64,000 bases of DNA from Clostridiales bacterium FE2011. GTDB taxonomy: Bacteria; Bacillota; Clostridia; Christensenellales; Aristaeellaceae. The position numbers and the translations under genes were made by a program. Numbering within the stretch: the stretch's first letter is position 1; each line of letters opens with the position of its first letter. The DNA lies in the NCBI GenBank assembly GCA_017569305.1, contig CP069418.1:1550001-1614000 (forward strand), written 5' to 3'. Below are positions 1 to 64,000 of the stretch, piece after piece. The notes under the pieces were generated by a model. The model ran no database searches. It saw nothing but the letters and a program-made list of their open reading frames with translations, and was not told where the DNA came from.

Positions 1-2281
1 TCTTCCTCAGGTCCTGCTGGATCCCGGCCCGCAGGATCCCTGTTCCCTTTCCGTGAATGACATAAACCTCATTCAGTCCGGCCAGCACCGCTTCATCCAG
101 GTACAGGCTCACCGCGTCCAACGCTTCCTCCAGGTTCATTCCCCGTACGTCGCATTCGCTCTTCACCGTCCGGGTCATCATGCCTGTCTTCGCCTTTACG
201 GTTGTCTTCTCCTTCGCCGGAGCTTCCTTAATCAGCCGAAGCTGCGAAAGCTCCGCCGTAAACTTCATCATGCCGGTCTGCAGCCGTACCTCGCCTTTTT
301 CATCCGGAGGCGCCAGCACGGTTCCCTCTACGCCCAGGGTCAGAATCTTCACTTTATCCCCGGCCTTGACGGTCTTCGGCGCTTCGCCGCCGTCGGGTGC
401 AGCCTGTCCGAGGCCCTCCGCCAGCGCGTCGCTTTCCTTGTCCAGCCGCCTGCGCAGGTCGTTCACAGAGGCGTCTCCCTGCGCAGCGTTCTTCTTCATT
501 TTCTTCAGTTCGGCAATGACGCTCTCACTTTCCCGTCTTGCCTGATCCACAATATGCTTCGCGTCCTCCCGGGCTTTGCGCAGCGCCTGTTCCCGCTTCT
601 GTTCCATCTCCCGGCGCAGCTGTTCCGCTTCATTGCGCAGCTTGATGGTTTCACGGTTCGCTTCCTCAGCCAGCTGGCGTTCCTTTTCCGCCACCTGCCG
701 GTGATACTCTGCGTTGGCAATCACGTCTTCAAACCGGATCGCGTTTCCGCTCAGCAGTTTCCGGGCTGCGTCAATCAGGTTTTCCGGCAGTCCCAGCCGC
801 CGGCTGATTTCAAAGGCGTTGCTCTTTCCGGGAACGCCGATGGACAGGCGGTACGTCGGCCGCAGCGTCTCCACGTCAAACTCCACCGAGGCATTTTCAA
901 CGCCCTGTGTAGTCAGAGCAAAAGCCTTCAGCTCGCTGTAGTGGGTCGTTGCCAGGGTCCGCACTTTGATATGCAGCAGCCGTGTCAGGATGCTCTGGGC
1001 CAGGGCAGCACCTTCCGTGGGATCCGTTCCGGCGCCCAGTTCGTCAAACAGCACCAGGTCCCGGGGCGTCACCTCGTGCATAATCTCCACGATGTTGGTC
1101 ATATGTCCGGAGAAAGTGGACAGGCTCTGTTCAATGCTCTGCTCGTCTCCGATATCCGCAAACACCTGCTCAAATACAGCTAGCTCTGTTCCCGGATCCG
1201 CCGGCACCTGGAGGCCCGCCTGGGCCATCAGGGTAAACAGACCCACGGTCTTCAGTGTTACTGTCTTACCGCCGGTATTCGGGCCGGTAATGATCAGGGA
1301 AGTAAACTCTTCTCCAAGCCATATTGTAGAGGGCACTACCTTTTCCGGATCAATCAGCGGATGACGTCCGCGGATGATCTTCAGGTGTCCTTCATTGTTC
1401 ATCTTCGGGCTCACGCAGAAAAACCGGCGGCTCAGCAGTCCCTTGGCAAAGATGAAATCCAGCTCCGCCAGCTGCTCCTGGGTTTCCGCCATGGCCGCGG
1501 CATAGGGCGCCACTTCAGCGGATAATGCCGCCAGGATCCGGGCAATCTCCTGCTGTTCCTTCAGTTCCCACTGTTTCAGTTCATTGCCCATTTCCACCGC
1601 GGCCATCGGCTCGATGAACAGCGTCGCGCCGGAAGAGCTCTGGTCATGAACCAGGCCGGGGACGCTGGAGCGGAATTCCGCCCGCACCGGCAGCACATAC
1701 CGGTTGTTTCTCACGGTGATGATCGGATCCTGCAGCGCTTTTTGCAGTGTGGCGGAGTGGATCATCTGATTCAGCTTATCCCGGATCCGGTCCTGGGCTC
1801 CCCGCAGATGCCGACGGATATTCATCAGCTCGCTGCTGGCCCGGTCAGCTATTTCATCTTCGGAGATAATCGCGTCCGTTATATCCCTTTCAATATTCCG
1901 GGCAACAAAAAGGCCCTCCGCCTTTGCCCGCAGTATGGGAGTATTTTCCCGTTCCGTTACCAGCGCATCCTGGGCCGCGCGGCTCGCCCGCAACAGTTCA
2001 GCCACATTCAGCAGCATCCCGGCACTCAGGCTTCCGCCTTTCTCGCAAACCACCAGCGCCGGTTTTACATCCGGAAACGCAATCATCGGATGTCCGCCGG
2101 TATACTGAAGAATGACGGTTGCCTCTTCCGTCTCCGCCTGCAGTGCCTGCACGGCAGTCAGTTCATCCGCCGGTTCCAGTGCCCGGCACTTCTCCGCCCC
2201 TGCCGGCGTCAGTGCACCCTCAGCCAGGAGCTCTCGGATCCTGGTAAACTCCAGCACCCGCAGTGTTCTTTCTTTCATCAT
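1..2281 (-). CDS. mutS2: MutS2 family ATPase/Smr-domain protein (partial, 3' end outside window)
   Basis: MutS2 proteins bind branched DNA or, as now shown in Bacillus, collided ribosomes, using a MutS-type ATPase and a C-terminal Smr nuclease domain. The minus-strand translation has the MutS core and clamp in the first ~320 residues, Walker A GPNTGGKT at about residue 331, Walker B with FDELGAGTDPTEG, a long charged coiled coil, a KOW-like segment (VKAGDKVKILTLG) and the start of an Smr domain (DVRGMNLEEALD, then HGKGTGILR). The frame runs off the left edge, so the last part of Smr is missing from the window. Two adjacent ATGs (2281 and 2278) follow an AAGGAA Shine-Dalgarno site; I took the first. 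It follows the U32 gene, as in the common zapA-U32-mutS2 order of Bacillota. Confidence 0.95.
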   Translation of the reverse strand, partial: MMKERTLRVLEFTRIRELLAEGALTPAGAEKCRALEPADELTAVQALQAETEEATVILQYTGGHPMIAFPDVKPALVVCEKGGSLSAGMLLNVAELLRASRAAQDALVTERENTPILRAKAEGLFVARNIERDITDAIISEDEIADRASSELMNIRRHLRGAQDRIRDKLNQMIHSATLQKALQDPIITVRNNRYVLPVRAEFRSSVPGLVHDQSSSGATLFIEPMAAVEMGNELKQWELKEQQEIARILAALSAEVAPYAAAMAETQEQLAELDFIFAKGLLSRRFFCVSPKMNNEGHLKIIRGRHPLIDPEKVVPSTIWLGEEFTSLIITGPNTGGKTVTLKTVGLFTLMAQAGLQVPADPGTELAVFEQVFADIGDEQSIEQSLSTFSGHMTNIVEIMHEVTPRDLVLFDELGAGTDPTEGAALAQSILTRLLHIKVRTLATTHYSELKAFALTTQGVENASVEFDVETLRPTYRLSIGVPGKSNAFEISRRLGLPENLIDAARKLLSGNAIRFEDVIANAEYHRQVAEKERQLAEEANRETIKLRNEAEQLRREMEQKREQALRKAREDAKHIVDQARRESESVIAELKKMKKNAAQGDASVNDLRRRLDKESDALAEGLGQAAPDGGEAPKTVKAGDKVKILTLGVEGTVLAPPDEKGEVRLQTGMMKFTAELSQLRLIKEAPAKEKTTVKAKTGMMTRTVKSECDVRGMNLEEALDAVSLYLDEAVLAGLNEVYVIHGKGTGILRAGIQQDLRK

Positions 2282-2300
2282 AGCTATTAATTCCTTCGGA

Positions 2301-2335
2301 ATTATGAATTCATAATTCACAATTCATAATTATTC
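2301..2335. repeat. Heptamer tract between U32 and mutS2
   Basis: Imperfect tandem copies of a 7-base unit (AATTCAT/AATTCAC, plus strand) fill the gap. The U32 stop codon (complement of 2330-2332) lies inside the tract, and the mutS2 ribosome binding site begins just beyond it. Confidence 0.75.
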
Positions 2336-4765
2336 TACTGGTCTTTTCCAATGTCCGGATGTAGTTTCCCCATCCGTCTTCCGTCCTTCTTTGAAAGCCT
2401 TTAGAACCATTCTTGTGTCTTCCGGATCCTCCGTAGTCAGGACAACCGCTCTGTTTAATTCTGAATTCTGAATTCTGAATTCTGAATTGATTATGTCCGT
2501 CGGGAAGGCATTCATCAGCTGTACCAGACACCCTTCCGGCAGCCGCTGACGCAGGAGCGGGAATCGGTATCCCTTCCGGTCTTCCAGCACCTGGTCCTTC
2601 AGTGCGTCCGGATGTCCTTCATCGCACATCCGGCAGCCTGCATGTCCTTTCTTCAGTCCCAGGGCAGTCCGCGCCGGACAGTGGTGCAGCAGCATCAGCC
2701 GTGTCCGTCCGTAAACCGTTGTCACAACAGGCGCGCCCCCGGCCAGGAGCGTCTTCAGTTCCTGTCCCGTCAGTTCAGGTGAGGCTGTCACAAACGCGCA
2801 CCCTTCCTCCATCAGCAGCGAAGCCGCCTGGCGGTTCATCACCGGAACCCCTGCGCCTGCCGCATAAGCTACCGGCCAGTCCGTTCCCAACTGTCCGACA
2901 GAACCCAGTACAACGCCGCCGAGCAGTTCCTTGTTTTCTTCTGTATAACGCCGCAGGGCCTGCAGGGTCTCTTCCTCACATACATCCGGCAGGGCCAGCC
3001 AGTCTCCCGGCTGGATTACCACCTTCAGTGCCTGCAGGGCTTCCGTCCGGTAATCCTCCGGACACCAGACCACCCGCAGCCCGGCTGTTCTGGCTAACTC
3101 AGCCTGCTCTGTCGTCCGAACATAAGCAGTCTGCGGCACTTCTCCCGCAGGAAGGTATTCCGCACAATCTTTTAATCCTGAATTCTGAATTGTTGAGCTG
3201 CTGTCCAAATCTTTGATTTGGGTAACAGCTGCCATGCTACAGCTGTCAAAGGATCTTTGATCCTTTGGTAACAGCGATCGCAGAAATTCTGAATTGGAAA
3301 TTCGTTGTTCGAATTCCCTTATTCTCTCCTCCGCCAGCGCTTCCAGCGCTTCCCGTCGGATAGCGTTCACCCGGCTTACCGGCACAAAGGCGCCTGCCGT
3401 CTTCGCTTTAACCTCACGCGGAACAAAGACCGTATCCCCGGTCTTTTCCAGGCTGCGTCCCAGTTCTTCCTCTGTGACCGCCCGGGTTTTCGCAGCTTCC
3501 ACGACTTCACCCGTGACCGTCACGGTATTCTCTCCGTCCGTAGCAGTCAGGCGCAGTGCTTCTCCGGGCATCGCCTTCAGGAAAAGATCCACCGGCACTG
3601 TCCTGCCCTTCATCGCTTCCGCTTTTTCCAGCTGATCCACAGCCGTCTGGCGGAATACGATATCCCCGCCTTTGGCCTTCACGTCCGGCCTCAGCCGCAG
3701 GATAGCCGTCTCCCCGGTCTTCAGGTTCGGTCCGGCATAAACCAGGCTGATCTCCTCATGTGCTCCCCGCAGTGAAAGCCCGTCACCATTCCGCAGGTCT
3801 TTTTCCAGCTGTACCTTTGCCAGTTTTCCGTCTGCAGCCGTCACCCGGCCGATCCGGACGCCCTGGTGATTCACCGTGTCCGGGAATATCACCCCCGCGT
3901 CCTCGCAGCCCAGGGCATATCCCTTCATGAAGCCGCCCCGGTTAAAGATCTGGAGCAGCCCCTCTTTTTCTGCTTCGTCGGCCTTCTCAAAGCTTCCCCG
4001 TTCAAGGCTGTCCATGCCTTTCCGGTAGCTGGCCGCCACAGTGGCCACATATTCCGGCCGCTTCAGTCTGCCTTCAATCTTGCAGGAAACCACACCGGCC
4101 TCCGCCAGCTTCGGCAGTTCATCCCGCAGGCATACGTCCCTGGGACTCAGCCATGCGCCCCGGCGTCCGCGATAGTCATACTCCATCCGGCAGGGCTGGG
4201 CACACCGGCCGCGGTTTCCGCTTCGTTCTCCAACCATGCTGGAGAACAGGCACAGTCCGCTCACTGCCACACACTGCGCGCCATGAACAAATACTTCAAT
4301 CTCAACACCGGTATCCGCACACTTGCGAATCTCTTCCAGGGAGCACTCCCGTGCCAGCACCGCCCTGCGGATTCCGTGTTTTCCGCACCATACCACTCCT
4401 GTCCGGTTGTGAATGGCCATCTGGGTACTCGCGTGCATCGTCAGGTCCGGGAAAAGGTTCCGGGCGATTCGCAGCACACCCAGGTCCTGCACCAGCACAG
4501 CGTCCGCATGAAGATCATTCAGCAGCCGCAGTACCTCTGTTACCTGTGCCAGTTCCCCGTCCTTCACCAGCGTGTTCACGGTCACATGAACCCGCATATG
4601 GCGCAGATGGGCATAGCGGATGGCATCTTCCAGCTCCTGCCGGTTAAAATTCCCTGCACCGGCGCGCGCACTGAAAGCGGAATACCCAAGGTATACCGCG
4701 TCCGCACCTGCCGCGTCTGCCCGTTCCAGAGCCGCGCGGTTCCCTGCCGGAGCCAGATTCTCCAT
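2330..4765 (-). CDS. Peptidase U32 family protein, RlhA-like, with repeat-derived insertions
   Basis: U32 proteins are Fe-S proteins; E. coli members RlhA and TrhP are needed for hydroxylation of 23S rRNA and tRNA, so an RNA-modification role is more likely than proteolysis. The N-terminal TIM-barrel part is clear, and residues near 160-200 fit the U32 signature (EVFVHGAQCVAVSGLC, then NRGRCAQPC with cluster cysteines). A DUF3656-like region follows, and the C-terminus has a second Cys group (CRMC) and the usual GHWKRPVE end. The protein is long at 811 residues because two stretches are in-frame repeat DNA: one encodes NSEFLRSLLPKDQRSF and onward (DNA 3174-3297), the other INSEFRIQNSELN (DNA 2457-2488). 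ATG 4765 follows AAGGAGTGTAGCGAC. Located between zapA and mutS2. Confidence 0.9.
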   Translation of the reverse strand: MENLAPAGNRAALERADAAGADAVYLGYSAFSARAGAGNFNRQELEDAIRYAHLRHMRVHVTVNTLVKDGELAQVTEVLRLLNDLHADAVLVQDLGVLRIARNLFPDLTMHASTQMAIHNRTGVVWCGKHGIRRAVLARECSLEEIRKCADTGVEIEVFVHGAQCVAVSGLCLFSSMVGERSGNRGRCAQPCRMEYDYRGRRGAWLSPRDVCLRDELPKLAEAGVVSCKIEGRLKRPEYVATVAASYRKGMDSLERGSFEKADEAEKEGLLQIFNRGGFMKGYALGCEDAGVIFPDTVNHQGVRIGRVTAADGKLAKVQLEKDLRNGDGLSLRGAHEEISLVYAGPNLKTGETAILRLRPDVKAKGGDIVFRQTAVDQLEKAEAMKGRTVPVDLFLKAMPGEALRLTATDGENTVTVTGEVVEAAKTRAVTEEELGRSLEKTGDTVFVPREVKAKTAGAFVPVSRVNAIRREALEALAEERIREFEQRISNSEFLRSLLPKDQRSFDSCSMAAVTQIKDLDSSSTIQNSGLKDCAEYLPAGEVPQTAYVRTTEQAELARTAGLRVVWCPEDYRTEALQALKVVIQPGDWLALPDVCEEETLQALRRYTEENKELLGGVVLGSVGQLGTDWPVAYAAGAGVPVMNRQAASLLMEEGCAFVTASPELTGQELKTLLAGGAPVVTTVYGRTRLMLLHHCPARTALGLKKGHAGCRMCDEGHPDALKDQVLEDRKGYRFPLLRQRLPEGCLVQLMNAFPTDIINSEFRIQNSELNRAVVLTTEDPEDTRMVLKAFKEGRKTDGETTSGHWKRPVE
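2457..2488. repeat. AATTCTG heptamer tract inside the U32 coding sequence
   Basis: Four and a half near-perfect copies of AATTCTG on the plus strand. In the gene's sense this reads CAGAATT repeats, translated in frame as INSEFRIQNSELN between conserved C-terminal segments (MNAFPTD before, AVVLTTEDPED after). Confidence 0.85.
3174..3297. repeat. Composite element: two hairpin units bounded by AATTCTG repeats, inside U32
   Basis: Heptamer remnants at 3174-3192 and 3283-3297 bracket two units of the same plan: GCTGTC, a stem, loop TTT, the other arm, GGTAACAGC. Unit 1 is 3200-3229 with stem CAAATC/GATTTG; unit 2 is 3242-3275 with stem AAAGGATC/GATCCTTT. In each unit GCTGT and ACAGC also pair as an outer stem. 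The stems differ in sequence but the frame around them is conserved. The whole block is an open, in-frame insertion in the U32 gene. Confidence 0.75.
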
Positions 4766-4784
4766 GTCGCTACACTCCTTGAAT

Positions 4785-4816
4785 TAATTCATAATTCACA
4801 ATTCATAATTCATAAT
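4785..4816. repeat. Heptamer tract upstream of U32
   Basis: Tandem AATTCAT/AATTCAC units lie directly 5' of the U32 ribosome binding site (minus strand). Confidence 0.75.
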
Positions 4817-4904
4817 GATTATATACCGGCATACTCCTGAATTTCATGCTGAAAGCTTTTATATCCATACGTCGGAAGTCATCTTCCGGATCAACTCAGC
4901 ACTT

Positions 4905-4936
4905 AATTCTGAATTATGAATTATGAATTCTGAATT
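4905..4936. repeat. Heptamer tract at the 3' end of zapA
   Basis: AATTCTG/AATTATG units overlap the last codons of zapA. The final residues IQNS and the stop codon are read from the tract. A small hairpin (GGAAG TCAT CTTCC, 4874-4887) lies beside it. Confidence 0.75.
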
Positions 4937-5193
4937 GCTTTGGCGCTCCGCGCCAATTGCTCGTTCTGCCTGCGCAGCATCGTATTCTCATCCTGCGCCT
5001 TCAGCAATTCTTCCGCCAGGTTAAAACAGGTCAGCACAGCCGCCTGCCCGGAAGGCAGGTTGGTTACCGCTGCCGTTTCGTTCAGTTTCCGGTCCACGAA
5101 AGACGCCACCCGCTTCACAAACTCCGGCGCGTCGCCGGATACCAGCGTATAGTTTTTGCCCGCAACCGTTACGGTGATTTTCTGCTTTTCCAT
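4921..5193 (-). CDS. zapA: Cell division protein ZapA
   Basis: ZapA binds and bundles FtsZ filaments at the division ring. The 90-residue product has the typical N-terminal domain (KITVTVAGKNYTLVSGD, then VDRKLNETAAV) and a helical coiled-coil tail (LLKAQDENTMLRRQNEQLA). The last residues, AIQNS and the stop codon, are supplied by a heptamer repeat tract, so the natural coiled-coil end may be slightly altered or shortened. The start ATG follows GGCAGGAAAT. It begins a zapA-U32-mutS2 set on the minus strand. Confidence 0.92.
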   Translation of the reverse strand: MEKQKITVTVAGKNYTLVSGDAPEFVKRVASFVDRKLNETAAVTNLPSGQAAVLTCFNLAEELLKAQDENTMLRRQNEQLARSAKAIQNS

Positions 5194-5253
5194 TTCCTGC
5201 CTCCTGTCTCTGTCAACCGCCTCATTGAGTACATATGATCCCGTACATAAGTG

Positions 5254-5290
5254 AAAAGCGCAGAAAGGGGTTCAACCCTTTCCGCGCTTC
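5254..5290 (-). terminator. Rho-independent terminator of the cyclophilin gene
   Basis: Hairpin with arms AAGCGC.GAAAGGG and CCCTTTC.GCGCTT (one mismatch), followed on the minus strand by TTTTC. It lies 10 bases past the cyclophilin stop codon. Confidence 0.8.
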
Positions 5291-5300
5291 AATGCTTTTC

Positions 5301-5819
5301 TCAGATCTGGTCAAAGGGATAGCACTGTCCGAATGTATCCACCCGGATCGATGCCATAACCTGCGGCTCAAGCGGTTTATCGGAGCGATCCCGCTTTGCC
5401 TTCACGATGTCCTCTGCCACGTCCATTCCTTCCAGCACTTTGCCGAAGGCAGCGTACTGTCCGTCCAGGTGGGGACTGTCGCTGGTCATGATAAAGAACT
5501 GGCTTCCGGCGGAATCAGGCATCATGCTGCGGGCCATGCTCAGCACACCGTAGGTATGCTTCAGGGGATTGTTAACTCCATTCGCAGCAAATTCGCCTTT
5601 GATGCAGTAGCCGGGGCCGCCGATGCCGATCCCCTTGGGATCGCCGCCCTGGATCATGAAGCCCGGAATGACCCGGTGAAAGATCAGTCCGTCATAGAAA
5701 CCGCTGTTGGCAAGCGCGGTAAAGTTGCCAACGGACTGCGGCGCGACTTCAGGATACAGTTCGCCTTTCATCACACGTCCGTCGTTCATAGTGATTGTAA
5801 ACACAGGATTCTGTGCCAT
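5301..5819 (-). CDS. Peptidyl-prolyl cis-trans isomerase, cyclophilin type
   Basis: Cyclophilins catalyse cis-trans isomerisation of X-Pro bonds. The 172-residue product is a single cyclophilin domain with no signal peptide, so it should be cytoplasmic. Visible family motifs are the [15 protein letters not shown] stretch with the catalytic Arg, the [22 protein letters not shown] core, and [11 protein letters not shown]. Good Shine-Dalgarno GGGAGG precedes ATG 5819. A promoter at 5909-5937 and a terminator at 5254-5290 make it a single-gene unit. Confidence 0.95.
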
Positions 5820-5908
5820 GTTTCTGATTTTCCTCCCTTTGGAGCTCCGCTCCAGTTCCAGATTGTTTTTGAAATATAATTACCTTCATTCAGAATGAAA
5901 GCTTCCCT

Positions 5909-5937
5909 ATTATAACGATTTTTCCCTCCCATGGCAA
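5909..5937 (-). promoter_or_regulatory. Sigma-A-type promoter for the cyclophilin gene
   Basis: Minus strand TTGCCA, 17-base spacer, TATAAT; about 90 bases before the start codon. Confidence 0.75.
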
Positions 5938-6009
5938 GCAGTGCCACAGCACCGGGATATTGAAGCCTTCCTTCAATCACACCATAGAGGTAAAAAGTAA
6001 ATATAACAC

Positions 6010-6109
6010 CCGCCCTTGGGCGGATATTTCACACAGAACCGCGCTGCGGTTCTGTATTTCACATCGCGAAAGCGATATTTCATATTTGCCCAGCGGGCAA
6101 ATATTTCAT
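6010..6109. repeat. Array of four unlike hairpins joined by ATTTCA(C/T)
   Basis: Four perfect hairpins follow one another: 6010-6023 (CCGCCC/GGGCGG, loop TT), 6033-6055 (ACAGAACCGC/GCGGTTCTGT, loop GCT), 6063-6076 (ATCGC/GCGAT, loop GAAA) and 6084-6102 (ATTTGCCC/GGGCAAAT, loop AGC). Each is followed by ATTTCAC or ATTTCAT. The stems share no sequence; the linkers do. The array lies between the divergent promoters at 5909-5937 and 6144-6172, so neither should transcribe it. Confidence 0.85.
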
Positions 6110-6111
6110 TC

Positions 6112-6145
6112 AAAAAAGGCACAAAGCATACTCTGCGCCTTTTTT
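6112..6145. terminator. Terminator-like hairpin between hairpin array and GNAT promoter
   Basis: AAAAAAGGC at 6112-6120 pairs with GCCTTTTTT at 6137-6145, giving a T-run on either strand. It abuts the GNAT promoter -35 box and may insulate that promoter or end a transcript from the array. Confidence 0.55.
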
Positions 6146-6172
6146 GACAACCTTCTCCATACTTTGTATAAT
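6144..6172 (+). promoter_or_regulatory. Consensus promoter for the GNAT gene
   Basis: TTGACA at 6144-6149, 17-base spacer, TATAAT at 6167-6172; a perfect match to the housekeeping consensus, 28 bases before the start codon. Confidence 0.9.
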
Positions 6173-6200
6173 AAGGGGATTCCCGAAAGGAGTACACGCT

Positions 6201-7004
6201 ATGACGATCGTACATCCCCAGCAGCCTGTAAACGGGCTGAACCCGGAAGACGTGTTCTACGCGGTCGACGACCTTGGAACACAAACCGGATATGGCTTTA
6301 TCCTCTATCAGCTCCAGCCCGGCCTGTATCCGGACTGTCCTGTCAATCTGTATTTTTCGCTGGCCGGAGATCCTGCTTCACGGTATCTCCTTTTCGGCGC
6401 GCTGGTTGCCCGCGCACGCATTCTGCAGAACGTGAATCCGCAGATGCGCTGCCGTCTGTACACAAGTATCGCCCCTAATGATATCCAGATGAAGGATTTC
6501 TATACTCATAACGGTTTTGACTGCAACGAAACCGATGAAGTCCTCCAGCTGGCCATCCCCTTCGGTGACGGGCGCATTCCGATGAGCTGCACTGTTGCTC
6601 CCACTCCCCTCAATACCTGGGACGAGCAGAACAGCCTCATCTACCGGCTCCAGATGAATGAAATCTCCTTTGTGGATATGAACTATCTCAAGAGCCTCCA
6701 GCGTATGCCCCACTTCATGACCCTCGGCCTGTACCGCAATGCGGTGCTCATCGGCGAAGCGATCATGGCCGGACAGGGCACGGACTGTGAACTGGTTGCC
6801 ATCTATATTGAGCCCGGCAGCCGGAACCAGGGCATGGGCAAAGCACTCCTGCATCGGCTGATGGCCATCATGGCCGCTGAAGGTGTTACCCGCATCACCA
6901 CCCGGATCATGAGCCGCAGTGTTCCCCAGCAGCGTCTGGCAGCGGACTTCGGAGGCACCGTTCTGGGCGTCAATATGATCTTCCCGGGCATGTATCTGAA
7001 CTGA
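6201..7004 (+). CDS. GNAT family N-acetyltransferase
   Basis: GNAT enzymes move an acetyl group from acetyl-CoA to an amine. The 267-residue length and two weakly similar halves suggest a double GNAT fold. The C-terminal half has the CoA-binding loop (IEPGSRNQGMGKALLHRLM, a Q-x-x-G-x-G type motif) after the strand CELVAIYIE. The N-terminal half is more degenerate. The substrate cannot be told. I used ATG 6201 because GAAAGGAG lies 6-13 bases upstream; the upstream in-frame codons overlap the promoter. It appears to be a single-gene unit between its own promoter and that of secD. Confidence 0.85.
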   Translation: MTIVHPQQPVNGLNPEDVFYAVDDLGTQTGYGFILYQLQPGLYPDCPVNLYFSLAGDPASRYLLFGALVARARILQNVNPQMRCRLYTSIAPNDIQMKDFYTHNGFDCNETDEVLQLAIPFGDGRIPMSCTVAPTPLNTWDEQNSLIYRLQMNEISFVDMNYLKSLQRMPHFMTLGLYRNAVLIGEAIMAGQGTDCELVAIYIEPGSRNQGMGKALLHRLMAIMAAEGVTRITTRIMSRSVPQQRLAADFGGTVLGVNMIFPGMYLN

Positions 7005-7046
7005 GTTCTTTTCCGGTTCTTCCCCTTGATTTACCTTGAATAGCGC

Positions 7047-7075
7047 TTGACGTAAAAACGTCAGGCGTTTATAAT
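7047..7075 (+). promoter_or_regulatory. secDF promoter with an overlapping palindrome
   Basis: TTGACG at 7047-7052, 17-base spacer, TATAAT at 7070-7075. A TGACGT-AAA-ACGTCA inverted repeat (7048-7062) covers the -35 box and part of the spacer and could be an operator; no regulator is identified. Confidence 0.75.
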
Positions 7076-7112
7076 ATCTTCAACTGTGTTTTCGAAGGAG
7101 GAAACGATCAAT

Positions 7113-8438
7113 ATGAAATCCGGCAATAAGCGCGTTGGCGGCAAAACCGGAGCCATCATCGCGCTGTGCGTGCTGCTCGTCGTCACCATCGCACTTGGCG
7201 TGATCGGTGTCACCGGAGTAAGCCTGCCTCCCCGTGGACTGTACAAGGTTCTGTCCTGGCTGCCCACCACCAATTCCGAGAACTGGCCTGAATCCCTGCC
7301 TCTGGGTCTTGATCTGCGGGGCGGTATGTATGTTGAATATTCCGGCAAAGCTCCGGAAGGTTCCACCGCGGACTTCGACAGCCTGCGCGAAGGTACCATG
7401 TCCATTATCCGCTCCCGTCTGTCTGACAAGGGCTACAATGAAGCCAATGTCCAGCAGCTGGGCGCTGACGGCATCCGTGTTGAAATCCCGGATGTTCAGG
7501 ACGATACCGTACTGGACCTGATCGGCGCTGCCGCTAAGATGGAGTTCAAAACTCCCGACGGCGAAGTCTTCATGACCGGCGACATGGTCAAGAAGGCCGT
7601 TTACAGCTACGGCGAAAAAGGTCATGAGATCGCCTTTGAACTGAATGAAGAAGGCGCCAAGATCTTCGGTGAAGTCACCGCCGCCAATGTCGGTAAGAAC
7701 CTGATCATTGAGCTGGACGGTGAACAGCTGGTTAACGCCACTGTCCAGACCGCAATCCTGGACGGCCACGGCGTCATCTCCGGCAACTACACCCAGGAAC
7801 AGGCGACCAGCGTTGCCGCCAAGATCCAGTCCGGTGCTCTGCCGCTGGAACTGACCCAGCAGAAGGTTGATAAAGTGTCCGCCACCCTCGGTCAGGACGC
7901 TGTGTCTTCCTCCGTGCGTGCCGCTCTGATCGGCATCCTGCTGATCATGCTCCTGATGATCCTCCGTTATCGTCTGAATGGTCTCATCGCCTCCTGGGCC
8001 CTGACCATTTACACGATCCTGCTGTTCCTGCTCATCGCTCTCTTCCATATCCAGCTGACCCTGCCCGGTCTGGCCGGTGTGGTTCTGGGCATCGGTATGG
8101 CAGTTGACGCGAACGTCATCATCTTCGAACGCTTCAACGAAGAAGTCCGCAAGGGCCGCAGCGTGAAGGCTGCCGTCCGCGCCGGTTTCAAAAACGCTAT
8201 GTCCGCTATCCTGGACGCCAACGTCACCACCCTGATCGCCGCCATCGTGCTGCTGTTCTACGGCACCGGTTCCATCCAGGGCTTCGCCAAGACCCTGCTG
8301 CTGGGCGTGGTTGTTTCCATGTTCACTGCGATCATTGTTACCCGCTTCCTCATGAACCGCTTCGTGAACGCTGGTGCTACCAACACCTCCCTCTATACCA
8401 AAGTAAACGTTGTTGATGAAAAGGAGGTTGAGGCGTAA
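7113..8438 (+). CDS. secD: Protein translocase subunit SecD
   Basis: SecD acts with SecF to support Sec-dependent export, using the proton gradient to help release of translocated chains. The 441-residue protein has an N-terminal membrane segment, a periplasm-side P1 region (LGLDLRGGMYVEY near residue 70), then the SecD/SecF membrane block beginning near residue 270 and including GVVLGIGMAVDANVIIFERF, the usual TM4 signature. ATG 7113 is the start: GGAGG is at 7097-7101. An upstream in-frame GTG would run through this site. The stop overlaps the secF start by one base. Confidence 0.97.
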   Translation: MKSGNKRVGGKTGAIIALCVLLVVTIALGVIGVTGVSLPPRGLYKVLSWLPTTNSENWPESLPLGLDLRGGMYVEYSGKAPEGSTADFDSLREGTMSIIRSRLSDKGYNEANVQQLGADGIRVEIPDVQDDTVLDLIGAAAKMEFKTPDGEVFMTGDMVKKAVYSYGEKGHEIAFELNEEGAKIFGEVTAANVGKNLIIELDGEQLVNATVQTAILDGHGVISGNYTQEQATSVAAKIQSGALPLELTQQKVDKVSATLGQDAVSSSVRAALIGILLIMLLMILRYRLNGLIASWALTIYTILLFLLIALFHIQLTLPGLAGVVLGIGMAVDANVIIFERFNEEVRKGRSVKAAVRAGFKNAMSAILDANVTTLIAAIVLLFYGTGSIQGFAKTLLLGVVVSMFTAIIVTRFLMNRFVNAGATNTSLYTKVNVVDEKEVEA

Positions 8439-9331
8439 TGACTATCAAGAATCGTTCCAAGATCTGCCTTATCATCTCCGCCGTGATCATCCTCGTCGCC
8501 CTGGGCCTGCACCTCTCCGGTAATGGAATTAACCTGGGTATCGATTTCGCAGGCGGCCTCTCCATGCAGTATGATATGAAGACCGCCGTCACTTCCGCTG
8601 ACGTGACCAACGTCCTGGAAAACATGGGTGTTACAAACAGCACCGTCACCGTTCAGGGCCGCGACAACAATGAAGTGAACATCCGCATCAAGGACATTAC
8701 CAAGGACGACATCCAGAAGGTCCAGGCTGATTTCGAAGCCGGCATCAAGGAAACCTATCCGGAAGCCGTTTCCATCGGTGATGTGAACTACGTTGGTCCC
8801 GTAGCCGGTGACACCCTGGTCCGGAACGCGATCATCTCCGTGCTTCTCGCCGCCGGCCTGATGCTGGTCTACATCGCCATCCGGTTCGACCTGAACTCCG
8901 GCCTCGCTGCTGTGTTCGGTCTGCTGCATGACGTGCTGATCATGCTCTCCTTCATGGTGATCTTCCGCTCCGTGATCCAGATGAACTCTTCGTTCATCGC
9001 CGCGGCGCTGACCATTGTTGGTTACTCCATCAACAACACCATTGTTATCTTCGACCGTATTCGTGAGAATGCCAAGAAGATGCCCACCGCTCCCCGTGAA
9101 GAAGTTACCAACATCTCCATTCGTGAGAGCCTGGGCCGCACCATCTGCACCACAGTAACCACCCTGATCACCATCGTGGCTCTGTGCATCCTGGGTGTTG
9201 CTTCCATCCGTGAGTTCGCTCTGCCGATCATCGTCGGTATCCTCTCCGGTGTCTACAGCGCCAACATGATCAACGGTTATGTCTGGGCTTTCCTGGAAGA
9301 AAAACGCCGCAGCCGCAAGGCCAAAGCCTGA
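8438..9331 (+). CDS. secF: Protein translocase subunit SecF
   Basis: Partner of SecD in the SecDF membrane complex. The 297-residue protein has TM1, the conserved GIDFAGGLSMQY motif (FxGG type) and a five-helix C-terminal block with the paired signature GYSINNTIVIFDRIREN. Translation is coupled to secD (TAATG overlap, with AAGGAGG inside the end of secD). A terminator follows directly. Confidence 0.97.
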   Translation: MTIKNRSKICLIISAVIILVALGLHLSGNGINLGIDFAGGLSMQYDMKTAVTSADVTNVLENMGVTNSTVTVQGRDNNEVNIRIKDITKDDIQKVQADFEAGIKETYPEAVSIGDVNYVGPVAGDTLVRNAIISVLLAAGLMLVYIAIRFDLNSGLAAVFGLLHDVLIMLSFMVIFRSVIQMNSSFIAAALTIVGYSINNTIVIFDRIRENAKKMPTAPREEVTNISIRESLGRTICTTVTTLITIVALCILGVASIREFALPIIVGILSGVYSANMINGYVWAFLEEKRRSRKAKA

Positions 9332-9345
9332 TTAAAAACAAACGG

Positions 9346-9382
9346 AAAGGACTGCGGGGACGCAGTCCTTTCTTCTTCTTTT
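9346..9382 (+). terminator. secDF terminator
   Basis: Perfect hairpin AAAGGACTGCG / CGCAGTCCTTT with a GGGA loop, then a T-rich run. Confidence 0.9.
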
Positions 9383-9438
9383 TATGGATCTGTATACCGC
9401 ATCTGTATTGACTAGTCCCGAATTCTCATCATACCGTT

Positions 9439-9470
9439 AATTCAGAATTCTGAATTCATAATTCTGAATT
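9439..9470. repeat. Heptamer tract upstream of recJ
   Basis: Units AATTCAG, AATTCTG, AATTCAT, AATTCTG in tandem, ending 4 bases before the recJ Shine-Dalgarno region. Confidence 0.75.
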
Positions 9471-9490
9471 AGCAGAAAGGAGGCGATCCC

Positions 9491-11146
9491 ATGACCCATA
9501 CACGTTTCATTCAGCGATGTGTTTCGGATTGCCCTCCTTTCAATGGTCTTCCGGACTGGATGTCCAGGCTTCTCTTTGCCCGCGGCATCCATACAGAAGA
9601 AGAATCCCGCCGTTACCTGAATCCCTCATTGGATGATCTCCATGACCCTTTCCTGCTCCCTGGCATGACGGAAACCGTTGCCCTGCTCAGGAAGGCCATT
9701 GATGAAGGAAAAACCATCCTCGTTTACGGCGACTATGACGCAGACGGCGTCTGCGCTGCCTCCATCCTGATGGAAACCCTGCACGAGGAAGGCGCGTCCC
9801 TGGCATACCGCATTCCTTCCCGTCACACCGAAGGCTACGGCTTGAATGCCGATGCTGTCCGTGAAATAGCGGAAAAAGCTCAGGTTCTGATTACAGTGGA
9901 CTGCGGTGTCTCCAATGTGGAAGAAGTTGCCCTGGCGAAGTCCCTTGGTCTGACCGTCATCGTGACAGACCATCACCAGCCTCCGGAAATTCTCCCCCAG
10001 GCTGACGTGGTGATGGATCCGCTTCTGGGAGAATACCCCTGCCCCTATCTGTGCGGTGCGGGCGTGGCGCTCAAAATCTGCCAGGCCCTTCAGGGGATGC
10101 CGGGTGTGGAAAAGCGGCTGGATCTTGCTGCCCTCGCCACCGTTGCGGATATCGTCCCCCTGCAGGAAGAAAACCGGGTCATCGTCCGGGAAGGACTTCA
10201 TCGTATCATGAATACCTCCCGGCCCGGCCTGAAAGCGCTGCTGGAAAAAGCCGGACTACAGGCTGCGGTTACCGCCGATGATCTTGCGTTCCGCCTCGGT
10301 CCCCGGCTTAACGCTGCCGGCCGCCTGGGAGACGCAAAACTCGGCGTCCATCTGCTCCTGACCCCGGATCCCGCTAAAGCCTCCCATATCGCAGGTCTGC
10401 TGGAGGAAGCCAACCGCACCCGGCAGAACCTGGAGCGGGAGATGACAGCCTCCGCCCTGACCCAGCTGGATGCGGCTGAGCTGGCAAAATCCCATGTGGT
10501 CATTGTTTCCGGAGAGGACTGGAATCCCGGCCTGATCGGCCTCACCGCCGGGCGGCTGTGTGAACGCTTTCACCTGCCTGCCATCGCTCTCAGCATTCAT
10601 GAGGGCACTGCCGTCGGTTCCTGTCGTTCCATTCCCGGTGTCAATATTTATCGTATGCTCTCCGCCTGCGCCGACCTGCTGGAGCGCTTCGGCGGACATG
10701 AACAGGCGGCCGGCCTGACCGTAAAGACAGAGAATATTCCCCTGCTTCAGAAACGGCTGGAAGAAGAAATCTCTTCCGCCGCACCGGAGGAATGCTTCCT
10801 GCCCGCCATGGAATATGACATGATTGTCCCATTCCGTACCTGGACTCCCGAAACCCTTGCAATGCTGGATCGCATGGAGCCTTTCGGCTGCGGCAACCCC
10901 GCACCGCTCTTCCTGCTGCAGGGTGCTGAAGTTCAGTCCCTCCGCCGGGTAGGCAAAGACGACTCCCATCTGAAGCTGACTGTCCTGGATGAGGACCTGT
11001 CCGTTGTGGACGGCATTGCCTTCTCAAAGGGCGACGTCGCTGACGAAAGCCCTGCCGTCCTGGACCTGCTCTATCGTCCCATCCGGAACGACTTCCGCGG
11101 CCGCGTCAGCATTGAAGCCCAGGTGGCATGTATTAATGCAGAATGA
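9491..11146 (+). CDS. recJ: Single-stranded-DNA-specific exonuclease RecJ
   Basis: RecJ degrades single-stranded DNA 5' to 3' in recombination and repair. The DHH phosphoesterase core is clear: GDYDADGVCAA (motif I, about residue 82), DCGVSN (motif II), VTDHHQPP (motif III DHH), VMDPL and the CGAGVALK segment. The DHHA1 part (GLIGLTAGRLCE, then CRSIPGVNI and FGGHEQAAG) and the OB-fold tail follow. At 551 residues it is the shorter Bacillota form. ATG 9491 follows AAAGGAGG. No strong terminator lies between recJ and the relA promoter. Confidence 0.96.
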   Translation: MTHTRFIQRCVSDCPPFNGLPDWMSRLLFARGIHTEEESRRYLNPSLDDLHDPFLLPGMTETVALLRKAIDEGKTILVYGDYDADGVCAASILMETLHEEGASLAYRIPSRHTEGYGLNADAVREIAEKAQVLITVDCGVSNVEEVALAKSLGLTVIVTDHHQPPEILPQADVVMDPLLGEYPCPYLCGAGVALKICQALQGMPGVEKRLDLAALATVADIVPLQEENRVIVREGLHRIMNTSRPGLKALLEKAGLQAAVTADDLAFRLGPRLNAAGRLGDAKLGVHLLLTPDPAKASHIAGLLEEANRTRQNLEREMTASALTQLDAAELAKSHVVIVSGEDWNPGLIGLTAGRLCERFHLPAIALSIHEGTAVGSCRSIPGVNIYRMLSACADLLERFGGHEQAAGLTVKTENIPLLQKRLEEEISSAAPEECFLPAMEYDMIVPFRTWTPETLAMLDRMEPFGCGNPAPLFLLQGAEVQSLRRVGKDDSHLKLTVLDEDLSVVDGIAFSKGDVADESPAVLDLLYRPIRNDFRGRVSIEAQVACINAE

Positions 11147-11175
11147 CCGCCCTTACACCCCCGGAAACCCCGGAG

Positions 11176-11204
11176 TAAACATAATTCCAAAAACATGGTA
11201 TAAT
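11176..11204 (+). promoter_or_regulatory. Promoter for relA/spoT
   Basis: TAAACA at 11176-11181, 17-base spacer, TATAAT at 11199-11204. The -35 box is imperfect, the -10 box perfect. Confidence 0.65.
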
Positions 11205-11252
11205 AATATATTGTTCCCGAAGCCGTATTTTCATCGGGAGCAACAGAAAAGC

Positions 11253-11285
11253 ATTATGAATTATGAATTATGAATTGTGAATTAA
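11253..11285. repeat. Heptamer tract in the relA leader
   Basis: Four tandem units of the AATTATG/AATTGTG type, ending about 10 bases before the AAAGGAGG ribosome binding site and therefore transcribed from the promoter at 11176. Confidence 0.8.
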
Positions 11286-11309
11286 ATCCGACTGAAAGGA
11301 GGATCACCC

Positions 11310-13514
11310 ATGGCTTTCACATCTTATGAAGCAATGCCTCTGGATCAGATGCTTAACCGGATACAGAAATACCATCCCGGTGACGGCTACAAGCTGGTGG
11401 AAAAAGCCTGGAAGTTTGCCGAAAAGGCCCATGAAGGCCAGTTCCGCAAATCCGGTGAGCCTTATTTCACCCATCCTTCCCTTGTCGCTTCGATCCTTAC
11501 GGATCTGATGATTGATCCCCCCACCATCGCCGCGGGTCTCCTGCATGATACTGTCGAGGACTGCGAAGGTATCACCCTTGATACCATCCGCGAGGAGTTC
11601 GGCAATGAAGTGGCGGATCTTGTAGACGGCGTCACCAAATTGAACAAGCTGGATTTTGCGGATCGTGAGGAAGCCCAGGCTGAATCCCTCCGTAAGATGA
11701 TCCTGGCGATGTCCCGGGATATCCGTGTCGTTCTGATCAAGCTGGCGGACCGTCTGCATAACATGCGCACCCTGCGTTTCCAGCCGGAAGCACGCCGTCA
11801 GGCCATTGCCCGGGAAACGCTGGATATCTATGCGCCCCTGGCGCACCGCCTCGGTGTTTATGCCATCAAGCAGGAGCTGGAAGACCTGTCCCTTAAGTAC
11901 ATTGATCCGGAAGGCTACAACCGCATTGTCCATCTCGTCGGCATGAAGCGCCAGGAGCGGGAGGAGAGCATCAAGCTGGTCATCAATGAGCTTTCAGAGC
12001 GGCTGGACCAGCAGCATATCCGCTACAACATCGACGGCCGCAGCAAGCACTTCTATTCCATCTATCGCAAGATGGTGCTTCAGCAGAAGGCCTTTGACCA
12101 GATCTATGACCTGATCGCCATCCGCGTCATCGTGGATACCATTCCGGACTGCTATACAGTCCTGGGTATTGTCCATACCCTGTGGAATCAGGTCCCCGGC
12201 CGGTTCAAGGATTATATCTCTGTTCCCAAGGCCAACATGTACCAGTCCCTTCACACCACCGTTGTGGGTGGCCGGAAGATTCCCTTCCCCTTCGAGGTGC
12301 AGATCCGTACCTGGGACATGCACCGCGTGGCGGAATTCGGCATTGCTGCCCACTGGCGGTACAAGGAAGGCGCCAACCGGGAAGACAACCTGGACCACAA
12401 GCTGTTCTGGGTCCGCCAGATGCTGGACTGGCAGACGGAAACCCGGGATTCCCGCGAATTCCTGGACACGCTGAAAACAGACCTTTTCTCTGAGGAAGTA
12501 TTCCTCTTTACGCCCAAGGGTGACGTTATTTCCATGCCCAAGGGTGCCACGCCCCTGGACTTTGCCTACCGGATTCACTCCGCCATCGGCAACCAGTGCG
12601 TCGGTGCGAAAATCAACGGTAAAATCGTTCCGCTGGACACGCCCCTGGGTACCGGCGATCGAGTGGAAATCCTGACCTCCGCTTCCTCCAAGGGACCGGG
12701 AACCGACTGGCTCCGGATCTGCAAAACGCCCCAGGCCAAAGCCAAGATCCGCCAGTTCCTGAAGAAATCCCTGAAGGAAGAAAACGTTGAAATCGGCCGT
12801 GCCATGATTGAAAAGGAATGCGTCCGCCGCGGCGTCCGCATGTCCGATATCGTCAAGCCTGAGTATTATGAGCCCATCCTAAAGCGCACCGGTTTCACGG
12901 ACTTCGATGACATCTGCAGTGCTGTCGGCTACGGCGGCATGGCTGTCGTCTATGTTGTCACCCGCCTGATCGAAGAGCAGAAGGCGAAGGAACAGCCGGT
13001 TCAGACCGTCCAGACCGTGGACGACATGGTTTCTGAGGAAAAGCGCCTCAGCCAGCACCGCGCCCATCACGGCATCGTGCTCACCGGCAGTGAGGACCTG
13101 GATATCCCCGTCCGCTTTGCCAAGTGCTGCAGCCCTGTTCCCGGAGACGAGATTGTGGGCTATATCACCCGCGGCCGCGGCGTGACCATCCATAAAGCGG
13201 AATGCGTCAACGTCGCCACCGGTGAAGAAGAGCGCCGCATTCCCGTGGAATGGGCCAGCGACGGCCAGAATACCTTCTACGCCACCATTACCATCATTGC
13301 CTATGACCGGCTGAACATGCTCAGTGAAATCGCCACCATCATCGGTGAGAACGGCGTTTCCATCCGCGCGGCCTCTATCCAGAGCGATGAAAAGACCAAG
13401 ATTTCCACACTTCATCTGACCCTGGATGTTCATTCCCGTGAAGAAATGAACAAGGTCATCCAGGCCCTCCGCAACAAGTCTGATATTCTTGATGTTTACA
13501 GAGCAACGAAATAA
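11310..13514 (+). CDS. relA: Bifunctional (p)ppGpp synthetase/hydrolase RelA/SpoT
   Basis: Rel enzymes make and break the alarmone (p)ppGpp in the stringent response. Domains in order: HD hydrolase (FTHPSLVA, then LLHDTVED with HD at residues 79-80), synthetase (DGRSKHFYSIYRKM and the region through EVQIRTWDMHRVAEFG), TGS (FTPKGDVISMPKGATPLDF, near residue 395), a helical/zinc-finger region with a CC pair (FAKCCSPVPGDEIVGY), and a C-terminal ACT domain. Both HD and synthetase residues look intact, so both activities are expected. The 734-residue length is normal. ATG 11310 follows AAAGGAGG. The stop codon sits in the loop of a perfect 16-bp hairpin. Confidence 0.97.
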   Translation: MAFTSYEAMPLDQMLNRIQKYHPGDGYKLVEKAWKFAEKAHEGQFRKSGEPYFTHPSLVASILTDLMIDPPTIAAGLLHDTVEDCEGITLDTIREEFGNEVADLVDGVTKLNKLDFADREEAQAESLRKMILAMSRDIRVVLIKLADRLHNMRTLRFQPEARRQAIARETLDIYAPLAHRLGVYAIKQELEDLSLKYIDPEGYNRIVHLVGMKRQEREESIKLVINELSERLDQQHIRYNIDGRSKHFYSIYRKMVLQQKAFDQIYDLIAIRVIVDTIPDCYTVLGIVHTLWNQVPGRFKDYISVPKANMYQSLHTTVVGGRKIPFPFEVQIRTWDMHRVAEFGIAAHWRYKEGANREDNLDHKLFWVRQMLDWQTETRDSREFLDTLKTDLFSEEVFLFTPKGDVISMPKGATPLDFAYRIHSAIGNQCVGAKINGKIVPLDTPLGTGDRVEILTSASSKGPGTDWLRICKTPQAKAKIRQFLKKSLKEENVEIGRAMIEKECVRRGVRMSDIVKPEYYEPILKRTGFTDFDDICSAVGYGGMAVVYVVTRLIEEQKAKEQPVQTVQTVDDMVSEEKRLSQHRAHHGIVLTGSEDLDIPVRFAKCCSPVPGDEIVGYITRGRGVTIHKAECVNVATGEEERRIPVEWASDGQNTFYATITIIAYDRLNMLSEIATIIGENGVSIRAASIQSDEKTKISTLHLTLDVHSREEMNKVIQALRNKSDILDVYRATK

Positions 13515-13530
13515 TCGTTGCTCTGTAAAC
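13494..13530. terminator. 16-bp perfect inverted repeat around the relA stop codon
   Basis: GTTTACAGAGCAACGA (13494-13509) pairs without mismatch with its complement at 13515-13530; the 5-base loop contains the TAA. There is no T-run, so it may protect the mRNA 3' end or be part of the neighbouring repeat element instead of a classical terminator. Confidence 0.7.
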
Positions 13531-13532
13531 AA

Positions 13533-13596
13533 CTCTACACTCTACACTCTTCACTCTTCACTGATCACTCATCACTTTTACCTCCTAACTCCTACC
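13533..13596. repeat. Mixed heptamer tract between relA and dtd
   Basis: Units TCTACAC (x2), TCTTCAC (x2), TGATCAC, TCATCAC, then CTCCTAA/CTCCTAC in the plus strand. Two heptamer families meet here, directly after the relA hairpin and before the dtd ribosome binding site. Confidence 0.8.
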
Positions 13597-13616
13597 TTTC
13601 CCGAAAGGATTCTACT

Positions 13617-14066
13617 ATGCGAGCAGTTGTCCAGCGCGTTACCAGCGCTTCCGTGACCGTCGAAAACGAAACCGTCGGCGCCATCGACGCAGGCATGATG
13701 GTCCTGATCGGCGTATCCAAGGAAGACACCGATAAGGACCTGAAATACATCGTGGAGAAAGTCCAGAACCTCCGCATTTATGACGATGAGAACGGCGTCA
13801 TGAACCGCTCCATCCTGGATGTGGGCGGCAGCATCCTGGCCGTTTCCCAGTTCACCCTTTACGGTGACGCCCGGGGCGGCCGCAGGCCTTCCTATTTCCA
13901 GGCTGCCGGTCCGGAAATGGCCAATGAGTTTTATGAACAGGCGGTAGCTGCCTGGCGGGCTCAGGGAATCCACGTGGAAACCGGCCGCTTCCGTACAGAG
14001 ATGAAAGTTTCCCTCGTCAATGACGGCCCGGTAACCATCCTGCTGGACAGTGAAAAAGCGTTCTGA
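13617..14066 (+). CDS. dtd: D-aminoacyl-tRNA deacylase
   Basis: Dtd hydrolyses D-amino acids (and glycine) mischarged on tRNA. The 149-residue protein matches the family from end to end: MRAVVQRVTSASVTVENE, the active-site SQFTLYGD stretch and the GRRPSYFQAAGPE region, and the conserved C-terminal VSLVNDGPVTILLDS with the cross-subunit G-P motif. ATG 13617 follows GAAAGGA; upstream in-frame codons are heptamer-repeat DNA, so they are not used. The pairing with relA is common in Bacillota. The terminator overlaps the stop codon. Confidence 0.96.
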   Translation: MRAVVQRVTSASVTVENETVGAIDAGMMVLIGVSKEDTDKDLKYIVEKVQNLRIYDDENGVMNRSILDVGGSILAVSQFTLYGDARGGRRPSYFQAAGPEMANEFYEQAVAAWRAQGIHVETGRFRTEMKVSLVNDGPVTILLDSEKAF

Positions 14067-14088
14067 TATCAATCAGAACGCTTTTTTC
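14053..14088 (+). terminator. dtd terminator overlapping the stop codon
   Basis: AAAAAGCGTTCTGAT / ATCAGAACGCTTTTTT perfect stem and T-run; the TGA of dtd is in the 5' arm. Confidence 0.92.
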
Positions 14089-14216
14089 GTTCCATTGGCT
14101 GCAATCAATGGAACAAGCGGTGAAAGCGGGACTGCGGGACTGGCCATCTGTCACTGTTTTCGAAGAAAATGTGACCGAGGGCCTGTCCCTTCTGTCACGC
14201 TTCCGCCGCCAATACT

Positions 14217-14243
14217 TAATTGTTCAGTATTCATTATTCATTG
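14217..14243. repeat. Heptamer tract at the 3' end of hemZ
   Basis: TTCATTA/TTCAGTA-type units overlap the last codons and stop codon of hemZ. The 130 bases between the dtd terminator and this tract show no gene. Confidence 0.6.
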
Positions 14244-15673
14244 AGAAAAAGCTCGCTTTTTCTCTTTATCATCTCTTCCGTTCTCTTCAGGTATTCCAGT
14301 ATATTGCTCACATTCGGAGCCCGCTCAATGTGTCCTTCTTCAGGGAAAATCCGCTTTGAGATTCCGCCGGCACCCATGGCCAGAATATGACTCGTTTCTT
14401 CCATGATGTCCACATTATAGAGGCACGCATGGCCCGGCAGGGCATATCCGGTATTCTCCAGGTTCCCTGCCATATATTTCTGCTTATACAGGTAATACGG
14501 CGCCATGCCCATGGCCCTTGCTGTTTCCCGTCCGGCTTCCACCATGCGGGCTGTCATATTTCCATCCGGAAGCGGATGGTTTTCCAGGCTCATCCGTGAG
14601 GAGCGCTTGATTGCCAGGGTATGCACAGTCAGGCTTTCCGGCCGCAGTTTCCGGGCTTCTTCCATGGTGTGGGCGAAATCCGCTTCATTTTCCCCCGGCA
14701 GTCCGGCAATCACGTCCATATTGATATGGGGAATTGCTTCTTCCCGGGCCAGGGCATAGGCTTCCCGTACCTGCTGCGCCGTATGGGCCCGGCCGATAAT
14801 CTCCAGCGTCCGGTCATTCATAGTCTGGGGATTGATGGAAATCCGGCCGATACCGGCGTTCCGGATTGCCCGGAGCTTTTCCCGGGTCAGGGTATCCGGC
14901 CGTCCCGCTTCCACGGTATACTCCATTGCACCCGGAAAGCAGCGCACGGTTTCTTCCATCAGCTGCTCAAAGGCTCCCTGCGGCAGCGCTGTGGGAGTAC
15001 CTCCGCCCACATACAAAGCACGCAGCTTCCGTCCGCTGTTCTTCAGGATCTCCGCACAGGCTCTCATTTCCCGCGTCAGGGAGGCCATATAAGGCTCGAT
15101 CAGGCTTCCGTCGCCTATTTCTCCGGAGGAGAAGGAACAGTAGGCACAACGGGTCGTACAGAAGGGAATACCGATATAGACGTCCATCCATTCGTCCCCG
15201 GGTTTCGGAAGCTTCCGCTGTTCCGCCGCAATCTCCGCCAGCAGTGCAGCCCGGTCAGGCGCCACGTCAAAATCCGCAGCCAGCCGTTCAATCGCCGCTT
15301 CCGGCGTCAGGCCTTCCTCAAGGGCTTCCAGCATCAGATGCGTCGGCCGTACGCCGGTCAGGCTGCCCCAGGGCGGCTGAATACCGGTTATTTCCTTCAG
15401 CAGATCATACAAGGTCTGCTTGCAAAGACGCCTGGCCGCGCGTCTGCGATGCAGGGTACGGATCCGCTCATCCGCATCCTCCGGCGCCGGAGTACTCCGT
15501 TCCACGCGATGTCCGTCTGCCGCGAAGGCAATATAAAACCGCCCTTCCTTTTCTTCAGAAAGGGGTACAAACTTCCGGGGTTCATCCCATACACTTTCCG
15601 GAAACCCGAAGATCCGGGTTAACACCCTCAGCTCCGGTTCAATCGTCTCCAGATAGCTCTCTATTTCCGTCAT
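14234..15673 (-). CDS. hemZ: Radical SAM coproporphyrinogen dehydrogenase-like protein HemZ
   Basis: HemZ/HemN-type enzymes use radical SAM chemistry; the class reaction is oxygen-independent oxidation of coproporphyrinogen III, although many HemN-like proteins act on other substrates. The 479-residue protein has an N-terminal extension typical of HemZ, then the cluster motif CTTRCAYC (residues ~172-179) after YIGIPF, the GGGTPTAL stretch, EAGRPDT, and RISINPQTMND. The C-terminal YYLYKQKYMAGNLENTGYA is a HemZ hallmark. ATG 15673 follows TAGGAT. It lies 28 bases behind the metallo-hydrolase, so the two are probably cotranscribed. No other heme genes are in view, so the true substrate is uncertain. 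Confidence 0.88.
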   Translation of the reverse strand: MTEIESYLETIEPELRVLTRIFGFPESVWDEPRKFVPLSEEKEGRFYIAFAADGHRVERSTPAPEDADERIRTLHRRRAARRLCKQTLYDLLKEITGIQPPWGSLTGVRPTHLMLEALEEGLTPEAAIERLAADFDVAPDRAALLAEIAAEQRKLPKPGDEWMDVYIGIPFCTTRCAYCSFSSGEIGDGSLIEPYMASLTREMRACAEILKNSGRKLRALYVGGGTPTALPQGAFEQLMEETVRCFPGAMEYTVEAGRPDTLTREKLRAIRNAGIGRISINPQTMNDRTLEIIGRAHTAQQVREAYALAREEAIPHINMDVIAGLPGENEADFAHTMEEARKLRPESLTVHTLAIKRSSRMSLENHPLPDGNMTARMVEAGRETARAMGMAPYYLYKQKYMAGNLENTGYALPGHACLYNVDIMEETSHILAMGAGGISKRIFPEEGHIERAPNVSNILEYLKRTEEMIKRKSELFLNE

Positions 15674-15685
15674 ATCCTACCAACC

Positions 15686-15707
15686 ATTAATTGTTAATTG
15701 ATTAATG
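15686..15707. repeat. Heptamer tract ending the metallo-hydrolase gene
   Basis: ATTAATTG/TTAATTG-type units. The stop codon of the upstream metallo-hydrolase gene is inside the tract. Confidence 0.65.
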
Positions 15708-16337
15708 TCCTGCATGCATTGGCATCGTCCGCACTAAAGATGACAGGCGGCGCAGCGACGCTACCATGTCACTCTCGTTCCCGCCCGGCAGATCTGTCCT
15801 GCCCCAACCGTATTCAAAGATGGTATCGCCGGTAAAGAGCTCTCCTTCAATTTCATAGCAGACACTGCCCGGCGTATGGCCCGGCGTATGCAGCACCTTT
15901 ACCTTCAGTCCGGCCAGATCCAGCTCATCGCCTTCCCTCACCAGATCTGTCGCTTCAGGCGCTGTAATCTGTTGTCCCATGAGCCCAATACTGGCATTCA
16001 ACTCCGGATTTCCCAGCATCGGTGCATCTAATTCGTGTATAACAATTCTAGTACTTTGGGAAAAACCTGTTGTTGACAGGTCATCTTTTCCCGCCTCAGC
16101 GGATAATTCTGAATTCTGAATTCTGAATTCTGAATTGAGCAGTTCCCGAACTGCTCCTATGTGGTCAAAATGCCCGTGTGTCAGCAGAATCGCCGCGATT
16201 TTCCGGTCTCCTGCAGCCTTCCGGATCCGTTTTGCTTCGTCTCCGGGATCAATCACGATGCATTCCTGTCCATCCTCTTTGCTCAGGACATAACAGCGGG
16301 TCTGCACCGGTCCCACGGTAAGCTCATCAATCCGCAT
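15702..16337 (-). CDS. MBL-fold metallo-hydrolase (glyoxalase II-like), with repeat insertion and short C-terminus
   Basis: Small MBL-fold hydrolases bind two metals; related ones hydrolyse thioesters such as S-lactoylglutathione. Ligands are visible: LTHGHFDHIG (HxHxDH), HTPGHTPGS and FTGDTIF. Between GAVRELL and IVIHELDAPML about 25 residues (starting NSEFRIQNSELSAEAG) come from an in-frame composite repeat at 16058-16136, absent from typical relatives. The protein also ends soon after the last conserved helix (MPMHAGH), where relatives normally run on with a PGHG-x-x-T loop and more residues; the stop lies in another heptamer tract. ATG 16337 follows GGAGGGATATGT. It is plausible but unproven that the enzyme still works. 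Confidence 0.82.
   Translation of the reverse strand: MRIDELTVGPVQTRCYVLSKEDGQECIVIDPGDEAKRIRKAAGDRKIAAILLTHGHFDHIGAVRELLNSEFRIQNSELSAEAGKDDLSTTGFSQSTRIVIHELDAPMLGNPELNASIGLMGQQITAPEATDLVREGDELDLAGLKVKVLHTPGHTPGSVCYEIEGELFTGDTIFEYGWGRTDLPGGNESDMVASLRRLSSLVRTMPMHAGH
16058..16136. repeat. Composite hairpin plus AATTCTG tract inside the metallo-hydrolase gene
   Basis: A long hairpin (GGGAAAA-ACCTGT / ACAGGT-CATC-TTTTCCC, 16058-16092) is followed by four AATTCTG units (16105-16136). The block is read in frame on the minus strand. Confidence 0.75.
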
Positions 16338-16396
16338 ACATATCCCTCCATTTACAGCATGTGATTCTCTGCACAATTCATTATACATGATTCATT

Positions 16397-16427
16397 GAAA
16401 AAAGGCGTTCCCAAGGAACGCCTTTTA
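16397..16427 (-). terminator. glyS terminator
   Basis: AAAAGGCGTTCC / GGAACGCCTTTT hairpin followed by TTTTTT on the minus strand, 3 bases past the glyS stop. Confidence 0.92.
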
Positions 16428-16429
16428 AC

Positions 16430-17809
16430 TCAGAATCTCATTCTGTCTTCGATGTACTTGCGGATCTCGCTGATCGGAACGCGCTCCTGCTGCATGGTGT
16501 CACGATCGCGGATGGTGACCGTCTGGGTCTCTTCCGTCTCGAAGTCCACGCAGATGCTGAAGGGCGTGCCGATTTCATCCTGACGGCGATAGCGCTTGCC
16601 GATGGAGCCGGTTTCATCGTATTCCACCGGGAAGTACTTGCACAGTTCAGCATGAATCTCGCTGGCCAGTCCGCCCAGCTTGTTCTTCTGCAGGGGCAGC
16701 ACGGCAGCCTTGTAAGGTGCCAGCGCCGGATGCAGATGCAGCACTGTACGTACGTCTCCGCCCTCCAGTTCCTGCTCTTCATAAGCATTGCACAGGAAGG
16801 CCAGAACCATACGATCCACACCCAGGGAGGGCTCGATGCAGTACGGAACGTACTTTTCATTGGTTACCGGATCCAGGTACTCCATGCTCTTGCCGGAGTG
16901 TTCCTGATGCCGGGTCAGGTCGTAGTCAGTACGGTCCGCTACGCCCCACAGTTCGCCCCAGCCGAAGGGGAACAGGAACTCAAAGTCCGTGGTAGCCTTG
17001 GAGTAGAAGGCCAGCTTCTCGGGCTCATGATCTCGCAGCCGCAGGCTTTCTTCCTTGATCCCCAGGCTCAGCAGCCAGTCACGGCAGAAACCGCGCCAGT
17101 AGTTGAACCACTCCAGGTCCTCACCGGGCTTGCAGAAGAACTCCAGTTCCATCTGCTCAAATTCACGTACGCGGAAGATGAAGTTACCGGGGGTAATTTC
17201 ATTCCGGAAAGATTTACCGATCTGGGCGATACCGGCCGGCAGCTTTTTCCGGGTGGTACGCATGGCGTTCTGGAAGTTGACGAAAATACCCTGGGCCGTT
17301 TCCGGACGCAGGTAGATTTCGTTCGCGCTGTCTTCGTTCACGCCCGCGAAGGTCTTGAACATCAGGTTGAACTGACGGATGCCGGTGAAGTCCTTTTTGC
17401 CGCACACCGGGCACACGATATCGTGATCAGCGATGAACTGCTCCAATTCAGCGTTGGTCCAGCCGTCGCCGGTTTCTTCACCCTTGGTGAAGTCCTCGAT
17501 CAGCTTGTCGGCACGGAAGCGGGCCTTACAGGCTTTGCAGTCCATCAGGGGATCGTTGAATCCGCCCACATGGCCGCTGGCCACCCAGACTTCACGGTTC
17601 ATCAGGATCGCGCAGTCCAGGCCGGTGTTGTACTTGCTTTCCTGCACGAACTTCTGCCACCAGGCCTTTTTCACATTATTCTTGAATTCCACACCCAGAG
17701 GGCCGTAGTCCCAGGTGTTTGCGAGACCGCCGTAGATTTCGGAACCGGCGAAGATAAATCCGCGGTTCTTACACAGTGCTACCAGCTTGTCCATTGTCAG
17801 TTCAGCCAT
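16430..17809 (-). CDS. glyS: Glycyl-tRNA synthetase, dimeric type
   Basis: Charges tRNA-Gly with glycine. The 459-residue single-chain class II enzyme is the alpha-2 (archaeal/eukaryotic-like) type and not the GlyQ/GlyS heterotetramer. Visible features: [18 protein letters not shown] at the N-terminus, Cys pairs DCKACKARF and CPVCGKKDF, motif 2 ([16 protein letters not shown]), [16 protein letters not shown], motif 3 ([13 protein letters not shown]) and an anticodon-binding C-terminal domain. Start ATG 17809 follows GGAGGGAAAGACA. No T-box leader was found in the 88 bases before it; it lies downstream of ftsY. Confidence 0.96.
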
Positions 17810-17866
17810 TGTCTTTCCCTCCGGTAATTGTCATTTTGAAAACAGGTAAAAGGTGAAGGTTTATTT

Positions 17867-17897
17867 ACCTCCTACCTCCTACCTCCTACTTCATACC
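17867..17897. repeat. GTAGGAG heptamer tract after ftsY
   Basis: On the minus strand the units are GTATGAA, GTAGGAG, GTAGGAG, GTAGGAG, starting at the base after the ftsY stop codon. The tract resembles a run of Shine-Dalgarno sites but is ~60 bases from the glyS start. Confidence 0.8.
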
Positions 17898-18812
17898 TTA
17901 GAATAAAGCTTCCACAAATTCCTTGGCGTTGAAGGGCTGCAGGTCGTCAATCCCCTCGCCCACGCCAATGTACCATACCGGCACTTCCAGTTCCTGCCGG
18001 ATCGCCAGCGCGATGCCGCCCTTGGCGGTACCGTCCAGCTTCGACAGGATAATGCCGCCGATCTCAGCGACTTCCTTGAAGGCACGTGCCTGCATCAGGC
18101 CGTTCTGACCCGTGGTGGCGTCCAGAACCAGGATGCAGCGGGTATCCGCTTCCGGATACTCCCGGTCAATAACCCGGCGCATCTTGTTCAGCTCATCCAT
18201 CAGGTTCTTCTTGTTATGCAGCCGTCCGGCGGTATCCACAATCAGCAAATCCACACCCTGGGCCTTGGCCGACTGGATGGCGTCAAACACCACAGCAGCC
18301 GGATCCGCGCCTTCCGCATGCTTGACGATCGGAACTCTTGCCCGTTCCGCCCATACGCTCAGCTGCTCCGCTGCCGCGGCGCGGAAAGTATCTCCGGCGC
18401 ACAGCATGACCTTCCGGCCGATGGCCTGGAAACGCAGTGCCAGCTTGCCGATCGTCGTGGTCTTACCCACGCCGTTCACACCCACCAGCAGCATCACCAT
18501 GGGCCACTTCAGCGGAGGCCGCGGGATATCCATCTGCTCCACCATGATCTGCTTGAGCATCTCACGGGCTTCAGCGGCGTCCTTGACCTTGCCTGCCTTC
18601 ACCCGGTCCTTCAGCTCATCCACGATCGTCTCGGTGGCTTTCAGGCCGCAGTCGGCCATGAGCAGGATATCTTCCAGCTCTTCATAGAAGTCATCGTCGA
18701 TCTTCCGGTTCTCCCTGACCATGTCGTCGACTTTTTCGGTCATGTTTCCCCGGGTTTTGCTCAGTCCTTCCCGCAGTCTCGCGAAAAGGCCCTTTTTCTT
18801 CTCTTCGGACAT
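17898..18812 (-). CDS. ftsY: Signal recognition particle receptor FtsY
   Basis: FtsY is the SRP receptor GTPase that delivers ribosomes to the membrane. The N domain is helical, followed by the SRP GTPase: G1 GVNGVGKTTTIGKL at residue ~111, AGDTFRAAAAEQL, DTAGRLHNKKNLMDEL, LDATTGQNGL, SKLDGTAKGG and the final GVGEGIDDLQPF. The acidic A domain is short, as in most Bacillota, giving 304 residues. ATG 18812 follows GAGGAGATAAAAA. It lies between serS and glyS; ffh is not nearby. Confidence 0.97.
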   Translation of the reverse strand: MSEEKKKGLFARLREGLSKTRGNMTEKVDDMVRENRKIDDDFYEELEDILLMADCGLKATETIVDELKDRVKAGKVKDAAEAREMLKQIMVEQMDIPRPPLKWPMVMLLVGVNGVGKTTTIGKLALRFQAIGRKVMLCAGDTFRAAAAEQLSVWAERARVPIVKHAEGADPAAVVFDAIQSAKAQGVDLLIVDTAGRLHNKKNLMDELNKMRRVIDREYPEADTRCILVLDATTGQNGLMQARAFKEVAEIGGIILSKLDGTAKGGIALAIRQELEVPVWYIGVGEGIDDLQPFNAKEFVEALF

Positions 18813-18858
18813 TTTTTATCTCCTCAGAGGAACGGAGAGCAGGAAGTGGAGAATATAA

Positions 18859-18890
18859 ACCTCCTACTTCCTACCTCCTACTTCCTACCT
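18859..18890. repeat. GTAGGAA/GTAGGAG heptamer tract after serS
   Basis: On the minus strand GTAGGAA and GTAGGAG alternate over four units, starting a few bases past the serS stop and ending ~45 bases before the ftsY start. Confidence 0.8.
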
Positions 18891-18892
18891 TT

Positions 18893-20173
18893 TTATCCGA
18901 TATGATCTTTACCGCCCATGTACATCCGCAGGGCTTCCGGAATCGCTACGGTGCCGTCTGCCCGCAGGTTGTTTTCCAGGAAGGCAATCAGCATACGGGG
19001 CGGAGCCACGCAGGTGTTGTTCAGGGTATGGGCCAGGTACTTGCTGCCGTCAGCGCCCTTCACGCGGATCTGCAGGCGGCGGGCCTGGGCGTCGCCCAGG
19101 TTGGAGCAGGAACCCACTTCAAAGTACTTCTTCTGGCGGGGAGACCAGGCTTCCACGTCGAGGCTCTTCACCTTCAGGTCAGCCAGGTCGCCGCTGCAGC
19201 ATTCCAGTGTACGCACCGGAATATCCAGCGTGCGGAAGAAGTCCACCGTGTTCTGCCACAGCCGGTCAAACCACATAGGGCTTTCTTCGGGCTTGCAGAT
19301 AACGATCATTTCCTGCTTCTCGAACTGGTGAATGCGGTACACCCCCCGCTCCTCGATGCCGTGGGCACCCACTTCCTTACGGAAGCAGGGGCTGTAGCTG
19401 GTCAGGGTCTGGGGCAGCTGGCTTTCATCCAGGATGGTATCAATGAACTTACCGATCATCGAATGCTCGGAAGTACCGATCAGGTACAGGTCCTCGCCTT
19501 CGATCTTGTACATCATGTTTTCCATTTCGGCGAAGCTCATCACGCCGGTCACCACGTTGCCATGGATCATGAAGGGCGGCACAACATAGGTGAAGCCCCG
19601 GTCAATCATGAAGTCACGGGCGTAGCTCAGGATCGCGCTGTGCAGGCGGGCGATGTCGCCCATCAGGTAATAGAATCCGTTGCCGCTGGTCTTGCGTGCG
19701 GCATCCAGATCGATACCGGACAGCCGTTCCATGATATCCACGTGGTAAGGAACCTCCCATTCCGGCACAACGGGCTCGCCGTAGCGCTGGATTTCCACGT
19801 TTTCACTGTCGTCCTTGCCGATCGGCACGCTGTCATCGATGATGTTGGGGATCACCAGCATGCGCTTGCGGATCTCCGCCTTCAGCTCTTCTTCCTTCAC
19901 TTCCAGCGCAGCCAGCTCTTCGGCCATCTCGGCCACCTGGGCCTTGACCTTCTCGGCTTCTTCCTTCTGGCCTTTGCCCAGCAGTCCGCCGATCTCCTTG
20001 GACAGCACCTTGCGCTTGTTGCGCAGGTTGTCGCCCTGCTGGATCGCTTCGCGGTATTCCTTGTCCATGCTGATCACTTCGTCCACCATGGGCAGCTTTT
20101 CATCCTGGAACTTTTTCCGGATGTTCTCCCGTACCTTCTCGGGATCATTTCTGAGCAGATTAATGTCTAACAT
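18893..20173 (-). CDS. serS: Seryl-tRNA synthetase
   Basis: Charges tRNA-Ser (and tRNA-Sec) with serine. The 426-residue protein has the N-terminal antiparallel coiled-coil tRNA-binding arm (residues ~30-105) and the class II core: motif 2 FRKEVGAHGIEERGVYRIHQF, and motif 3 in the variant form NNTCVAPPRMLIAFLENN where many bacteria have NGSGLAVGRTL. The end PEALRMYMGG is typical. ATG 20173 follows GGAGACAGAT. No T-box was seen; it follows khpB by 21 bases, so it is probably read from the same operon. Confidence 0.95.
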   Translation of the reverse strand: MLDINLLRNDPEKVRENIRKKFQDEKLPMVDEVISMDKEYREAIQQGDNLRNKRKVLSKEIGGLLGKGQKEEAEKVKAQVAEMAEELAALEVKEEELKAEIRKRMLVIPNIIDDSVPIGKDDSENVEIQRYGEPVVPEWEVPYHVDIMERLSGIDLDAARKTSGNGFYYLMGDIARLHSAILSYARDFMIDRGFTYVVPPFMIHGNVVTGVMSFAEMENMMYKIEGEDLYLIGTSEHSMIGKFIDTILDESQLPQTLTSYSPCFRKEVGAHGIEERGVYRIHQFEKQEMIVICKPEESPMWFDRLWQNTVDFFRTLDIPVRTLECCSGDLADLKVKSLDVEAWSPRQKKYFEVGSCSNLGDAQARRLQIRVKGADGSKYLAHTLNNTCVAPPRMLIAFLENNLRADGTVAIPEALRMYMGGKDHIG

Positions 20174-20194
20174 ATCTGTCTCCTCCGCAGCTTA

Positions 20195-21103
20195 TTACTT
20201 CTTGTTGGTAATGACCACGTGACGATTCGGTTCTTCACCCTCTGAGTGGGTGGTAACGCCTTCAGTCTGCTGCAGCGCATAGTGGATGATCCGGCGCTCA
20301 TAGGGATTCATGGGCTCCAGGCTCACCTTCCGGCCCGTGCGCAGCGCACGGTTCGCCATCCGGTTGGCCAGGCGGATCAGGGTATCTTCCCGCTTCGCGC
20401 GGTAGTTTTCGGTGTCCAGGGTCACACGGGTATAGCCTTCACGGCCCCGGTTCACCTTCAGGCTGGTCAGGTACTGCACGGCATCCAGGGTTTCGCCCCG
20501 GCGGCCGATCAGGATGCCCAGCGTATCACCGTTGATATAGCCGTAAACATTGCCCTCGGCGTCCGTGCCCATATCGATGGTCACGTCCACGCCCATCAGC
20601 TTGGTCAGCTCAGCCAGGAAAGCATGGGCGGTACCGGCAGGAGAATCATCAGTCAGCTCTTCAGCGGCGATCATCGTCACTTCGGGCTTTTCCATCGGAC
20701 GGATTTCAGCCTTCACAGCAGGCTTTTCCTGTTCCTTCTTCTCAGCGGGTTCAGCCTTTTTCTCAGCCTTCTTCTTTTCGGGAGCGAGCTTCTTCTCTTC
20801 AGCCTTCTTCTCAACAGGCTTCTTTTCGGCTTTCTTCTCAGGCTTCTTTTCCTGTTTCTTTTCGGGCTCGATCTGCGGCTTGGCCGGCTTCTTGTCTTCC
20901 AGCAGGTCAGCCAGCGGATCTTCTTCAGCGTCCTTCAGCGTCAGGCGAACCTTCACCGGACGGGAACCGAACAGGCCGAACAGGCCCTTGCTGCCTTCTT
21001 CAACAACCTGGATATCTACGTCTGCAATGGAAACACCCAGTTCCTGAAGGCCCATTTCTACGGCTTCATCCTGGGTTCTGGCGGAAAATTCATACTGCTT
21101 CAT
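20195..21103 (-). CDS. khpB: RNA-binding protein KhpB/Jag
   Basis: KhpB (Jag, EloR) binds RNA with KhpA and affects cell elongation and sRNA-dependent control. Domains: Jag-N (residues 1-55, EFSARTQDEAVEMGLQELG), a Lys/Glu/Pro-rich linker (~70-140), a KH domain with GDTLGILIGRRGETLDAVQYL, and an R3H domain (RRIIHYALQQTEG.TTHSEG). The linker is long and almost pure K/E/A/P, so it is probably a flexible or single-helix spacer. ATG overlaps the yidC stop (ATGA). The rpmH-rnpA-yidD-yidC-khpB order is classic. Confidence 0.94.
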   Translation of the reverse strand: MKQYEFSARTQDEAVEMGLQELGVSIADVDIQVVEEGSKGLFGLFGSRPVKVRLTLKDAEEDPLADLLEDKKPAKPQIEPEKKQEKKPEKKAEKKPVEKKAEEKKLAPEKKKAEKKAEPAEKKEQEKPAVKAEIRPMEKPEVTMIAAEELTDDSPAGTAHAFLAELTKLMGVDVTIDMGTDAEGNVYGYINGDTLGILIGRRGETLDAVQYLTSLKVNRGREGYTRVTLDTENYRAKREDTLIRLANRMANRALRTGRKVSLEPMNPYERRIIHYALQQTEGVTTHSEGEEPNRHVVITNKK

Positions 21104-22104
21104 TTCACAGATCCTTCCCCGGCCACTGCTTTGGCCGCTTGTTCCTTATTGTCAAGCCACTTGTTGATGATAATGGTCTGCGCCATGCTGGCCACACCGC
21201 TGAACACCCAGTACAGGGAGAATGCGGCGGAATAACCAAGACAGATCACCAGGGAGAAAAGCGGGAAGAAATACTGCATAAACTTTCCGCTTCCCGCAGC
21301 GGATCCCTGGGCTGCAGGCTGCTGCTGGGCAGTGCCCATCGCCTTGGACATTGCAAACTGGCTCACTGCAGACAGGATCGGCAGAAGCAGCCAGCCGTTG
21401 TACTGGTTAATCAGTGAAACCTGGGTAATCAGCAGGTTAAAGGTCCAGCCGGGTCTGACCGCAACCGCTTCCACATAAGCCGCATTCTGCTGCACAGCTT
21501 CCAGGATCTGCTGCAGGGTTCCCTGCAGGGCGTTCCCGTCAAAGCTTGCGGCAGTCAGGCCCAGGTCTTTGATCAGGATAGGCAGGTTGCTCTGGTCCAG
21601 GCTGCTGAACCAGGCCTGCCACTGGTCGGCAGGAATCACGCGCAGTGTGTTCAGGTCCGGCAGGCAGGCGGAAAACAGGTTATCGGGCATCCACAGGTTC
21701 TTAACCCACAGCCAGGGTTCCAGCGCGGGCATTTCGTTGTTCAGAATCTGGGTCAGCTGAATCAGCAGCTCCTTGTTGGCCACCATACGCATGGCGCCCC
21801 ACACAGCAATGAGGACAGGCCAGGACAGCAGCAGCGGCAGGCAGCTGGACAGGGGATTGATATGCTCTTTTTTGTAGAGTTCAGCCGTCTTGGCGTTCAG
21901 CTTTTCCTTGTCATTGGCGTACTTTTTCTGCAGCGCCTGCAGCTGGGGCTGCAGCTTCTGGGTCTTGCGCATGCTGACGCGGCTCTTGAAATCAAGTGGG
22001 GTCAGAACCAGCCGGATCAGGACCGCGAATACCACGATCGACCAACCCCAGCTTCCGACCCAGCTTTGGATCCAGGCCAGAATACTGTAAACAAAATCAT
22101 TCAT
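21100..22104 (-). CDS. yidC: Membrane protein insertase YidC
   Basis: YidC inserts membrane proteins alone or with Sec. The 334-residue protein has an N-terminal helix, the Oxa1 core (SWGWSIVVFAVLIRLVLTPL), the charged cytoplasmic hairpin (RKTQKLQPQLQALQKKYAND), PLLLSWPVLIAVWGAMR and a C-terminal pair of helices. A larger than usual polar loop (about residues 105-210) lies between helices 2 and 3. There is no lipobox, unlike Bacillus SpoIIIJ. ATG 22104 follows AAGGAGG at a distance of about 13 bases. Confidence 0.95.
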   Translation of the reverse strand: MNDFVYSILAWIQSWVGSWGWSIVVFAVLIRLVLTPLDFKSRVSMRKTQKLQPQLQALQKKYANDKEKLNAKTAELYKKEHINPLSSCLPLLLSWPVLIAVWGAMRMVANKELLIQLTQILNNEMPALEPWLWVKNLWMPDNLFSACLPDLNTLRVIPADQWQAWFSSLDQSNLPILIKDLGLTAASFDGNALQGTLQQILEAVQQNAAYVEAVAVRPGWTFNLLITQVSLINQYNGWLLLPILSAVSQFAMSKAMGTAQQQPAAQGSAAGSGKFMQYFFPLFSLVICLGYSAAFSLYWVFSGVASMAQTIIINKWLDNKEQAAKAVAGEGSVK

Positions 22105-22110
22105 TCCGGG

Positions 22111-22353
22111 TTATTCCCTCCTTAATGTTATGCAGGGATCCTCCGGTACGGGATCATAACCACCCTTGCTGAAGGGGTTGCATCGCAGCAAACGCCACAC
22201 CGCCATTCGTCCGCCCTTCCAGGCGCCGTAACGTTCAATGGCTGTCACGGCATATTCGGAGCAGGTGGGAATATAGCGGCAGCTTGGTTTCCGCTTGCGA
22301 TGGCTCAGTTCCCGTCTATAGAAACGAATCAGGAACAGTAGAAAGCGTTTCAT
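22111..22353 (-). CDS. yidD: Membrane protein insertion efficiency factor YidD
   Basis: Small cytoplasmic-face protein that helps YidC-mediated insertion. The 80 residues show the whole family pattern: [34 protein letters not shown] with two conserved Cys, and [18 protein letters not shown]. The start overlaps the rnpA stop (ATGA). Confidence 0.96.
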
Positions 22354-22712
22354 TCGGCGCGGTTCCCTTCATCTTCTGAAGAGCGCTTGATCAGCGCATT
22401 CTGCTTTTTCAGCAGATAGTGTACATCCTTCTTCAGATCCCCGAAGGCGGCCTCTGCAGCTGAAGGTCTGGCGACAACAACGTACAGACCGGTTTTTACG
22501 TCCCCCAAATAGGGCCGGAAGCATTCCCGCAGGCGCCGTTTGATCTTGTTACGGGTCACGGCATTGCCTGTTTTCTTGCTGACGGAAAAACCGATCTTCA
22601 GCTCCCTGCCCGGGGCAAGAAGCATGACCAGATTGCGGCATCCTACAGAATGTCCCCTGTGATAGACATACTGGAACGCCTTATTTTTCTTCAGCCGATA
22701 ACGTCTTTCCAT
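22350..22712 (-). CDS. rnpA: Ribonuclease P protein component
   Basis: Protein subunit that assists RNase P RNA in tRNA 5' maturation. The 120-residue product has the RNR-type motif [20 protein letters not shown] and an N-terminal [17 protein letters not shown] chose ATG 22712 because GGAAGGAAGAGA precedes it; an earlier in-frame ATG would add 11 unlikely residues. It is coupled to yidD. Confidence 0.95.
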
Positions 22713-22774
22713 TCTCTTCCTTCCGCTCTGCGCGGAAAATCCCATTGCGCTGTTAAACAGCGTCTTTTATGAGG

Positions 22775-22803
22775 AAAAGCCCGCCCATCTTTAACGGGCG
22801 GGC
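22775..22803 (-). terminator. Hairpin between rpmH and rnpA
   Basis: GCCCGCCC / GGGCGGGC stem with a 9-base loop, followed by TTTTCC on the minus strand. It lies 41 bases after rpmH and probably makes most transcripts end there, leaving rnpA-yidD-yidC to read-through. Confidence 0.75.
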
Positions 22804-22843
22804 CTCATCCACAGTCATACTGAAGCAGGCTTTACGACGGTAA

Positions 22844-22978
22844 TTACACCGTCAGCTCCTTGCGGCCGCGGCGACGGCGGGCAGCCAGAACACGACGGCC
22901 GTTCTTGGTCGCCATCCGGGCACGGAAGCCATGCACCTTGCTGCGCTGGCGCTTCTTGGGCTGATAAGTACGGAACAT
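22844..22978 (-). CDS. rpmH: 50S ribosomal protein L34
   Basis: Forty-four residue, very basic protein starting [18 protein letters not shown] and ending [16 protein letters not shown], the full L34 pattern. The Shine-Dalgarno GAGGAGTG precedes ATG 22978. A strong promoter is at 23081-23110 and a terminator lies just after the gene. dnaA, the usual divergent neighbour, is absent; metK lies there instead. Confidence 0.97.
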
Positions 22979-23080
22979 GGTCAACACTCCTCACAGATTC
23001 AAACTCGTTTGCGGATCCCGGGAGATGACCCGGTCCGAGAACATCTTACAATGCATGTCCACAGTGCGGACAGCCTAATA

Positions 23081-23110
23081 AATATATCAGAATGTGCAAA
23101 GGCTTGTCAA
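23081..23110 (-). promoter_or_regulatory. rpmH promoter
   Basis: Minus strand TTGACA, 18-base spacer, TATATT; about 100 bases before rpmH. No DnaA-box cluster was seen here. Confidence 0.85.
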
Positions 23111-23244
23111 GACTTTTTTGGAATACCGACAGGCATCCAGCCTTTATTTTTCACCGTCTGCACCCCGCACACAATATCCTGTAGCTCAGCAAAAACCTGC
23201 ATACTACGGATAAATTCAACCAGTCTCCTGTCCCTCTTTTTAAT

Positions 23245-23276
23245 CAAAAAGAAAGCTTCCTTCCGGAAGCTTTCTT
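23245..23276 (-). terminator. metK terminator
   Basis: AAGAAAGCTTCC / GGAAGCTTTCTT with loop TTCC and a following T-run on the minus strand, ~80 bases past the metK stop. Confidence 0.85.
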
Positions 23277-23284
23277 CTCCACCA

Positions 23285-23371
23285 TTATTCATTTTTAAGT
23301 CTTAAGTTTTCAGTTTTCATTAGTGTCTGCTTGCAGACACAACAATTCTTCATTCTTCATTTCAGAAAAGC
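23285..23371. repeat. Composite element after metK: hairpin flanked by two heptamer tracts
   Basis: Left tract (TAAGTCT, TAAGTTT, TCAGTTT, TCAT units), then a perfect GTGTCTGC-TT-GCAGACAC hairpin (23323-23340), then a right tract (TTCTTCA units) that also carries the metK stop codon at 23357-23359. Confidence 0.65.
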
Positions 23372-24529
23372 CTTCAGCTTTTCGACATAGTCTTCCTTCT
23401 CCCAGGGCAGGTCCACGTCTGTCCGTCCGAAGTGGCCGTAGGCCGCGGTCTGACGATAGATGGGCCGGCGCAGGTTCAGTCGCTCAATGATGGCGGAAGG
23501 CCGGAAGTCGAACACCTTGGTCACGATCTCCGCCAGCTTGTCATCCGGCAGCACACCGGTGCCGAAAGTATCCACCAGCACGCTGACGGGTTCCGCCACG
23601 CCGATAGCATAGGCCAGCTGGATCTGGCAGCGCTCAGCCAAGCCGGCAGCCACCACGTTCTTCGCGGCATGACGGGCAGCATAGGCAGCGCTCCGGTCCA
23701 CCTTGGTCGGGTCCTTACCGGAGAAGCATCCGCCGCCGTGGGGTGCGGATCCGCCGTAGGTATCCACGATGATTTTCCGTCCGGTCAGGCCGGTATCTCC
23801 GGTCGGTCCGCCGATCACGAAACGGCCGGTGGGATTGATCAGGATCCGGGTCTTGTCCGTCAGCAGCTCCTTGGGAATAATGGGCAGAATCACCTGCTCC
23901 TTGATACCCTTTCTCAGCTCATCCATATCCACGTCAGCGGAATGCTGGGCGGAAACCACCACGGTGTCCACCGCGACGGGCTTGTCGTTTTCGTATTCCA
24001 CAGTCACCTGGGTCTTTCCGTCCGGATAGAGGAAAGGCAGCGTGCCGTCCTTACGCACCTGCGTCAGGCGGAGCGCCATCCGGTGGCTCAGGGCAATAGC
24101 CAGGGGCATCCTTTCGGGTGTCTCGGTGCAGGCATAACCGAACATCATACCCTGGTCGCCGGCGCCGATATCCGCTTCCTTGCTGCTGTCCCGGGTTTCC
24201 AGGGCGTCGTTCACGCCCATGGCGATATCCGGGCTCTGCTCATGAATGGCGGTCATCACGGCGCAAGTATTGCCGTTAAAGGATTTTTCGGGAGAATCAT
24301 AACCGATCTCGGTCACAACCTTCCGGACAATGGCGTTGATATCCACATAGGAAGTGGTGGTTATCTCACCCATCACGGTGATGATGCCCGTAGTCGCGAA
24401 GGTTTCGCAGGCCACGCGGGCTTTGGGGTCGTTTTCCAGGATGGCGTCCAGCACCGCGTCGGAAACCTGGTCGCACAGTTTGTCGGGATGTCCCTCAGTA
24501 ACAGATTCAGAAGTAAACAGTCTGCGCAT
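23357..24529 (-). CDS. metK: S-adenosylmethionine synthetase
   Basis: Makes SAM from methionine and ATP. The 390-residue protein has the full MAT pattern: [13 protein letters not shown] with the ATP-binding His, [12 protein letters not shown], the [21 protein letters not shown] region and [22 protein letters not shown] 24529 follows AAGGAGAAGAA; codons upstream belong to the riboswitch leader. It is controlled by a SAM-I riboswitch and intrinsic terminator, so SAM should shut it off. Confidence 0.98.
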
Positions 24530-24648
24530 CTTTCTTCTCCTTTTCTTTTTGTCGTCCGGTGCGGGGGCTTTCATTATGGCCGTATTCCGCAACCTTGCCC
24601 TGACAGCAGTCATCAGAGCTTCTTCTGTTCTTGCGACGGTCCAGCCGG

Positions 24649-24683
24649 AAAAAAACCGCCTGGCTTGCACACAAACCAGGCGG
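24649..24683 (-). terminator. Riboswitch-controlled terminator before metK
   Basis: CCGCCTGG / CCAGGCGG stem followed by seven T on the minus strand, directly 3' of the SAM-I aptamer. Confidence 0.92.
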
Positions 24684-24704
24684 GATTCGATCTTGTTGAC
24701 CGTC

Positions 24705-24815
24705 CTTATCTGTCAGCGCCTCCCTGTGGGGTGTGCACGCTGCGGGATTTGGCACCTTGCTTTCGCCGGTTGCCGTGACATCATCAGGCCCGTCCTTCAG
24801 TCACTCGTGATAAGG
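24705..24815 (-). promoter_or_regulatory. SAM-I (S-box) riboswitch
   Basis: Minus strand begins CTTATCACGAGTGACTGAAG, continues with GGGCCTGATGA, CGGCAACC and AAGGTGCCAAATCC, and closes the P1 stem with GACAGATAAG. These are the conserved S-box blocks in the right order and spacing. It lies between the metK promoter and the terminator at 24649-24683. Confidence 0.95.
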
Positions 24816-24833
24816 TATTCAGTTGCGGAACGT

Positions 24834-24862
24834 ATCATATACGATTTAGCGTCTCCTGTCAA
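24834..24862 (-). promoter_or_regulatory. metK promoter
   Basis: Minus strand TTGACA, 17-base spacer, TATGAT, placing transcription start just before the riboswitch. Confidence 0.88.
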
Positions 24863-24892
24863 CAGCTTATCGTATATTGATGAATAACAACC

Positions 24893-24931
24893 AATTAATT
24901 GTGAATTATTAATTGTTAATTGTTAATTATT
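24893..24931. repeat. TTAATTG heptamer tract at the 3' end of pduL
   Basis: Units TTAATTG and TGAATTA; the pduL stop codon (complement of 24927-24929) is at its edge. Confidence 0.75.
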
Positions 24932-25499
24932 TGATCATGTCTCCCATGGTGCCGTTCACAGCGCAGGCAGCGTTGCTCTCGTCCGTGTCGATATGCATCG
25001 CCAGGGAGAACTTCTCGCTCACGCGGACCACAACGTCACCGAAGACCAGGGCGCGGCCGTTGGTGTCAACCTTCACGGAAACAACGTCCTTGTCCTTCAC
25101 GCCGAACTCTTCAGCGTCGGCAGGAGTCATATGGATATGACGCTTGGCGGCGATAACGCCTTCGGTCACTTCCACTTCACCCGCGGGGCCAACCAGCTTG
25201 CAGGCGCCGGAACCGGCAATGTCACCGGACTCACGCACGGGAGCGGTCACGCCGATGGAACGGGCGTCGGTCAGGGAAAGCTCCACCTGGGTGGCGGGGC
25301 GGACGGGCCCAAGGATACGAACGCGCTTCAGGGTGTTCTTGGGTCCGACAATATCCACCTGCTCTTCGCTGGCGAACTGTCCGGGCTGGCTCAGCCAGCT
25401 CTTGACGGTCAGCTCATGGCCTGCACCGAACAGGGTCTCGAGATCTTCCTTGGTAACATGCACGTGACGGGCAGAAGTTTCAACCAGAATCTGTTTCAT
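24927..25499 (-). CDS. pduL: Phosphate propanoyltransferase (PduL-type phosphotransacylase)
   Basis: PduL converts acyl-CoA and phosphate to acyl-phosphate and CoA; free-standing forms often serve as acetate-forming phosphotransacetylases. The 190-residue protein has the two metal-site motifs, SARHVHVTKEDLETLFG and AAKRHIHMTPADAEEFG, and the GPVRPATQVELSLTDAR segment. No microcompartment targeting extension is visible and no shell genes are nearby, so a general phosphotransacetylase role is likely. ATG 25499 follows GAAAGAGGGACAT; upstream codons overlap a hairpin/promoter region. Confidence 0.92.
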   Translation of the reverse strand: MKQILVETSARHVHVTKEDLETLFGAGHELTVKSWLSQPGQFASEEQVDIVGPKNTLKRVRILGPVRPATQVELSLTDARSIGVTAPVRESGDIAGSGACKLVGPAGEVEVTEGVIAAKRHIHMTPADAEEFGVKDKDVVSVKVDTNGRALVFGDVVVRVSEKFSLAMHIDTDESNAACAVNGTMGDMIK

Positions 25500-25583
25500 G
25501 GAATATGTCCCTCTTTCTGTAGTTGTCATGGATACCGGCCTTTGCTTCTGCTTCAGGCAGATCATCCGAACACAAAGTATAGC

Positions 25584-25622
25584 ACGGAGGCACGATATGC
25601 GCCAGTGCATATGTGCCTCCGT
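25584..25622. promoter_or_regulatory. Interrupted palindrome upstream of pduL
   Basis: ACGGAGGCAC (25584-25593) pairs with GTGCCTCCGT (25613-25622), with an inner ATATGC/GCATAT pair. A possible -10 (TATACT, minus strand, 25576-25581) adjoins it. It could be an operator or a leaderless-side hairpin; no T-run follows. Confidence 0.45.
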
Positions 25623-25657
25623 ATTCATTCATTATGCATCATGCATTATGAATTATA
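25623..25657. repeat. ATGCATT/ATGCATC heptamer tract after mscL
   Basis: Units TTCATTC, ATTATGC, ATCATGC, ATTATGA in tandem between mscL and the palindrome. Confidence 0.7.
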
Positions 25658-25667
25658 AAGTGTTTGA

Positions 25668-26063
25668 TTAGTCTTTCAGTTCGCTGGTGCAGTGCGGGCA
25701 GCGGGTAGCCTTGATGCTGATCTCGCTCTGGCAGAAGGGGCAAACCTTGGTGGTGGGCTCGGCGGGAGCTTCTTCCTTCTTCTTCAGGTTCTTGGCCTTG
25801 TTGGCAGCCTTCACGATGATGAAGAGCACCAGCGCGGTCAGAAGGAATTCAACAACCACGGCCGCAAAGGAAATCAGGGGAGCTGTCCAGGCAGATCCGC
25901 CGTCTTCAATCTTGGGCAGGCTCTCGATAATGGGGTTCAGGAAAATTTCAACAACAGCGGTAACAACCTTGTTGAATGCAGCGCCCAGAACGACGGCAAC
26001 CGCCAGATCCAGGACATTACCCTTCATTGCGAAGTCTTTGAACTCTTTCAGAAGCTTTTTCAT
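25668..26063 (-). CDS. mscL: Large-conductance mechanosensitive channel MscL with C-terminal zinc ribbon
   Basis: MscL opens under membrane tension to release solutes in hypo-osmotic shock. The 131-residue protein has the N-terminal amphipathic helix (KEFKDFAMKGNVLDLAVAVVLGAAF with the GNV..LAV..V gate) and TM2 (FLLTALVLFIIVKAANK). After a charged linker it carries a four-Cys ribbon, CPFCQSEISIKATRCPHC, in place of the plain helical bundle end. GGGAGG precedes ATG 26063. It seems to be transcribed alone or after the HerA pair. Confidence 0.95.
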   Translation of the reverse strand: MKKLLKEFKDFAMKGNVLDLAVAVVLGAAFNKVVTAVVEIFLNPIIESLPKIEDGGSAWTAPLISFAAVVVEFLLTALVLFIIVKAANKAKNLKKKEEAPAEPTTKVCPFCQSEISIKATRCPHCTSELKD

Positions 26064-26121
26064 ATATACAAACCTCCCAAATTATTTTATTCCGTTATTT
26101 GTTGGCTTGGACACGCCGGCA

Positions 26122-26883
26122 TTATTTCTTGCCGAAAATGCCGCCGATGGCCTTGCCCAGGTTCTTGATCAGGCCGTTCACGATCGTACGGGTCGCGGAG
26201 CTGATCGCGGTGTTCTTCACACGGCCGGCAACAGAGTCATTCCGGCGGGCACGCTCGGCCGCTTCTTCACGCAGCTGGTCGTTGCGGGCACGGCGTTCGG
26301 CCGCTTCCTGCTCACGGGCCTTGCGCTCCGCTTCCTTCGCGGCAGCGGCGGCAGCCTTCTGCTGGGCTTCCAGAGCTTTGGGGTCCACAGCAACGGGAGC
26401 GGGCACATAGTTCCCAGTCGCGGGATCCAGCACCATGTCCACCATCTGCTGCACATACTGACCGGTCGTCTGGTCGAGCACCATCACGGGCATCTTCTGG
26501 GCCTGGGGCTGCACCTGGATGGTGGGAACAGCCTGCTGCACGGCCTGCACCACGGGCTGGGCCGCCTGCTGGACAGCCTGAACCACGGGAGCCGCGGCCT
26601 GCTGAACGGCGTTCACAACGGGAGCGGCAGCCTGCTGGACTGCTTCAGCCACATTGCCCTGCTGAACAGCTTCAACCACAGGGGCAGCGGCCTGCTGCAC
26701 GGCTTCCACAACGGGAGCCGCAGCCTGCTGAACCGCCTCAACCACGGGAGCAGCTGCTTCCTGAACAGCTTCCACTACGGGAGCGGCAGCTTCCTTCACA
26801 GCTTCAGCCACAGGAGCCATGCCTTCGACTTCTTTTTCAACATACTGACCGGTGGTAGGATCGAATACTTTGAATGTTGCCAT
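26122..26883 (-). CDS. Undecapeptide-repeat protein downstream of the HerA-like ATPase
   Basis: I do not recognise a named family for the whole 253-residue protein. Residues 22-120 are about eight tandem copies of AAAPVVEAVQQ (11 residues, one shortened to GNVAEAVQQ), a periodicity that suits a continuous amphipathic helix. A short motif DPTTGQYVE (residue 8) recurs as DQTTGQYVQ and DPATGNYVP (~135-160). A charged coiled coil (~175-210) leads to a C-terminal glycine/hydrophobic tail (IVNGLIKNLGKAIGGIFGKK), similar in style to the tail of fused DUF853/YjgR ATPases. ATG 26883 follows GAGAGAAG. It lies 85 bases after the ATPase gene and may supply its missing C-terminal part; that is inference. 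Confidence 0.75.
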   Translation of the reverse strand: MATFKVFDPTTGQYVEKEVEGMAPVAEAVKEAAAPVVEAVQEAAAPVVEAVQQAAAPVVEAVQQAAAPVVEAVQQGNVAEAVQQAAAPVVNAVQQAAAPVVQAVQQAAQPVVQAVQQAVPTIQVQPQAQKMPVMVLDQTTGQYVQQMVDMVLDPATGNYVPAPVAVDPKALEAQQKAAAAAAKEAERKAREQEAAERRARNDQLREEAAERARRNDSVAGRVKNTAISSATRTIVNGLIKNLGKAIGGIFGKK

Positions 26884-26968
26884 CTTCTCTCTGCGGCGCT
26901 CTCCTCCCTGCGCCGTTCCGGGGTCGTTGAGTAAACAGTGACATTGTAGATCAGCTTCCTGCCGCACC

Positions 26969-28339
26969 TCAGAAATAGTACCACTGGCCGTTTATCAGCT
27001 TAAACCGCTGTGGATCCATTTCCTGTACCTGTGGTACCGGCGGTGCAGGCGGTGTCGGCTGTTCCTGAGTTCCGGGATCATCAGCAGGCGTTTCATCGGC
27101 ATATTTGCCCTTCATGGGGCTGGCGTCGATGACCATCCTGCGGATTTCCTGGCTGATCGCACCCATATAGCTTTGCGGGGGAAGTATGGTGGCCCGCTCC
27201 ACCACGCTCGGAGCTCCGTGCTCATCCAGGAAGGAAACCAGTGCCTCGCCTGTCTTCAGGGTGGTAATGGCTTCTTCTGTATCAAAGGACGGATTCGTCC
27301 GGAACGTCTGTGCAGCCACCTTGACCGCCTTCTGGTCAAGCGGTGTGTAAGCCCTCAGCGCGTGCTGGATCCGGTTGCCCAGCTGGCCGAGGATCGTCAT
27401 GGGAATGTCCGCCGGGCTCTGGGTGATAAAGTACACGCCCACGCCCTTGGAGCGGACCAGCCGGACCACCTGTTCAATCTTTTCCATCAGGGACCGGCTG
27501 CAGTTGTTGAACAGCAGGTGTGCTTCATCAAAGAAGAACACCACAATCGGCTTATCGGCGTCTCCCCGCTCCGGAAGCAAATCATACAGCTTCGTCAGCA
27601 TCCACAGCAGGAAGGTGGAATACATCGTGGGATTATTAAACAGCCGGTCCGCACACAGGATGTTGATCTTACCCCTGCCGCTGGCCGGATCAACCTGGAT
27701 CCAGTCGTTGATGTCAATGGCCGGCTCCCGGAAGAATACGTTGCCGCCCTGGTCTTCCAGCACACCCACGGCCCGCTGGATGGCACCCACACTGGCCGCG
27801 GAAACATTGCCGTACTCCAGGGTATATTCCTTCGCGTTCTCGCCCACATGGATCAGCAGGTTTTTCAGATCCTGCAGGTGCTCCAGCGGGATGTTTTCCC
27901 GCCCGGCCACCCGGAAGGCGATATTCATTACGCCGCTCTGGGTCTCATTCAGGTTCAGCATCCGGCTCATCAGCAGCGGACCCATGTCCTGCACTGTTGC
28001 CCGGATCGGAATGCCCTGTTCCCCGTATACGTCCCAGTATTCTGTCGGATAGGAGGTATATTTGAACACTTCCCTCGGTACGCCGCATTTTGCCAGCCGC
28101 TTATCAATCGCTTCTGACTCAGCGCCGTCCATCACCATGCCGCTCAGGTCGCTCTTGATATCACTCAGGAACACCGGAACACCCATGTCGGAAAAGCCTT
28201 CTGCCAGCACCTTCAGGGATACGGTTTTACCGGTACCGGTTGCGCCGGCGATCAGGCCGTGGCGGTTGGCCATGGAAGGCAACAGAAACACAGGGCCTTT
28301 ATCACAGGACCCGATCCAGATCTTGCCATCGTAAAGCAC
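26969..28339 (-). CDS. HerA-like (DUF853/YjgR family) ATPase
   Basis: FtsK/HerA-superfamily ATPases pump DNA or act in DNA processing; the DUF853 group is uncharacterised. The 456-residue protein has WIGSCDKGPVFLLPSMANRHG, Walker A GATGTGKTVSLK (~residue 32), a Walker B PIVVFFFDEAHLLFNN and a sensor-like FITQSPADIP. After the ATPase core (~410) a Pro-rich linker leads to an ending KLINGQWYYF. The usual Gly-rich C-terminal tail of the family is missing here and resembles the end of the next gene. I prefer GTG 28339 because GGGAGGG is 6 bases upstream; ATG 28354 is the alternative. Confidence 0.88.
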   Translation of the reverse strand: MLYDGKIWIGSCDKGPVFLLPSMANRHGLIAGATGTGKTVSLKVLAEGFSDMGVPVFLSDIKSDLSGMVMDGAESEAIDKRLAKCGVPREVFKYTSYPTEYWDVYGEQGIPIRATVQDMGPLLMSRMLNLNETQSGVMNIAFRVAGRENIPLEHLQDLKNLLIHVGENAKEYTLEYGNVSAASVGAIQRAVGVLEDQGGNVFFREPAIDINDWIQVDPASGRGKINILCADRLFNNPTMYSTFLLWMLTKLYDLLPERGDADKPIVVFFFDEAHLLFNNCSRSLMEKIEQVVRLVRSKGVGVYFITQSPADIPMTILGQLGNRIQHALRAYTPLDQKAVKVAAQTFRTNPSFDTEEAITTLKTGEALVSFLDEHGAPSVVERATILPPQSYMGAISQEIRRMVIDASPMKGKYADETPADDPGTQEQPTPPAPPVPQVQEMDPQRFKLINGQWYYF

Positions 28340-28380
28340 CTGTATCCCTCCCATATCCTGTTATTGATTTCTTTTGCTAT

Positions 28381-28409
28381 ATTTTACACAGTTTCCCTTG
28401 TACCGTCAA
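28381..28409 (-). promoter_or_regulatory. Promoter for the HerA-like operon
   Basis: Minus strand TTGACG, 17-base spacer, TAAAAT; 42 bases before the GTG start. Confidence 0.75.
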
Positions 28410-28491
28410 GGTTTTCAAGGGTTTTCGATTGTATTTCATGCATGGTTTTACGCGGTTCTTCAGTCCTTTTTTCCCCTTTCTCTCAAGGCCT

Positions 28492-29274
28492 TCAGCAGTT
28501 CTGTATACAATCGTTCAATTCCCGGATTTTATCCCCCACATCTTCCGGACAATGTGCGTCCGAGGAAGTGATAATCTCCACGTGATGCTTCTTCAGGATC
28601 CTGATCAGCTCCCCGTCCATTCCCAGGGGCGCCGTATCCGGGCATCTTCTGGCCGCGCCGCTGTTCTGGTCCGCGTACATTCCGCTTTCCGCCAGCGCCG
28701 ATGCCAGGTTTTCATAGTATTCTGTCAGTGAATAGGACGGCTTATAACCAAACAGCTTAATGGTGTCCGGATGCCCTATTCCGTCAAAGATCCTGCTCTT
28801 TGCCAGGCGGATGGAATCTTCAAAGTATCTCTTGTAGACCCTGTCTACATCCACGCCCGCCCAGTGTTCCGGCTTGTGGTCAAAAGCAAAATCGTCCACA
28901 AAGTGCATGCTGCCCAGCAGGAAATCAAAGCCCTTATCCTTTGTCAGTTTCGCGGTCAGTTCTTCAAATTCCGGGAAGTAGCATACTTCCAGTCCGAACT
29001 TGATCTTTACCGGGAACTGCTCCTTCCTGACTTTCTCAATTAATTCCAGGTATTCATCCAGCTTCTTCACACCGCCAACCCGGTGAAACCACTCATTCAC
29101 AAAATCGCTGTGCGCGCATACGGAATCATACATGGGTACATACTCTTCAAACCGGAAATTGTGTTCCAGCAGCCGGATCTCATCCAGCCCCGTTTCCACC
29201 GCCCGGTCCACAAACTTCCTGATCCATTCCAGCGTATAGGGTCCCCGTTCAATATGAATATGACCGTCAATCAT
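28492..29274 (-). CDS. PHP-domain phosphoesterase, histidinol-phosphatase-like
   Basis: PHP-fold enzymes hydrolyse phosphoesters with a three-metal site; HisJ/HisK members make histidinol. The 260-residue protein has the N-terminal metal motif DGHIHIE, then LEHNFRF, GLEVCYFPEFE, LLGSMHFVDDF and the late ligands GIGHPDTIKLFG and SSDAHCPEDVGD. No histidine operon genes are near, so the substrate is open. The start is taken as ATG 29274, with an in-frame stop just before it; the nearest good Shine-Dalgarno (AAAAAAGGAG) is ~28 bases upstream, separated by a small AGCCA-ACT-TGGCT hairpin that might bring it closer. Confidence 0.85.
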   Translation of the reverse strand: MIDGHIHIERGPYTLEWIRKFVDRAVETGLDEIRLLEHNFRFEEYVPMYDSVCAHSDFVNEWFHRVGGVKKLDEYLELIEKVRKEQFPVKIKFGLEVCYFPEFEELTAKLTKDKGFDFLLGSMHFVDDFAFDHKPEHWAGVDVDRVYKRYFEDSIRLAKSRIFDGIGHPDTIKLFGYKPSYSLTEYYENLASALAESGMYADQNSGAARRCPDTAPLGMDGELIRILKKHHVEIITSSDAHCPEDVGDKIRELNDCIQNC

Positions 29275-29338
29275 ATGTTCTGTTCAAGCCAAGTTGGCTA
29301 ATACTCCTTTTTTGAATTACTGTCACATAATAACATAA

Positions 29339-29374
29339 ATCCGGCAGGCAGCCTATCAGGTCTGCCTGCCGGAT
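29339..29374 (-). terminator. Terminator of the LRR/DUF4214 gene
   Basis: ATCCGGCAGGCAG / CTGCCTGCCGGAT, a 13-bp perfect stem, about 33 bases past the stop codon; the following run is T-rich but short. Confidence 0.75.
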
Positions 29375-29406
29375 CTTTTGCTTTGTCTATGTTCAGTTTG
29401 ATTCTT

Positions 29407-31962
29407 TTATTTGCTCATTTCCGCCACAACACTTCTGAACTCATTCGTCTTTGCAAACGCGTCCAGTAGTGCCTGCAGCGATGTCCCTTCATCCAGCTTC
29501 TCCGTCCAGGTCGTCAGCCCTTCCGCATCAGCTTCCCGGTTCAGATACACCCTGTACAGGATCTTCACCAGTTCCTCATTGCTGACGTTCTTGTCCTTAA
29601 ACTCACCGGAGAACAGGAAACCTCTGGCAATCTGGTCTGCCGTCTTCGTCCCGTTCAGCATCTGGCCGATCCAGCCGTCCAGTTCTGTCTGGCTTGCTTC
29701 CCTGCCCAGGATGCACCGATAGCACCGGCCGATGAACTCTTTCGCTTTCTCCTCGTTTACATAAATGGCCTGCACAGCGGTACCCAGCTGCTCATTCACT
29801 GTATCGGAGGGATTGACGATTTCCACCTTGGTAACGTTGTTTTCAGTCTTTGTCACAGTCTGTTTCACAACAGGCTCTTCCTGGATTTCCGTCTGGTGGC
29901 TCAGGCTTTGCACCTGTACAGAACCAGGCGTTATACCGTAGGCATCACAAATCGCGGTAAACTCCTTGGATCCGCAGAAGCCGTTGATGATCGCTGTCAG
30001 CGGCTGGCCGCCCGCCAGCCTTCCGACCCAGTCAGCCTTGCCTGCCGGATCAGATCCGCGGCCAAGCATTGCCTTATACAGGATCTCGACTGCATCCGGA
30101 TTGCTGTATTTCTTGTTCTGGAACTCCTGGCTGTACACAAACTGCTCAATGATTTCCGCAGCTGTCCTCCGGCGGGACTTCAATTCATTGAACCAGGTGT
30201 TCATACCGACTTCGTCCGCGCCACGGCCCAGGATGATATTGTAGCACCGGGTTACAAACGCACGAATTTGCTGATCTGACGCACTGCCCTGCTCCATACT
30301 CACAGATCCCGGTGTAATCCCGTAGCTGTCGCAGATTTCCTTGAATTCCTTTGATCCGCAGAAACCATTGATCACCACCGCAAAAGGATGGCCTGCATCC
30401 AGTTTTCCGACCCAGTCAGCCTTGCCTGCCGGATCAGATCCGCGGCCAAGCATTGCCTTGTACAGGATCTCAACCGCATCTGCATTGCTGTAGTTCTTAC
30501 CTATGAATTCCTGGCTCCTGACAAAATTATCGATGATTTCTGAAGCCGCCTTCCTGCCGGAAACCATTTCATTATACCAGGTCTTCATTCCGCCTGCGTC
30601 AGGCTCACGGCCCAGGATGATCTGGTAGCATCTGGAAACATAGGCCTCTACCTTGTCTGCCGGTTCAGGCTTGGGTTCTGGTTCGGGGTCAGATCCGGGT
30701 TCCAGAACCGGCTCCCATCCCGGAACAATTCTTACAGACATATCTGCCATCAATGTCTGGAGACCATTCTCATTCATTAGAACCCAGGATGGCGAACTAC
30801 CAGTCGTTTTGTTTTCTGTGACAAGCTTTACCAAATATGGGCATTTTGAAATATCCAAAGTCTTCAGCTTATTATCTTCGCAACATAAAATTTTTAGTTC
30901 TGTATTCTTACTGACATCCAGCGAAGTAAGTTGATTCTTTTCGCATCTGAGATCAAATAGTTCAATATTATTACTTACATCAAGAGAACTTAGCTGATTA
31001 TTTGTACACATAAGTTCTCCCAACTTGAGAGTATAACTTACATCAAGTGTAGCTATTTCATTGAAGGAACATTTCAGGCTAAATAAATTACCATTTTTGC
31101 CGAGATTGATCGTTTTGATTTTGTTGTGGGTGCAATCAAAATTTTCTAATTTCGTAATTTGGGTTACGTCAAGCCTTGTTAATTTGTTATCACTACATTC
31201 AAAGTGCCTCAATAATGCTTGTCTACTAACATCTAGTGTTGTCAACTGATTCGAAGAGCACACAAGCGACTCCAGCACACCATTATCGCATAGTTTCAGA
31301 ATGTTCAATTTATTACCTGAACATGTTAATTCATATAACTTTGGATTGTTGCTAACATCCAACGATGTAAGCTGGTTGTCATTGCACAAAAACACATATA
31401 ATTCAGGATTATTGCTCACATTCAGTGAGGAGATTTCATTTCCACTACACACAATCCAACGCATTAGGCTATTGTTATCGACATTAAGCGCTTTCAATTT
31501 GTTATTTCTACAAGTTATGGATTCCAATTTTGCGTTTTCCCTTAAATCCAATGATGTTATCTGGTTGTTATCACAGCTTATGCTTTCCAGTTCAGGATTA
31601 TCATTCACTTTCAGTTCGGCAATATTATTCCAGTCACAGCAAAGTATTGCTAAAGCGGTATTATGACTTACGTCCAGTGATGTCAGCTCATTGTAATCAC
31701 AAACTAGCTTTTTCAGCTTAGAAAAATGTTCAACACCTTTCAGCGTTTTGATTCCAAGATTACTTGCATAGATTTCTATAATTTCAGCAAGCTCATCTAC
31801 ACTAAACTTTTCATTTCCATCCGTATCGAATTTTTTGACATATGTTCGAAAAGCAGAATCCGGAAATTCTTCATTGATATCTATCTCAGTCTTCGCGCAA
31901 GCGGAAAAAGCAAAGCATAGCATTGCAATAACCACAACGATAAACAAACAGCACTTTTTCAT
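29407..31962 (-). CDS. Secreted leucine-rich-repeat protein with three DUF4214 domains
   Basis: No function is known for DUF4214; it is frequent in extracellular proteins. The 851-residue protein has a signal peptide (MKKCCLFIVVVIAMLCFAFS, cut near ACA), an N-terminal piece with an EF-hand-like stretch (FDTDGNEKFSVDELAEI), then about 14 LRRs of ~21 residues with the pattern LxCxxNQLTSLDVS (residues ~85-395), a Pro/Glu linker (EPEPKPEPADK) and three DUF4214 units (~440-550, ~555-690, ~735-851) with CY..ILGR and MLGRGSDPAGKADWV motifs. The LRR part is AT-rich, the DUF4214 part is not, so the gene looks like a mosaic. Signal peptide, leader and C-terminus match the next gene. Confidence 0.85.
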   Translation of the reverse strand: MKKCCLFIVVVIAMLCFAFSACAKTEIDINEEFPDSAFRTYVKKFDTDGNEKFSVDELAEIIEIYASNLGIKTLKGVEHFSKLKKLVCDYNELTSLDVSHNTALAILCCDWNNIAELKVNDNPELESISCDNNQITSLDLRENAKLESITCRNNKLKALNVDNNSLMRWIVCSGNEISSLNVSNNPELYVFLCNDNQLTSLDVSNNPKLYELTCSGNKLNILKLCDNGVLESLVCSSNQLTTLDVSRQALLRHFECSDNKLTRLDVTQITKLENFDCTHNKIKTINLGKNGNLFSLKCSFNEIATLDVSYTLKLGELMCTNNQLSSLDVSNNIELFDLRCEKNQLTSLDVSKNTELKILCCEDNKLKTLDISKCPYLVKLVTENKTTGSSPSWVLMNENGLQTLMADMSVRIVPGWEPVLEPGSDPEPEPKPEPADKVEAYVSRCYQIILGREPDAGGMKTWYNEMVSGRKAASEIIDNFVRSQEFIGKNYSNADAVEILYKAMLGRGSDPAGKADWVGKLDAGHPFAVVINGFCGSKEFKEICDSYGITPGSVSMEQGSASDQQIRAFVTRCYNIILGRGADEVGMNTWFNELKSRRRTAAEIIEQFVYSQEFQNKKYSNPDAVEILYKAMLGRGSDPAGKADWVGRLAGGQPLTAIINGFCGSKEFTAICDAYGITPGSVQVQSLSHQTEIQEEPVVKQTVTKTENNVTKVEIVNPSDTVNEQLGTAVQAIYVNEEKAKEFIGRCYRCILGREASQTELDGWIGQMLNGTKTADQIARGFLFSGEFKDKNVSNEELVKILYRVYLNREADAEGLTTWTEKLDEGTSLQALLDAFAKTNEFRSVVAEMSK

Positions 31963-32050
31963 GAACTTGTTCCTCCCATTTAGAAATGTGAAAGGTATAT
32001 TTTGACTCAGAATAAATCTGATTCACAATTGCATAATCTCTTACTTTGTC
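31963..32050 (-). promoter_or_regulatory. Leader shared with the paralogous gene
   Basis: The bases before this gene and those before the paralog (34774-34861) align closely: GAGGAACAAGTTC at the ribosome binding site, then ATTTCTA, TGAGTCAAAATA and TTATGCAATTGTGAATC further out. The conservation marks a common promoter/leader, though no single -35/-10 pair is certain. Confidence 0.6.
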
Positions 32051-32064
32051 CGGTTTTGATTCTC

Positions 32065-34773
32065 TTACTTGCTCATCTCTGCCACAACGCTTCTGAACTC
32101 ATTCGTCTTTGCGAATGTATCCAACACTGCCTGCAGCGATGTTCCCTCATCCAGCTTCTGCGTCCAGGTTGCAAGCCCTTCCACGTCAGCTTCCCGGTTC
32201 ATATATACCCTGTACAGGATCTTCACCAGTTCATCATTGCTGACATTCTTACCCTTGAATTCACCGGAGAACAGGAACCCGCGGGCAATCTGGTCTGCCG
32301 TCTTTGTGCCGTTCAGCATCTGGCCGATCCAACTGTCCAGTTCGGACTGGCTGGCTTCCCTGCCCAGGATGCACCGGTAGCACCGGCCAATGAATTCCTT
32401 GGCTTTCTCTTCGTTGATGTAGATCGCCTGTACAGCCGTTCCCAGCTGTGCGTTTTCCGTATCGGAAGGATTGACGATTTCCACCTTGGTGACGTTGTTT
32501 TCCGTCTTCGTCACAGTCTGCTTTGCCACCGGCTCTACTTCAATGACAGGCTGGCTGCTCAGCTGCTGTACCTGTACGGATCCGGGCGTTATACCATAAG
32601 CATCGCAAATCGCACCAAATTCCATGGATCCGCAGAAGCCGTTAATGATTGCTGTCAGCGGCTGGCCGTTATTCAGCTTGGCGACCCAGTCAGCCTTACC
32701 TGCCGGATCAGAACCGCGGCCCAGCATCGCCTTGTACAGAATCTCTACCGCGTCAGCATTGCTGTATTTCTTGTTCTGGAACTCCTGACTGTACACAAAC
32801 TGCTCAATGATCTCCGCAGCCGTCTTGCGGTGGGACTTCAGTTCATTGAACCAGGTGTTCATACCACCTTCGTCCGCGTCACGACCCAGGATGATCTTAT
32901 AGCACCGGGTCACAAATGCACGGATCTGCTGATCTGATTCGCTGCCCTGCTCCGTGCTCACTGAGCCTGGCGTAATCCCGTAGGCATCACAGATTTCCTT
33001 GAATTCCTTTGACCCGCAGAAACCATTGATAACCACCGCAAAAGGATGGCCTGCTTCCAGCTTACCAACCCAGTCAGCCTTACCTGCCGGATCAGAGCCA
33101 CGGCCCAGCATAGCCTTATACAGGATCTCTACCGCGTCAGCATTACTGTAGTTCTTGCCCAGGAATTCCTGGCTCCTGACAAAACAATCGATGATTTCAG
33201 ATGCCGCCCTCCGGCCGGATACCAGTTCGTTGTACCAGGTTTTCATTCCGCCTGCGTCAGGATGCCGGCCCAAGATAATGCTGTAGCAGCGCGCCACAAA
33301 AGCCTCAACCTTGTCTGCCGGTTCAGGTTCTGGTGTTGGTTTGATATTGGGTTTGGGTGTTGGGGTAGGATCATTGATAGGTGCAGGAGTAGGCGAGATA
33401 GTCGGATGAACTGAACTGGTCGGATTGACAGATTCAGTCGGTTCAGGAGTTCCAATTAAATCGATTACGGCACTGTCTTTTATCGTCGTTCGACCATCAC
33501 GCCCATGCAAAACGCATCGAACAAACGCTTTGATTCCTGTCCTTGGTGTAAACTTCAGATACCCTTTCTTTTGTGAAAAATCCAGAGTGCCGGAAGATGC
33601 TTTTATATATGAATAATTCTGGTCAATGACATACCATTCATATTCACAACTTGTGTACAATCCTTCCGTCCCGTATATTTCATAAAAAATTGACATTTCT
33701 GAACCCAGATTGTATTCATCACAGTTAAATGTTATACCGACCGAAAAAGGTCCCTCACCTGCTTGTATTCCCCCGGTCAGTTCTACCATATCGCTGTTTT
33801 GATAATCCGTAGTATGGCTTGTATCATAAATCATATATAAAACATAAGCCTGGCTTCCTGTTTCAGGCGTAAATTTGATAGTTCCTTTTGTCTTTGTTAA
33901 ATCCAGCTTCCCGCACTGTACTAAATTACTGGAATATGTTTCATCATCGTTTGTATAACAGATGTAATCTATTCTTGTGCATGTTGCACTTGTTTTGGTA
34001 ATATTCCAAGTCGCTGTTATTTCATTACCCACAGCATAGGTGTATTTATCAAATGTTGTATGGATTATAACAGGTACATTTTCCAGAGCAACTCTATAGC
34101 TGTCAATGGATTCAGAACGTCCTTCTGAATCTGTAATAAAGAACTCAAGATATGCTCCATTTACATCATTCCCTGAAGGAACTGTAAAATAAATTTTGCC
34201 GTTTTTATTGATTATATCCAGATTGCCGGATGCAACTTTCTTACGAACCTCATTCCGATCCAGGCTGTAACAAATATATGTTCCTTTTGTATATGTTCCA
34301 CTGCCTCCTTTGATCTGATAAGTCACAGTCAACTCATCGTCCAGATATCGATTATTGCTGAAGTCTGAATCTACCCATATTGGATCAAAAGATGGTGTCC
34401 CATTCAGCTTGATTGACTTGCTCCCAATTGTTGTAGAACTACCATTACTGTCAAACACTGTATAAAGAATGTATATGTAATCTCCGGATTCAGGTGTAAA
34501 TTTTATTGTCCCGGTTTTCGTTTCAGTATTAAGTTCACCAACCAACACATTCTTACGTTTAGCATTATCTATGATATAGCAAATATATTCCCCTCTCGTA
34601 TATATCCCGCTACCGCCACTTATTTTATAGGTCGCTGTCACTTCTGTCCCTATATCATATCCTTCTTTGTCAAATACTGTTGTAACATCCAGTTCCTCAC
34701 TTTCCGCATGCGTGGCAAATGCAAAGCATAGCGTCGCAATAATCACAGCGATAAACAAACAGTACTTTTTCAT
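32065..34773 (-). CDS. Secreted Ig-like-repeat protein with three DUF4214 domains
   Basis: Paralog of the preceding gene with a different middle. The 902-residue protein has a near-identical signal peptide (cut near THA), about four beta-sandwich repeats of ~100 residues with alternating forms of VTYQIKGGSGTYTKGTYICY (residues ~25-440), a Pro/Thr-rich linker (~445-488) and three DUF4214 units nearly identical to those of the neighbour. The N-terminal repeats are AT-rich and the C-terminus is not. The two genes probably arose by duplication with exchange of the ligand-binding or stalk module. Location outside the cell is expected; no sortase motif is present. Function unknown. Confidence 0.85.
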   Translation of the reverse strand: MKKYCLFIAVIIATLCFAFATHAESEELDVTTVFDKEGYDIGTEVTATYKISGGSGIYTRGEYICYIIDNAKRKNVLVGELNTETKTGTIKFTPESGDYIYILYTVFDSNGSSTTIGSKSIKLNGTPSFDPIWVDSDFSNNRYLDDELTVTYQIKGGSGTYTKGTYICYSLDRNEVRKKVASGNLDIINKNGKIYFTVPSGNDVNGAYLEFFITDSEGRSESIDSYRVALENVPVIIHTTFDKYTYAVGNEITATWNITKTSATCTRIDYICYTNDDETYSSNLVQCGKLDLTKTKGTIKFTPETGSQAYVLYMIYDTSHTTDYQNSDMVELTGGIQAGEGPFSVGITFNCDEYNLGSEMSIFYEIYGTEGLYTSCEYEWYVIDQNYSYIKASSGTLDFSQKKGYLKFTPRTGIKAFVRCVLHGRDGRTTIKDSAVIDLIGTPEPTESVNPTSSVHPTISPTPAPINDPTPTPKPNIKPTPEPEPADKVEAFVARCYSIILGRHPDAGGMKTWYNELVSGRRAASEIIDCFVRSQEFLGKNYSNADAVEILYKAMLGRGSDPAGKADWVGKLEAGHPFAVVINGFCGSKEFKEICDAYGITPGSVSTEQGSESDQQIRAFVTRCYKIILGRDADEGGMNTWFNELKSHRKTAAEIIEQFVYSQEFQNKKYSNADAVEILYKAMLGRGSDPAGKADWVAKLNNGQPLTAIINGFCGSMEFGAICDAYGITPGSVQVQQLSSQPVIEVEPVAKQTVTKTENNVTKVEIVNPSDTENAQLGTAVQAIYINEEKAKEFIGRCYRCILGREASQSELDSWIGQMLNGTKTADQIARGFLFSGEFKGKNVSNDELVKILYRVYMNREADVEGLATWTQKLDEGTSLQAVLDTFAKTNEFRSVVAEMSK

Positions 34774-34861
34774 GAACTTGTTCCTCCAACGTAGAAATGT
34801 GCAAGATATTATTTTGACTCAGAATGGATCTGGATTCACAATTGCATAATATCTTATTCTG
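34774..34861 (-). promoter_or_regulatory. Leader shared with the LRR paralog
   Basis: Second copy of the conserved leader described for 31963-32050; the homology ends near 34861. Confidence 0.6.
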
Positions 34862-34975
34862 TACCCATGGCTGCAAATGTGGATTTATTATCTCATTTTT
34901 GATCGTACATTTCAATCCGTTTTGCACATTTTCTGCTCACTTTTTTCATTTTTCTTCCAGTTGTTTCCAAAAAGT

Positions 34976-35011
34976 AAAAAAGGATGACTTTCCGTTTCCG
35001 GAAGCCATCCC
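34976..35011 (-). terminator. rph-rdgB terminator
   Basis: GGATGGCTTCC / GGAAAGTCATCC hairpin (one bulge) followed by TTTTTT on the minus strand. Confidence 0.8.
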
Positions 35012-35031
35012 TTTATCGGTTGTATTTGTTG

Positions 35032-36354
35032 TTATTCTTTGGTCAGCAGCTGGGACATGATGCTGCGCATCATCTCTGCAGCACGGGAGCGGTGGCTGAT
35101 CTGGTTCTTTTCCTCCGCGTTCATTTCCGCATAGGTCTTGTTCATGGGCTCGTAGAGGAACAGCGGATCATAACCGAAGCCGCCGGTGCCCCTGCGCTCT
35201 GTCAGGATGGTTCCGGGACAGCTGCCCTCGGCAATGATGGTTTCCTTGCCGGGAATCTTCAGTGCCAGCGCGCACTTGAAGGCTGCGGAACGGTCTTCTT
35301 TCCCTTCCATCCGGCTCAGGAGCAGGTCGTTGTTCGCCTCATCGTCTCCATGTTCTCCGGCATAACGTGCCGAATAGACACCCGGTTCGCCATCCAGCGC
35401 ATCCACTTCCAGGCCGCTGTCATCACCGATGGCGGGCAGGCCGGTTGCCTCGCACACAGCTTCCGCTTTGATGGCGGCGTTGCCGGCGAAGGTATTGGCG
35501 TTCTCATCGATCGGGCCGAAGAACCCGACAGATGTCATCGGAGCCAGCGTATAGAAATCCTTGAACATCTCCTGCAGTTCACGCAGCTTATGTTCGTTGC
35601 CCGTGGCCACCAGCAGCAGCGGCTTAGGCGCAATGTATCGGGCCCGGTCTCCGAGCGCTTCCCGCTGGGCGTCCATCAGTTCACGGATTCCCTTTTCGCC
35701 GTATTCCATGATGGTATCCAGTTCTTTCTTGGTGAAAGCGCGGCCTTCTCCGGTTCCCTGCAGTTCAATGAACTCGCCCTTTTCGTTCATGACAAAGTTC
35801 ATATCCACCTGGGCATGGCTGTCTTCCTGATAGCACAGATCCAGGCACGGTTCGTCGTCAATCACACCTGCGCTGATAGCGGCCACCTGATGGATGATGG
35901 GGCTGATAGGCAGCTTCTTTTCCCGCACCAGACGCTCCGCCGCACAGGTCAGCGCCATCATAGCGCCGGTAATGGAAGCTGTACGGGTACCGCCGTCCGC
36001 TTCCAGCACGTCGCAGTCCAGCGTAATCGTCCGCTCGCCCAGCGCCTTCAGGTCCACTGCCTGGCGCAGTGCCCGGCCGATCAGCCGCTGGATTTCCACG
36101 CTCCGGCCATCCTTTTTGATGCCATCCCGCTTTTTCCGTTCAGTGGTGGATGCCGGCAGCATCGCGTATTCCGCTGTCACCCAGCCCTGGCCCTTACCCT
36201 TCAGGAAGGGCGGAACCGCTTCTTCCACGCTGGCAGTACAAATCACCCGGGTGTTCCCCGTGGCAATCAGGCAGCTGCCGTAGGCCGTGCGTACAAAGTC
36301 TGTTTCAATGCTGATCGGGCGCTTCTCGTCCGGTTTTCTTCCGTCTGCTCTCAT
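35032..36354 (-). CDS. rph: RNase PH fused to RdgB/HAM1 dITP/XTP pyrophosphatase
   Basis: Two enzymes in one 440-residue chain. Residues 1-243 are RNase PH (tRNA 3' trimming with phosphate): MRADGRKPDEKRPISIETDF, GNTRVICTASVEE, ERKKRDGIKKDGRSVEIQRL and DCDVLEADGGTRTASITGA. Residues ~245-440 are RdgB, which removes ITP/XTP from the nucleotide pool: LLVATGNEHKLRELQEM, GDDSGLEVDALDGEPGVYSARYAG, GFGYDPLF and SHRSRA. Both sets of motifs look intact. Separate genes are usual, but adjacency and fusion are known in Bacillota. ATG 36354 follows GGAAGGAA. It is 3 bases behind pgsA. Confidence 0.95.
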   Translation of the reverse strand: MRADGRKPDEKRPISIETDFVRTAYGSCLIATGNTRVICTASVEEAVPPFLKGKGQGWVTAEYAMLPASTTERKKRDGIKKDGRSVEIQRLIGRALRQAVDLKALGERTITLDCDVLEADGGTRTASITGAMMALTCAAERLVREKKLPISPIIHQVAAISAGVIDDEPCLDLCYQEDSHAQVDMNFVMNEKGEFIELQGTGEGRAFTKKELDTIMEYGEKGIRELMDAQREALGDRARYIAPKPLLLVATGNEHKLRELQEMFKDFYTLAPMTSVGFFGPIDENANTFAGNAAIKAEAVCEATGLPAIGDDSGLEVDALDGEPGVYSARYAGEHGDDEANNDLLLSRMEGKEDRSAAFKCALALKIPGKETIIAEGSCPGTILTERRGTGGFGYDPLFLYEPMNKTYAEMNAEEKNQISHRSRAAEMMRSIMSQLLTKE

Positions 36355-36357
36355 TGT

Positions 36358-36951
36358 TTATTCCTTCCCGTTATTCCTGATTGTTTTCATTGCCTCTGCT
36401 GCGTAAACCACCATGGCGACAATCGCCAGCGCCACCGTAATCCACAGCAGGAGGATGTCCGGCGTCATGCCCCACAGCATGATATTTCCTTCCACAAACG
36501 CCTTATGGAAGAACGACAGCACCAGGGAGGCGATAAAACCCACCTGCGCTGACTTGCCGAAGTAATTGCTGTATACCACCACGTCCTTGCTCAGCATGAA
36601 CACGCCGCCCAGGACCATCAGCAGCTCCTTGGCCGCCACAATGATCACCGCGATCAGCGGCAGCGGGCCCCAGAACGTCTGGCATACCATCGCCGTCAGC
36701 ACCATCAGCTTATCAGCCAGCGGATCAAACAGCTTGCCGAAGTCGGTAATCTGGTTCAGTTTCCGCGCCAGATATCCGTCCAGCATATCCGTCAGGCTTG
36801 CCGCGCAGAACACGCACAGTGAGGCGACCTTAATCTCTTCCTCGTGGAAAAACAGCACCACAAATACCGGAATCAGCAGCATCCGGATGATGGTCAGGAC
36901 GTTCGGAATCGTCCAGACGTTGGAAAACAGCTTACGAATCTTCTCTTTCAA
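36358..36951 (-). CDS. pgsA: CDP-diacylglycerol--glycerol-3-phosphate 3-phosphatidyltransferase
   Basis: Integral membrane enzyme that makes phosphatidylglycerol phosphate. The 197-residue protein has the CDP-alcohol phosphotransferase motif as DMLDGYLARKLNQITDFGKL followed by FDPLADK (DG-x2-AR-x8-G-x3-D-x3-D), after NVLTIIRMLLIPVF, and further membrane helices. The start is TTG 36951, spaced 9 bases from GGAAGG. Together with glpK upstream and glycerol-3-phosphate use it makes sense as a lipid cluster. Confidence 0.93.
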   Translation of the reverse strand: MKEKIRKLFSNVWTIPNVLTIIRMLLIPVFVVLFFHEEEIKVASLCVFCAASLTDMLDGYLARKLNQITDFGKLFDPLADKLMVLTAMVCQTFWGPLPLIAVIIVAAKELLMVLGGVFMLSKDVVVYSNYFGKSAQVGFIASLVLSFFHKAFVEGNIMLWGMTPDILLLWITVALAIVAMVVYAAEAMKTIRNNGKE

Positions 36952-36978
36952 AAAGAGGACCTTCCTTCAAATCACTTT

Positions 36979-37011
36979 ATGATTCATTATTCATTTTTCA
37001 TTGTCATTATT
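36979..37011. repeat. TTCATTA-type heptamer tract between glpK and pgsA
   Basis: Units TTCATTA, TTCATTT, TTCATTG, TCATTAT in tandem, directly after the glpK stop codon. Confidence 0.7.
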
Positions 37012-37017
37012 TGGTCG

Positions 37018-38508
37018 TCAGTCCTTCGCCCAAAGTAATGACCTCTTTACGGCCTCGTGCCAACCCTTGAGGTTCAGCAGCCTTGTAGCGTCATCCATCC
37101 GGGGCGTAAACTCCAGATCCTTCTGCCAGACCTTTGTGGTTTCCTCCAGACTGCTGTAGATCCCCGCGCCGAGTCCGGCCAGCAGGGCCGCGCCCAGGGC
37201 GGTGGTTTCCAGCACTCTCGGCCGGATGACCGGAATGCCTGTAATATCCGCCTGGAACTGCATCAGGAAGCTGTTCGCGCTGGCGCCGCCGTCTACCTGC
37301 AGGCTTTCCGGCCGGCTGCCGCAGTCCGCGATCATCGCATCCATCAGATCCGCGCTCTGGTAGGCGATTGCCTCCAGCGCCGCCCGGACAATATGTGCCC
37401 GGCCGGTTCCCCGGGTCATGCCGATCAGCGTTCCCCGGCTGTACATATCCCACCAGGGTGCGCCCAGTCCGGTAAATGCCGGCACCAGGTATACGCCGCC
37501 GGTACTCTGGATTGACTGTGCAATCCCTTCTGTTTCTGCGGCGTTTTCAATAATCTTCAGTTCATCCCGCAGCCACTGGACGGTGGCTCCGCCCATAAAC
37601 ACGCTGCCTTCCAGCGCATATGTCGGTTTCCCGCCAATACGCCAGGCCATCGTGGTCAGCAGTCCGTGCTCGCTCATCACCGGTTTGTCCCCGGTGTTCA
37701 TCAGCATGAAGCAGCCCGTGCCGTAGGTGTTCTTGATATCTCCGGTCTTCAGGCATGCCTGGCCGAACAGGCTCGCGTGCTGGTCACCCGCCATGGCGGT
37801 CACCGGAATAGCCCGGCCCAGGATCGCCGGATCCAGCATGCCGATCATTCCCGCCGTGTCCACCACCCGGGGCAGGCACGCTTTGGGAATATCCAGCAGC
37901 TTCAGGAGATCGTCGTCCCAGTCCTGGGTATGCAGGTTAAACAGCATTGTGCGGCCGGCGTTGGTCGCGTCCGTCACATGCGGCCTGCCCTCCAGCAGGT
38001 TCCAGCACAGGAAACTGTCCACCGTGCCGAAGCACAGCTCTCCTTTTTCCGCCCGATCCCGCAGGTTGTAATAATCCAGCAGCCACTTCAGCTTTGTGCC
38101 GGAGAAATAGGCATCCGGCACCAGGCCCGTCTTTTCGCGGATCATGTCGCCGCAGCCGTCCGCCACAAGCCGATCCACAATCTGGCTGGTCCGCCGGCAC
38201 TGCCACACAATGGCGTTGCCAACGCATTCGCCTGTGTTCCGGTCCCAGAGGAAAGTGGTTTCCCGCTGGTTGGTGATGCCGATCGCGGCGATATCCGCCG
38301 CGTTCACACCGCTCAGGCGTACAGCTTCCCTCAGGGCCGTGATCTGACTGTTCAGGATATCTTTGGGGTCATGTTCCACCCAGCCGGGTTTCGGGTAATG
38401 CTGGGGGAATTCCTTGTTAAAGGCCGCAATAATCTCTCCGTCTTCGGTAAAGATCACTGCCCGGGAGCTGGTAGTTCCCTGATCAAGCGCCGCCAGAATC
38501 TTCTTCAT
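37018..38508 (-). CDS. glpK: Glycerol kinase
   Basis: Phosphorylates glycerol to glycerol-3-phosphate. The 496-residue protein is full length: LDQGTTSSRAVIF at the N-terminus, WVEHDPKDIL, GITNQRETT, FSGTKLKWLLDYY, and the FGGY signatures GYVLEGSVF-like (YALEGSVFMGGATVQWLRD) and LQVDGGASANSFLMQFQAD. A His before the catalytic loop is not certain. ATG 38508 follows AGGAGGGCGGCT; its start overlaps the end of the PQQ-propeller gene (38483), so the two are translationally linked. Confidence 0.96.
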   Translation of the reverse strand: MKKILAALDQGTTSSRAVIFTEDGEIIAAFNKEFPQHYPKPGWVEHDPKDILNSQITALREAVRLSGVNAADIAAIGITNQRETTFLWDRNTGECVGNAIVWQCRRTSQIVDRLVADGCGDMIREKTGLVPDAYFSGTKLKWLLDYYNLRDRAEKGELCFGTVDSFLCWNLLEGRPHVTDATNAGRTMLFNLHTQDWDDDLLKLLDIPKACLPRVVDTAGMIGMLDPAILGRAIPVTAMAGDQHASLFGQACLKTGDIKNTYGTGCFMLMNTGDKPVMSEHGLLTTMAWRIGGKPTYALEGSVFMGGATVQWLRDELKIIENAAETEGIAQSIQSTGGVYLVPAFTGLGAPWWDMYSRGTLIGMTRGTGRAHIVRAALEAIAYQSADLMDAMIADCGSRPESLQVDGGASANSFLMQFQADITGIPVIRPRVLETTALGAALLAGLGAGIYSSLEETTKVWQKDLEFTPRMDDATRLLNLKGWHEAVKRSLLWAKD

Positions 38509-41500
38509 AGCCGCCCTCCTCATCATGCACCTGCGCAAGCTCGAGTTCAATGCCGTAAACAAAGGACGTGTTTTTACCTGTAGTACCGATAACCACCGTG
38601 CTGCCATAGGCGGCGGGGGAAGCTTCAATCTCAGCATTCAGCTGCATTGTATCCACAACGCTTCCTGTGAGTCCCTCCAGCAGGTGGATGGTGCCGTTCT
38701 GTTCACACTGGATGATCCAGCCGTTTCCTGCTTCGTTATACACCGCAATGGGTGAAGATTCGCTGCGGCTGGAAAGGCCGTAGGACCAGACAATCTTTCC
38801 GCTTGCTTTTTCCAGCGCAATCAGGACAGCAGGCGTCTCACCGGAAAGGCCAAGCTGCTGCCTGCCTTCGTCTGAAAGACCGGTCACCGTGAAGTAGACC
38901 AGGTCATTCAGCCCATGTTGTCCGATCACCGGAGAAGCCTTGGCACCGACGTCATCCTTATCCTTCTTACCCTTGGTTACGCCGACGGAAGTCTTCCAGA
39001 TTTCCTTTCCGCTCAGTGCGTCATACCGGCGGATCTGGATATCGCTGTCGCCCTTTTTCCGGTTGTTCAGCATATTCGCCGTGTACAGACTCAGCTCCCG
39101 GTTATCCGCCGGAGCCTTGTCCTTGGGATCGTCTTCGTCTCCTGTTTCTGCAGGCACCGGCGTTTCCTGGACATTCTCCCTGATCTGCATATCCATGGCA
39201 ACCGCCGCCATGACGGAGTCCCCGGTATTCACTGCCCACACGGGCTTCAGGGTATCCGTATCAATGCACATGAGAACGCCTCCCATGTTTGCCATGTAGA
39301 CGTACTTGTCATACGCGGCGGGAGAGGATTCGATTGCCAGCAGGGCTGTGCTCTTCTGTCCCTTCACCTTATAGTTCATAACGGTGATGGAAGGATCAAT
39401 GGTCAGCACCTTCGCGTTGTAGTCGAAGCTTGAGTTCAGCGATTCCAGATACAGCATGCCGTTCGATCCGGCAGCAATCAGCGTATCGCTGGTTCTGTCG
39501 ATCAGCGCTGAGGTTTCAAAGCTGCCGACATCATTCAGCGGCCGATGGTATTTTCCGTCCAGGCCGTCCAGCAGTTTCTGCTCCTTCTGGGAATACAGGT
39601 TGTACTGCCTCAGGCCGATCTTGCCGGTCTTCACCTTCATCTTCCGGGCAAACTGACCCACGCTCATGAAGGGATAACCGCCGGTATGCAGCGTCGGCGT
39701 ACCGCGCATGGGATAGCCCAGCTTGATACTGTTGCGGGTTAATTCTCCGTCAGCCAGATCCAGGAAGCGGATATTGCCGTCCATGCCCGCAATGATGACT
39801 TCCTTCAGGGCCTTTGTATTGATTTTCTTTTCAAACAGGTTGCTTCCCTCGCGCACCTGCGTGCTCCAGCGGGCAATCACCGGCTGGCCGGTCCATCCGT
39901 AGCCGTAATAGGTCTGGTTTGTTCCCCGTGCGCTTCCGCTGTCCGCATGCCACTTTTCCTTCAGGCCTGTCGGTGCCGCGCTCAGCGTACCTACGGCTGC
40001 GTTCCGGCGGAAGTTGTCGCCGCGGAAAGTCATCACACCCAGCTGCTTTGTGGTATATTCATCCGCCGCCGGCATATGGATCAGTTCCTTCGCCGGCCGG
40101 CTGTAGTTTTTCACCTTCTTGGTAACGCTGGTATAAACCGTCGTACTGGAAATCAGTGACGGATCAGCTTCCGGCGCTGCCAGCGCCGTCAGCGGCGGGG
40201 TTTCAGTCGGTGCAGGGGTTGGCGGTGCAACGGTAGGAGTCGGTTCGGGCGTACGCAGTTCCCCGGTCGGCAGATCGTCATATCGATCTCCCTCGAAGGC
40301 TCCCTCGCCCTCTGCTTCGTTATCCGGATCTTCCTCTCCGTTTTCTCCCCAGAGATCCCCGGTAACGCCTTCTGCTTCTATATTCGGATTCTCATCCGAT
40401 TCTGCTTCAGGATCCGGTTCCCCTTCAGCGCCTTCTTCCTTCGCTTTTTCCGCGTCCACGTCGTAATAATCGTCGTCGTCATATTCGGCCGGATCCGGTT
40501 CCGTGATTTCCTCCGGCTTCGGGGTCAGCATATCCAGCGGCCCTTGGATCTCTATTTCCACCGTGGAATTCGTATCATACCACTTGTCTTCATCAGCCCG
40601 GCGCACCTGGAGAATCGCGGTACCTTTCCGTCCGGTTTCCACGTGCATCTTCATGGTCCATAATTTGGAACCATCCGTGTTGTCTGTCGACGCGGCCTCG
40701 GTATCCAGATCCTCGTCGTTTTCTCCCCGCAGGCGGATTCCGGATACGTCCCGCTCCGTAAGCACGGTGAAAGCCATGTCCACCGGTGCGGTACGTCCTA
40801 CCGTTTCATCCACCGGGATAAAGTTGATAACACGCGGAGCTTCCCGCACAGCGTTATTCTTCTGATTCGCCCTGTCCCTGAAGATCAGCACACCTGTAAT
40901 GATGATGCCGATCACCACCAGCAGCGCCACAATGATCCTCAGCAGTTTATGCTCCGGACGATCCTGCACCTTTTCCTTGGCGTTCTCCGTCCGGAAAGGC
41001 TGACTCCGTTTTTCAAGATATGCTTTCGCGTCACGGGAATACATCGACTGTTCCCGTTCCCAGGCAGCGTCCCGGGCAGTTTCCCGGATCGGAACCTGCT
41101 GCGTCATACCGTCGCTCATGCGCCCAGGGGCATAGCCAACCCGTACCCTGGATGTTTTATCCTGGGTTCTGTTGCTGCCGGACCGGAGCGGCTCCTCCCG
41201 CACGTCCCGTCTGGGACGGACCGGCGCCTGCTTCTGTTCAGGCATAGGCGGCCTGCGGTACGCGTTCTGCGGACGGGTACCCGGACGTCTGGCTTCCGGC
41301 TTGACGGTGCCGTAAGGAGCTGCGCTCATGCGCCGCGCTTCCGCGGGCACCCGGCTGTCCGCGCCCTGCACCGCGGCAGGTGTTTCTTCAGATGCTTCTG
41401 TTTTTTCGACAGGTTCAGATTCTTCCGGCAGCTCAGGTGCCGCGGGAGCATCATTTTCTTCTTTCTTTTCAGGCTCCGGGATTGCTGTTTCCTGTACCTC

Positions 41501-41770
41501 GGCCGGTTCTTCCTCCGCCGGCATATCGGGCACTTCAGGGAAATCCGCTTCTTCGGTCTGCTCCGTCGCTTCTGTTACAGGCGCTTTCTCCTGTGTTTCC
41601 TTTTCGGGCTCATCATCAATAAGCCAGCGTTCAAGGCTGGCCAGCACTTCGGAGGATTCAGACGATTCTTCCGCTCTGACGGGAATGCCCGTTTCCGGTT
41701 TCCGCCGGTTTCTGCGCTGGGCATTCATCCCGGTATATGTATTCTGATCTTTCCGATTCCATCTGTCCAA
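38483..41770 (-). CDS. Membrane-anchored PQQ-like beta-propeller protein
   Basis: The ~1095-residue protein has a long cytoplasmic N-terminus rich in Glu/Pro, then Arg/Pro (residues ~1-270), one membrane helix (LLRIIVALLVVIGIIITGVL, ~277-297), an outside Ig-like segment (~315-410), an acidic spacer (DDDDYYDVD; ~420-520), a Pro/Thr linker and a PQQ/Pyrrolo-quinoline-type propeller (~570-1080) with AGMDGNIRFLDLADGE, AAGSNGMLYLES, NMGGVLMCIDTDTLKPVWA and QNGTIHLLEGLTGSVV blades. No enzyme residues are evident; a BamB-like scaffold or a surface sensor are options. I take TTG 41770 as start, 10 bases after AAAAGGAG; an earlier TTG lies within the site. Confidence 0.8.
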   Translation of the reverse strand: MDRWNRKDQNTYTGMNAQRRNRRKPETGIPVRAEESSESSEVLASLERWLIDDEPEKETQEKAPVTEATEQTEEADFPEVPDMPAEEEPAEVQETAIPEPEKKEENDAPAAPELPEESEPVEKTEASEETPAAVQGADSRVPAEARRMSAAPYGTVKPEARRPGTRPQNAYRRPPMPEQKQAPVRPRRDVREEPLRSGSNRTQDKTSRVRVGYAPGRMSDGMTQQVPIRETARDAAWEREQSMYSRDAKAYLEKRSQPFRTENAKEKVQDRPEHKLLRIIVALLVVIGIIITGVLIFRDRANQKNNAVREAPRVINFIPVDETVGRTAPVDMAFTVLTERDVSGIRLRGENDEDLDTEAASTDNTDGSKLWTMKMHVETGRKGTAILQVRRADEDKWYDTNSTVEIEIQGPLDMLTPKPEEITEPDPAEYDDDDYYDVDAEKAKEEGAEGEPDPEAESDENPNIEAEGVTGDLWGENGEEDPDNEAEGEGAFEGDRYDDLPTGELRTPEPTPTVAPPTPAPTETPPLTALAAPEADPSLISSTTVYTSVTKKVKNYSRPAKELIHMPAADEYTTKQLGVMTFRGDNFRRNAAVGTLSAAPTGLKEKWHADSGSARGTNQTYYGYGWTGQPVIARWSTQVREGSNLFEKKINTKALKEVIIAGMDGNIRFLDLADGELTRNSIKLGYPMRGTPTLHTGGYPFMSVGQFARKMKVKTGKIGLRQYNLYSQKEQKLLDGLDGKYHRPLNDVGSFETSALIDRTSDTLIAAGSNGMLYLESLNSSFDYNAKVLTIDPSITVMNYKVKGQKSTALLAIESSPAAYDKYVYMANMGGVLMCIDTDTLKPVWAVNTGDSVMAAVAMDMQIRENVQETPVPAETGDEDDPKDKAPADNRELSLYTANMLNNRKKGDSDIQIRRYDALSGKEIWKTSVGVTKGKKDKDDVGAKASPVIGQHGLNDLVYFTVTGLSDEGRQQLGLSGETPAVLIALEKASGKIVWSYGLSSRSESSPIAVYNEAGNGWIIQCEQNGTIHLLEGLTGSVVDTMQLNAEIEASPAAYGSTVVIGTTGKNTSFVYGIELELAQVHDEEGGYEEDSGGA

Positions 41771-41811
41771 TCTTCGTCTTCTCCTTTTCTGCAAAGTTTC
41801 CGACAGTGTAT

Positions 41812-41840
41812 ATTATATCTGAAAGCGTTTTTGTTCACAA
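41812..41840 (-). promoter_or_regulatory. Promoter for the PQQ-propeller/glpK genes
   Basis: Minus strand TTGTGA, 17-base spacer, TATAAT; 42 bases before the TTG start. It is divergent from the promoter at 41853-41881. Confidence 0.8.
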
Positions 41841-41852
41841 GTCCCGCGGCCG

Positions 41853-41881
41853 TTGCCTTTTCCCCTGCGCCCTTATATAAT
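41853..41881 (+). promoter_or_regulatory. Promoter for the radical SAM gene
   Basis: TTGCCT, 17-base spacer, TATAAT. Confidence 0.75.
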
Positions 41882-41950
41882 ACGGATGCGGACGTTTTTC
41901 CATTGCAGTTCGTCCTGTTTTATTCTGAAAGATGGTTATTGTTTTATATT

Positions 41951-42823
41951 ATGAAATGTACACTTTGTCCTCGTCAATGCGGTGCTGACCGTTCTGTTCA
42001 GCCGGGCTTCTGCGGCCTCGGCGAGGAGATGCTCATTGCCCGTATTGCCCCGCATCTGTGGGAAGAGCCGCCCATATCCGGCAGCCGCGGAACCGGAGCC
42101 GTCTTCTTTTCCGGCTGTACGCTCCGCTGCGTCTACTGCCAGAACGGAGATATCTCCCACCGGAATGAGGGCCGCCCTTTCACCCCGCGGGAGTTGTCAG
42201 ACGCGCTCAAGCGCCTGACAGACCTAGGTGTCCACACCCTGTCTTTTATCACAGGCACCCCTTTTGTTCCCCGGATCCTGGAGGCGCTGGAACTCTGGCG
42301 CCCGCCCCTGCCCCTGGTATGGAATACCTCCGGCTATGAAACCGTGGATACCCTCCGCCGTCTCGAAGGCGTCATTGACGTATACCTTCCGGACCTGAAG
42401 CATTTCTCCACCCGTGCCGGACAGTTGTGCGCCGCGGCACCGGACTATTTTACCGTCACCTCCGCCGCGATTAAGGAGATGTGCCGTCAGACCGGTACTC
42501 CCGTTTACAATGAAAACGGCATCATGCTCAAGGGTACCCTGATCCGTCATCTGATCCTGCCGGGTTTCACTTCGGAAAGCCTGCGCCTGCTCACCTGGGT
42601 TCGGGATGAACTTCCTGCCGGCATTCCTGTCAGTCTCATGCGCCAGTATATCCCCTGCAACGGCGTATCCGTTCCCGGGCTGGACCGGCGCATCACGGAA
42701 AAGGAGTACAGCCGTGTCCGCGATCATATGATCGCCCTGGATCTTCCCGGCTTCCTGCAGGAACCGGATTCCGCCGACCGGGACTTTATACCGTTATTCA
42801 ATCAGGATGAGAGCTTTGTTTAA
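41951..42823 (+). CDS. Radical SAM protein, PflX-like (COG1313 type)
   Basis: Radical SAM enzyme related to pyruvate formate-lyase activators; members of this group have no settled substrate. The 290-residue protein begins with a Cys-rich segment (MKCTLCPRQCGADRSVQPGFCGLG), then FFSGCTLRCVYCQNGDIS with the CxxxCxxC cluster, followed by TGTPFVPRILEAL, WNTSGYE and DVYLPDLKHF, ending with RQYIPCNG. No clear Shine-Dalgarno site precedes ATG 41951, although the promoter gives a ~60-base leader. It is a single-gene unit with its own terminator, next to but divergent from the propeller gene. Confidence 0.87.
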   Translation: MKCTLCPRQCGADRSVQPGFCGLGEEMLIARIAPHLWEEPPISGSRGTGAVFFSGCTLRCVYCQNGDISHRNEGRPFTPRELSDALKRLTDLGVHTLSFITGTPFVPRILEALELWRPPLPLVWNTSGYETVDTLRRLEGVIDVYLPDLKHFSTRAGQLCAAAPDYFTVTSAAIKEMCRQTGTPVYNENGIMLKGTLIRHLILPGFTSESLRLLTWVRDELPAGIPVSLMRQYIPCNGVSVPGLDRRITEKEYSRVRDHMIALDLPGFLQEPDSADRDFIPLFNQDESFV

Positions 42824-42832
42824 ACCCATATG

Positions 42833-42870
42833 AAAATAACGGAGTGTGCGAACGCACACTCCGTTATTTT
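42833..42870 (+). terminator. Terminator of the radical SAM gene
   Basis: AAAATAACGGAGTGTGCG / CGCACACTCCGTTATTTT; an 18-bp near-perfect stem, with a T-run in both directions. Confidence 0.92.
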
Positions 42871-42871
42871 A

Positions 42872-42891
42872 CAATTCTTCATTTTTCATTA
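42872..42891. repeat. TTCTTCA/TTTTTCA short heptamer tract
   Basis: About two and a half units between two convergent terminators. Confidence 0.5.
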
Positions 42892-42896
42892 CCAAA

Positions 42897-42926
42897 GTAA
42901 AAAAGCCTGACATTGTCAGGCTTTTT
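42897..42926 (-). terminator. Terminator of the division cluster
   Basis: AAAAAGCCTGACA / TGTCAGGCTTTTT hairpin with a T-run on the minus strand, directly past the acyltransferase-like gene. Confidence 0.9.
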
Positions 42927-42930
42927 ATTG

Positions 42931-43827
42931 TCAGGATTTTTTAACTTTGGGTACGTGGTATTCATACTTCCCGCCCATGTCAAACCGGACAGATTCCGGC
43001 GGAACTTCCAGCAGGGACGGATTATCCATATACTTGACCATGGAAGCAAAGAAGGCGGAGTAATGGGCGCCGGAGCACATCCGCTCATCCGCGGTCATGC
43101 CCAGCGGCAGCCACCGCTTCATGCGGCTCTTGCCTTCACTGTCCACAGTGGCTTCCTTCATGATTGTGCCCATGCCGATGAACATGCTCACATTGCCGAA
43201 GTTATAGATGTGATGCCATACATGGTTCAGGCCGATGGACGCGTTGTTGGTGATAAACAGGCCGCTGTAGAAAGGCAACTCCCGGATCAGGAATCCGGGT
43301 GCAAGGCCGTAGCGGTCCAGCAGCCGGTACAGGCCCACAATGCCGGTGGCCAGTCCCGGAATCTTCAGCAATGCTCCTGCCAGCTTGGTCAGGAACGCGT
43401 CCTCCTCTTCATCCCGGATTTTTTCCTGTGCGGCAACCATCCGGTCCCGGACGTCGAAGATCGTATCTGTCAGGTCGAACTCGATCCTGGCTGTGACTTC
43501 GTTGCTCTCATTGTTCTGCGGATCCTTGAGGACCACGTAGGAAAGGGAGCAGTTGTTCCGGGCATAATACTGCTTGTTGAAAATGAACCTGTTCAGTTCA
43601 GGCAGCTGGCTGACAGACCGCACATACGCCGCGGCAATGATCTGCATGAAGGTAATTCTTTCCCCCTGCCGATTCTTTTCCGCGATATAGCGCGCAGCTT
43701 TCTCATAGTCCATCTTGTGTTCCAGGAAAACCTGCGCGTCACAGCGCATGGGCATCAGGTAAGGGGTAATCTGCACGATCGGGTCCACGTCATTGAGTCG
43801 TCTGCCATCCGGTCTGCGTCCAAACAT
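42931..43827 (-). CDS. Degenerate 2-oxoacid dehydrogenase E2-type acyltransferase
   Basis: The 298-residue protein has the chloramphenicol-acetyltransferase-like fold of E2 catalytic domains but no lipoyl or subunit-binding domain. N-terminal FGRRPDGRRLNDVDPIVQITPYLMP leads into FLEHKMDY and FMQIIAAAYVRSVSQLPELNRF. Where E2 enzymes carry the catalytic DHRxxDG loop, this protein has MTADERMCSGAHYSAFF, so the His is Glu and the Asp is Ser. It is therefore unlikely to catalyse acyl transfer by the known route. It lies 19 bases after divIVA, last in the sepF-divIVA set, with GGGAGG before ATG 43827. A structural or binding role is a guess. Confidence 0.8.
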   Translation of the reverse strand: MFGRRPDGRRLNDVDPIVQITPYLMPMRCDAQVFLEHKMDYEKAARYIAEKNRQGERITFMQIIAAAYVRSVSQLPELNRFIFNKQYYARNNCSLSYVVLKDPQNNESNEVTARIEFDLTDTIFDVRDRMVAAQEKIRDEEEDAFLTKLAGALLKIPGLATGIVGLYRLLDRYGLAPGFLIRELPFYSGLFITNNASIGLNHVWHHIYNFGNVSMFIGMGTIMKEATVDSEGKSRMKRWLPLGMTADERMCSGAHYSAFFASMVKYMDNPSLLEVPPESVRFDMGGKYEYHVPKVKKS

Positions 43828-43846
43828 GTTCAGGCCTCCCTTTCAG

Positions 43847-44320
43847 TTAAAACAGACCCGTAGCCTTTTCCAGGGCTTCCTGCTGTGCATGCAGGAGCTC
43901 TTCAAACTGGCGCCGGTATTCCACAGCAGTTTCCTTCAGCGCGGTAACCTCTTTTTCCAGGCCTTCCCGTTCTTCGGCCAGCCCGTTCAGGCGCTCATTC
44001 GCCTCTGTCTCTGCCTTCAGGCGGATCGCCTCAGCATCTTCCCGGGCCTTGCGGATGGTTTCTTCCTTCACGGTTGCAGCCATCTCCAGGATCTCCCGGA
44101 ACTTGTTCTCATCCTCTTTGCTCACGCTGGAGGATTCAGCCGCCGGTGCGGACGGACGCACCATTGTTGTCTTCTGGCGCAGATCCTGGATTTCGTTGTT
44201 CAGCCGGTCCATTTCCTCACAGATCAGGTCCAGGAAGGTATCCACCTCTTCCTGATTATACCCTCTTGACGCGATAGTAAACTCTTTCTCCGCAATAACT
44301 TCTGAAGTGATTCTTTCCAT
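43847..44320 (-). CDS. divIVA: Cell division initiation protein DivIVA
   Basis: DivIVA binds negatively curved membrane at poles and septa and recruits other proteins. The 157-residue protein has the N-terminal lipid-binding domain (ITSEVIAEKEFTIASRGYNQEEVDTFLD) and a coiled coil through most of the rest, broken by a loop near residue 60. ATG 44320 is chosen because GGAGGGACGGAC precedes it. It follows sepF, the usual order in Bacillota. Confidence 0.95.
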   Translation of the reverse strand: MERITSEVIAEKEFTIASRGYNQEEVDTFLDLICEEMDRLNNEIQDLRQKTTMVRPSAPAAESSSVSKEDENKFREILEMAATVKEETIRKAREDAEAIRLKAETEANERLNGLAEEREGLEKEVTALKETAVEYRRQFEELLHAQQEALEKATGLF

Positions 44321-44346
44321 GTCCGTCCCTCCTTCCGGTACTGTCA

Positions 44347-44386
44347 ATCTGAATTGTTAATTGTTAATTGTTCATTGTTCATTGCT
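44347..44386. repeat. TTAATTG/TTCATTG heptamer tract between sepF and divIVA
   Basis: Units TGAATTG, TTAATTG, TTAATTG, TTCATTG, TTCATTG, ending near the divIVA Shine-Dalgarno region. Confidence 0.8.
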
Positions 44387-44406
44387 ATTGATTTGGTTCC
44401 GCCAGA

Positions 44407-45390
44407 TCAATAGCCATATCCTCCGAAGCTGCCATAGGCTCCGGCTGCCACCGGCATAGTTCCGGTGTAAGGATTATAACCCTGCAGTTCGCCGTTCCGC
44501 GCCGCGTTCCAGTCGGCCGCGTTCGCGCTGGTTCTGTGTTCCCGCCGGCCCTGGAAGGGAACTTCCGCAGGCTCGGTCATTGGGGGTGCCGCCATTTCCG
44601 GCGGCTGCATCATTCCGCCGGGCATCATCACACGGGCATTGTTCTGCTCGGGCAGGATCTTGACGCCTTCCGGCGCAATGATGACAATCTGTGCGCCCTG
44701 CAGCAGCCGGACTGAGCATCCCAGGGTAAAGGCAGCACCGGCCAGCATATCCTGGCACCGCATGCTTTCGCTGTCGTTGGCAATCGCGTCCAGCATCACG
44801 ATCAGGGTTTCCCCGTCCTTCATGCACTCAATCGCTTCGTAGCAGCTCTTCAGGCCGGTCAGTGTGATGATGTGCTCCACGTGCACCTGTCCGCGTTCCA
44901 TCCGCGGCTCAACACCCGGCATATAGGAAATATTGTTCCTCTGGGCCTGGGTAAAACCGGTCTGTCCGCTGAAGCTTCCCTTGCCCACATAATCCTGCTG
45001 GGCGCTCTGGTCCTGCTGCGGAAAATAGCTGGTGCCCTGCGGCTGGCCATAAGCCGTCTGGCCGAAGGCCGTCTGGTTATAGGCCGTCTGGTTGTACGCG
45101 GTCTGGCCGTATGCGGTCTGATCAAAAGCAGTCTGGCCATACGCAGTCTGGCCGAAGGTGCCCTGCTCATATCCTCCGAAATTCACCGGCGGATTCATGC
45201 CTGTGAAACCGGTATGCACAAAACGGGGATCCTGTCCCTGCATCTGTGTCATATCACCGGGCTGGGCTTCCGCGGTCTTCTTCCGCAGCGGACGGTAATG
45301 GCTGGTGCCTCCGTCCGGCCGGCGCGTGATATCCGCCGACACGCGGGAAAAAACCCCTTCAATGCTCTTCATCAGATCCTTAAATGCCAT
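44407..45390 (-). CDS. sepF: Cell division protein SepF with a Q-T-A pentapeptide repeat linker
   Basis: SepF is the membrane tether of FtsZ. At 327 residues it is about twice the usual length. The N-terminal amphipathic helix is MAFKDLMKSIEGVFSR; the SepF fold is near residues 160-245 (VEHIITLTGLKSCYEAIECM, then DGETLIVMLDAI, GAAFTLGCSVRLL, IVIIAPEGVKI). The linker has at residues 79-117 a run of (Y/F)(G/N/D)QTA pentapeptides, and a Gly/Tyr-rich tail (GAYGSFGGYGY) ends the protein. GAGGAAAACACGT precedes ATG 45390. It is in the yggS-sepF-divIVA set. Confidence 0.93.
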   Translation of the reverse strand: MAFKDLMKSIEGVFSRVSADITRRPDGGTSHYRPLRKKTAEAQPGDMTQMQGQDPRFVHTGFTGMNPPVNFGGYEQGTFGQTAYGQTAFDQTAYGQTAYNQTAYNQTAFGQTAYGQPQGTSYFPQQDQSAQQDYVGKGSFSGQTGFTQAQRNNISYMPGVEPRMERGQVHVEHIITLTGLKSCYEAIECMKDGETLIVMLDAIANDSESMRCQDMLAGAAFTLGCSVRLLQGAQIVIIAPEGVKILPEQNNARVMMPGGMMQPPEMAAPPMTEPAEVPFQGRREHRTSANAADWNAARNGELQGYNPYTGTMPVAAGAYGSFGGYGY

Positions 45391-45415
45391 ACGTGTTTTC
45401 CTCTCCTCTTTCCCG

Positions 45416-46102
45416 TCATCCGCGGGGTCCGAAAATTGCGCTTCCCACCCGGACCATCGTCGCTCCGTGAGCCGCGGCCAGCCGGTAATCACCGGACATG
45501 CCCATGCTTAGCTCTTCCATCGCGATCCCGCTCAGGTTTTTATCCCTGATCCGGTCAAACAGTCCGCGCGTCCGTGCAAATAATCCGTCCAGATAATCCT
45601 GGTCCTCTGTCAGCGGCATTACCGCCATCAGTCCCCGGATCTCAATCCCTTCCAGGGGCGCAATCTGTTTCAGAAACGCTTCCGTCTCCTCAAACAGTAC
45701 GCCGCCCTTCTGTTCTTCTCCCGCGGGGCTGATTTCCACCAGCACCGGCATCCGCCTTCCGGCAGCCAGTGCCCGGTTATGAATCTCCCTGGCCAGCGGT
45801 TCGCTGTCCACGGATTGAATCATGCACACGTCCCCGACAATCTGCTTCACCTTGTTCCGCTGCAGGCGGCCGATCAGGTGAATCTGAAACCGGTCCCGAA
45901 GCTCCGGCAGCTTGGTCAGGAGCTCCTGCACCCTGTTCTCGCCGATGTCCGTAATCCCCATTTCAGCCAGCGGCAGGATTTCCTCCGCGCTGTGGGTTTT
46001 CGTCACGGCAATCAGTTTCGGTATGGGATAACGTCCTGCCGAAGCTTCTTCCAGCTCCCGCCGGACTCGTTCCACTCTGCTTTCCAGTTCCTCCCGGGTC
46101 AT
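45416..46102 (-). CDS. yggS: PLP homeostasis protein, YggS/YlmE family
   Basis: Pyridoxal-phosphate-binding protein that affects vitamin B6 and amino-acid balance; no enzyme reaction is known. The 228-residue protein has the PLP Lys in PKLIAVTKTHSAEEI, GENRVQELLTK, HLIGRLQRNKVKQIV, SVDSEPLAREI, and the C-terminal ELSMGMSGDYRLAAAHGATMVRVGSAIFG. It is upstream of sepF as in many Bacillota. ATG 46102 follows GGAGGAGACAGACGCC. Confidence 0.95.
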   Translation of the reverse strand: MTREELESRVERVRRELEEASAGRYPIPKLIAVTKTHSAEEILPLAEMGITDIGENRVQELLTKLPELRDRFQIHLIGRLQRNKVKQIVGDVCMIQSVDSEPLAREIHNRALAAGRRMPVLVEISPAGEEQKGGVLFEETEAFLKQIAPLEGIEIRGLMAVMPLTEDQDYLDGLFARTRGLFDRIRDKNLSGIAMEELSMGMSGDYRLAAAHGATMVRVGSAIFGPRG

Positions 46103-46122
46103 GGCGTCTGTCTCCTCCCTGA

Positions 46123-47361
46123 TCAGAACAGCTTTACAGTCTGCCCTTCATAGAGCGTACCCTGCTGTATCGGAGAGATGTAAACCATCCCGTCCTTTTC
46201 GTCCATCACATTGACGGGAATGAAGAAGGGATATTCTCCATCCACGACCACAACGCCAGGCATGTTGTCCTGCGTGTAAATGGCCCTTGTCGGCACCGTC
46301 AGGCTGGTCACGTTATCGCCCAGCACGCCGGAACATGTCCGGATATACAGTACCGGCTGCACCTTGGACTGTACGTCCAGCCGGACCTCCAGTTCACCGC
46401 CGGTCCGGGTGAAACTCAGCACCTGCGCCTGAACCATGGTATCCTTGAAGTTTTCCAGCTTCAGTTCGTATACCGCGCCTTCCACCGGGTTCCAGTTGCT
46501 GTCCTTGATCAGCATCAGCACAACCCAGTGCCCGTCGCGCACCACACGGTAGATCGTGGTTTTTCCCTTTGAACTGATATCATTGGAGGAAGCCGGCTTC
46601 TGTCCGTTGATCATCGCACGGACCTGGGCCGGGCTGAACTTGTCATAGTTGGTAATCGTCAGGTCATACTCGTATCCGTCGGAATAGAAGCTGACCAGGC
46701 CCTCTTTCAGCGCAACAGACTTCTTGGTCCAGCTGGCGATTCGCTGCAGCTGGCTCTGCTCGTCATCATACAGGCGGGTCATCCGCTGGTCTCCGCTGTA
46801 CTTTTCCTTCAGCCGGCTCTGGCGCGCACGGATTGCAGCCGCAAGCAGCGCTTCCTGGTTGTTCATGTTGCCCCGGGCGCCGCCAATCAGCTCCCGGACT
46901 TCGCGAGCCCGCGTCAGCACTTCCGCTTCCAGCTTTTCCATCTGCGGATCCGTATTGATTTCCTGGTTCAGCAGCTTGACCTGGTATTCCTTGATCTGGT
47001 TCCGGTAATCCTGCAGGGTTTCCAGTTCCCGGGTGCTGAAGCCGGAGGAATAGACGTTGCAGATATCTGTGCCCGGGGAAACATAGCTTCCCTCTTCCGC
47101 CAGGTACTCAACACTGGATACGGCTTCCTGGTCAAAGGGCGTCTCATCCCGCACGATCAGACAGTCTCCGGTATAACGGGTACCGATTACACCTGCGGTA
47201 ATCTGGGCATAGGGGGCGGCTTCGGGAGCCAGCGAGGTGATCAGATACCAGGCAGCAAAAGCAAGCGCCAGCACGATCAGCATGATCTGCGGCACGCTCA
47301 TGCGTTTTTTCTCCTGCAGTGTCGGCATCTGTACCGGCTGCGGAGGCTGCATATCGTACAC
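46123..47361 (-). CDS. HlyD-like membrane fusion protein in the sepF cluster
   Basis: Membrane-fusion-type protein of 412 residues: one N-terminal helix (~22-42, MLIVLALAFAAWYLITSL), then an outside lipoyl-type hairpin (VSSVEYLAEEGSYVSPGTDI), a coiled coil (~110-215) and C-terminal beta domains (TLYEGQTVKLF). No ABC transporter lies next to it; a Gram-positive cell has no outer membrane to bridge. Its place before yggS-sepF-divIVA suggests a division-related role, which is inference from context. GTG 47361 follows GGGGGGTG; an ATG three codons later is possible. Promoter at 47394-47423 begins the set. Confidence 0.8.
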   Translation of the reverse strand: MYDMQPPQPVQMPTLQEKKRMSVPQIMLIVLALAFAAWYLITSLAPEAAPYAQITAGVIGTRYTGDCLIVRDETPFDQEAVSSVEYLAEEGSYVSPGTDICNVYSSGFSTRELETLQDYRNQIKEYQVKLLNQEINTDPQMEKLEAEVLTRAREVRELIGGARGNMNNQEALLAAAIRARQSRLKEKYSGDQRMTRLYDDEQSQLQRIASWTKKSVALKEGLVSFYSDGYEYDLTITNYDKFSPAQVRAMINGQKPASSNDISSKGKTTIYRVVRDGHWVVLMLIKDSNWNPVEGAVYELKLENFKDTMVQAQVLSFTRTGGELEVRLDVQSKVQPVLYIRTCSGVLGDNVTSLTVPTRAIYTQDNMPGVVVVDGEYPFFIPVNVMDEKDGMVYISPIQQGTLYEGQTVKLF

Positions 47362-47393
47362 CTGCGGTTCACCCCCCTTTCTGACATTCTGTT

Positions 47394-47423
47394 ATTATAT
47401 CATGCGTTTTTATTCTTTGGCAA
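47394..47423 (-). promoter_or_regulatory. Promoter for the HlyD-yggS-sepF-divIVA cluster
   Basis: Minus strand TTGCCA, 18-base spacer, TATAAT. Confidence 0.78.
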
Positions 47424-47432
47424 ATCTGCGGC

Positions 47433-48248
47433 TTATTTCAGCCACTCCGCCGGCCTGACAACGGCAACCGCCGGATCCCCGTCTGTGACTTCCAGCGTCA
47501 TCAGGGACTTTTCGCCGGTAATCCGCTTCTTTTCCGGGGAAGCGGTTGCCATGACGAACGCCATGCCGACCACTTTTACATTGAATTCCCGCATCAGTTC
47601 CACCATACCGCCGGCTGTGCCGCCTCCCTTGAGGAAGTCGTCCACAATCAGCGCCTGCTGGTTTTCCTTCACCGCCCGGCGGCTCAGGCTCATCGTCTCA
47701 ATGCTTCCGCTGCCGGAAACGTAGTTGATGTTCACCGCGGAGCCCTCATACACCCGGGAGGAGTGCCGGGCAATCACCAGCGGCACGCCCAGCGCGTTGG
47801 CCGTCGCAAAAGCCACCGGAATCCCCTTTGTTTCCATCGTCAGCACAAAATCCGGCTCTGTGTCATAGTACTCAGTCGCGATAATCTCGCCCATCCGGTT
47901 CACAATTTCCGGCATGGAAAGGATATCGCTGTAATACAGGAATCCGCCGGGAAGCACCCGTTCCGTGCCGCTGAGATCCGCGCACAGCTTTTCAATGGTG
48001 GCCCGCGCCTTTTCCCGGCTGACCTTCGGGCGGTACCTTACGCCGCCGGCAGCGCCGGTCACCGTATCGATTTCTCCCAGGTCAAAGGCCTTCGTCACCT
48101 GCTGCAGCAGGTCAACATCCTCGCTCATCGTGGATTTCGCGGATCCGAACAGTTCGCAGAAGCTGTTCAGCGTAAAGATCCTGTTGGGGGTTCCTGACAG
48201 CAGTTTGATCATTGCGGTCATGCGCTCATTACGGCGGATTCTGTCCAT
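47433..48248 (-). CDS. purR: Purine operon repressor PurR (Bacillus type)
   Basis: PurR binds PurBox DNA and is released by PRPP. The 271-residue protein has an N-terminal winged helix (MDRIRRNERMTAMIKLLSGT, SAKSTMSEDVDLL) and a phosphoribosyltransferase-like effector domain with the PRPP loop QALIVDDFLKGGGTAGGM and METKGIPVAFATA. ATG 48248 follows TTGGAGAAGAAAG; upstream codons overlap promoter DNA. Two PurBox-like sites in its own promoter point to autoregulation. Confidence 0.95.
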   Translation of the reverse strand: MDRIRRNERMTAMIKLLSGTPNRIFTLNSFCELFGSAKSTMSEDVDLLQQVTKAFDLGEIDTVTGAAGGVRYRPKVSREKARATIEKLCADLSGTERVLPGGFLYYSDILSMPEIVNRMGEIIATEYYDTEPDFVLTMETKGIPVAFATANALGVPLVIARHSSRVYEGSAVNINYVSGSGSIETMSLSRRAVKENQQALIVDDFLKGGGTAGGMVELMREFNVKVVGMAFVMATASPEKKRITGEKSLMTLEVTDGDPAVAVVRPAEWLK

Positions 48249-48306
48249 CTTTCTTCTCCAATTCTGCTTCCGAAGCATCCTCTGGTAAATCATTTCACAA
48301 CAGGTA

Positions 48307-48361
48307 ATTATAGCACAATATCCGAATGATTCAAAGATTTTTATCCGTATTGTTCGGAAAA
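48307..48361 (-). promoter_or_regulatory. purR promoter with two PurBox-like sites
   Basis: Minus strand TTGAAT, 16-base spacer, TATAAT (48307-48334). PurBox 1 at 48349-48361 reads TTTTCCGAACAAT on the minus strand; PurBox 2 at 48318-48330 reads ATATCCGAATGAT on the plus strand. They are inverted and 18 bases apart, close to the AWWWCCGAACWWT pair spacing known in Bacillus (16-17). Confidence 0.75.
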
Positions 48362-48390
48362 AAAAGAAAAGACCGGTCATTTGACCGGTC
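48361..48390 (-). terminator. Terminator of the HPr-like gene
   Basis: GACCGGTCA / TGACCGGTC stem followed by a long T-rich run on the minus strand, ending at PurBox 1 of purR. Confidence 0.88.
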
Positions 48391-48407
48391 TCTATTCTTT
48401 GCCTGTT

Positions 48408-48644
48408 TTACTCTTCCTTCATCAGGAAAGGGCTGATCTCTTCCAGCAGGTCGCTGCAGTCATCACTGTAGATCTCCAGGGTGATCGGCTTTGACAGATC
48501 CAGGGAGAAAATGCCCAGGATTGACTTGGCGTCCACCACATGGCGCCCTGCACGCAGATCCATCTCATAGGGGTAGCGCGCAACGATGTTGACGAAATTG
48601 TTTACATTCTCAACCAGGCTCAGTCTGATCATAGCGGACTTCAC
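48408..48644 (-). CDS. HPr-like domain protein lacking the phospho-histidine
   Basis: The 78-residue protein follows the HPr fold: MIRLSLVENVNNFVNIVARYPYEMDL, GRHVVDAKSILGIFSLDL (the HPr serine region, with AKSILGI) and ITLEIYSDDCSDLLEEISPFL. The HPr active site GLHARPA is replaced by ENVNNFV, so PTS phosphotransfer is not expected; the residue matching regulatory Ser46 is kept. GTG 48644 is the start, with AAGGAGG in front. It is a single-gene unit with its own promoter. Similar His-less HPr proteins occur in Clostridia; role unknown. Confidence 0.8.
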   Translation of the reverse strand: MKSAMIRLSLVENVNNFVNIVARYPYEMDLRAGRHVVDAKSILGIFSLDLSKPITLEIYSDDCSDLLEEISPFLMKEE

Positions 48645-48694
48645 GGCAAAGCACCTCCTTCATATTCGTCGCCGGGGTTCCGGCGCGGGTTCCT

Positions 48695-48723
48695 ATCATA
48701 CAGCATTTCGGTACCGGTTTCAA
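48695..48723 (-). promoter_or_regulatory. Promoter of the HPr-like gene
   Basis: Minus strand TTGAAA, 17-base spacer, TATGAT. Confidence 0.75.
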
Positions 48724-48758
48724 TTTCCTGTCCGGCTGTTTCCGAACCGGATTATCCA

Positions 48759-50003
48759 TCAATCCGCGTACTGAACCGCGTCCTTGTCCCGAATCCGCAG
48801 CATCAGGGTGTTTTCTTCCTGGTCCCAGGCCGCCTCGCCCTTCAGGGCTGTGGCCAGGAACTGGGCATTGATGAAATGACCTTCAGAAATGAAGTCATAA
48901 TCATCTTCTGCGATGCTGATCTGCGTTCCGTTCACGGTCGCGGTGCAACCCTGGTTTTCATCATACAGGGCCAGGGTGTATCCGGCCGCCTCCAATACAA
49001 CGGTACCCACACCGTCGTCCGTCAGCTTCCAGCCTTCCACGCACTTGCACAGGTCATCCAGGCTGATCCGGATCTTATCCTTGCACTGGCTCACCCTCGG
49101 CTTCGCCGTTACCGGCACGCCGTCTTCCGTCGCGATGAATTCCAGCGGGCCGTCCGCCTCGTTCAGCGCAACCAGTGCGTTGATGATTTCATAATCTTCC
49201 GCGTCCAGGTCGATGTCCTCAACGTCTTCCGGAACATCTTCCGCGGTCTGCTTTGTTTCTTCTTTCGGTTCTTCCGTTTTCTCCGGTGCGGTAGTCGGTT
49301 CCGGTTCCGCCGTGGCCTCTGCTTCCGCCGCAGGGGTTTCTGTTACAGGCGCGTCAGTCGCGGGTGCGTCCGTAGCAGGCACGTCTGTGGCAGGCGTTTC
49401 GTCAGCTGTGGCTTCCGGTTCCGGAGCGTCTGTTGCTTCCGGTGCTGCGGTTTCTTCCGGCGCCGGGGTCGCAAGCACGACTACAGAGTTTGCCTCCGGA
49501 GCCGGTGTTTCACTTGCTTCCGCCTTTTCCGGGTTGTCAATCATTTCCGAGTTTTCATACAGGTTGGTCTGCGTGGCTCTGCCGGCGATACCGTCCGCCT
49601 TCAGGCCGTTGTAGTACTGGAATTTCTTGACTGCGTTATAGGTTTGCCGTCCGTAGGCGCCGTCAGCGCTTCCCTCCGGCAGATATCCTTTTTCAATCAG
49701 CTTTTCCTGCAGTTTCTTTACTTCCTTGCCCTTGGTTCCCATTGTCAGGTTATGATAAGCCTTCACGTTCGGCGTGATGGTGGGGACCGGTGCCGGAGTA
49801 ATCTGCGCCGTAGGTTTTGCAGCGTTCGTCACTGCCGCTGCGGGAATCTTTTCAGGATTCTGGACCTGCGTGTTGTCCACGGTTTCCACAATTGCGGTTG
49901 CAGCAGGAGTGGGAACGGGCGTTTCCTTCGGAGCAGCCGTACTATTCACAGCCAGCGCCATTGTCGCCGACATGTAGATCAGCAGGGTTTTCATCAGATC
50001 CAT
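48759..50003 (-). CDS. Secreted peptidoglycan-binding protein with copper-amine-oxidase-N-like domain
   Basis: The 414-residue protein has a signal peptide (MDLMKTLLIYMSATMALAVN, cut after STA), a Thr/Pro linker, a PG_binding_1 domain at ~85-150 (LTMGTKGKEVKKLQEKLIEK, GAYGRQTYNAVKKFQ, GLKADGIAG), a long ATDAPE-type low-complexity spacer (~160-255) and a C-terminal domain similar to the N-terminal unit of copper amine oxidases (ISLDDLCKCVEGWKL, HFINAQFLATALKGEAAWDQEENTLMLRI is the last part). No enzyme site is seen; a cell-wall-bound stalk protein is likely. I chose ATG 50003, 8 bases after AGGAG; GTG 50012 overlaps that site. Confidence 0.85.
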   Translation of the reverse strand: MDLMKTLLIYMSATMALAVNSTAAPKETPVPTPAATAIVETVDNTQVQNPEKIPAAAVTNAAKPTAQITPAPVPTITPNVKAYHNLTMGTKGKEVKKLQEKLIEKGYLPEGSADGAYGRQTYNAVKKFQYYNGLKADGIAGRATQTNLYENSEMIDNPEKAEASETPAPEANSVVVLATPAPEETAAPEATDAPEPEATADETPATDVPATDAPATDAPVTETPAAEAEATAEPEPTTAPEKTEEPKEETKQTAEDVPEDVEDIDLDAEDYEIINALVALNEADGPLEFIATEDGVPVTAKPRVSQCKDKIRISLDDLCKCVEGWKLTDDGVGTVVLEAAGYTLALYDENQGCTATVNGTQISIAEDDYDFISEGHFINAQFLATALKGEAAWDQEENTLMLRIRDKDAVQYAD

Positions 50004-50047
50004 ATACGCCACTCCTCGTTCCTTAGAATTGAACCATCTTTCGAATC

Positions 50048-50076
50048 ATTATATCAAACCCCGACTCTGATGACAA
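50048..50076 (-). promoter_or_regulatory. Promoter of the peptidoglycan-binding protein gene
   Basis: Minus strand TTGTCA, 17-base spacer, TATAAT. Confidence 0.85.
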
Positions 50077-50110
50077 TAGAAGTTTTGTATGGTAGAATCA
50101 GGCGATACGA

Positions 50111-50144
50111 CAATTCAGGATTCAGAAATCAGAATTCAGAATTA
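50111..50144. repeat. CAGAATT-orientation heptamer tract
   Basis: ATTCAGG, ATTCAGA, AATCAGA, ATTCAGA units. The 310-base gap 50004-50322 holds the minus promoter above, this tract and the next; no promoter for recD2 was clear. Confidence 0.7.
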
Positions 50145-50275
50145 TCTGTTTCATATCCTTCAGGGACTCCCTGAACAGAGGCCGGATGTTTCGAAAAACA
50201 GCCCTCCTTGAAACAACGGCACATACCCGTTTTATATTCCCGAATATCCCGAAATCATTTGAGCCGGACATATAA

Positions 50276-50306
50276 TTATGCATTATGCATCATGCATTTT
50301 GCATTG
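50276..50306. repeat. ATGCATT heptamer tract before recD2
   Basis: ATTATGC, ATTATGC, ATCATGC, ATTTTGC units, ending about 8 bases before the recD2 Shine-Dalgarno site. Confidence 0.8.
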
Positions 50307-50322
50307 GTAATGGAGCGTATTT

Positions 50323-52557
50323 ATGGAACAGCTTGAGGCGACCATCCAGGGTACCGTTTTCCGGAATGAGGAAAACGGCTGGTCCGTCCTGACCGTCCGT
50401 TCCGGCCGGTCAGAGATTACCGTGGTCGGCTCCCTGCCGGAGCTGAGTCCCGGTGAACAGGCTGTTTTTTCAGGCGACTGGATAGAACATCGTACCTACG
50501 GCCGCCAGTTTCACTGTGTCTCCTGCGAACTGAAAACGCCCACAACCCTCCTGGGGATTGAGCGATTCCTCGGCAGCGGCCTGATCCACGGTGTGGGTCC
50601 GTCCACTGCCCAGCTGATTGTTGAAGCCTTCGGGGAAGAAACCCTTGTGGTTCTCTCCGAGCATCCGGAGCGCCTGAGCGAGGTTCGCGGCATCGGCAAA
50701 AAGCGAGCCATCATGATTGCCGAAAGCTTCCGGGAGCAGCAGAGCACCCGGCGCGCCATGGTCTTCCTTCAGTCCTACGGTATTTCCCCTGCCCTGGCCA
50801 TCCGGATCAGCCGGCATTACGGCGACCGCACCCCGGAAATCGTCCGGGAGAATCCTTACCGCCTGTGCGATGACCTGGAAGGCGTGGGGTTCAAAACCGC
50901 GGACCGCATCGGTCTGTCCCTGGGCATTCCGCCCGACAGTGAAAACCGCGTCAAATCCGCCATGACCTATATCCTGCGGGATGCTGCCGCTGCTTCAGGT
51001 CATGTTTACCTGCCGGAAACGGAGCTCTGTTCCGCCTCCGCCTCGCTGCTCAACGTGCCGCTCACCCTTTGTCAGCAGGCACTGCGCAGCATGCTTGTTT
51101 CCGGCGCGCTTCATTCCGAAACGGATGAAGCGGCAGAAAACCGCCGGGTTTACCTGCCTTATTACCGTTACGCGGAGCAGGAGGTCGCCCTCATGATCCG
51201 CCGCCTGATGGTTGCCATTACACCCGACAAATACGCCGGTGTTTCCCGGGCGATTTCGTCCTTTGAAAAACGCCGGAACATCACCTTCTCCCCCACCCAG
51301 CGCCAGGCCATTGCCGGTGCGCTGGAAAACGGTGTCTTTGTAATTACCGGCGGCCCCGGCACAGGCAAAACCACGATCATCAACTGCATTCTGGAGCTGC
51401 TCTCGAAGGATAACGAGACGGTTCTTTGCGCCCCTACCGGCCGCGCCGCCAAACGGATGAGCGAGGCCACCGGCGCAGAAGCGCGAACCATTCACCGCCT
51501 GCTGGAATACAGCGGTGAGCAGGGCGCCTTCACCCGCACGGATGACAACCCGCTGGAAGCGGACTGCGTCATCGCGGATGAAACCTCCATGATCGACCTG
51601 GTCCTGATGCGCGCCCTGCTGAAGGCCATCCGCCCCGGCACCCGCCTGATCCTCGTCGGCGACGCGGATCAGCTGCCCAGCGTCGGCGCGGGCAACGTGC
51701 TCGGCGATATTCTCGACAGCGGTGAAGTGCCTTGTGTCCGCCTTACGGAAATCTACCGCCAGAGCGGGGAAAGCCAGATCGTCGTGAACGCCCACCTGAT
51801 CAATAACGGACAAATGCCGGTACTTAACGGCAAAGGCACGGATTTCTTCTTTGAGCGTAAAACCGCCCTGGCCGACGCAGCCCAGAGCATCACGGCCCTG
51901 GTCACTTCCCGGCTGCCCGGTTATCTGCATTATCCGGAAGAGGAGCGTCTCTCCCTTTCCGTCCGGAACATCCAGGTTCTTGCTCCCTCCCGCAAAGGAG
52001 AATGCGGCGTCAACAGCCTCAACCTCCGCCTGCAGGAAATGCTCAACCCGCCCGCCTCGGACAAGCCGCAGCTGCAATGGGGAGAAACCATATTCCGTCT
52101 GGGAGACAAGGTCATCCAGACCCGGAATGATTACCGTCTTCCCTGGCGCCGGGAAACCTCCGCCGGCATTGAGGACGGTGCCGGTGTGTTCAACGGCGAT
52201 ATCGGCTTCATCATCGACGTGGATCCGGAAAACCATATGCTTACCGTCCGCTTTGATGAGGAGCGGGAAGCCACCTATGAATCCGGAGACCTGGAAGACC
52301 TGGAGCCCGCCTACTGCCTCAGCGTGCATAAATCCCAGGGCAGTGAGTTCCCGGTGGTCGTCATGCCCGTGACCCCCGGACCGCCTATGCTGCTCACCCG
52401 CAACCTGCTTTATACTGCCCTGACCAGGGCCCGCAGCCTCGTGGTGCTGGTCGGCACCGAGGCCGTGATCCGCCGCATGGTGGAAAACGATCATGTGATC
52501 TGCCGCTACACCACCCTGGCCCGCCGGCTGATCGAAACCCGGGAGCTTGTACAATGA
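50323..52557 (+). CDS. recD2: ATP-dependent DNA helicase RecD2
   Basis: RecD2 is a 5' to 3' SF1B helicase acting without RecBC in repair and replication restart. The 744-residue protein has the N-terminal OB region (MEQLEATIQGTVFRNEENGW), a HhH segment (GSGLIHGVGPSTAQLIVEAFG, EVRGIGKKRA), and the motor: Walker A ITGGPGTGKTTIIN, CAPTGRAAKRM, DETSMIDL, LVGDADQLPSVG, ITEIYRQ-like LTEIYRQS, and C-terminal YCLSVHKSQGSEFP with TALTRAR. All helicase motifs look intact. ATG 50323 follows TGGAG. It is coupled to comF (ATGA). Confidence 0.96.
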   Translation: MEQLEATIQGTVFRNEENGWSVLTVRSGRSEITVVGSLPELSPGEQAVFSGDWIEHRTYGRQFHCVSCELKTPTTLLGIERFLGSGLIHGVGPSTAQLIVEAFGEETLVVLSEHPERLSEVRGIGKKRAIMIAESFREQQSTRRAMVFLQSYGISPALAIRISRHYGDRTPEIVRENPYRLCDDLEGVGFKTADRIGLSLGIPPDSENRVKSAMTYILRDAAAASGHVYLPETELCSASASLLNVPLTLCQQALRSMLVSGALHSETDEAAENRRVYLPYYRYAEQEVALMIRRLMVAITPDKYAGVSRAISSFEKRRNITFSPTQRQAIAGALENGVFVITGGPGTGKTTIINCILELLSKDNETVLCAPTGRAAKRMSEATGAEARTIHRLLEYSGEQGAFTRTDDNPLEADCVIADETSMIDLVLMRALLKAIRPGTRLILVGDADQLPSVGAGNVLGDILDSGEVPCVRLTEIYRQSGESQIVVNAHLINNGQMPVLNGKGTDFFFERKTALADAAQSITALVTSRLPGYLHYPEEERLSLSVRNIQVLAPSRKGECGVNSLNLRLQEMLNPPASDKPQLQWGETIFRLGDKVIQTRNDYRLPWRRETSAGIEDGAGVFNGDIGFIIDVDPENHMLTVRFDEEREATYESGDLEDLEPAYCLSVHKSQGSEFPVVVMPVTPGPPMLLTRNLLYTALTRARSLVVLVGTEAVIRRMVENDHVICRYTTLARRLIETRELVQ

Positions 52558-53258
52558 GCCCCCGCCCTTTCGAAACCTGGCTGTTCGGCAAGTGGGGGCC
52601 GCTTGAAAAAGCCCTTGCCCGCTGGGGAAAAGACGTCATCTGGCCCGAGGATGCCCTCTGCTGTGTCTGCGGCAGGGTAACAGATAAGGACGGTCTCTGT
52701 GCCTACTGCCGGGAATCCCTGGAGCATGACGGCTTCTTTTTCGCCTGGGAACGTTCCGATCCGGATCCTGATCTACCTGTCTGGTCCCTCCGTCCGCATG
52801 AAGGCATTCCCCGGGAACTGGTGATCCGACTCAAATACGGTGCGGAAGCACGTGCCGCCCGCATCCTTGCAAGCCTGCTCCTTCCCCTGCCGGATGACGT
52901 GGTTTTCCCGCCGGACACGGTTGTCACCTGGGTCACCATGCCGGAATCCCGCCGCCGGGAGCGAGCCGTCGATCACGGCCGCCTGCTGGCGGAAGCCTTC
53001 GCGGAAAAGCTGTCCCTGCCCTGCAGGCAGCTGCTGCTTCGGCGTGACCGCCGGGAAAAGCGCCAGGTAGGACTGAATGAAAAAGAGCGCGCCGCCAATC
53101 TGGCAGGCGCTTTCACACCCAAAGAAAAGATCACTTTTCCGGTACTCATCGTGGACGATGTGCGCACCACAGGCACCACTCTCTGCCGCTGTGCGGAAGC
53201 CCTGCGATCCGGCGGCGCGGAAAAGATTTTCGGTCTGACCGTCACCGCCCGAAAATAA
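52554..53258 (+). CDS. comF: ComF family phosphoribosyltransferase-like protein
   Basis: ComF proteins take part in natural transformation, with a role in ssDNA handling. The 234-residue protein has an N-terminal four-Cys zinc finger (ALCCVCGRVTDKDGLCAYC), then a PRTase domain with VLIVDDVRTTGTTLCRCAEAL and RRDRREKRQVGLNEKERAANL. The start overlaps the end of recD2. Other competence genes are outside the window. Confidence 0.93.
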   Translation: MSPRPFETWLFGKWGPLEKALARWGKDVIWPEDALCCVCGRVTDKDGLCAYCRESLEHDGFFFAWERSDPDPDLPVWSLRPHEGIPRELVIRLKYGAEARAARILASLLLPLPDDVVFPPDTVVTWVTMPESRRRERAVDHGRLLAEAFAEKLSLPCRQLLLRRDRREKRQVGLNEKERAANLAGAFTPKEKITFPVLIVDDVRTTGTTLCRCAEALRSGGAEKIFGLTVTARK

Positions 53259-53288
53259 TTGACATATAAGCCCTTTCGGCAGTATTAT
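53259..53288 (+). promoter_or_regulatory. Promoter for aspartate kinase
   Basis: TTGACA at 53259-53264, 18-base spacer, TATTAT at 53283-53288; it begins inside the comF stop codon region. Confidence 0.72.
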
Positions 53289-53481
53289 ATACGTTGGTCT
53301 GTTGCGATCAGGCGAACGTTTTTTGACGTTCAGCTCTCTTCATAACAGCCAATAGTATTGAATTCCGAATTCCACGTTTAAAAGGATTTTGTTTAAATCC
53401 GTGTCGGTATTCACTATGATCCCTGGGAAGTATTCGTCATCCTGAGCGTATGTGTCAGGAAACTTTCCGCCGCAGCGGATC
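53289..53481 (+). promoter_or_regulatory. Long leader of the aspartate kinase gene
   Basis: About 190 bases with a GAACGT-TTTTTG-ACGTTC hairpin (53312-53329 region), a copy of GTCATCCTGAG (53436-53446) that recurs at 54975, and a TCCTGA/TCAGGA pair. I looked for a lysine riboswitch and did not find its conserved blocks, nor a terminator in front of the gene. Confidence 0.45.
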
Positions 53482-53513
53482 ATTCTGAATTCTGAATTCT
53501 GAATTCTGAATTA
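53482..53513. repeat. AATTCTG heptamer tract before aspartate kinase
   Basis: Four near-perfect ATTCTGA units ending 6 bases before GGAGG. Confidence 0.85.
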
Positions 53514-53532
53514 GTATTTGGAGGTTTGCCCT

Positions 53533-54855
53533 GTGCTTGAATGTATCGTGACAAAATTCGGCGGCAGCTCGCTGGCCAATGATGAACAGTTCCGTAAGGT
53601 TCGCAGCATTCTGGAGCTGGAACCCACCCGTCGCTACCTGGTCCCCAGCGCTCCCGGCAAACGCTTCAAGGAAGACGATAAAGTCACTGACCTGCTGTAT
53701 CAGTGCTATGACCTTGCCTGCGAAGGCAAATCCATCGCGGAGCCTTTTTCCCGTATCCGGGATCGCTATCTGTCCATCGCCCGCGCTCTGCACCTGAAAG
53801 TGGATATCAACTCCAAACTGGACGAAGTGGAGCAGGGTATCTCCTCCGGCAAGGGCAAGGACTGGTGCGCCAGCCGCGGTGAATACCTCTGCGGTATCCT
53901 GATGGCTGACTACCTGGGATGGCGTTTCGTGGATCCCATTGACGGGATTTTCTTCAACGATAACGGCACCCTGGATGATGAGAAGACCCAGGAAAAGCTC
54001 TCTGCCCTCCTTGCGGACGGCGAGCCTGCTGTTGTGCCCGGTTTCTACGGTTCCAAGGCAAACGGTGAAGTCTGCACCTTCTCCCGCAGCGGCAGCGATA
54101 TCACCGGTGCTCTGGTGGCCCGTGCGGTGAATGCCGATGTGTATGAAAACTGGACCGACGTTTCCGGTTTCCTGATGGCGGATCCCCGGATCATCGAAAA
54201 CCCGGCGGAAATTTCCTCCATCACCTACAAGGAGCTGCGGGAGCTGAGCCACATGGGTGCTTCCGTCCTTCATGAGGACGCGATGTTCCCGGTACACAAG
54301 GCCGGCATCCCCACCAATATCCGTAACACCAACAAGCCGTATCATCCCGGCACCATGATCAGCAAGAACGCTCCCAATGAGATTTCCGTTCCCACCATCA
54401 CCGGTATCGCCGGTCACAAGGGATACAGCGTTATCTCCATTGAAAAGAGCATGATGAACAGCGAAGTCGGTTTCGGCCGCAAGGTGCTGCAGGTGCTTGA
54501 AAACTACGGCGTGTCCTTTGAACATATGCCCACCGGTATCGACAGCATGTGCGTTGTGGTGAACAGCGCCACCCTGGAGCCTCATCGGGCCGATATCCTT
54601 AAGGAGATCGAGAACCTGGTGGACGGCAGCGGCAGCGTCTCTGTCAGCGACAACATGTCCATCATCGCCACCGTCGGCCGCGGCATGGTGCATAACTGCG
54701 GTACCGCCGCCCGTCTCTTCTCCGCCATGAGCCGTGCCCGCATCAACGTGCGGATGATCGACCAGGGCTCCAGCGAGCTGAGCATCATCGTCGGCGTCAA
54801 CGACAACGACTTTGAAGCCACCATCCACGCCATCTACCACGAGTTCGTGGGATAA
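53533..54855 (+). CDS. lysC: Aspartate kinase
   Basis: First step of the lysine/threonine/methionine pathway. The 440-residue protein has the kinase signature VTKFGGSSLAN, the catalytic stretch GSDITGALVARAVNADVYENWTDVSG, ADPRIIENPAEI, and two C-terminal ACT domains (TGIAGHKGYSVISIEKSMMN; SIIATVGRGMVHNCGTAARL) that normally bind amino-acid inhibitors. The start is GTG 53533, 8 bases after GGAGG. Terminator follows. No other pathway gene is adjacent. Confidence 0.95.
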   Translation: MLECIVTKFGGSSLANDEQFRKVRSILELEPTRRYLVPSAPGKRFKEDDKVTDLLYQCYDLACEGKSIAEPFSRIRDRYLSIARALHLKVDINSKLDEVEQGISSGKGKDWCASRGEYLCGILMADYLGWRFVDPIDGIFFNDNGTLDDEKTQEKLSALLADGEPAVVPGFYGSKANGEVCTFSRSGSDITGALVARAVNADVYENWTDVSGFLMADPRIIENPAEISSITYKELRELSHMGASVLHEDAMFPVHKAGIPTNIRNTNKPYHPGTMISKNAPNEISVPTITGIAGHKGYSVISIEKSMMNSEVGFGRKVLQVLENYGVSFEHMPTGIDSMCVVVNSATLEPHRADILKEIENLVDGSGSVSVSDNMSIIATVGRGMVHNCGTAARLFSAMSRARINVRMIDQGSSELSIIVGVNDNDFEATIHAIYHEFVG

Positions 54856-54867
54856 CGATGTTACAGC

Positions 54868-54905
54868 AAGCCTGCGGAAGCATTCTGCTTCCCGCAGGCT
54901 TTTTC
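54868..54905 (+). terminator. Aspartate kinase terminator
   Basis: AAGCCTGCGG-AAGCA / TGCTT-CCCGCAGGCTT hairpin (one bulged C) and T-run. Confidence 0.88.
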
Positions 54906-54919
54906 TTTTTCATGACTTC

Positions 54920-54949
54920 TTGCCGAAAAAACCTGTAATGTTATATAAT
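54920..54949 (+). promoter_or_regulatory. Promoter for the rfbD-like gene
   Basis: TTGCCG, 18-base spacer, TATAAT. Confidence 0.68.
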
Positions 54950-55028
54950 TACAACATCCCGTTACCGCTGATTTGTCATCCTGAGTGACTATGTGGTAAA
55001 CTCAATACAATAAAGTAAATCAATCCTT

Positions 55029-55063
55029 TAATTCTGAATTCTGAATTATGAATTCTGAATTGA
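55029..55063. repeat. AATTCTG/AATTATG heptamer tract before rfbD
   Basis: Four to five units ending in the leader just before the rfbD ribosome binding site; a GTCATCCTGAG copy lies ~45 bases upstream, as in the aspartate kinase leader. Confidence 0.82.
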
Positions 55064-55080
55064 ATATGGGGGTGCCTGGA

Positions 55081-55935
55081 ATGAAGGTTCTTGTAACCGG
55101 ATACGCTGGTCAGCTGGGCTGGGATACCGTACGCCAGCTGGAAGCCCGGGGCATTGAATGCCGCGGTGTCGACATGCAGGATTTTGACCTGACAGATGGT
55201 CAGGCCGTCAAAGACTATGTCCAAAGCTACCGTCCCACCGCCATTGTCCACTGCGCCGCCTATACCGGTGTGGACAAAGCGGAATCACAGCCGGAAATCT
55301 GTGCTGCTGTCAACGGCATGGGCACCGTCAACATCGTCCGTGCCGCGCTGAGTGTCGGCGCAAAGCTGGTCTTCATCTCTACGGACTATGTCTTCCCCGG
55401 CACCGGGGATCAGCCCTTCAAAATTGACGATCCCTATGGACCCCTGAACGTCTACGGCATGAGCAAGGTTCAGGGAGAGGATGCCGTCCGTTCCCTGATG
55501 ACCCGCTACTTCATTCTTCGTACCAGCTGGGTTTACGGCAAGAACGGCCGCAACTTTGTCCGCACCATGCTGCACCTGGGCAAGGAAAAGAAAGAGATCC
55601 GCGTGGTCAATGACCAGATCGGTTCTCCCACCTATTCCCGGGATCTGGCCCGCGTCATCTGCGACGTGCTGTCGACAGAAAAGTACGGCATCTACCACGT
55701 CCGCAACGAGGGTTTCCTCTCCTGGTACGATTTCGCGAAGATGATTATGGAAAAGGCCGGTCTCCCCTGCAAGGTGATCCCGGTTCCTTCTTCCGAGTAT
55801 CCCACTCCCGCGAAGCGGCCCCTCAACTCCCGTCTGGACGGTTCCAAACTCACCGAGGCAGGCTTCGCGCCCATGCCCTCCGTTGAAAACGCCCTGGATC
55901 GTTACCTGGATGAGATCAAAGACGAGAACTGGTAA
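55081..55935 (+). CDS. rfbD: dTDP-4-dehydrorhamnose reductase family protein
   Basis: RfbD/RmlD makes dTDP-L-rhamnose for cell-wall polysaccharides. The 284-residue SDR-type protein has MKVLVTGYAGQLGWDTV (GxxGxxG), the strand FDLTDGQAVKDY, HCAAYTGVDKAE, STDYVFPG and YGMSKVQGE with the YxxxK pair, and the late RPLNSRLDGSKL. ATG 55081 follows GGGGGTGCCTGGA; earlier codons are repeat DNA. No rfbA-C genes are in the window, so the nucleotide-sugar substrate is inferred. Confidence 0.9.
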   Translation: MKVLVTGYAGQLGWDTVRQLEARGIECRGVDMQDFDLTDGQAVKDYVQSYRPTAIVHCAAYTGVDKAESQPEICAAVNGMGTVNIVRAALSVGAKLVFISTDYVFPGTGDQPFKIDDPYGPLNVYGMSKVQGEDAVRSLMTRYFILRTSWVYGKNGRNFVRTMLHLGKEKKEIRVVNDQIGSPTYSRDLARVICDVLSTEKYGIYHVRNEGFLSWYDFAKMIMEKAGLPCKVIPVPSSEYPTPAKRPLNSRLDGSKLTEAGFAPMPSVENALDRYLDEIKDENW

Positions 55936-55957
55936 AAAACAGGCAATGAAATATATA

Positions 55958-55985
55958 CAGCACTTTGGGCAGTTCCAAAGTGCTG
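55958..55985 (+). terminator. Hairpin after rfbD
   Basis: CAGCACTTTGG / CCAAAGTGCTG perfect 11-bp stem; the T-run is poor. Confidence 0.65.
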
Positions 55986-55992
55986 CTTTGGT

Positions 55993-56021
55993 TTGACAGG
56001 AAGCATCCACCTTAGTATGAT
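55993..56021 (+). promoter_or_regulatory. Promoter for the 56083 gene
   Basis: TTGACA, 17-base spacer, TATGAT. Confidence 0.85.
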
Positions 56022-56082
56022 CATTTCAATCGCATATAAAGAGAATATCCACTTATCAAATCACTGACGGAGGCATGCAACG

Positions 56083-56814
56083 ATGAAAGAAGCAGGAAGC
56101 ATAAACCTGTATCAGCAATTTATTGTCGAAGTTTTCAGTTTTATCAGATCGACAAATCTTTCATATAATCACATCAAACAACCAACAGATAACAATACAA
56201 CAACAGTTAAGTGGTCGAGTGGCGGATTAAACATGACGCCCCTGGGAAGCTATGAGCCTGCTCGCTATTCTGATTCATTAGTATCAAACTATCGTCGTGC
56301 AAAAATCTGTATGTCCCTCCCGAAACAGACAAAAACTGTATATGAGTATCATCTTAATGCAGATGGAAAATGTATAGCGGCACTATTACATAACCAGGAT
56401 GAACATATACCTAATGGGGGGCTATACTATTACGAGGTATACTATTATGGCAGAATAGCATCAACAGACTTTTATTGTTACTATAGTTCTTCTGATGATA
56501 CCAAACGAAATCCAGACTATATATATGCATATTCTCATTATATTAATGACATCCCCACACTGTCATTAATATACGATCAGCTCAATGATCAATATGAACT
56601 GCATGCAGATCATATTGGTGCTGACAATACCGTCCTTTCAAGCGATGAATATAATATCTGTCCTGTAGAAAACTCCTTTCCCGAAAGCGATCCGCCCATA
56701 AGTGAAATGATGGTTAATTTAGCAAGTATTTATGATCAACTCATACCAAAGGATCAAATGGAGACAATCACAATTAATAGCACTGAATATAGGGTCCTTC
56801 ATACTGAATGGTAA
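56083..56814 (+). CDS. Hypothetical protein, AT-rich, near the RHS locus
   Basis: I do not recognise this 243-residue protein. It has no signal peptide, membrane segment or cysteine-rich site, is acidic and Tyr-rich in the middle (GGLYYYEVYYYG, YCYYSSSDD), and starts with a predicted helix (INLYQQFIVEVFSFIRS). ATG 56083 has a good Shine-Dalgarno site (GACGGAGG), and a promoter is present, so it is very likely expressed. It is convergent to the RHS immunity candidate and shares the AT-rich composition of the RHS region, which suggests joint transfer. A second immunity protein is possible but unsupported. The 128 bases after it show nothing. Confidence 0.65.
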   Translation: MKEAGSINLYQQFIVEVFSFIRSTNLSYNHIKQPTDNNTTTVKWSSGGLNMTPLGSYEPARYSDSLVSNYRRAKICMSLPKQTKTVYEYHLNADGKCIAALLHNQDEHIPNGGLYYYEVYYYGRIASTDFYCYYSSSDDTKRNPDYIYAYSHYINDIPTLSLIYDQLNDQYELHADHIGADNTVLSSDEYNICPVENSFPESDPPISEMMVNLASIYDQLIPKDQMETITINSTEYRVLHTEW

Positions 56815-56942
56815 GAATAATAGAGGACAGGCTCTGGGAACACTTTTCGTATCTGTTACATCTATCTGTATATATGGAAAAAGTGGGCAAAGAATAGGTT
56901 TCTCTACCTGGACAATTCCTAGTTGAGTTCCTCAGTCTCCTA

Positions 56943-57869
56943 CTATAAGTCCTTGATGGGTATCATCTTTGATTCTTTTGAGTGTGGTACTAATAAATAG
57001 TTCCCCGAACCACTTATTTTTACATAGTAGATATAATTTGATTCTTTATACTCATATATCTGCTTGATATCTTGGTATAAAGATAACAACTCTATTTTTG
57101 TCTCTTCACCTGTACGCAACATTATTCCTGCAATACTATTGTCACCTGATACAAACGTCCTTTCAATCATTGATTCATTTTCATATACTTTTTTCATTGT
57201 ATTAAAGTCGTTCACATAATAGATTTTATAGCTTTTCCATCCAGATAACGCTACAAATTTATCTCCCTTTGGAGTTTCTACAAACCATTCTGCTTTTTCT
57301 GTGAAATCATATGCTTCTATTTCAATAGCATTAGGAAAATCCAAGCCTGTCTTATCAACGTTTCCTTTGTTTTCTGTATTAAACAACAATTGTAATTCTA
57401 CACACGTCGTTTTATATTTATTAGATGTAATACGACTAAATACAACAAATAGCTTTGAATTGAAATATGTAATGTACGAACAGTTTCCATCACTTGTCTT
57501 ATATATACTTTTTACTATGTTTCTATCAGGATCAATGTAATATATTGTATCATGACATCCAACTAACAAAGTGTTTGTATTTGATATATATACCGCTTTA
57601 GGAGTAAACCAACTCGAAAACTTGTATCGAAAAAAAGGCTTATTCAGTTGATCAGTTTTATAGACAAGCACTGAACTGGGATATTCAATTACTGCGGTTA
57701 TTTCCGAAGAATCTTCTGAAAAATGCAAATCCACTACCGATTTATTAGCACTTGATAGTATAGATTTGCTTTCAACATCCCACAGAAAAAACTTATTGCT
57801 TTTACTGTAGCACAAAAGCGTATCATTATTAGACAACGCCATATGATATGCATTTTTTATTTTATCCAC
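56943..57869 (-). CDS. Beta-propeller-like protein, candidate RHS immunity protein
   Basis: The 308-residue protein has short beta-rich repeats typical of WD40/propeller folds (KFFLWDVESKSILSS, DTIYYIDPDRNIVKSI, SGSGNYLLVPHSKES) and no signal peptide, so it should be cytoplasmic. It starts 18 bases after the RHS stop codon, with AAAGGATG placed in that gap before GTG 57869; translation may be coupled. A small gene immediately after an RHS toxin end is normally its immunity gene, and the AT-rich composition matches. The family is not one I can name; immunity is inference from position only. Confidence 0.7.
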   Translation of the reverse strand: MDKIKNAYHMALSNNDTLLCYSKSNKFFLWDVESKSILSSANKSVVDLHFSEDSSEITAVIEYPSSVLVYKTDQLNKPFFRYKFSSWFTPKAVYISNTNTLLVGCHDTIYYIDPDRNIVKSIYKTSDGNCSYITYFNSKLFVVFSRITSNKYKTTCVELQLLFNTENKGNVDKTGLDFPNAIEIEAYDFTEKAEWFVETPKGDKFVALSGWKSYKIYYVNDFNTMKKVYENESMIERTFVSGDNSIAGIMLRTGEETKIELLSLYQDIKQIYEYKESNYIYYVKISGSGNYLLVPHSKESKMIPIKDL

Positions 57870-57887
57870 TTATCGTCATCCTTTCTT

Positions 57888-60800
57888 TTATGGTATCAGA
57901 TGATTCATTGCTTTTATTATTGTTTTTGCAGTAGCAAGTGTAAGGTTTAATGTTGGTTTCACTAACGGCTTTGGCAGATTATCTACTGCCTCAATCCAAC
58001 TGCTTACTGCATAATTATATGCCTTTGTGTTTAAGTATTTGTGTAATTGTGCCTTAACCTGCACTAGATTTCTGGGATCGTGCACCGGATTAATATCATT
58101 ATTCTTCAATATTTCTCTAGCTTTTTCCGCCCTTTTATCTGTTTTTGGAACTATATGATGGACATGGTTTCCGGGCGTATACTTATTCGCTGGATTTTGA
58201 GCTTTAGCCAAAGCTTCTTCACATGCGCTAACAAATTCCGCTTCCCTTACCTGCACTTGTGCAATACTAGCATCCTGTACAGCTGGTTTAGCAGTATCTG
58301 TTATTGTTGTACTCTGAGCAACTGGCTTAGCAATATCTGTTACAACATGATCTTGAACAACAGGCTTTTCAACAACAATCGTTGTCGTTATTGTGGGGGC
58401 CTGCTCTCGTGTAACAGATTCCGGCTTTGGTGAACCTCCAAAGATAGCTTTTCCCACCTCATAGATTGCCGCTCCACCTATAAGTACAATTGCTGCTACC
58501 TCTCCAAATGGCAAGGGGCCATCCGCCATCGACCATTCGATACCAGTACGAATTGCATCATCTAATACTTCTCCACTAGGATCTACAAACATCATCGGAC
58601 TATTCCAACAATACCCATATCTATTCAAAGACAGCGGAGTTGTTACCTGTCCTTTCAGAATATCCTTCTGATTAAACCGGTTCATTGCTGGCTCATACTG
58701 CCTTGCACGCAGGTTAATCATTCCTGTGACTGCATCATATGTTTCCGCATTATATGTGAACCCGCTCGTCTTCGTCTTCAACTGTTCACCAAAGGGGGTG
58801 TAAACATATGATTGTATAGTTACTGTAGACTGTACTTCCTGCAATGTACCTATGGCATTCTCACCCAAAACAGGCGCATTAATCGTCTGTGCAACAGATC
58901 CTCTGCCATCATAGACATAGTTCGTTTTGCTATTGTTAGAATAACCTGCTATACGTTCCAGTCCGTAAACGTATTCCGTCACATCAGTACTGTTCTGTTT
59001 AGTCTTCTTCTCCTGGATTACCTGATAATAGTCCTGTGTAATATCATACAAGTATTCCGTAGTTGCCCACTCATAACCTTCCTGGATTTCTGACGGTTCA
59101 TAAACTTCCGGCAGTCCGGCAATACTTCCACGTAGTAACTCCTCCAGCATGGATCTGTTTGTGTTACCTTTTTCCTTCTTGCTCAACCGCATGCCTGCCG
59201 CGTCATAGGTAAAGACCTGCTCATATCCATCGTAACCCGTATAGCCTGTCAACTGATCCAAAGCATTATATGTATAGATATCTGTCAAGGTACCATACTT
59301 CTGGCTATTCAGAACCTTTTGAATCATGCTGCCGTTCGGATCATAGCTGTAGGTAAGTTTATCCTTTCCCACAGTCATCTCTGTCAGCTGATTGCCCTTG
59401 TTATACTTCATGCCGATTGTTACCGGCTGTTTTTTTCCGGCAATAATCTTTTCAGGAGAGATAACCTTCTTTGTCATATTGCCTGCGGCATCATATACAT
59501 ATTGCTCTGCATAGCCAGTACTCTTCCGGAAAGATGTCAGCTGTCCGGCAGCATCATACTGATAGGTATTTTCGGTTGTTTCTCCATTCTCTGTCCGACT
59601 TTCCCCAGTGATGTAGCCGTTCTTGTTATGACTGTAGCTGAATGAAAGAGAACTGTCACCTTCTGTGCTCTGTCTGATAAGGTTGCCAACCTCATCATAG
59701 TCATATGCCGTTGTCAAGGTACCCGTAGTCGTCCGGATTCTTCTTCCCGCCGCGTCATATTCGTAGCAGGTTTCTTCACCGTCCGTATCCTTTACGCTTG
59801 TCAGACGATTCAGTGCATCATAAGTATAATCTACTTCCCGTCCATCGGGATAGATCATCTTTGTTTTGTTGCCATACTCATCATAGTCATAGGTAATGCT
59901 TTCGCTATTTACATTCGTTACCGCAATCAGATATCCATTGTCATTATACTGATACAGAATATCTCCTGCTTCACTGCTGAGGGTTGTCACCTGGCCCAGT
60001 TCATTATACCCGGTTGTGATGGTATAGGCTTCCCCAATCTGCTGCTTCAACAGATTCCCTGTCTTGTCATATTCAAAGCTGATTTCTGTTCCATCCGCCT
60101 TGATGGCTTTTTCCAGCCAGCCTTCAGGCGAGTACTGATAATTCACGGTATTACCCAATGCATCCGTTTCAACCGTCAGGTTGCCAAGGGCATCATAAGT
60201 ATATCCGGTAATATGTCCCAATGCATCCTTTACCTGTGCAATCTGATCATTTGCGTCATAGGTATAAGCTGTCTTATGGCCCAGTTCGTCTGTCACACTG
60301 ATCAAACGGTTTACCTTATCGTATCCGTATTTCTTTGAATATCCTTCAGCGTCTGTCTCGGTCAGCACATTCCCTGCCAGGTCATATGTCAGTGACTGTT
60401 TCGCCCCATTGGCATAAGTCACCTTAGCCAGCAATGATTCTGGCGTGTATTCAAAGCGCGTACTGTTTCCTAACGCATCTGTCGTTGTAATCAGATTGCC
60501 CAGAGTATCATATTCACAGATACTTTCAGAGCCATCTGCAGCTATTGTTTTGGTTAATCTGCCAAGCAGGTCATATTCATATTTCGTAACCTGGTTCCCC
60601 TGTTTAACAGACGTGACATTTCCAAGTTCATCATAGGCATATTCTGTTGCAAAACCTGTACGGGGGATCTGGCGGATTACCCTTCCCAGCAGGTCATATT
60701 CTATAGTGTCCTTGCTGCCATCCGGATAAATAACCGCTGTGTTGTTTCCCGCCACGTCATATTCAAACTGTACGCTTCTGCCTTCTGCATCCGAAACAGC

Positions 60801-63800
60801 AGATATATTACCGGCTGTATCATACTCATAGGTGCTGGCATTACCGTTTATAATCGTCTGGGTGATTTGTCCCGCGGCATCATACTGGTATTCAGTTTCA
60901 CAGCCGAGCGCATCTGTCGTCTTCGTAAGCCGACCAGCCGTATCATACTCATATAGGGTTACCTGTCCACCTGGTGCGCTAATGCGGACAAGATTTCCCA
61001 GCGCGTCATACTCACATTCAGCTTTCTGATTAATCGCATCTGTGATTTCGGTTGTCAGTCCGCGTCCGTTATACGCATACCGGGTTTTGTTTCCATTTGC
61101 GTCTGTTTCCTCCACGATACGACCCGCTTTATCGTACAGTGTGGACAGTTTGCCACCGTTTTTCTGCTTTGCGGACACTGCCTGTCCATTCTTATCATAC
61201 TGTATCGTTGCCTTTTGTCCCATTGCGTCTATAACAGCTGTCAGGTTACTGTTGCCATCGTATTCATAGGTGGTCTTATTGCCCATGGCATCTATCGTTG
61301 CAATCAGATTCCCTGTCACATCATATTCATACCGCGTAACAGCACCATTAGGAGCTTTTTCTTCTGTGAAACGGTTCAGCGCGTCATAAGTATACGTTAT
61401 GGTATTACCCAGCGCATCTGTAGCTGTCAGTAGATTGCCGTTAGCATCATAGGTATACGTTGTCCTTGCACCCATCGGATCGGCTACTTCTGTAATCCTT
61501 CCCAGCAAATCATAAGAGATCCGAGTTTCACCGCCCATCGCGTTTACCTGGCGGATTATACGATTCATATTGTCATATTCTGCTTTGGTTATTGAGCCAT
61601 CAGCAAATGTACTGGTAAGGATATTCCCGCAACCATCGTATTCGAAGGTTTTTACACCACCTACAGGATCTGTTACTGTCAGCGGCAAGCCAATCGCATC
61701 GAACGTATAAACAGTCTTTCCACCGAGCGCATTCGTTTCAGTCAGCAAATGTCCTGCTTCATCATAGGTATTTGTAGCTGTATAGCCATCCGCATCCGTT
61801 GTTTCCAGACGGTCCCCATTGGCATCATAGGTATAGAGTATAGTATTACCTAGTGCATCACTGACAGACGCAACTTGACCGTTCTTTGTATAGGTTGCCT
61901 GCTGTTGACTTCCATCCGGAAGTATTGTCCGGATGATATGACCCAAGCCATCATACTCATATCTTGTGGTATTACCCTTCGGGTCCGTCATAGCAGTCTT
62001 ACGGCCCAGTGCATCATAGGTATACGAAACAGAGGTATGATCAGCATAGGTAACCTTCAAAAGATTTCCTTTGGTATCATACCGCGTCAGAGTTGTTTCG
62101 CCCAAAGCATTCGTCTCTGATGCAGGATAACCGTTTTTGTCATAAGTATAAGTAGTTTTATATCCAAGGGGATCAGTTGCGGTTTCGAGCAAGCCTCTGT
62201 TGTTATATGTATAGCTTGTTATATTCCCAAGCGCATCTGTAATGGACAAAATATTACCATTACTGTCATATGTATAACTGGTAACGCCTCCATCCGGAGC
62301 TGTCTCAATGCTCAGATTGCCCTTTTTGTCATATGTGTATCTCGTTGTATTTCCGTTCTGGTCCGTTCTGCTGAGCAGGTGATGTGCGCCGTCCCAGTCA
62401 AAGAACACAGAATTCCCCCGGGCATCTGTCGAGCTAATCTTATCTCCCAGATTGTTGTAGTTGTACGTGGTCACATTACCCAGAGGATCAATCTCGGATA
62501 TGATCTCACTCTGTGCGCCATAAATGTATAGCGTTTCTCCGCCTTGAGCATCTATTATCTTGCTTGTGCGTTTCTGTTCATCATAGATGTAGGTTACAGA
62601 GTTCCCTTCTGCATCTGTGGCAATTGTATAGTTCTCACCGTATTCCAGCCGGTATTCTCCGCCATTCGCATCTATCTGGGCAACAACTCTGTTCTGATTA
62701 TCATACGTGTTTCTGGCCTGACATATTCCATTTCCGTCGTACCAGGCTGTCATTTGTCCTTCCGGATCATATTCATAGCGGGTTCTATTTCCTTCTGCGT
62801 CCGTTACTTCTGTCAGCATATTACCGCTGTAGGCATAGCGAACACATGAGGTATCTGTCAACCAGATTTTCGTGATTTGTTTCTGTTTGTTCGTTTCAAC
62901 ACGCAGTTCTTTGCCGGAAGGCAGAATGATTTTCTCCAGGTATCCTTCCACATTTCTGACAAGCAGGATTTTCTGCTGGCCATTGTTCTTGTGAATCTGG
63001 TTCAGATTGCCTTTTTTATCGAAACCATATCCTGTTCCGTCTGTTAACAAAATCAGGTATCCGTCTTCTGTTTCAGCAATCGCTTCGAATTCTGTTGTAT
63101 CTGTAATAAAATGGCCGTCTTCCTTCTTCATGAAGCGAACAACACTGCCGTCACTGCGTTTCCAGCAGAGAACCCCGTTATCATTCATTGTCAAAGTCTG
63201 TTCTGCCTCGCAGGACCACTTGTCACCGAAAAGCATACCCTTGGTCTGGGATTGGTTGTTATAGGTACGGATCAAGTCAATCCCATTTCCACCAATATCC
63301 GGAACTGCAAAATCTCGTGCTTCTACGTAGAAATTGCCGGTATTAAAATTTATTGGTTCAAAGCCACGAGCACAGAAGCTGCAAGGACCAAGCAAGTCCT
63401 GATCCAAAGAGAAATCCAACTCCGGTATCTCAGATGGAGATACATATGTCATATTCGCATATATGCTGGTTGGATCTTCGAAATCGATTACCCGGATCTT
63501 TTCAGGTGGTATTGGTGTTGTTTTTTCAGCATAATATGTCGGTAATGCCACCGGGGCTGCAGTTACTATTACAGGCGCAGATGTCGGCCGGGGTGTCGGT
63601 CTGGGCGTAGCTGGTGGTGTAGTCGAATCAGGCAAAAGCGGCATCGGAGTCGGTGTGACAACAACCGGTGCCTGCATAGTTTTAACAGTGGCCCGTACTG
63701 CTTTGGCATATCGAGTCAGAATATTCTTGTTTCCGTCCTGGGGATCCTCATAGACTCTCCGCGCTATAACCTCGTATGCGGCATTTTTAATATATTCTGT

Positions 63801-64000
63801 ATCTGTAAAAGTAGTGCGAAGAACAGAAGCAATCTGCTCACCGTTCCGGTAAATATCATAGAAGATTGAGTTTTTCAGAGTCTCGTCCTGTTCATTTGGA
63901 TCTGTCCAGGTCAGAACATATCGTTTCTGATCTCCGGAGAATTGGCCGTAATCTTTGGCCACCACATTATTGACCGGTTTCACCAGTGTCGGTATCACAG
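57888..64000 (-). CDS. RHS/YD-repeat polymorphic toxin with AHH-type nuclease C-terminus (partial, 5' end outside window)
   Basis: RHS proteins form a large YD-repeat shell around a C-terminal toxin. The visible part is 2036 residues and stays open past the right edge. In order: a fibronectin-like segment (~25-107), a Pro/Thr linker, a DUF6531-like region (~205-290, NFNTGNFYVEARDF), about sixty YD repeats (to ~1680), the RHS core end (GMINLRARQYEPAMNRFNQK, then LNRYGYCWNSPMMFVDPSGE near residue 1800), a hydrophobic stretch, a low-complexity V/T/A linker, and the toxin domain, where GNHVHHIVPK (His pair ~1947-1948), HDPRNLVQV and HKYLN match the AHH branch of HNH/Endo VII nucleases. DNA or RNA cleavage is the expected toxin activity. 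Signal peptide and PAAR are not in view. The gene is AT-rich relative to its neighbours. Confidence 0.9.
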   Translation of the reverse strand, partial: VIPTLVKPVNNVVAKDYGQFSGDQKRYVLTWTDPNEQDETLKNSIFYDIYRNGEQIASVLRTTFTDTEYIKNAAYEVIARRVYEDPQDGNKNILTRYAKAVRATVKTMQAPVVVTPTPMPLLPDSTTPPATPRPTPRPTSAPVIVTAAPVALPTYYAEKTTPIPPEKIRVIDFEDPTSIYANMTYVSPSEIPELDFSLDQDLLGPCSFCARGFEPINFNTGNFYVEARDFAVPDIGGNGIDLIRTYNNQSQTKGMLFGDKWSCEAEQTLTMNDNGVLCWKRSDGSVVRFMKKEDGHFITDTTEFEAIAETEDGYLILLTDGTGYGFDKKGNLNQIHKNNGQQKILLVRNVEGYLEKIILPSGKELRVETNKQKQITKIWLTDTSCVRYAYSGNMLTEVTDAEGNRTRYEYDPEGQMTAWYDGNGICQARNTYDNQNRVVAQIDANGGEYRLEYGENYTIATDAEGNSVTYIYDEQKRTSKIIDAQGGETLYIYGAQSEIISEIDPLGNVTTYNYNNLGDKISSTDARGNSVFFDWDGAHHLLSRTDQNGNTTRYTYDKKGNLSIETAPDGGVTSYTYDSNGNILSITDALGNITSYTYNNRGLLETATDPLGYKTTYTYDKNGYPASETNALGETTLTRYDTKGNLLKVTYADHTSVSYTYDALGRKTAMTDPKGNTTRYEYDGLGHIIRTILPDGSQQQATYTKNGQVASVSDALGNTILYTYDANGDRLETTDADGYTATNTYDEAGHLLTETNALGGKTVYTFDAIGLPLTVTDPVGGVKTFEYDGCGNILTSTFADGSITKAEYDNMNRIIRQVNAMGGETRISYDLLGRITEVADPMGARTTYTYDANGNLLTATDALGNTITYTYDALNRFTEEKAPNGAVTRYEYDVTGNLIATIDAMGNKTTYEYDGNSNLTAVIDAMGQKATIQYDKNGQAVSAKQKNGGKLSTLYDKAGRIVEETDANGNKTRYAYNGRGLTTEITDAINQKAECEYDALGNLVRISAPGGQVTLYEYDTAGRLTKTTDALGCETEYQYDAAGQITQTIINGNASTYEYDTAGNISAVSDAEGRSVQFEYDVAGNNTAVIYPDGSKDTIEYDLLGRVIRQIPRTGFATEYAYDELGNVTSVKQGNQVTKYEYDLLGRLTKTIAADGSESICEYDTLGNLITTTDALGNSTRFEYTPESLLAKVTYANGAKQSLTYDLAGNVLTETDAEGYSKKYGYDKVNRLISVTDELGHKTAYTYDANDQIAQVKDALGHITGYTYDALGNLTVETDALGNTVNYQYSPEGWLEKAIKADGTEISFEYDKTGNLLKQQIGEAYTITTGYNELGQVTTLSSEAGDILYQYNDNGYLIAVTNVNSESITYDYDEYGNKTKMIYPDGREVDYTYDALNRLTSVKDTDGEETCYEYDAAGRRIRTTTGTLTTAYDYDEVGNLIRQSTEGDSSLSFSYSHNKNGYITGESRTENGETTENTYQYDAAGQLTSFRKSTGYAEQYVYDAAGNMTKKVISPEKIIAGKKQPVTIGMKYNKGNQLTEMTVGKDKLTYSYDPNGSMIQKVLNSQKYGTLTDIYTYNALDQLTGYTGYDGYEQVFTYDAAGMRLSKKEKGNTNRSMLEELLRGSIAGLPEVYEPSEIQEGYEWATTEYLYDITQDYYQVIQEKKTKQNSTDVTEYVYGLERIAGYSNNSKTNYVYDGRGSVAQTINAPVLGENAIGTLQEVQSTVTIQSYVYTPFGEQLKTKTSGFTYNAETYDAVTGMINLRARQYEPAMNRFNQKDILKGQVTTPLSLNRYGYCWNSPMMFVDPSGEVLDDAIRTGIEWSMADGPLPFGEVAAIVLIGGAAIYEVGKAIFGGSPKPESVTREQAPTITTTIVVEKPVVQDHVVTDIAKPVAQSTTITDTAKPAVQDASIAQVQVREAEFVSACEEALAKAQNPANKYTPGNHVHHIVPKTDKRAEKAREILKNNDINPVHDPRNLVQVKAQLHKYLNTKAYNYAVSSWIEAVDNLPKPLVKPTLNLTLATAKTIIKAMNHLIP

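Follow-up and report, generated by a model that had tools for sequence, protein, structure and literature searches.

Short tandem arrays of seven-base units stand at the edges of gene gaps throughout the window, by which we mean the whole 64,000-nucleotide stretch of Clostridiales bacterium FE2011 analysed here (contig CP069418.1, positions 1,550,001 to 1,614,000), and they raise the question of what keeps a spacing of seven when the letters that fill it differ from site to site. The source bacterium, a relative of ruminant-gut species, carries such gap-edge arrays in numbers. The sites in the window, with unit families under labels (F1 to F6) coined for the present analysis, are as follows.

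2307 to 2331, minus strand: F1 array (AATTCAT/AATTCAC), overlapping the U32-like gene (2330 to 4765, minus strand) at its stop codon.
2457 to 2488, plus strand: F1 array (AATTCTG, 4.6 copies), coding site 1, inside the U32-like gene and in frame, the sense strand reading CAGAATT.
3174 to 3302, unstranded: coding site 2 of the U32-like gene, heptad remnants (3174 to 3192 and 3284 to 3302) flanking a hairpin-bearing repeat of about 90 to 100 bp.
4785 to 4816, minus strand: F1 array on the 5' side of the U32-like gene, about 20 bp from its start.
4902 to 4936, plus strand: F1 array forming the right half of an inverted pair whose other half is 4785 to 4816, and overlapping one small called gene (4921 to 5193, minus strand) at its end.
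9439 to 9470, plus strand: mixed F1 array (AATTCAG, AATTCTG, AATTCAT) directly 5' of the recJ ribosome-binding site.
11253 to 11284, plus strand: F1 array (AATTATG/AATTGTG) directly 5' of the relA/spoT ribosome-binding site.
13532 to 13596, plus strand: F2 array (ACTCTAC/ACTCTTC) continued by F3 heptads in the same phase, located after relA and 5' of the next gene.
14219 to 14242, plus strand: short F6 tract (ATTATTC), from Tandem Repeats Finder.
15686 to 15706, plus strand: short tract ATTAATTG, from Tandem Repeats Finder.
16105 to 16136, plus strand: F1 array (AATTCTG, 4.6 copies) inside a called gene (15702 to 16337, minus strand).
17866 to 17898, plus strand: F3 array (TACCTCC) directly after the stop codon of ftsY, a minus-strand gene.
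18859 to 18890, plus strand: F3 array directly after the stop codon of serS, a minus-strand gene.
23283 to 23319, plus strand: mixed F6/F4 array (CATTATT, TTTTAAG, TTTTCAG), from the repeat scan.
23345 to 23361, plus strand: short tract (ATTCTTC) where a called minus-strand gene (23357 to 24529) ends.
24894 to 24931, plus strand: F6 array (AATTGTT/AATTATT), from the repeat scan.
25625 to 25659, plus strand: F5 array (CATTATG/CATCATG), from the repeat scan.
36976 to 37011, plus strand: F6 array (ATTCATT), from the repeat scan.
44352 to 44384, plus strand: F6 array (AATTGTT/CATTGTT), from the repeat scan.
50112 to 50143, minus strand: F1 array (AATTCAG), lying together with 50275 to 50305 in one gap, 5' of recD2.
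50275 to 50305, plus strand: F5 array (ATTATGC) directly 5' of recD2.
53482 to 53512, plus strand: F1 array (ATTCTGA) directly 5' of the aspartate kinase ribosome-binding site.
55030 to 55061, plus strand: F1 array shortly before the rmlD ribosome-binding site, with the same sequence in genome G066.

The excess at seven is sharp. Requiring at least 20 of 28 positions to be identical at a given lag, 18 places in the window match themselves at lag 7, none at lags 3 to 6, 8, 10, 11 or 13, one at lag 9 and four at lag 12; among longer lags the harmonic at 14 yields 13 places and lag 15 four. Forty evenly spaced 20-kb stretches (800 kb of the 3.56-Mb genome) hold 117 tracts at lag 7, none at lags 4, 5, 8, 11 and 13, one at lag 10, and 13, 11 and 20 at lags 6, 9 and 12, with harmonics of 77 and 31 tracts at lags 14 and 21. 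Within the 449 called gene gaps of sample and window together (117 kb; 24% of the genome is covered), lag 7 gives 113 tracts and every other lag from 4 to 13 gives 0 to 1, and none appeared in any of 20 dinucleotide-preserving shuffles of these gaps. The initial annotation had proposed at least 20 sites in the window sharing one fixed period with several units, and had staked this on an excess over neighbouring periods; that excess is present in this genome, Tandem Repeats Finder (score 30) places 22 distinct sites in the window (a stricter scan, 19 tracts), and all 12 of its example coordinates carry period-7 tracts.

The mode of array length is 32 bp (4 x 7 + 4), with exactly this length in 41 of 136 tracts and 31 to 33 bp in 73. 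F1 follows the layout AATT + NNN + AATT (79 AATT-period-7 runs were counted), and different families may run in phase within one array, as do CACTCAT, CACTTTT, ACCTCCT and AACTCCT within 13532 to 13596. Around 66 F1 arrays the flanks show preferences (inner positions T in 71% and A in 55%, outside G in 42%) too weak for a conserved insertion target, which was rejected. Rfam yielded no match on the arrays, the sole family matching in the window being the SAM riboswitch.

Of 136 arrays, 130 are intergenic, four lie at stretch ends and two inside called genes. In gaps of at least 150 bp the array midpoint falls within 50 bp of an edge in 53 of 90 cases, where a uniform placement would give 34.5, a clear though not exclusive preference for gap edges, and the favoured spots are directly 5' of a ribosome-binding site and directly after, often on, a stop codon. 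In co-directional gaps sense F1 arrays end 10 to 36 nt before the called start codon in 19 of 28 cases and within 50 nt of it in 22 of 28, distances that are approximate because the simple hexamer model behind the gene calls puts some starts, such as that of recJ, too far downstream; antisense F1 arrays begin -14 to +34 nt from the stop codon in 22 of 27. The positions first annotated, 5' of ribosome-binding sites or on stop codons, stand with three refinements, namely that orientation follows the gap edge, that the edges are preferred without being exclusive, and that two arrays fall inside called genes. F1 polarity at the two edges is 27:7 and 33:3 in the genome under study (G000) and 29:6 and 15:8 in four other genomes, where F1 alone shows the bias; over all families, right edges there carry 21 plus against 18 minus arrays (15 against 16 in co-directional gaps). 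Given that F1 polarity is fixed towards the gap edge, gaps are frequently bracketed by inverted arrays (23 brackets against 10.0 expected), and single-edge arrays (22 left, 34 right) are more numerous than brackets. A purine/pyrimidine rule for polarity was rejected, as F2 shows the opposite sign. Pairing of a gap's left and right arrays into an RNA stem was likewise rejected: over 17 gaps the mean duplex energy is -21.3 for real partners and -21.2 for permuted ones, 93 of 200 permutations being as low (flipping the right arrays gives -7.5). The same holds for a stem between arrays at both ends of one gene (8 genes; 104 of 200 permutations as low). Separately, the matches listed hint at a possible replication-strand bias.

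Gap-edge heptad arrays are already known from scattered bacteria; here their letters differ from one sister species to the next under a constant spacing of seven. Often an array persists at its site in a sister species with altered heptads, and one gene, the U32-like one, has two such arrays in frame. By interpolated ortholog mapping, with any tract in the mapped gap counted as a counterpart, 29 sites of G000 are in G066 identical in 2 cases, changed within the same family in 14, of another family in 7 and without array in 6; for 16 sites mapped in G182, part of whose stretches were picked where the pattern search had listed arrays, the corresponding figures are 5, 8, 2 and 1. At relA one and the same flank, AAATCCGACTGAAAGGAGG, bears an F1 array in G000 and an F6 array in G132. 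Coding site 1 of the U32-like gene reads CAGAATT in G066 and CACAATG in G157, and the reverse holds at site 2, a plain heptad array in both (this comparison leaves aside G162 and G026 and takes G165 at site 1 from a protein alignment only). Changes of 7 and 14 bp in length separate genomes that are about 94-95% identical, and a unit variant has spread within one array, its spacers being ATG-CTG-ATG-ATG in G000 and ATG-CTG-CTG-CTG in G182.

Arrays also resemble one another across loci. The spacer string ATG-ATG-GTG-ATG is common to 10 of the 79 AATT runs and recurs in G066, G132 and G182; CTG-CTG-CTT-CTG is common to 7 of 79 and recurs in G132 and G182. Identical 32-mers are found at unrelated loci and across species, and one G000 array has exact 35-bp matches at other loci of G132, G157 and G182. 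Orthologous F1 arrays of G000 and G066 have a mean identity of 0.88 (8 pairs), hardly above the 0.87 of F1 arrays drawn at random from a single genome, so that exact copying can barely be distinguished from convergence on a limited set of units. The genome comparisons revealed no clean insertion with target duplication. In a search for empty counterparts of 238 sites the matches listed were mostly the sites themselves, and its filtered list of 6 rows holds one clean empty site, at coding site 1 of G132 against G166.

Mazel, in 1990, is said to have described the cyanobacterial STRR as dispersed intergenic heptad arrays, and Elhai, in 2008, reportedly found SDR elements nested inside them. STRR units are of the type CCCCA(A/G)T. 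The small repeat nested in heptads at coding site 2 of the U32-like gene is like the STRR/SDR arrangement; units and host differ (Clostridia, the nearest named relatives being Clostridia MAGs), and the present arrays are not STRR. Geobacter, for its part, belongs to another phylum than the present host. The likeness to heptamer repeats of other bacteria that had been annotated at the outset is supported, with parallels in three further systems. As described by Rehm et al. (2015, PMC4692102), the repeats of Xanthomonas and Nostoc are GGGAATC and GGGGA(C/T)T heptads, most commonly of four units, about 90% intergenic and chiefly between co-directional genes, with the G-rich strand being the antisense one in the 50 bp that precede starts and the sense one in the 50 bp that follow stops; they overlap stop codons, form 70 to 75 convergent pairs per Xanthomonas genome, and mostly keep their gene context in sister species with length and sequence varying. 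They are G-rich and form G-quadruplexes in vitro, to which the authors linked the four-unit preference, and increased stability of the surrounding regions is reported (PMC4692102). The present arrays agree with that account in having period 7 with at least two units, four of them commonest (the 32-bp mode; the top AATT strings have four spacers), in being intergenic and close to start and stop codons, in favouring one strand near starts and the other near stops, and in stop overlap and inverted pairs. They differ from it in their Clostridia host, in having several families in one genome that swap at orthologous sites, in array-bearing gaps that differ strongly between close species, and in the G-quadruplex motif (four G3 tracts, loops 1-7, either strand), found in 0 of 136 arrays; GGG is present in 6 of 18 F3 arrays and in no other family.

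TAACTGA direct repeats, distributed patchily over Beggiatoaceae, Cyanobacteria and Bacteroidetes in sets of 2-6 copies, for the most part closely precede start codons, though some lie within genes or overlap stop codons, with mention of single reverse-oriented sets beside a stop codon or upstream gene, and differ mostly by 7-nt indels between two close Cyanothece strains (MacGregor 2015, PMC4679880). The present arrays share the heptads, pre-start position, stop overlap, in-gene cases, patchiness and 7-nt indels. The TAACTGA sets differ in having one unit (related heptamers are rare or absent as direct repeats in the genome described) and in that few precede a Shine-Dalgarno sequence, and the account of them there does not describe gap bracketing (PMC4679880); the TAACTGA unit occurs on either strand in 0 of 136 arrays, which are thus not of that group. 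Geobacter metallireducens has 49 occurrences of 4 x GGGACCG, and of its 16 class 3 sites 15 hold 5 x MTYCTGA (PMC2700814), likewise four to five heptads in and between genes, with class 3 drawn as opposite-strand sequences and with MTYCTGA including ATTCTGA, an F1 unit here. These differ in the labels given to them, either regulatory RNA elements or sites bound by a global regulator, in an account that describes no evolutionary test (PMC2700814).

We consider, at a probability of roughly 0.5, that the arrays belong to the known kind of heptameric repeats, as a dispersed heptad-array element that is copied to new places and then turned over in 7-bp steps. The element would be a dispersed short tandem repeat of about 32 bp, typically four heptads and four bases, and ready-made arrays, sometimes as an inverted pair bracketing a gap, would spread by DNA-level copying. 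After arrival an array could persist; the 7-bp steps and unit changes seen between genomes point to turnover by slippage and homogenisation, perhaps aided by conversion from other loci. With the period kept at 7 and the letters drifting, orthologous sites would come to hold different heptads in sister species. Arrays would survive chiefly at gap edges, before ribosome-binding sites and at or after stop codons, and in tolerant linkers inside genes, with polarity fixed by selection or insertion bias; neutral spread does not predict gap-edge polarity, and this counts against our best explanation, as do the lack of any clean insertion with target duplication among the comparisons, the bracket at L034 6102-6216 (described below) that takes the place of a short gap, the larger number of single-edge arrays than of brackets, and the near-equal identity of orthologous and random F1 arrays. 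In its favour stand the period and length mode, the shared strings, the changed units at kept positions and the apparent gain of that L034 bracket as a unit. The initial annotation had argued that slippage of one ancestral repeat would not give such a pattern and had taken it to suggest a mechanism that sets the length of seven. The argument fails because 7-bp slippage with homogenisation keeps the period, which is inherited, and lets the letters drift; in-phase families, 7- and 14-bp changes and variant spread all fit it. Shared multi-unit strings at unrelated loci and edge polarity are left unexplained by local slippage, so some copying or selection also acts.

Alternatively, the arrays may be functional UTR elements, sites with a 7-nt register for a regulator (a cold-shock protein, S1, a CsrA-like or a nucleoid protein) kept by selection beside ribosome-binding site and stop codon. 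The narrow placement of sense and antisense F1 arrays and their frequent retention at the same sites while units change favour this, and the Geobacter authors named 5 x MTYCTGA pairs global regulator binding sites (PMC2700814). Yet sequence-free turnover at one site speaks against a sequence-specific binder, the adjoining genes are unrelated housekeeping genes (recJ, relA, glyS, ftsY, serS), two arrays lie inside called genes, and the F1 pattern has matches in 14 of the 41 genomes of the genus and none in 27, some of which carry other heptads. We regard this reading as unlikely.

A further reading, rather doubtful, takes the inverted pairs for the terminal repeats of an intergenic MITE- or foldback-like element that depends on a transposase for movement, and the single arrays for ends that have decayed. 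The bracket excess is what such elements would leave, Y1_Tnp genes occur in all five array-rich genomes, and the bracket at L034 6102-6216 is present in G000 and G182 and absent in G066, G132, G154, G153 and G165 (L034 10140-10277 and G000 2434789 are possible further cases). That bracket, however, replaces a short gap rather than interrupting one, with the direction of change resting on outgroups, and no target duplication was seen at this one clear whole-bracket difference. Further, bracket interiors vary in length and sequence, some sharing a REP-like piece, so that no conserved interior is bounded by terminal inverted repeats; left and right arrays are unmatched by the duplex energies given above; and Y1_Tnp occurs also in genomes without F1 matches (G026, G149, G159, G162). 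As a discriminating gene the Y1 transposase was rejected, being in 25 of 41 genomes both with and without F1 matches.

It is quite improbable that polarised brackets of about four units are written at gap edges by a generator that is indifferent to sequence and recurs in unrelated phyla, with period, unit count and polarity set by the machinery and the letters free; the G-quadruplexes invoked earlier for the Xanthomonas repeats would on this view be incidental. A separate origin of every array by local slippage at AT-rich gap edges would account for 7- and 14-bp indels between genomes, but we hold it very improbable in view of the identical multi-unit strings at unrelated loci of several species, the fixed 32-bp mode and the edge polarity. 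Scarcely credible is a telomerase-like reverse transcriptase that copies an RNA template into heptads, aligning over 4 nt and adding three new bases per unit, as AATT + NNN + AATT might recall: RVT_1 (PF00078) has 0 matches in G000, G066, G132, G157 and G182, the genomes with most F1 matches (G000 and G182 being single contigs, about 97% complete), and several unit families per genome would require several templates, so that this is largely refuted for RVT_1-type enzymes, a non-RVT_1 polymerase being possible. Given that G154 has 98 F1 matches and four RVT_1 matches and the five array-rich genomes have none of the latter, reverse transcriptase presence and arrays are not linked either way.

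Heptameric repeats have so far been noted group by group, with a separate story for each, be it G-quadruplex, translational regulator or global regulator site. The same architecture is seen here with units free of quadruplex motifs, with several families per genome, and with units changing while position and period stay. Consequently, one explanation of the four-unit preference is removed and others become testable. A strain series could tell arrays that come as finished units from arrays that lengthen where they stand, and reporters could show whether polarity matters for expression.

In the window, bases 1,550,001-1,614,000 of the FE2011 genome (G000; a single contig of 3.56 Mb), Tandem Repeats Finder picks out 22 distinct sites of period 7, in keeping with the at least 20 heptad sites of the initial annotation. 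The excess of period 7 over other periods, on whose presence that annotation let its reading depend, likewise holds in the genome as sampled. Among 40 evenly spaced stretches of 20 kb there were 117 tracts at lag 7, with 77 and 31 at the harmonic lags 14 and 21; lags 6, 9 and 12, multiples of three, gave 13, 11 and 20, lag 10 gave one, and lags 4, 5, 8, 11 and 13 gave none. Counted only in called gene gaps, those of the window included (n=449, 117 kb), there were 113 tracts at lag 7 and no more than one at any other lag between 4 and 13; shuffling these gaps 20 times with dinucleotides preserved never gave a tract at lag 7. Runs of at least three AATT are spaced by 7 in 79 cases, by 8 in one, and by 4-6 or 9-12 in none.

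The 136 tracts found in 864 kb fall into six unit families of our own labelling: F1 (AATTATG, AATTGTG, AATTCTG, AATTCTT; 74 tracts), F2 (ACTCTTC and kin; 11), F3 (TACCTCC; 18), F4 (TTTTAAG; 20), F5 (ATTATGC; 3) and F6 (ATTCATT, AATTGTT; 10). One array may join different families in phase, as at window 13532-13596. Length is exactly 32 bp in 41 of 136 and 31-33 bp in 73. At gathering score, Rfam recognises just one element in the window, a SAM riboswitch at 24703-24816 (minus strand).

Of 41 genomes in the genus, 14 carry the F1 search pattern AATTNNNAATTNNNAATTNNNAATT and 27 lack it; counted with overlaps, matches number 425 in FE2011 (the reversed control pattern gives 18), then 412, 293, 181, 165 and down to 1. 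The pattern was found in 25 of 150 genomes drawn from the family and 36 of 291 from the class, the latter with at most 33 matches apart from FE2011. Given that some genomes without F1, namely G161 and G162, carry other heptads, this pattern underestimates the spread; none were seen in the 14-24 kb inspected of G026, G149, G005, G048 and G025. Heptad bursts also occur in other genera of the family, partly with other units: AATTAGG (G051), AATTCGG beside AATTCTG (G087) and AATTCCT (G060). Those of G161 at comparison stretch L123 4774-4844 are CCCTAAA and CACTATC, the former identical to the plant telomere unit.

Gene gaps hold 130 of the 136 tracts, stretch ends four and called genes two. The siting 5' of ribosome binding sites and at stop codons noted initially is borne out: in co-directional gaps 19 of 28 sense F1 arrays end 10-36 nt 5' of the called start codon, and 22 of 27 antisense F1 arrays start no more than 14 nt ahead of the stop-codon end and no more than 34 nt past it. 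Across all gaps of at least 150 bp the edge preference is moderate, 53 of 90 arrays being centred 50 bp or less from an edge vs 34.5 expected. Orientation depends on the gap edge: of F1 arrays nearest the left gene 27 are minus and 7 plus, and of those nearest the right gene 33 are plus and 3 minus (Fisher p = 1e-9). F4 (9:1 and 9:1) and F3 (7:0 and 6:3) behave similarly, and F2 the other way round. For F1, the left edges in four further genomes of this genus stand at 29:6 and the right edges at 15:8 (p = 3e-4); all families pooled remain associated there (p = 5e-4), carried by the left edges, the right standing at 21 to 18. Brackets, gaps in which each edge has an array no more than 45 bp away, number 23 in 397 gaps of at least 60 bp vs 10.0 expected under independence within stretches; the two arrays of one bracket show no specific matching. 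Among the FE2011 matches listed, those of AATTCTG type lie all on the plus strand at 0.25-1.25 Mb and mostly on the minus strand at 3.0-3.26 Mb, which raises only a suspicion of replication-strand bias.

A RecJ search named Clostridia MAGs as relatives, of which the closest come from the ruminant gut, goat and water buffalo among the hosts. In three relatives found with RecJ (protein identity 95, 87 and 86%) many of the FE2011 sites again hold an array, frequently of different units. Five compared genomes gave the following fates.

Fates of mapped FE2011 array sites: array identical / changed within its family / of its family on the opposite strand / of another family / no array
G066, 29 sites: 2/14/0/7/6
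G182, 16 sites: 5/8/0/2/1
G157, 19 sites: 0/12/1/4/2
G132, 16 sites: 0/5/1/6/4
G154, 6 sites: 0/2/2/1/1

At the relA site one and the same 3' flank bears an F1 array in FE2011 and an F6 array in G132. F1 orthologue pairs between FE2011 and G066 average 0.88 identity (8 pairs, 2 exact) and random F1 pairs inside FE2011 average 0.87; turnover has thus left almost no orthologous signal. FE2011 and G066 have the hemZ block in opposite orientations (window 14268-15956; L043 12915-14605), and roughly 30 bp separate one end of it from the heptad tract 14219-14242.

In one case a whole bracket differs. That in gap L034 6102-6216 is present in FE2011 and in G182, whose flanks are 96 and 93% identical, and absent in G066 (98 and 96% identical to FE2011) and in G132, G154, G153 and G165; G166 holds a short heptad remnant, and the comparison lacked one flank for G157, G162 and G161. 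Several FE2011 brackets enclose dispersed REP-like elements (GTCATCCTGACCAAGGCC...GGATCTCCTCCGG...), e.g. L032 14569-14718 and L016 9782-9928. Hairpin rows in the gene gaps L017 17181-17301 and L071 within 5318-5594 have differing stems, alike loops (CTTCG/CGAAG) and alike spacers (ATGATAT or ATTTCACAT).

A U32-peptidase-like gene (window 2330-4765; family matches below curated cut-offs) has two in-frame heptad sites, compared here with G162 and G026 left out. Site 1 is filled (66-87 bp between fixed codons) in FE2011, G066, G157, G132 and G154, and by protein alignment only in G165, and empty (48-51 bp) in G166, G112, G161 and G149. Site 2 holds plain arrays in G066, G157 and G132 (183 bp), is empty in G165, G112 and G161 (165 bp) and spans 180 bp without a heptad array in G149; in FE2011, G154 and G166 a hairpin-bearing repeat is nested in the array (270-279 bp). 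In FE2011 this repeat (3193-3283, roughly 90-100 bp) is in frame, and, translated, it finds matches at many further sites in the relatives' genomes.

Heptad arrays of this kind are known already, but unexplained. In the parts of the sources consulted, Xanthomonas GGGAATC heptads (Rehm et al. 2015, PMC4692102) share with the FE2011 arrays a commonest count of four units, a strand preference that switches from one end of a gene to the other, overlap with stop codons and convergent pairs (70-75 there). The four-unit count was linked to G-quadruplexes; however, the FE2011 arrays lack the G-tracts, with a quadruplex motif in 0 of 136, which rules quadruplexes out as the general cause. MacGregor (2015, PMC4679880), citing Mrazek 2007 on heptad abundance, describes TAACTGA heptads 5' of starts. 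For Geobacter metallireducens, the genome paper (PMC2700814) reports four-unit heptads as well as class 3 sites in which MTYCTGA, a motif that includes an F1 heptad, stands five times. A literature search on heptanucleotide repeats, Clostridia and intergenic DNA, as far as its sources were seen, returned no account of such repeats in Clostridia.

RVT_1 reverse transcriptase, considered as copying agent, is absent from the five array-rich genomes; the Y1 transposase, considered as discriminating gene, is present (three Y1_Tnp genes in FE2011), yet does not discriminate. Ready-made multi-unit strings recur: ATG-ATG-GTG-ATG makes up 10 of the 79 AATT runs of FE2011 and reappears in G066, G132 and G182, CTG-CTG-CTT-CTG makes up 7 and reappears in G132 and G182, and 35 bp of one FE2011 array stand letter for letter at other loci in G132, G157 and G182. 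This recurrence points to copying of heptad strings between loci. What the data show directly is the period-7 excess, the array length, the siting, the F1 polarity, the turnover of units and one whole-bracket difference; copying is our inference. The initial contention that slippage of one ancestral repeat would not give a fixed period with free letters fails against differences between genomes that include length steps of 7 and 14 bp and the spread of a single unit variant within an array. Given an existing array, no dedicated device that sets the length is required: slippage and homogenisation, acting 7 bp at a time, would keep the period while the letters drift, arrays perhaps converting one another and being, we infer, neutral.
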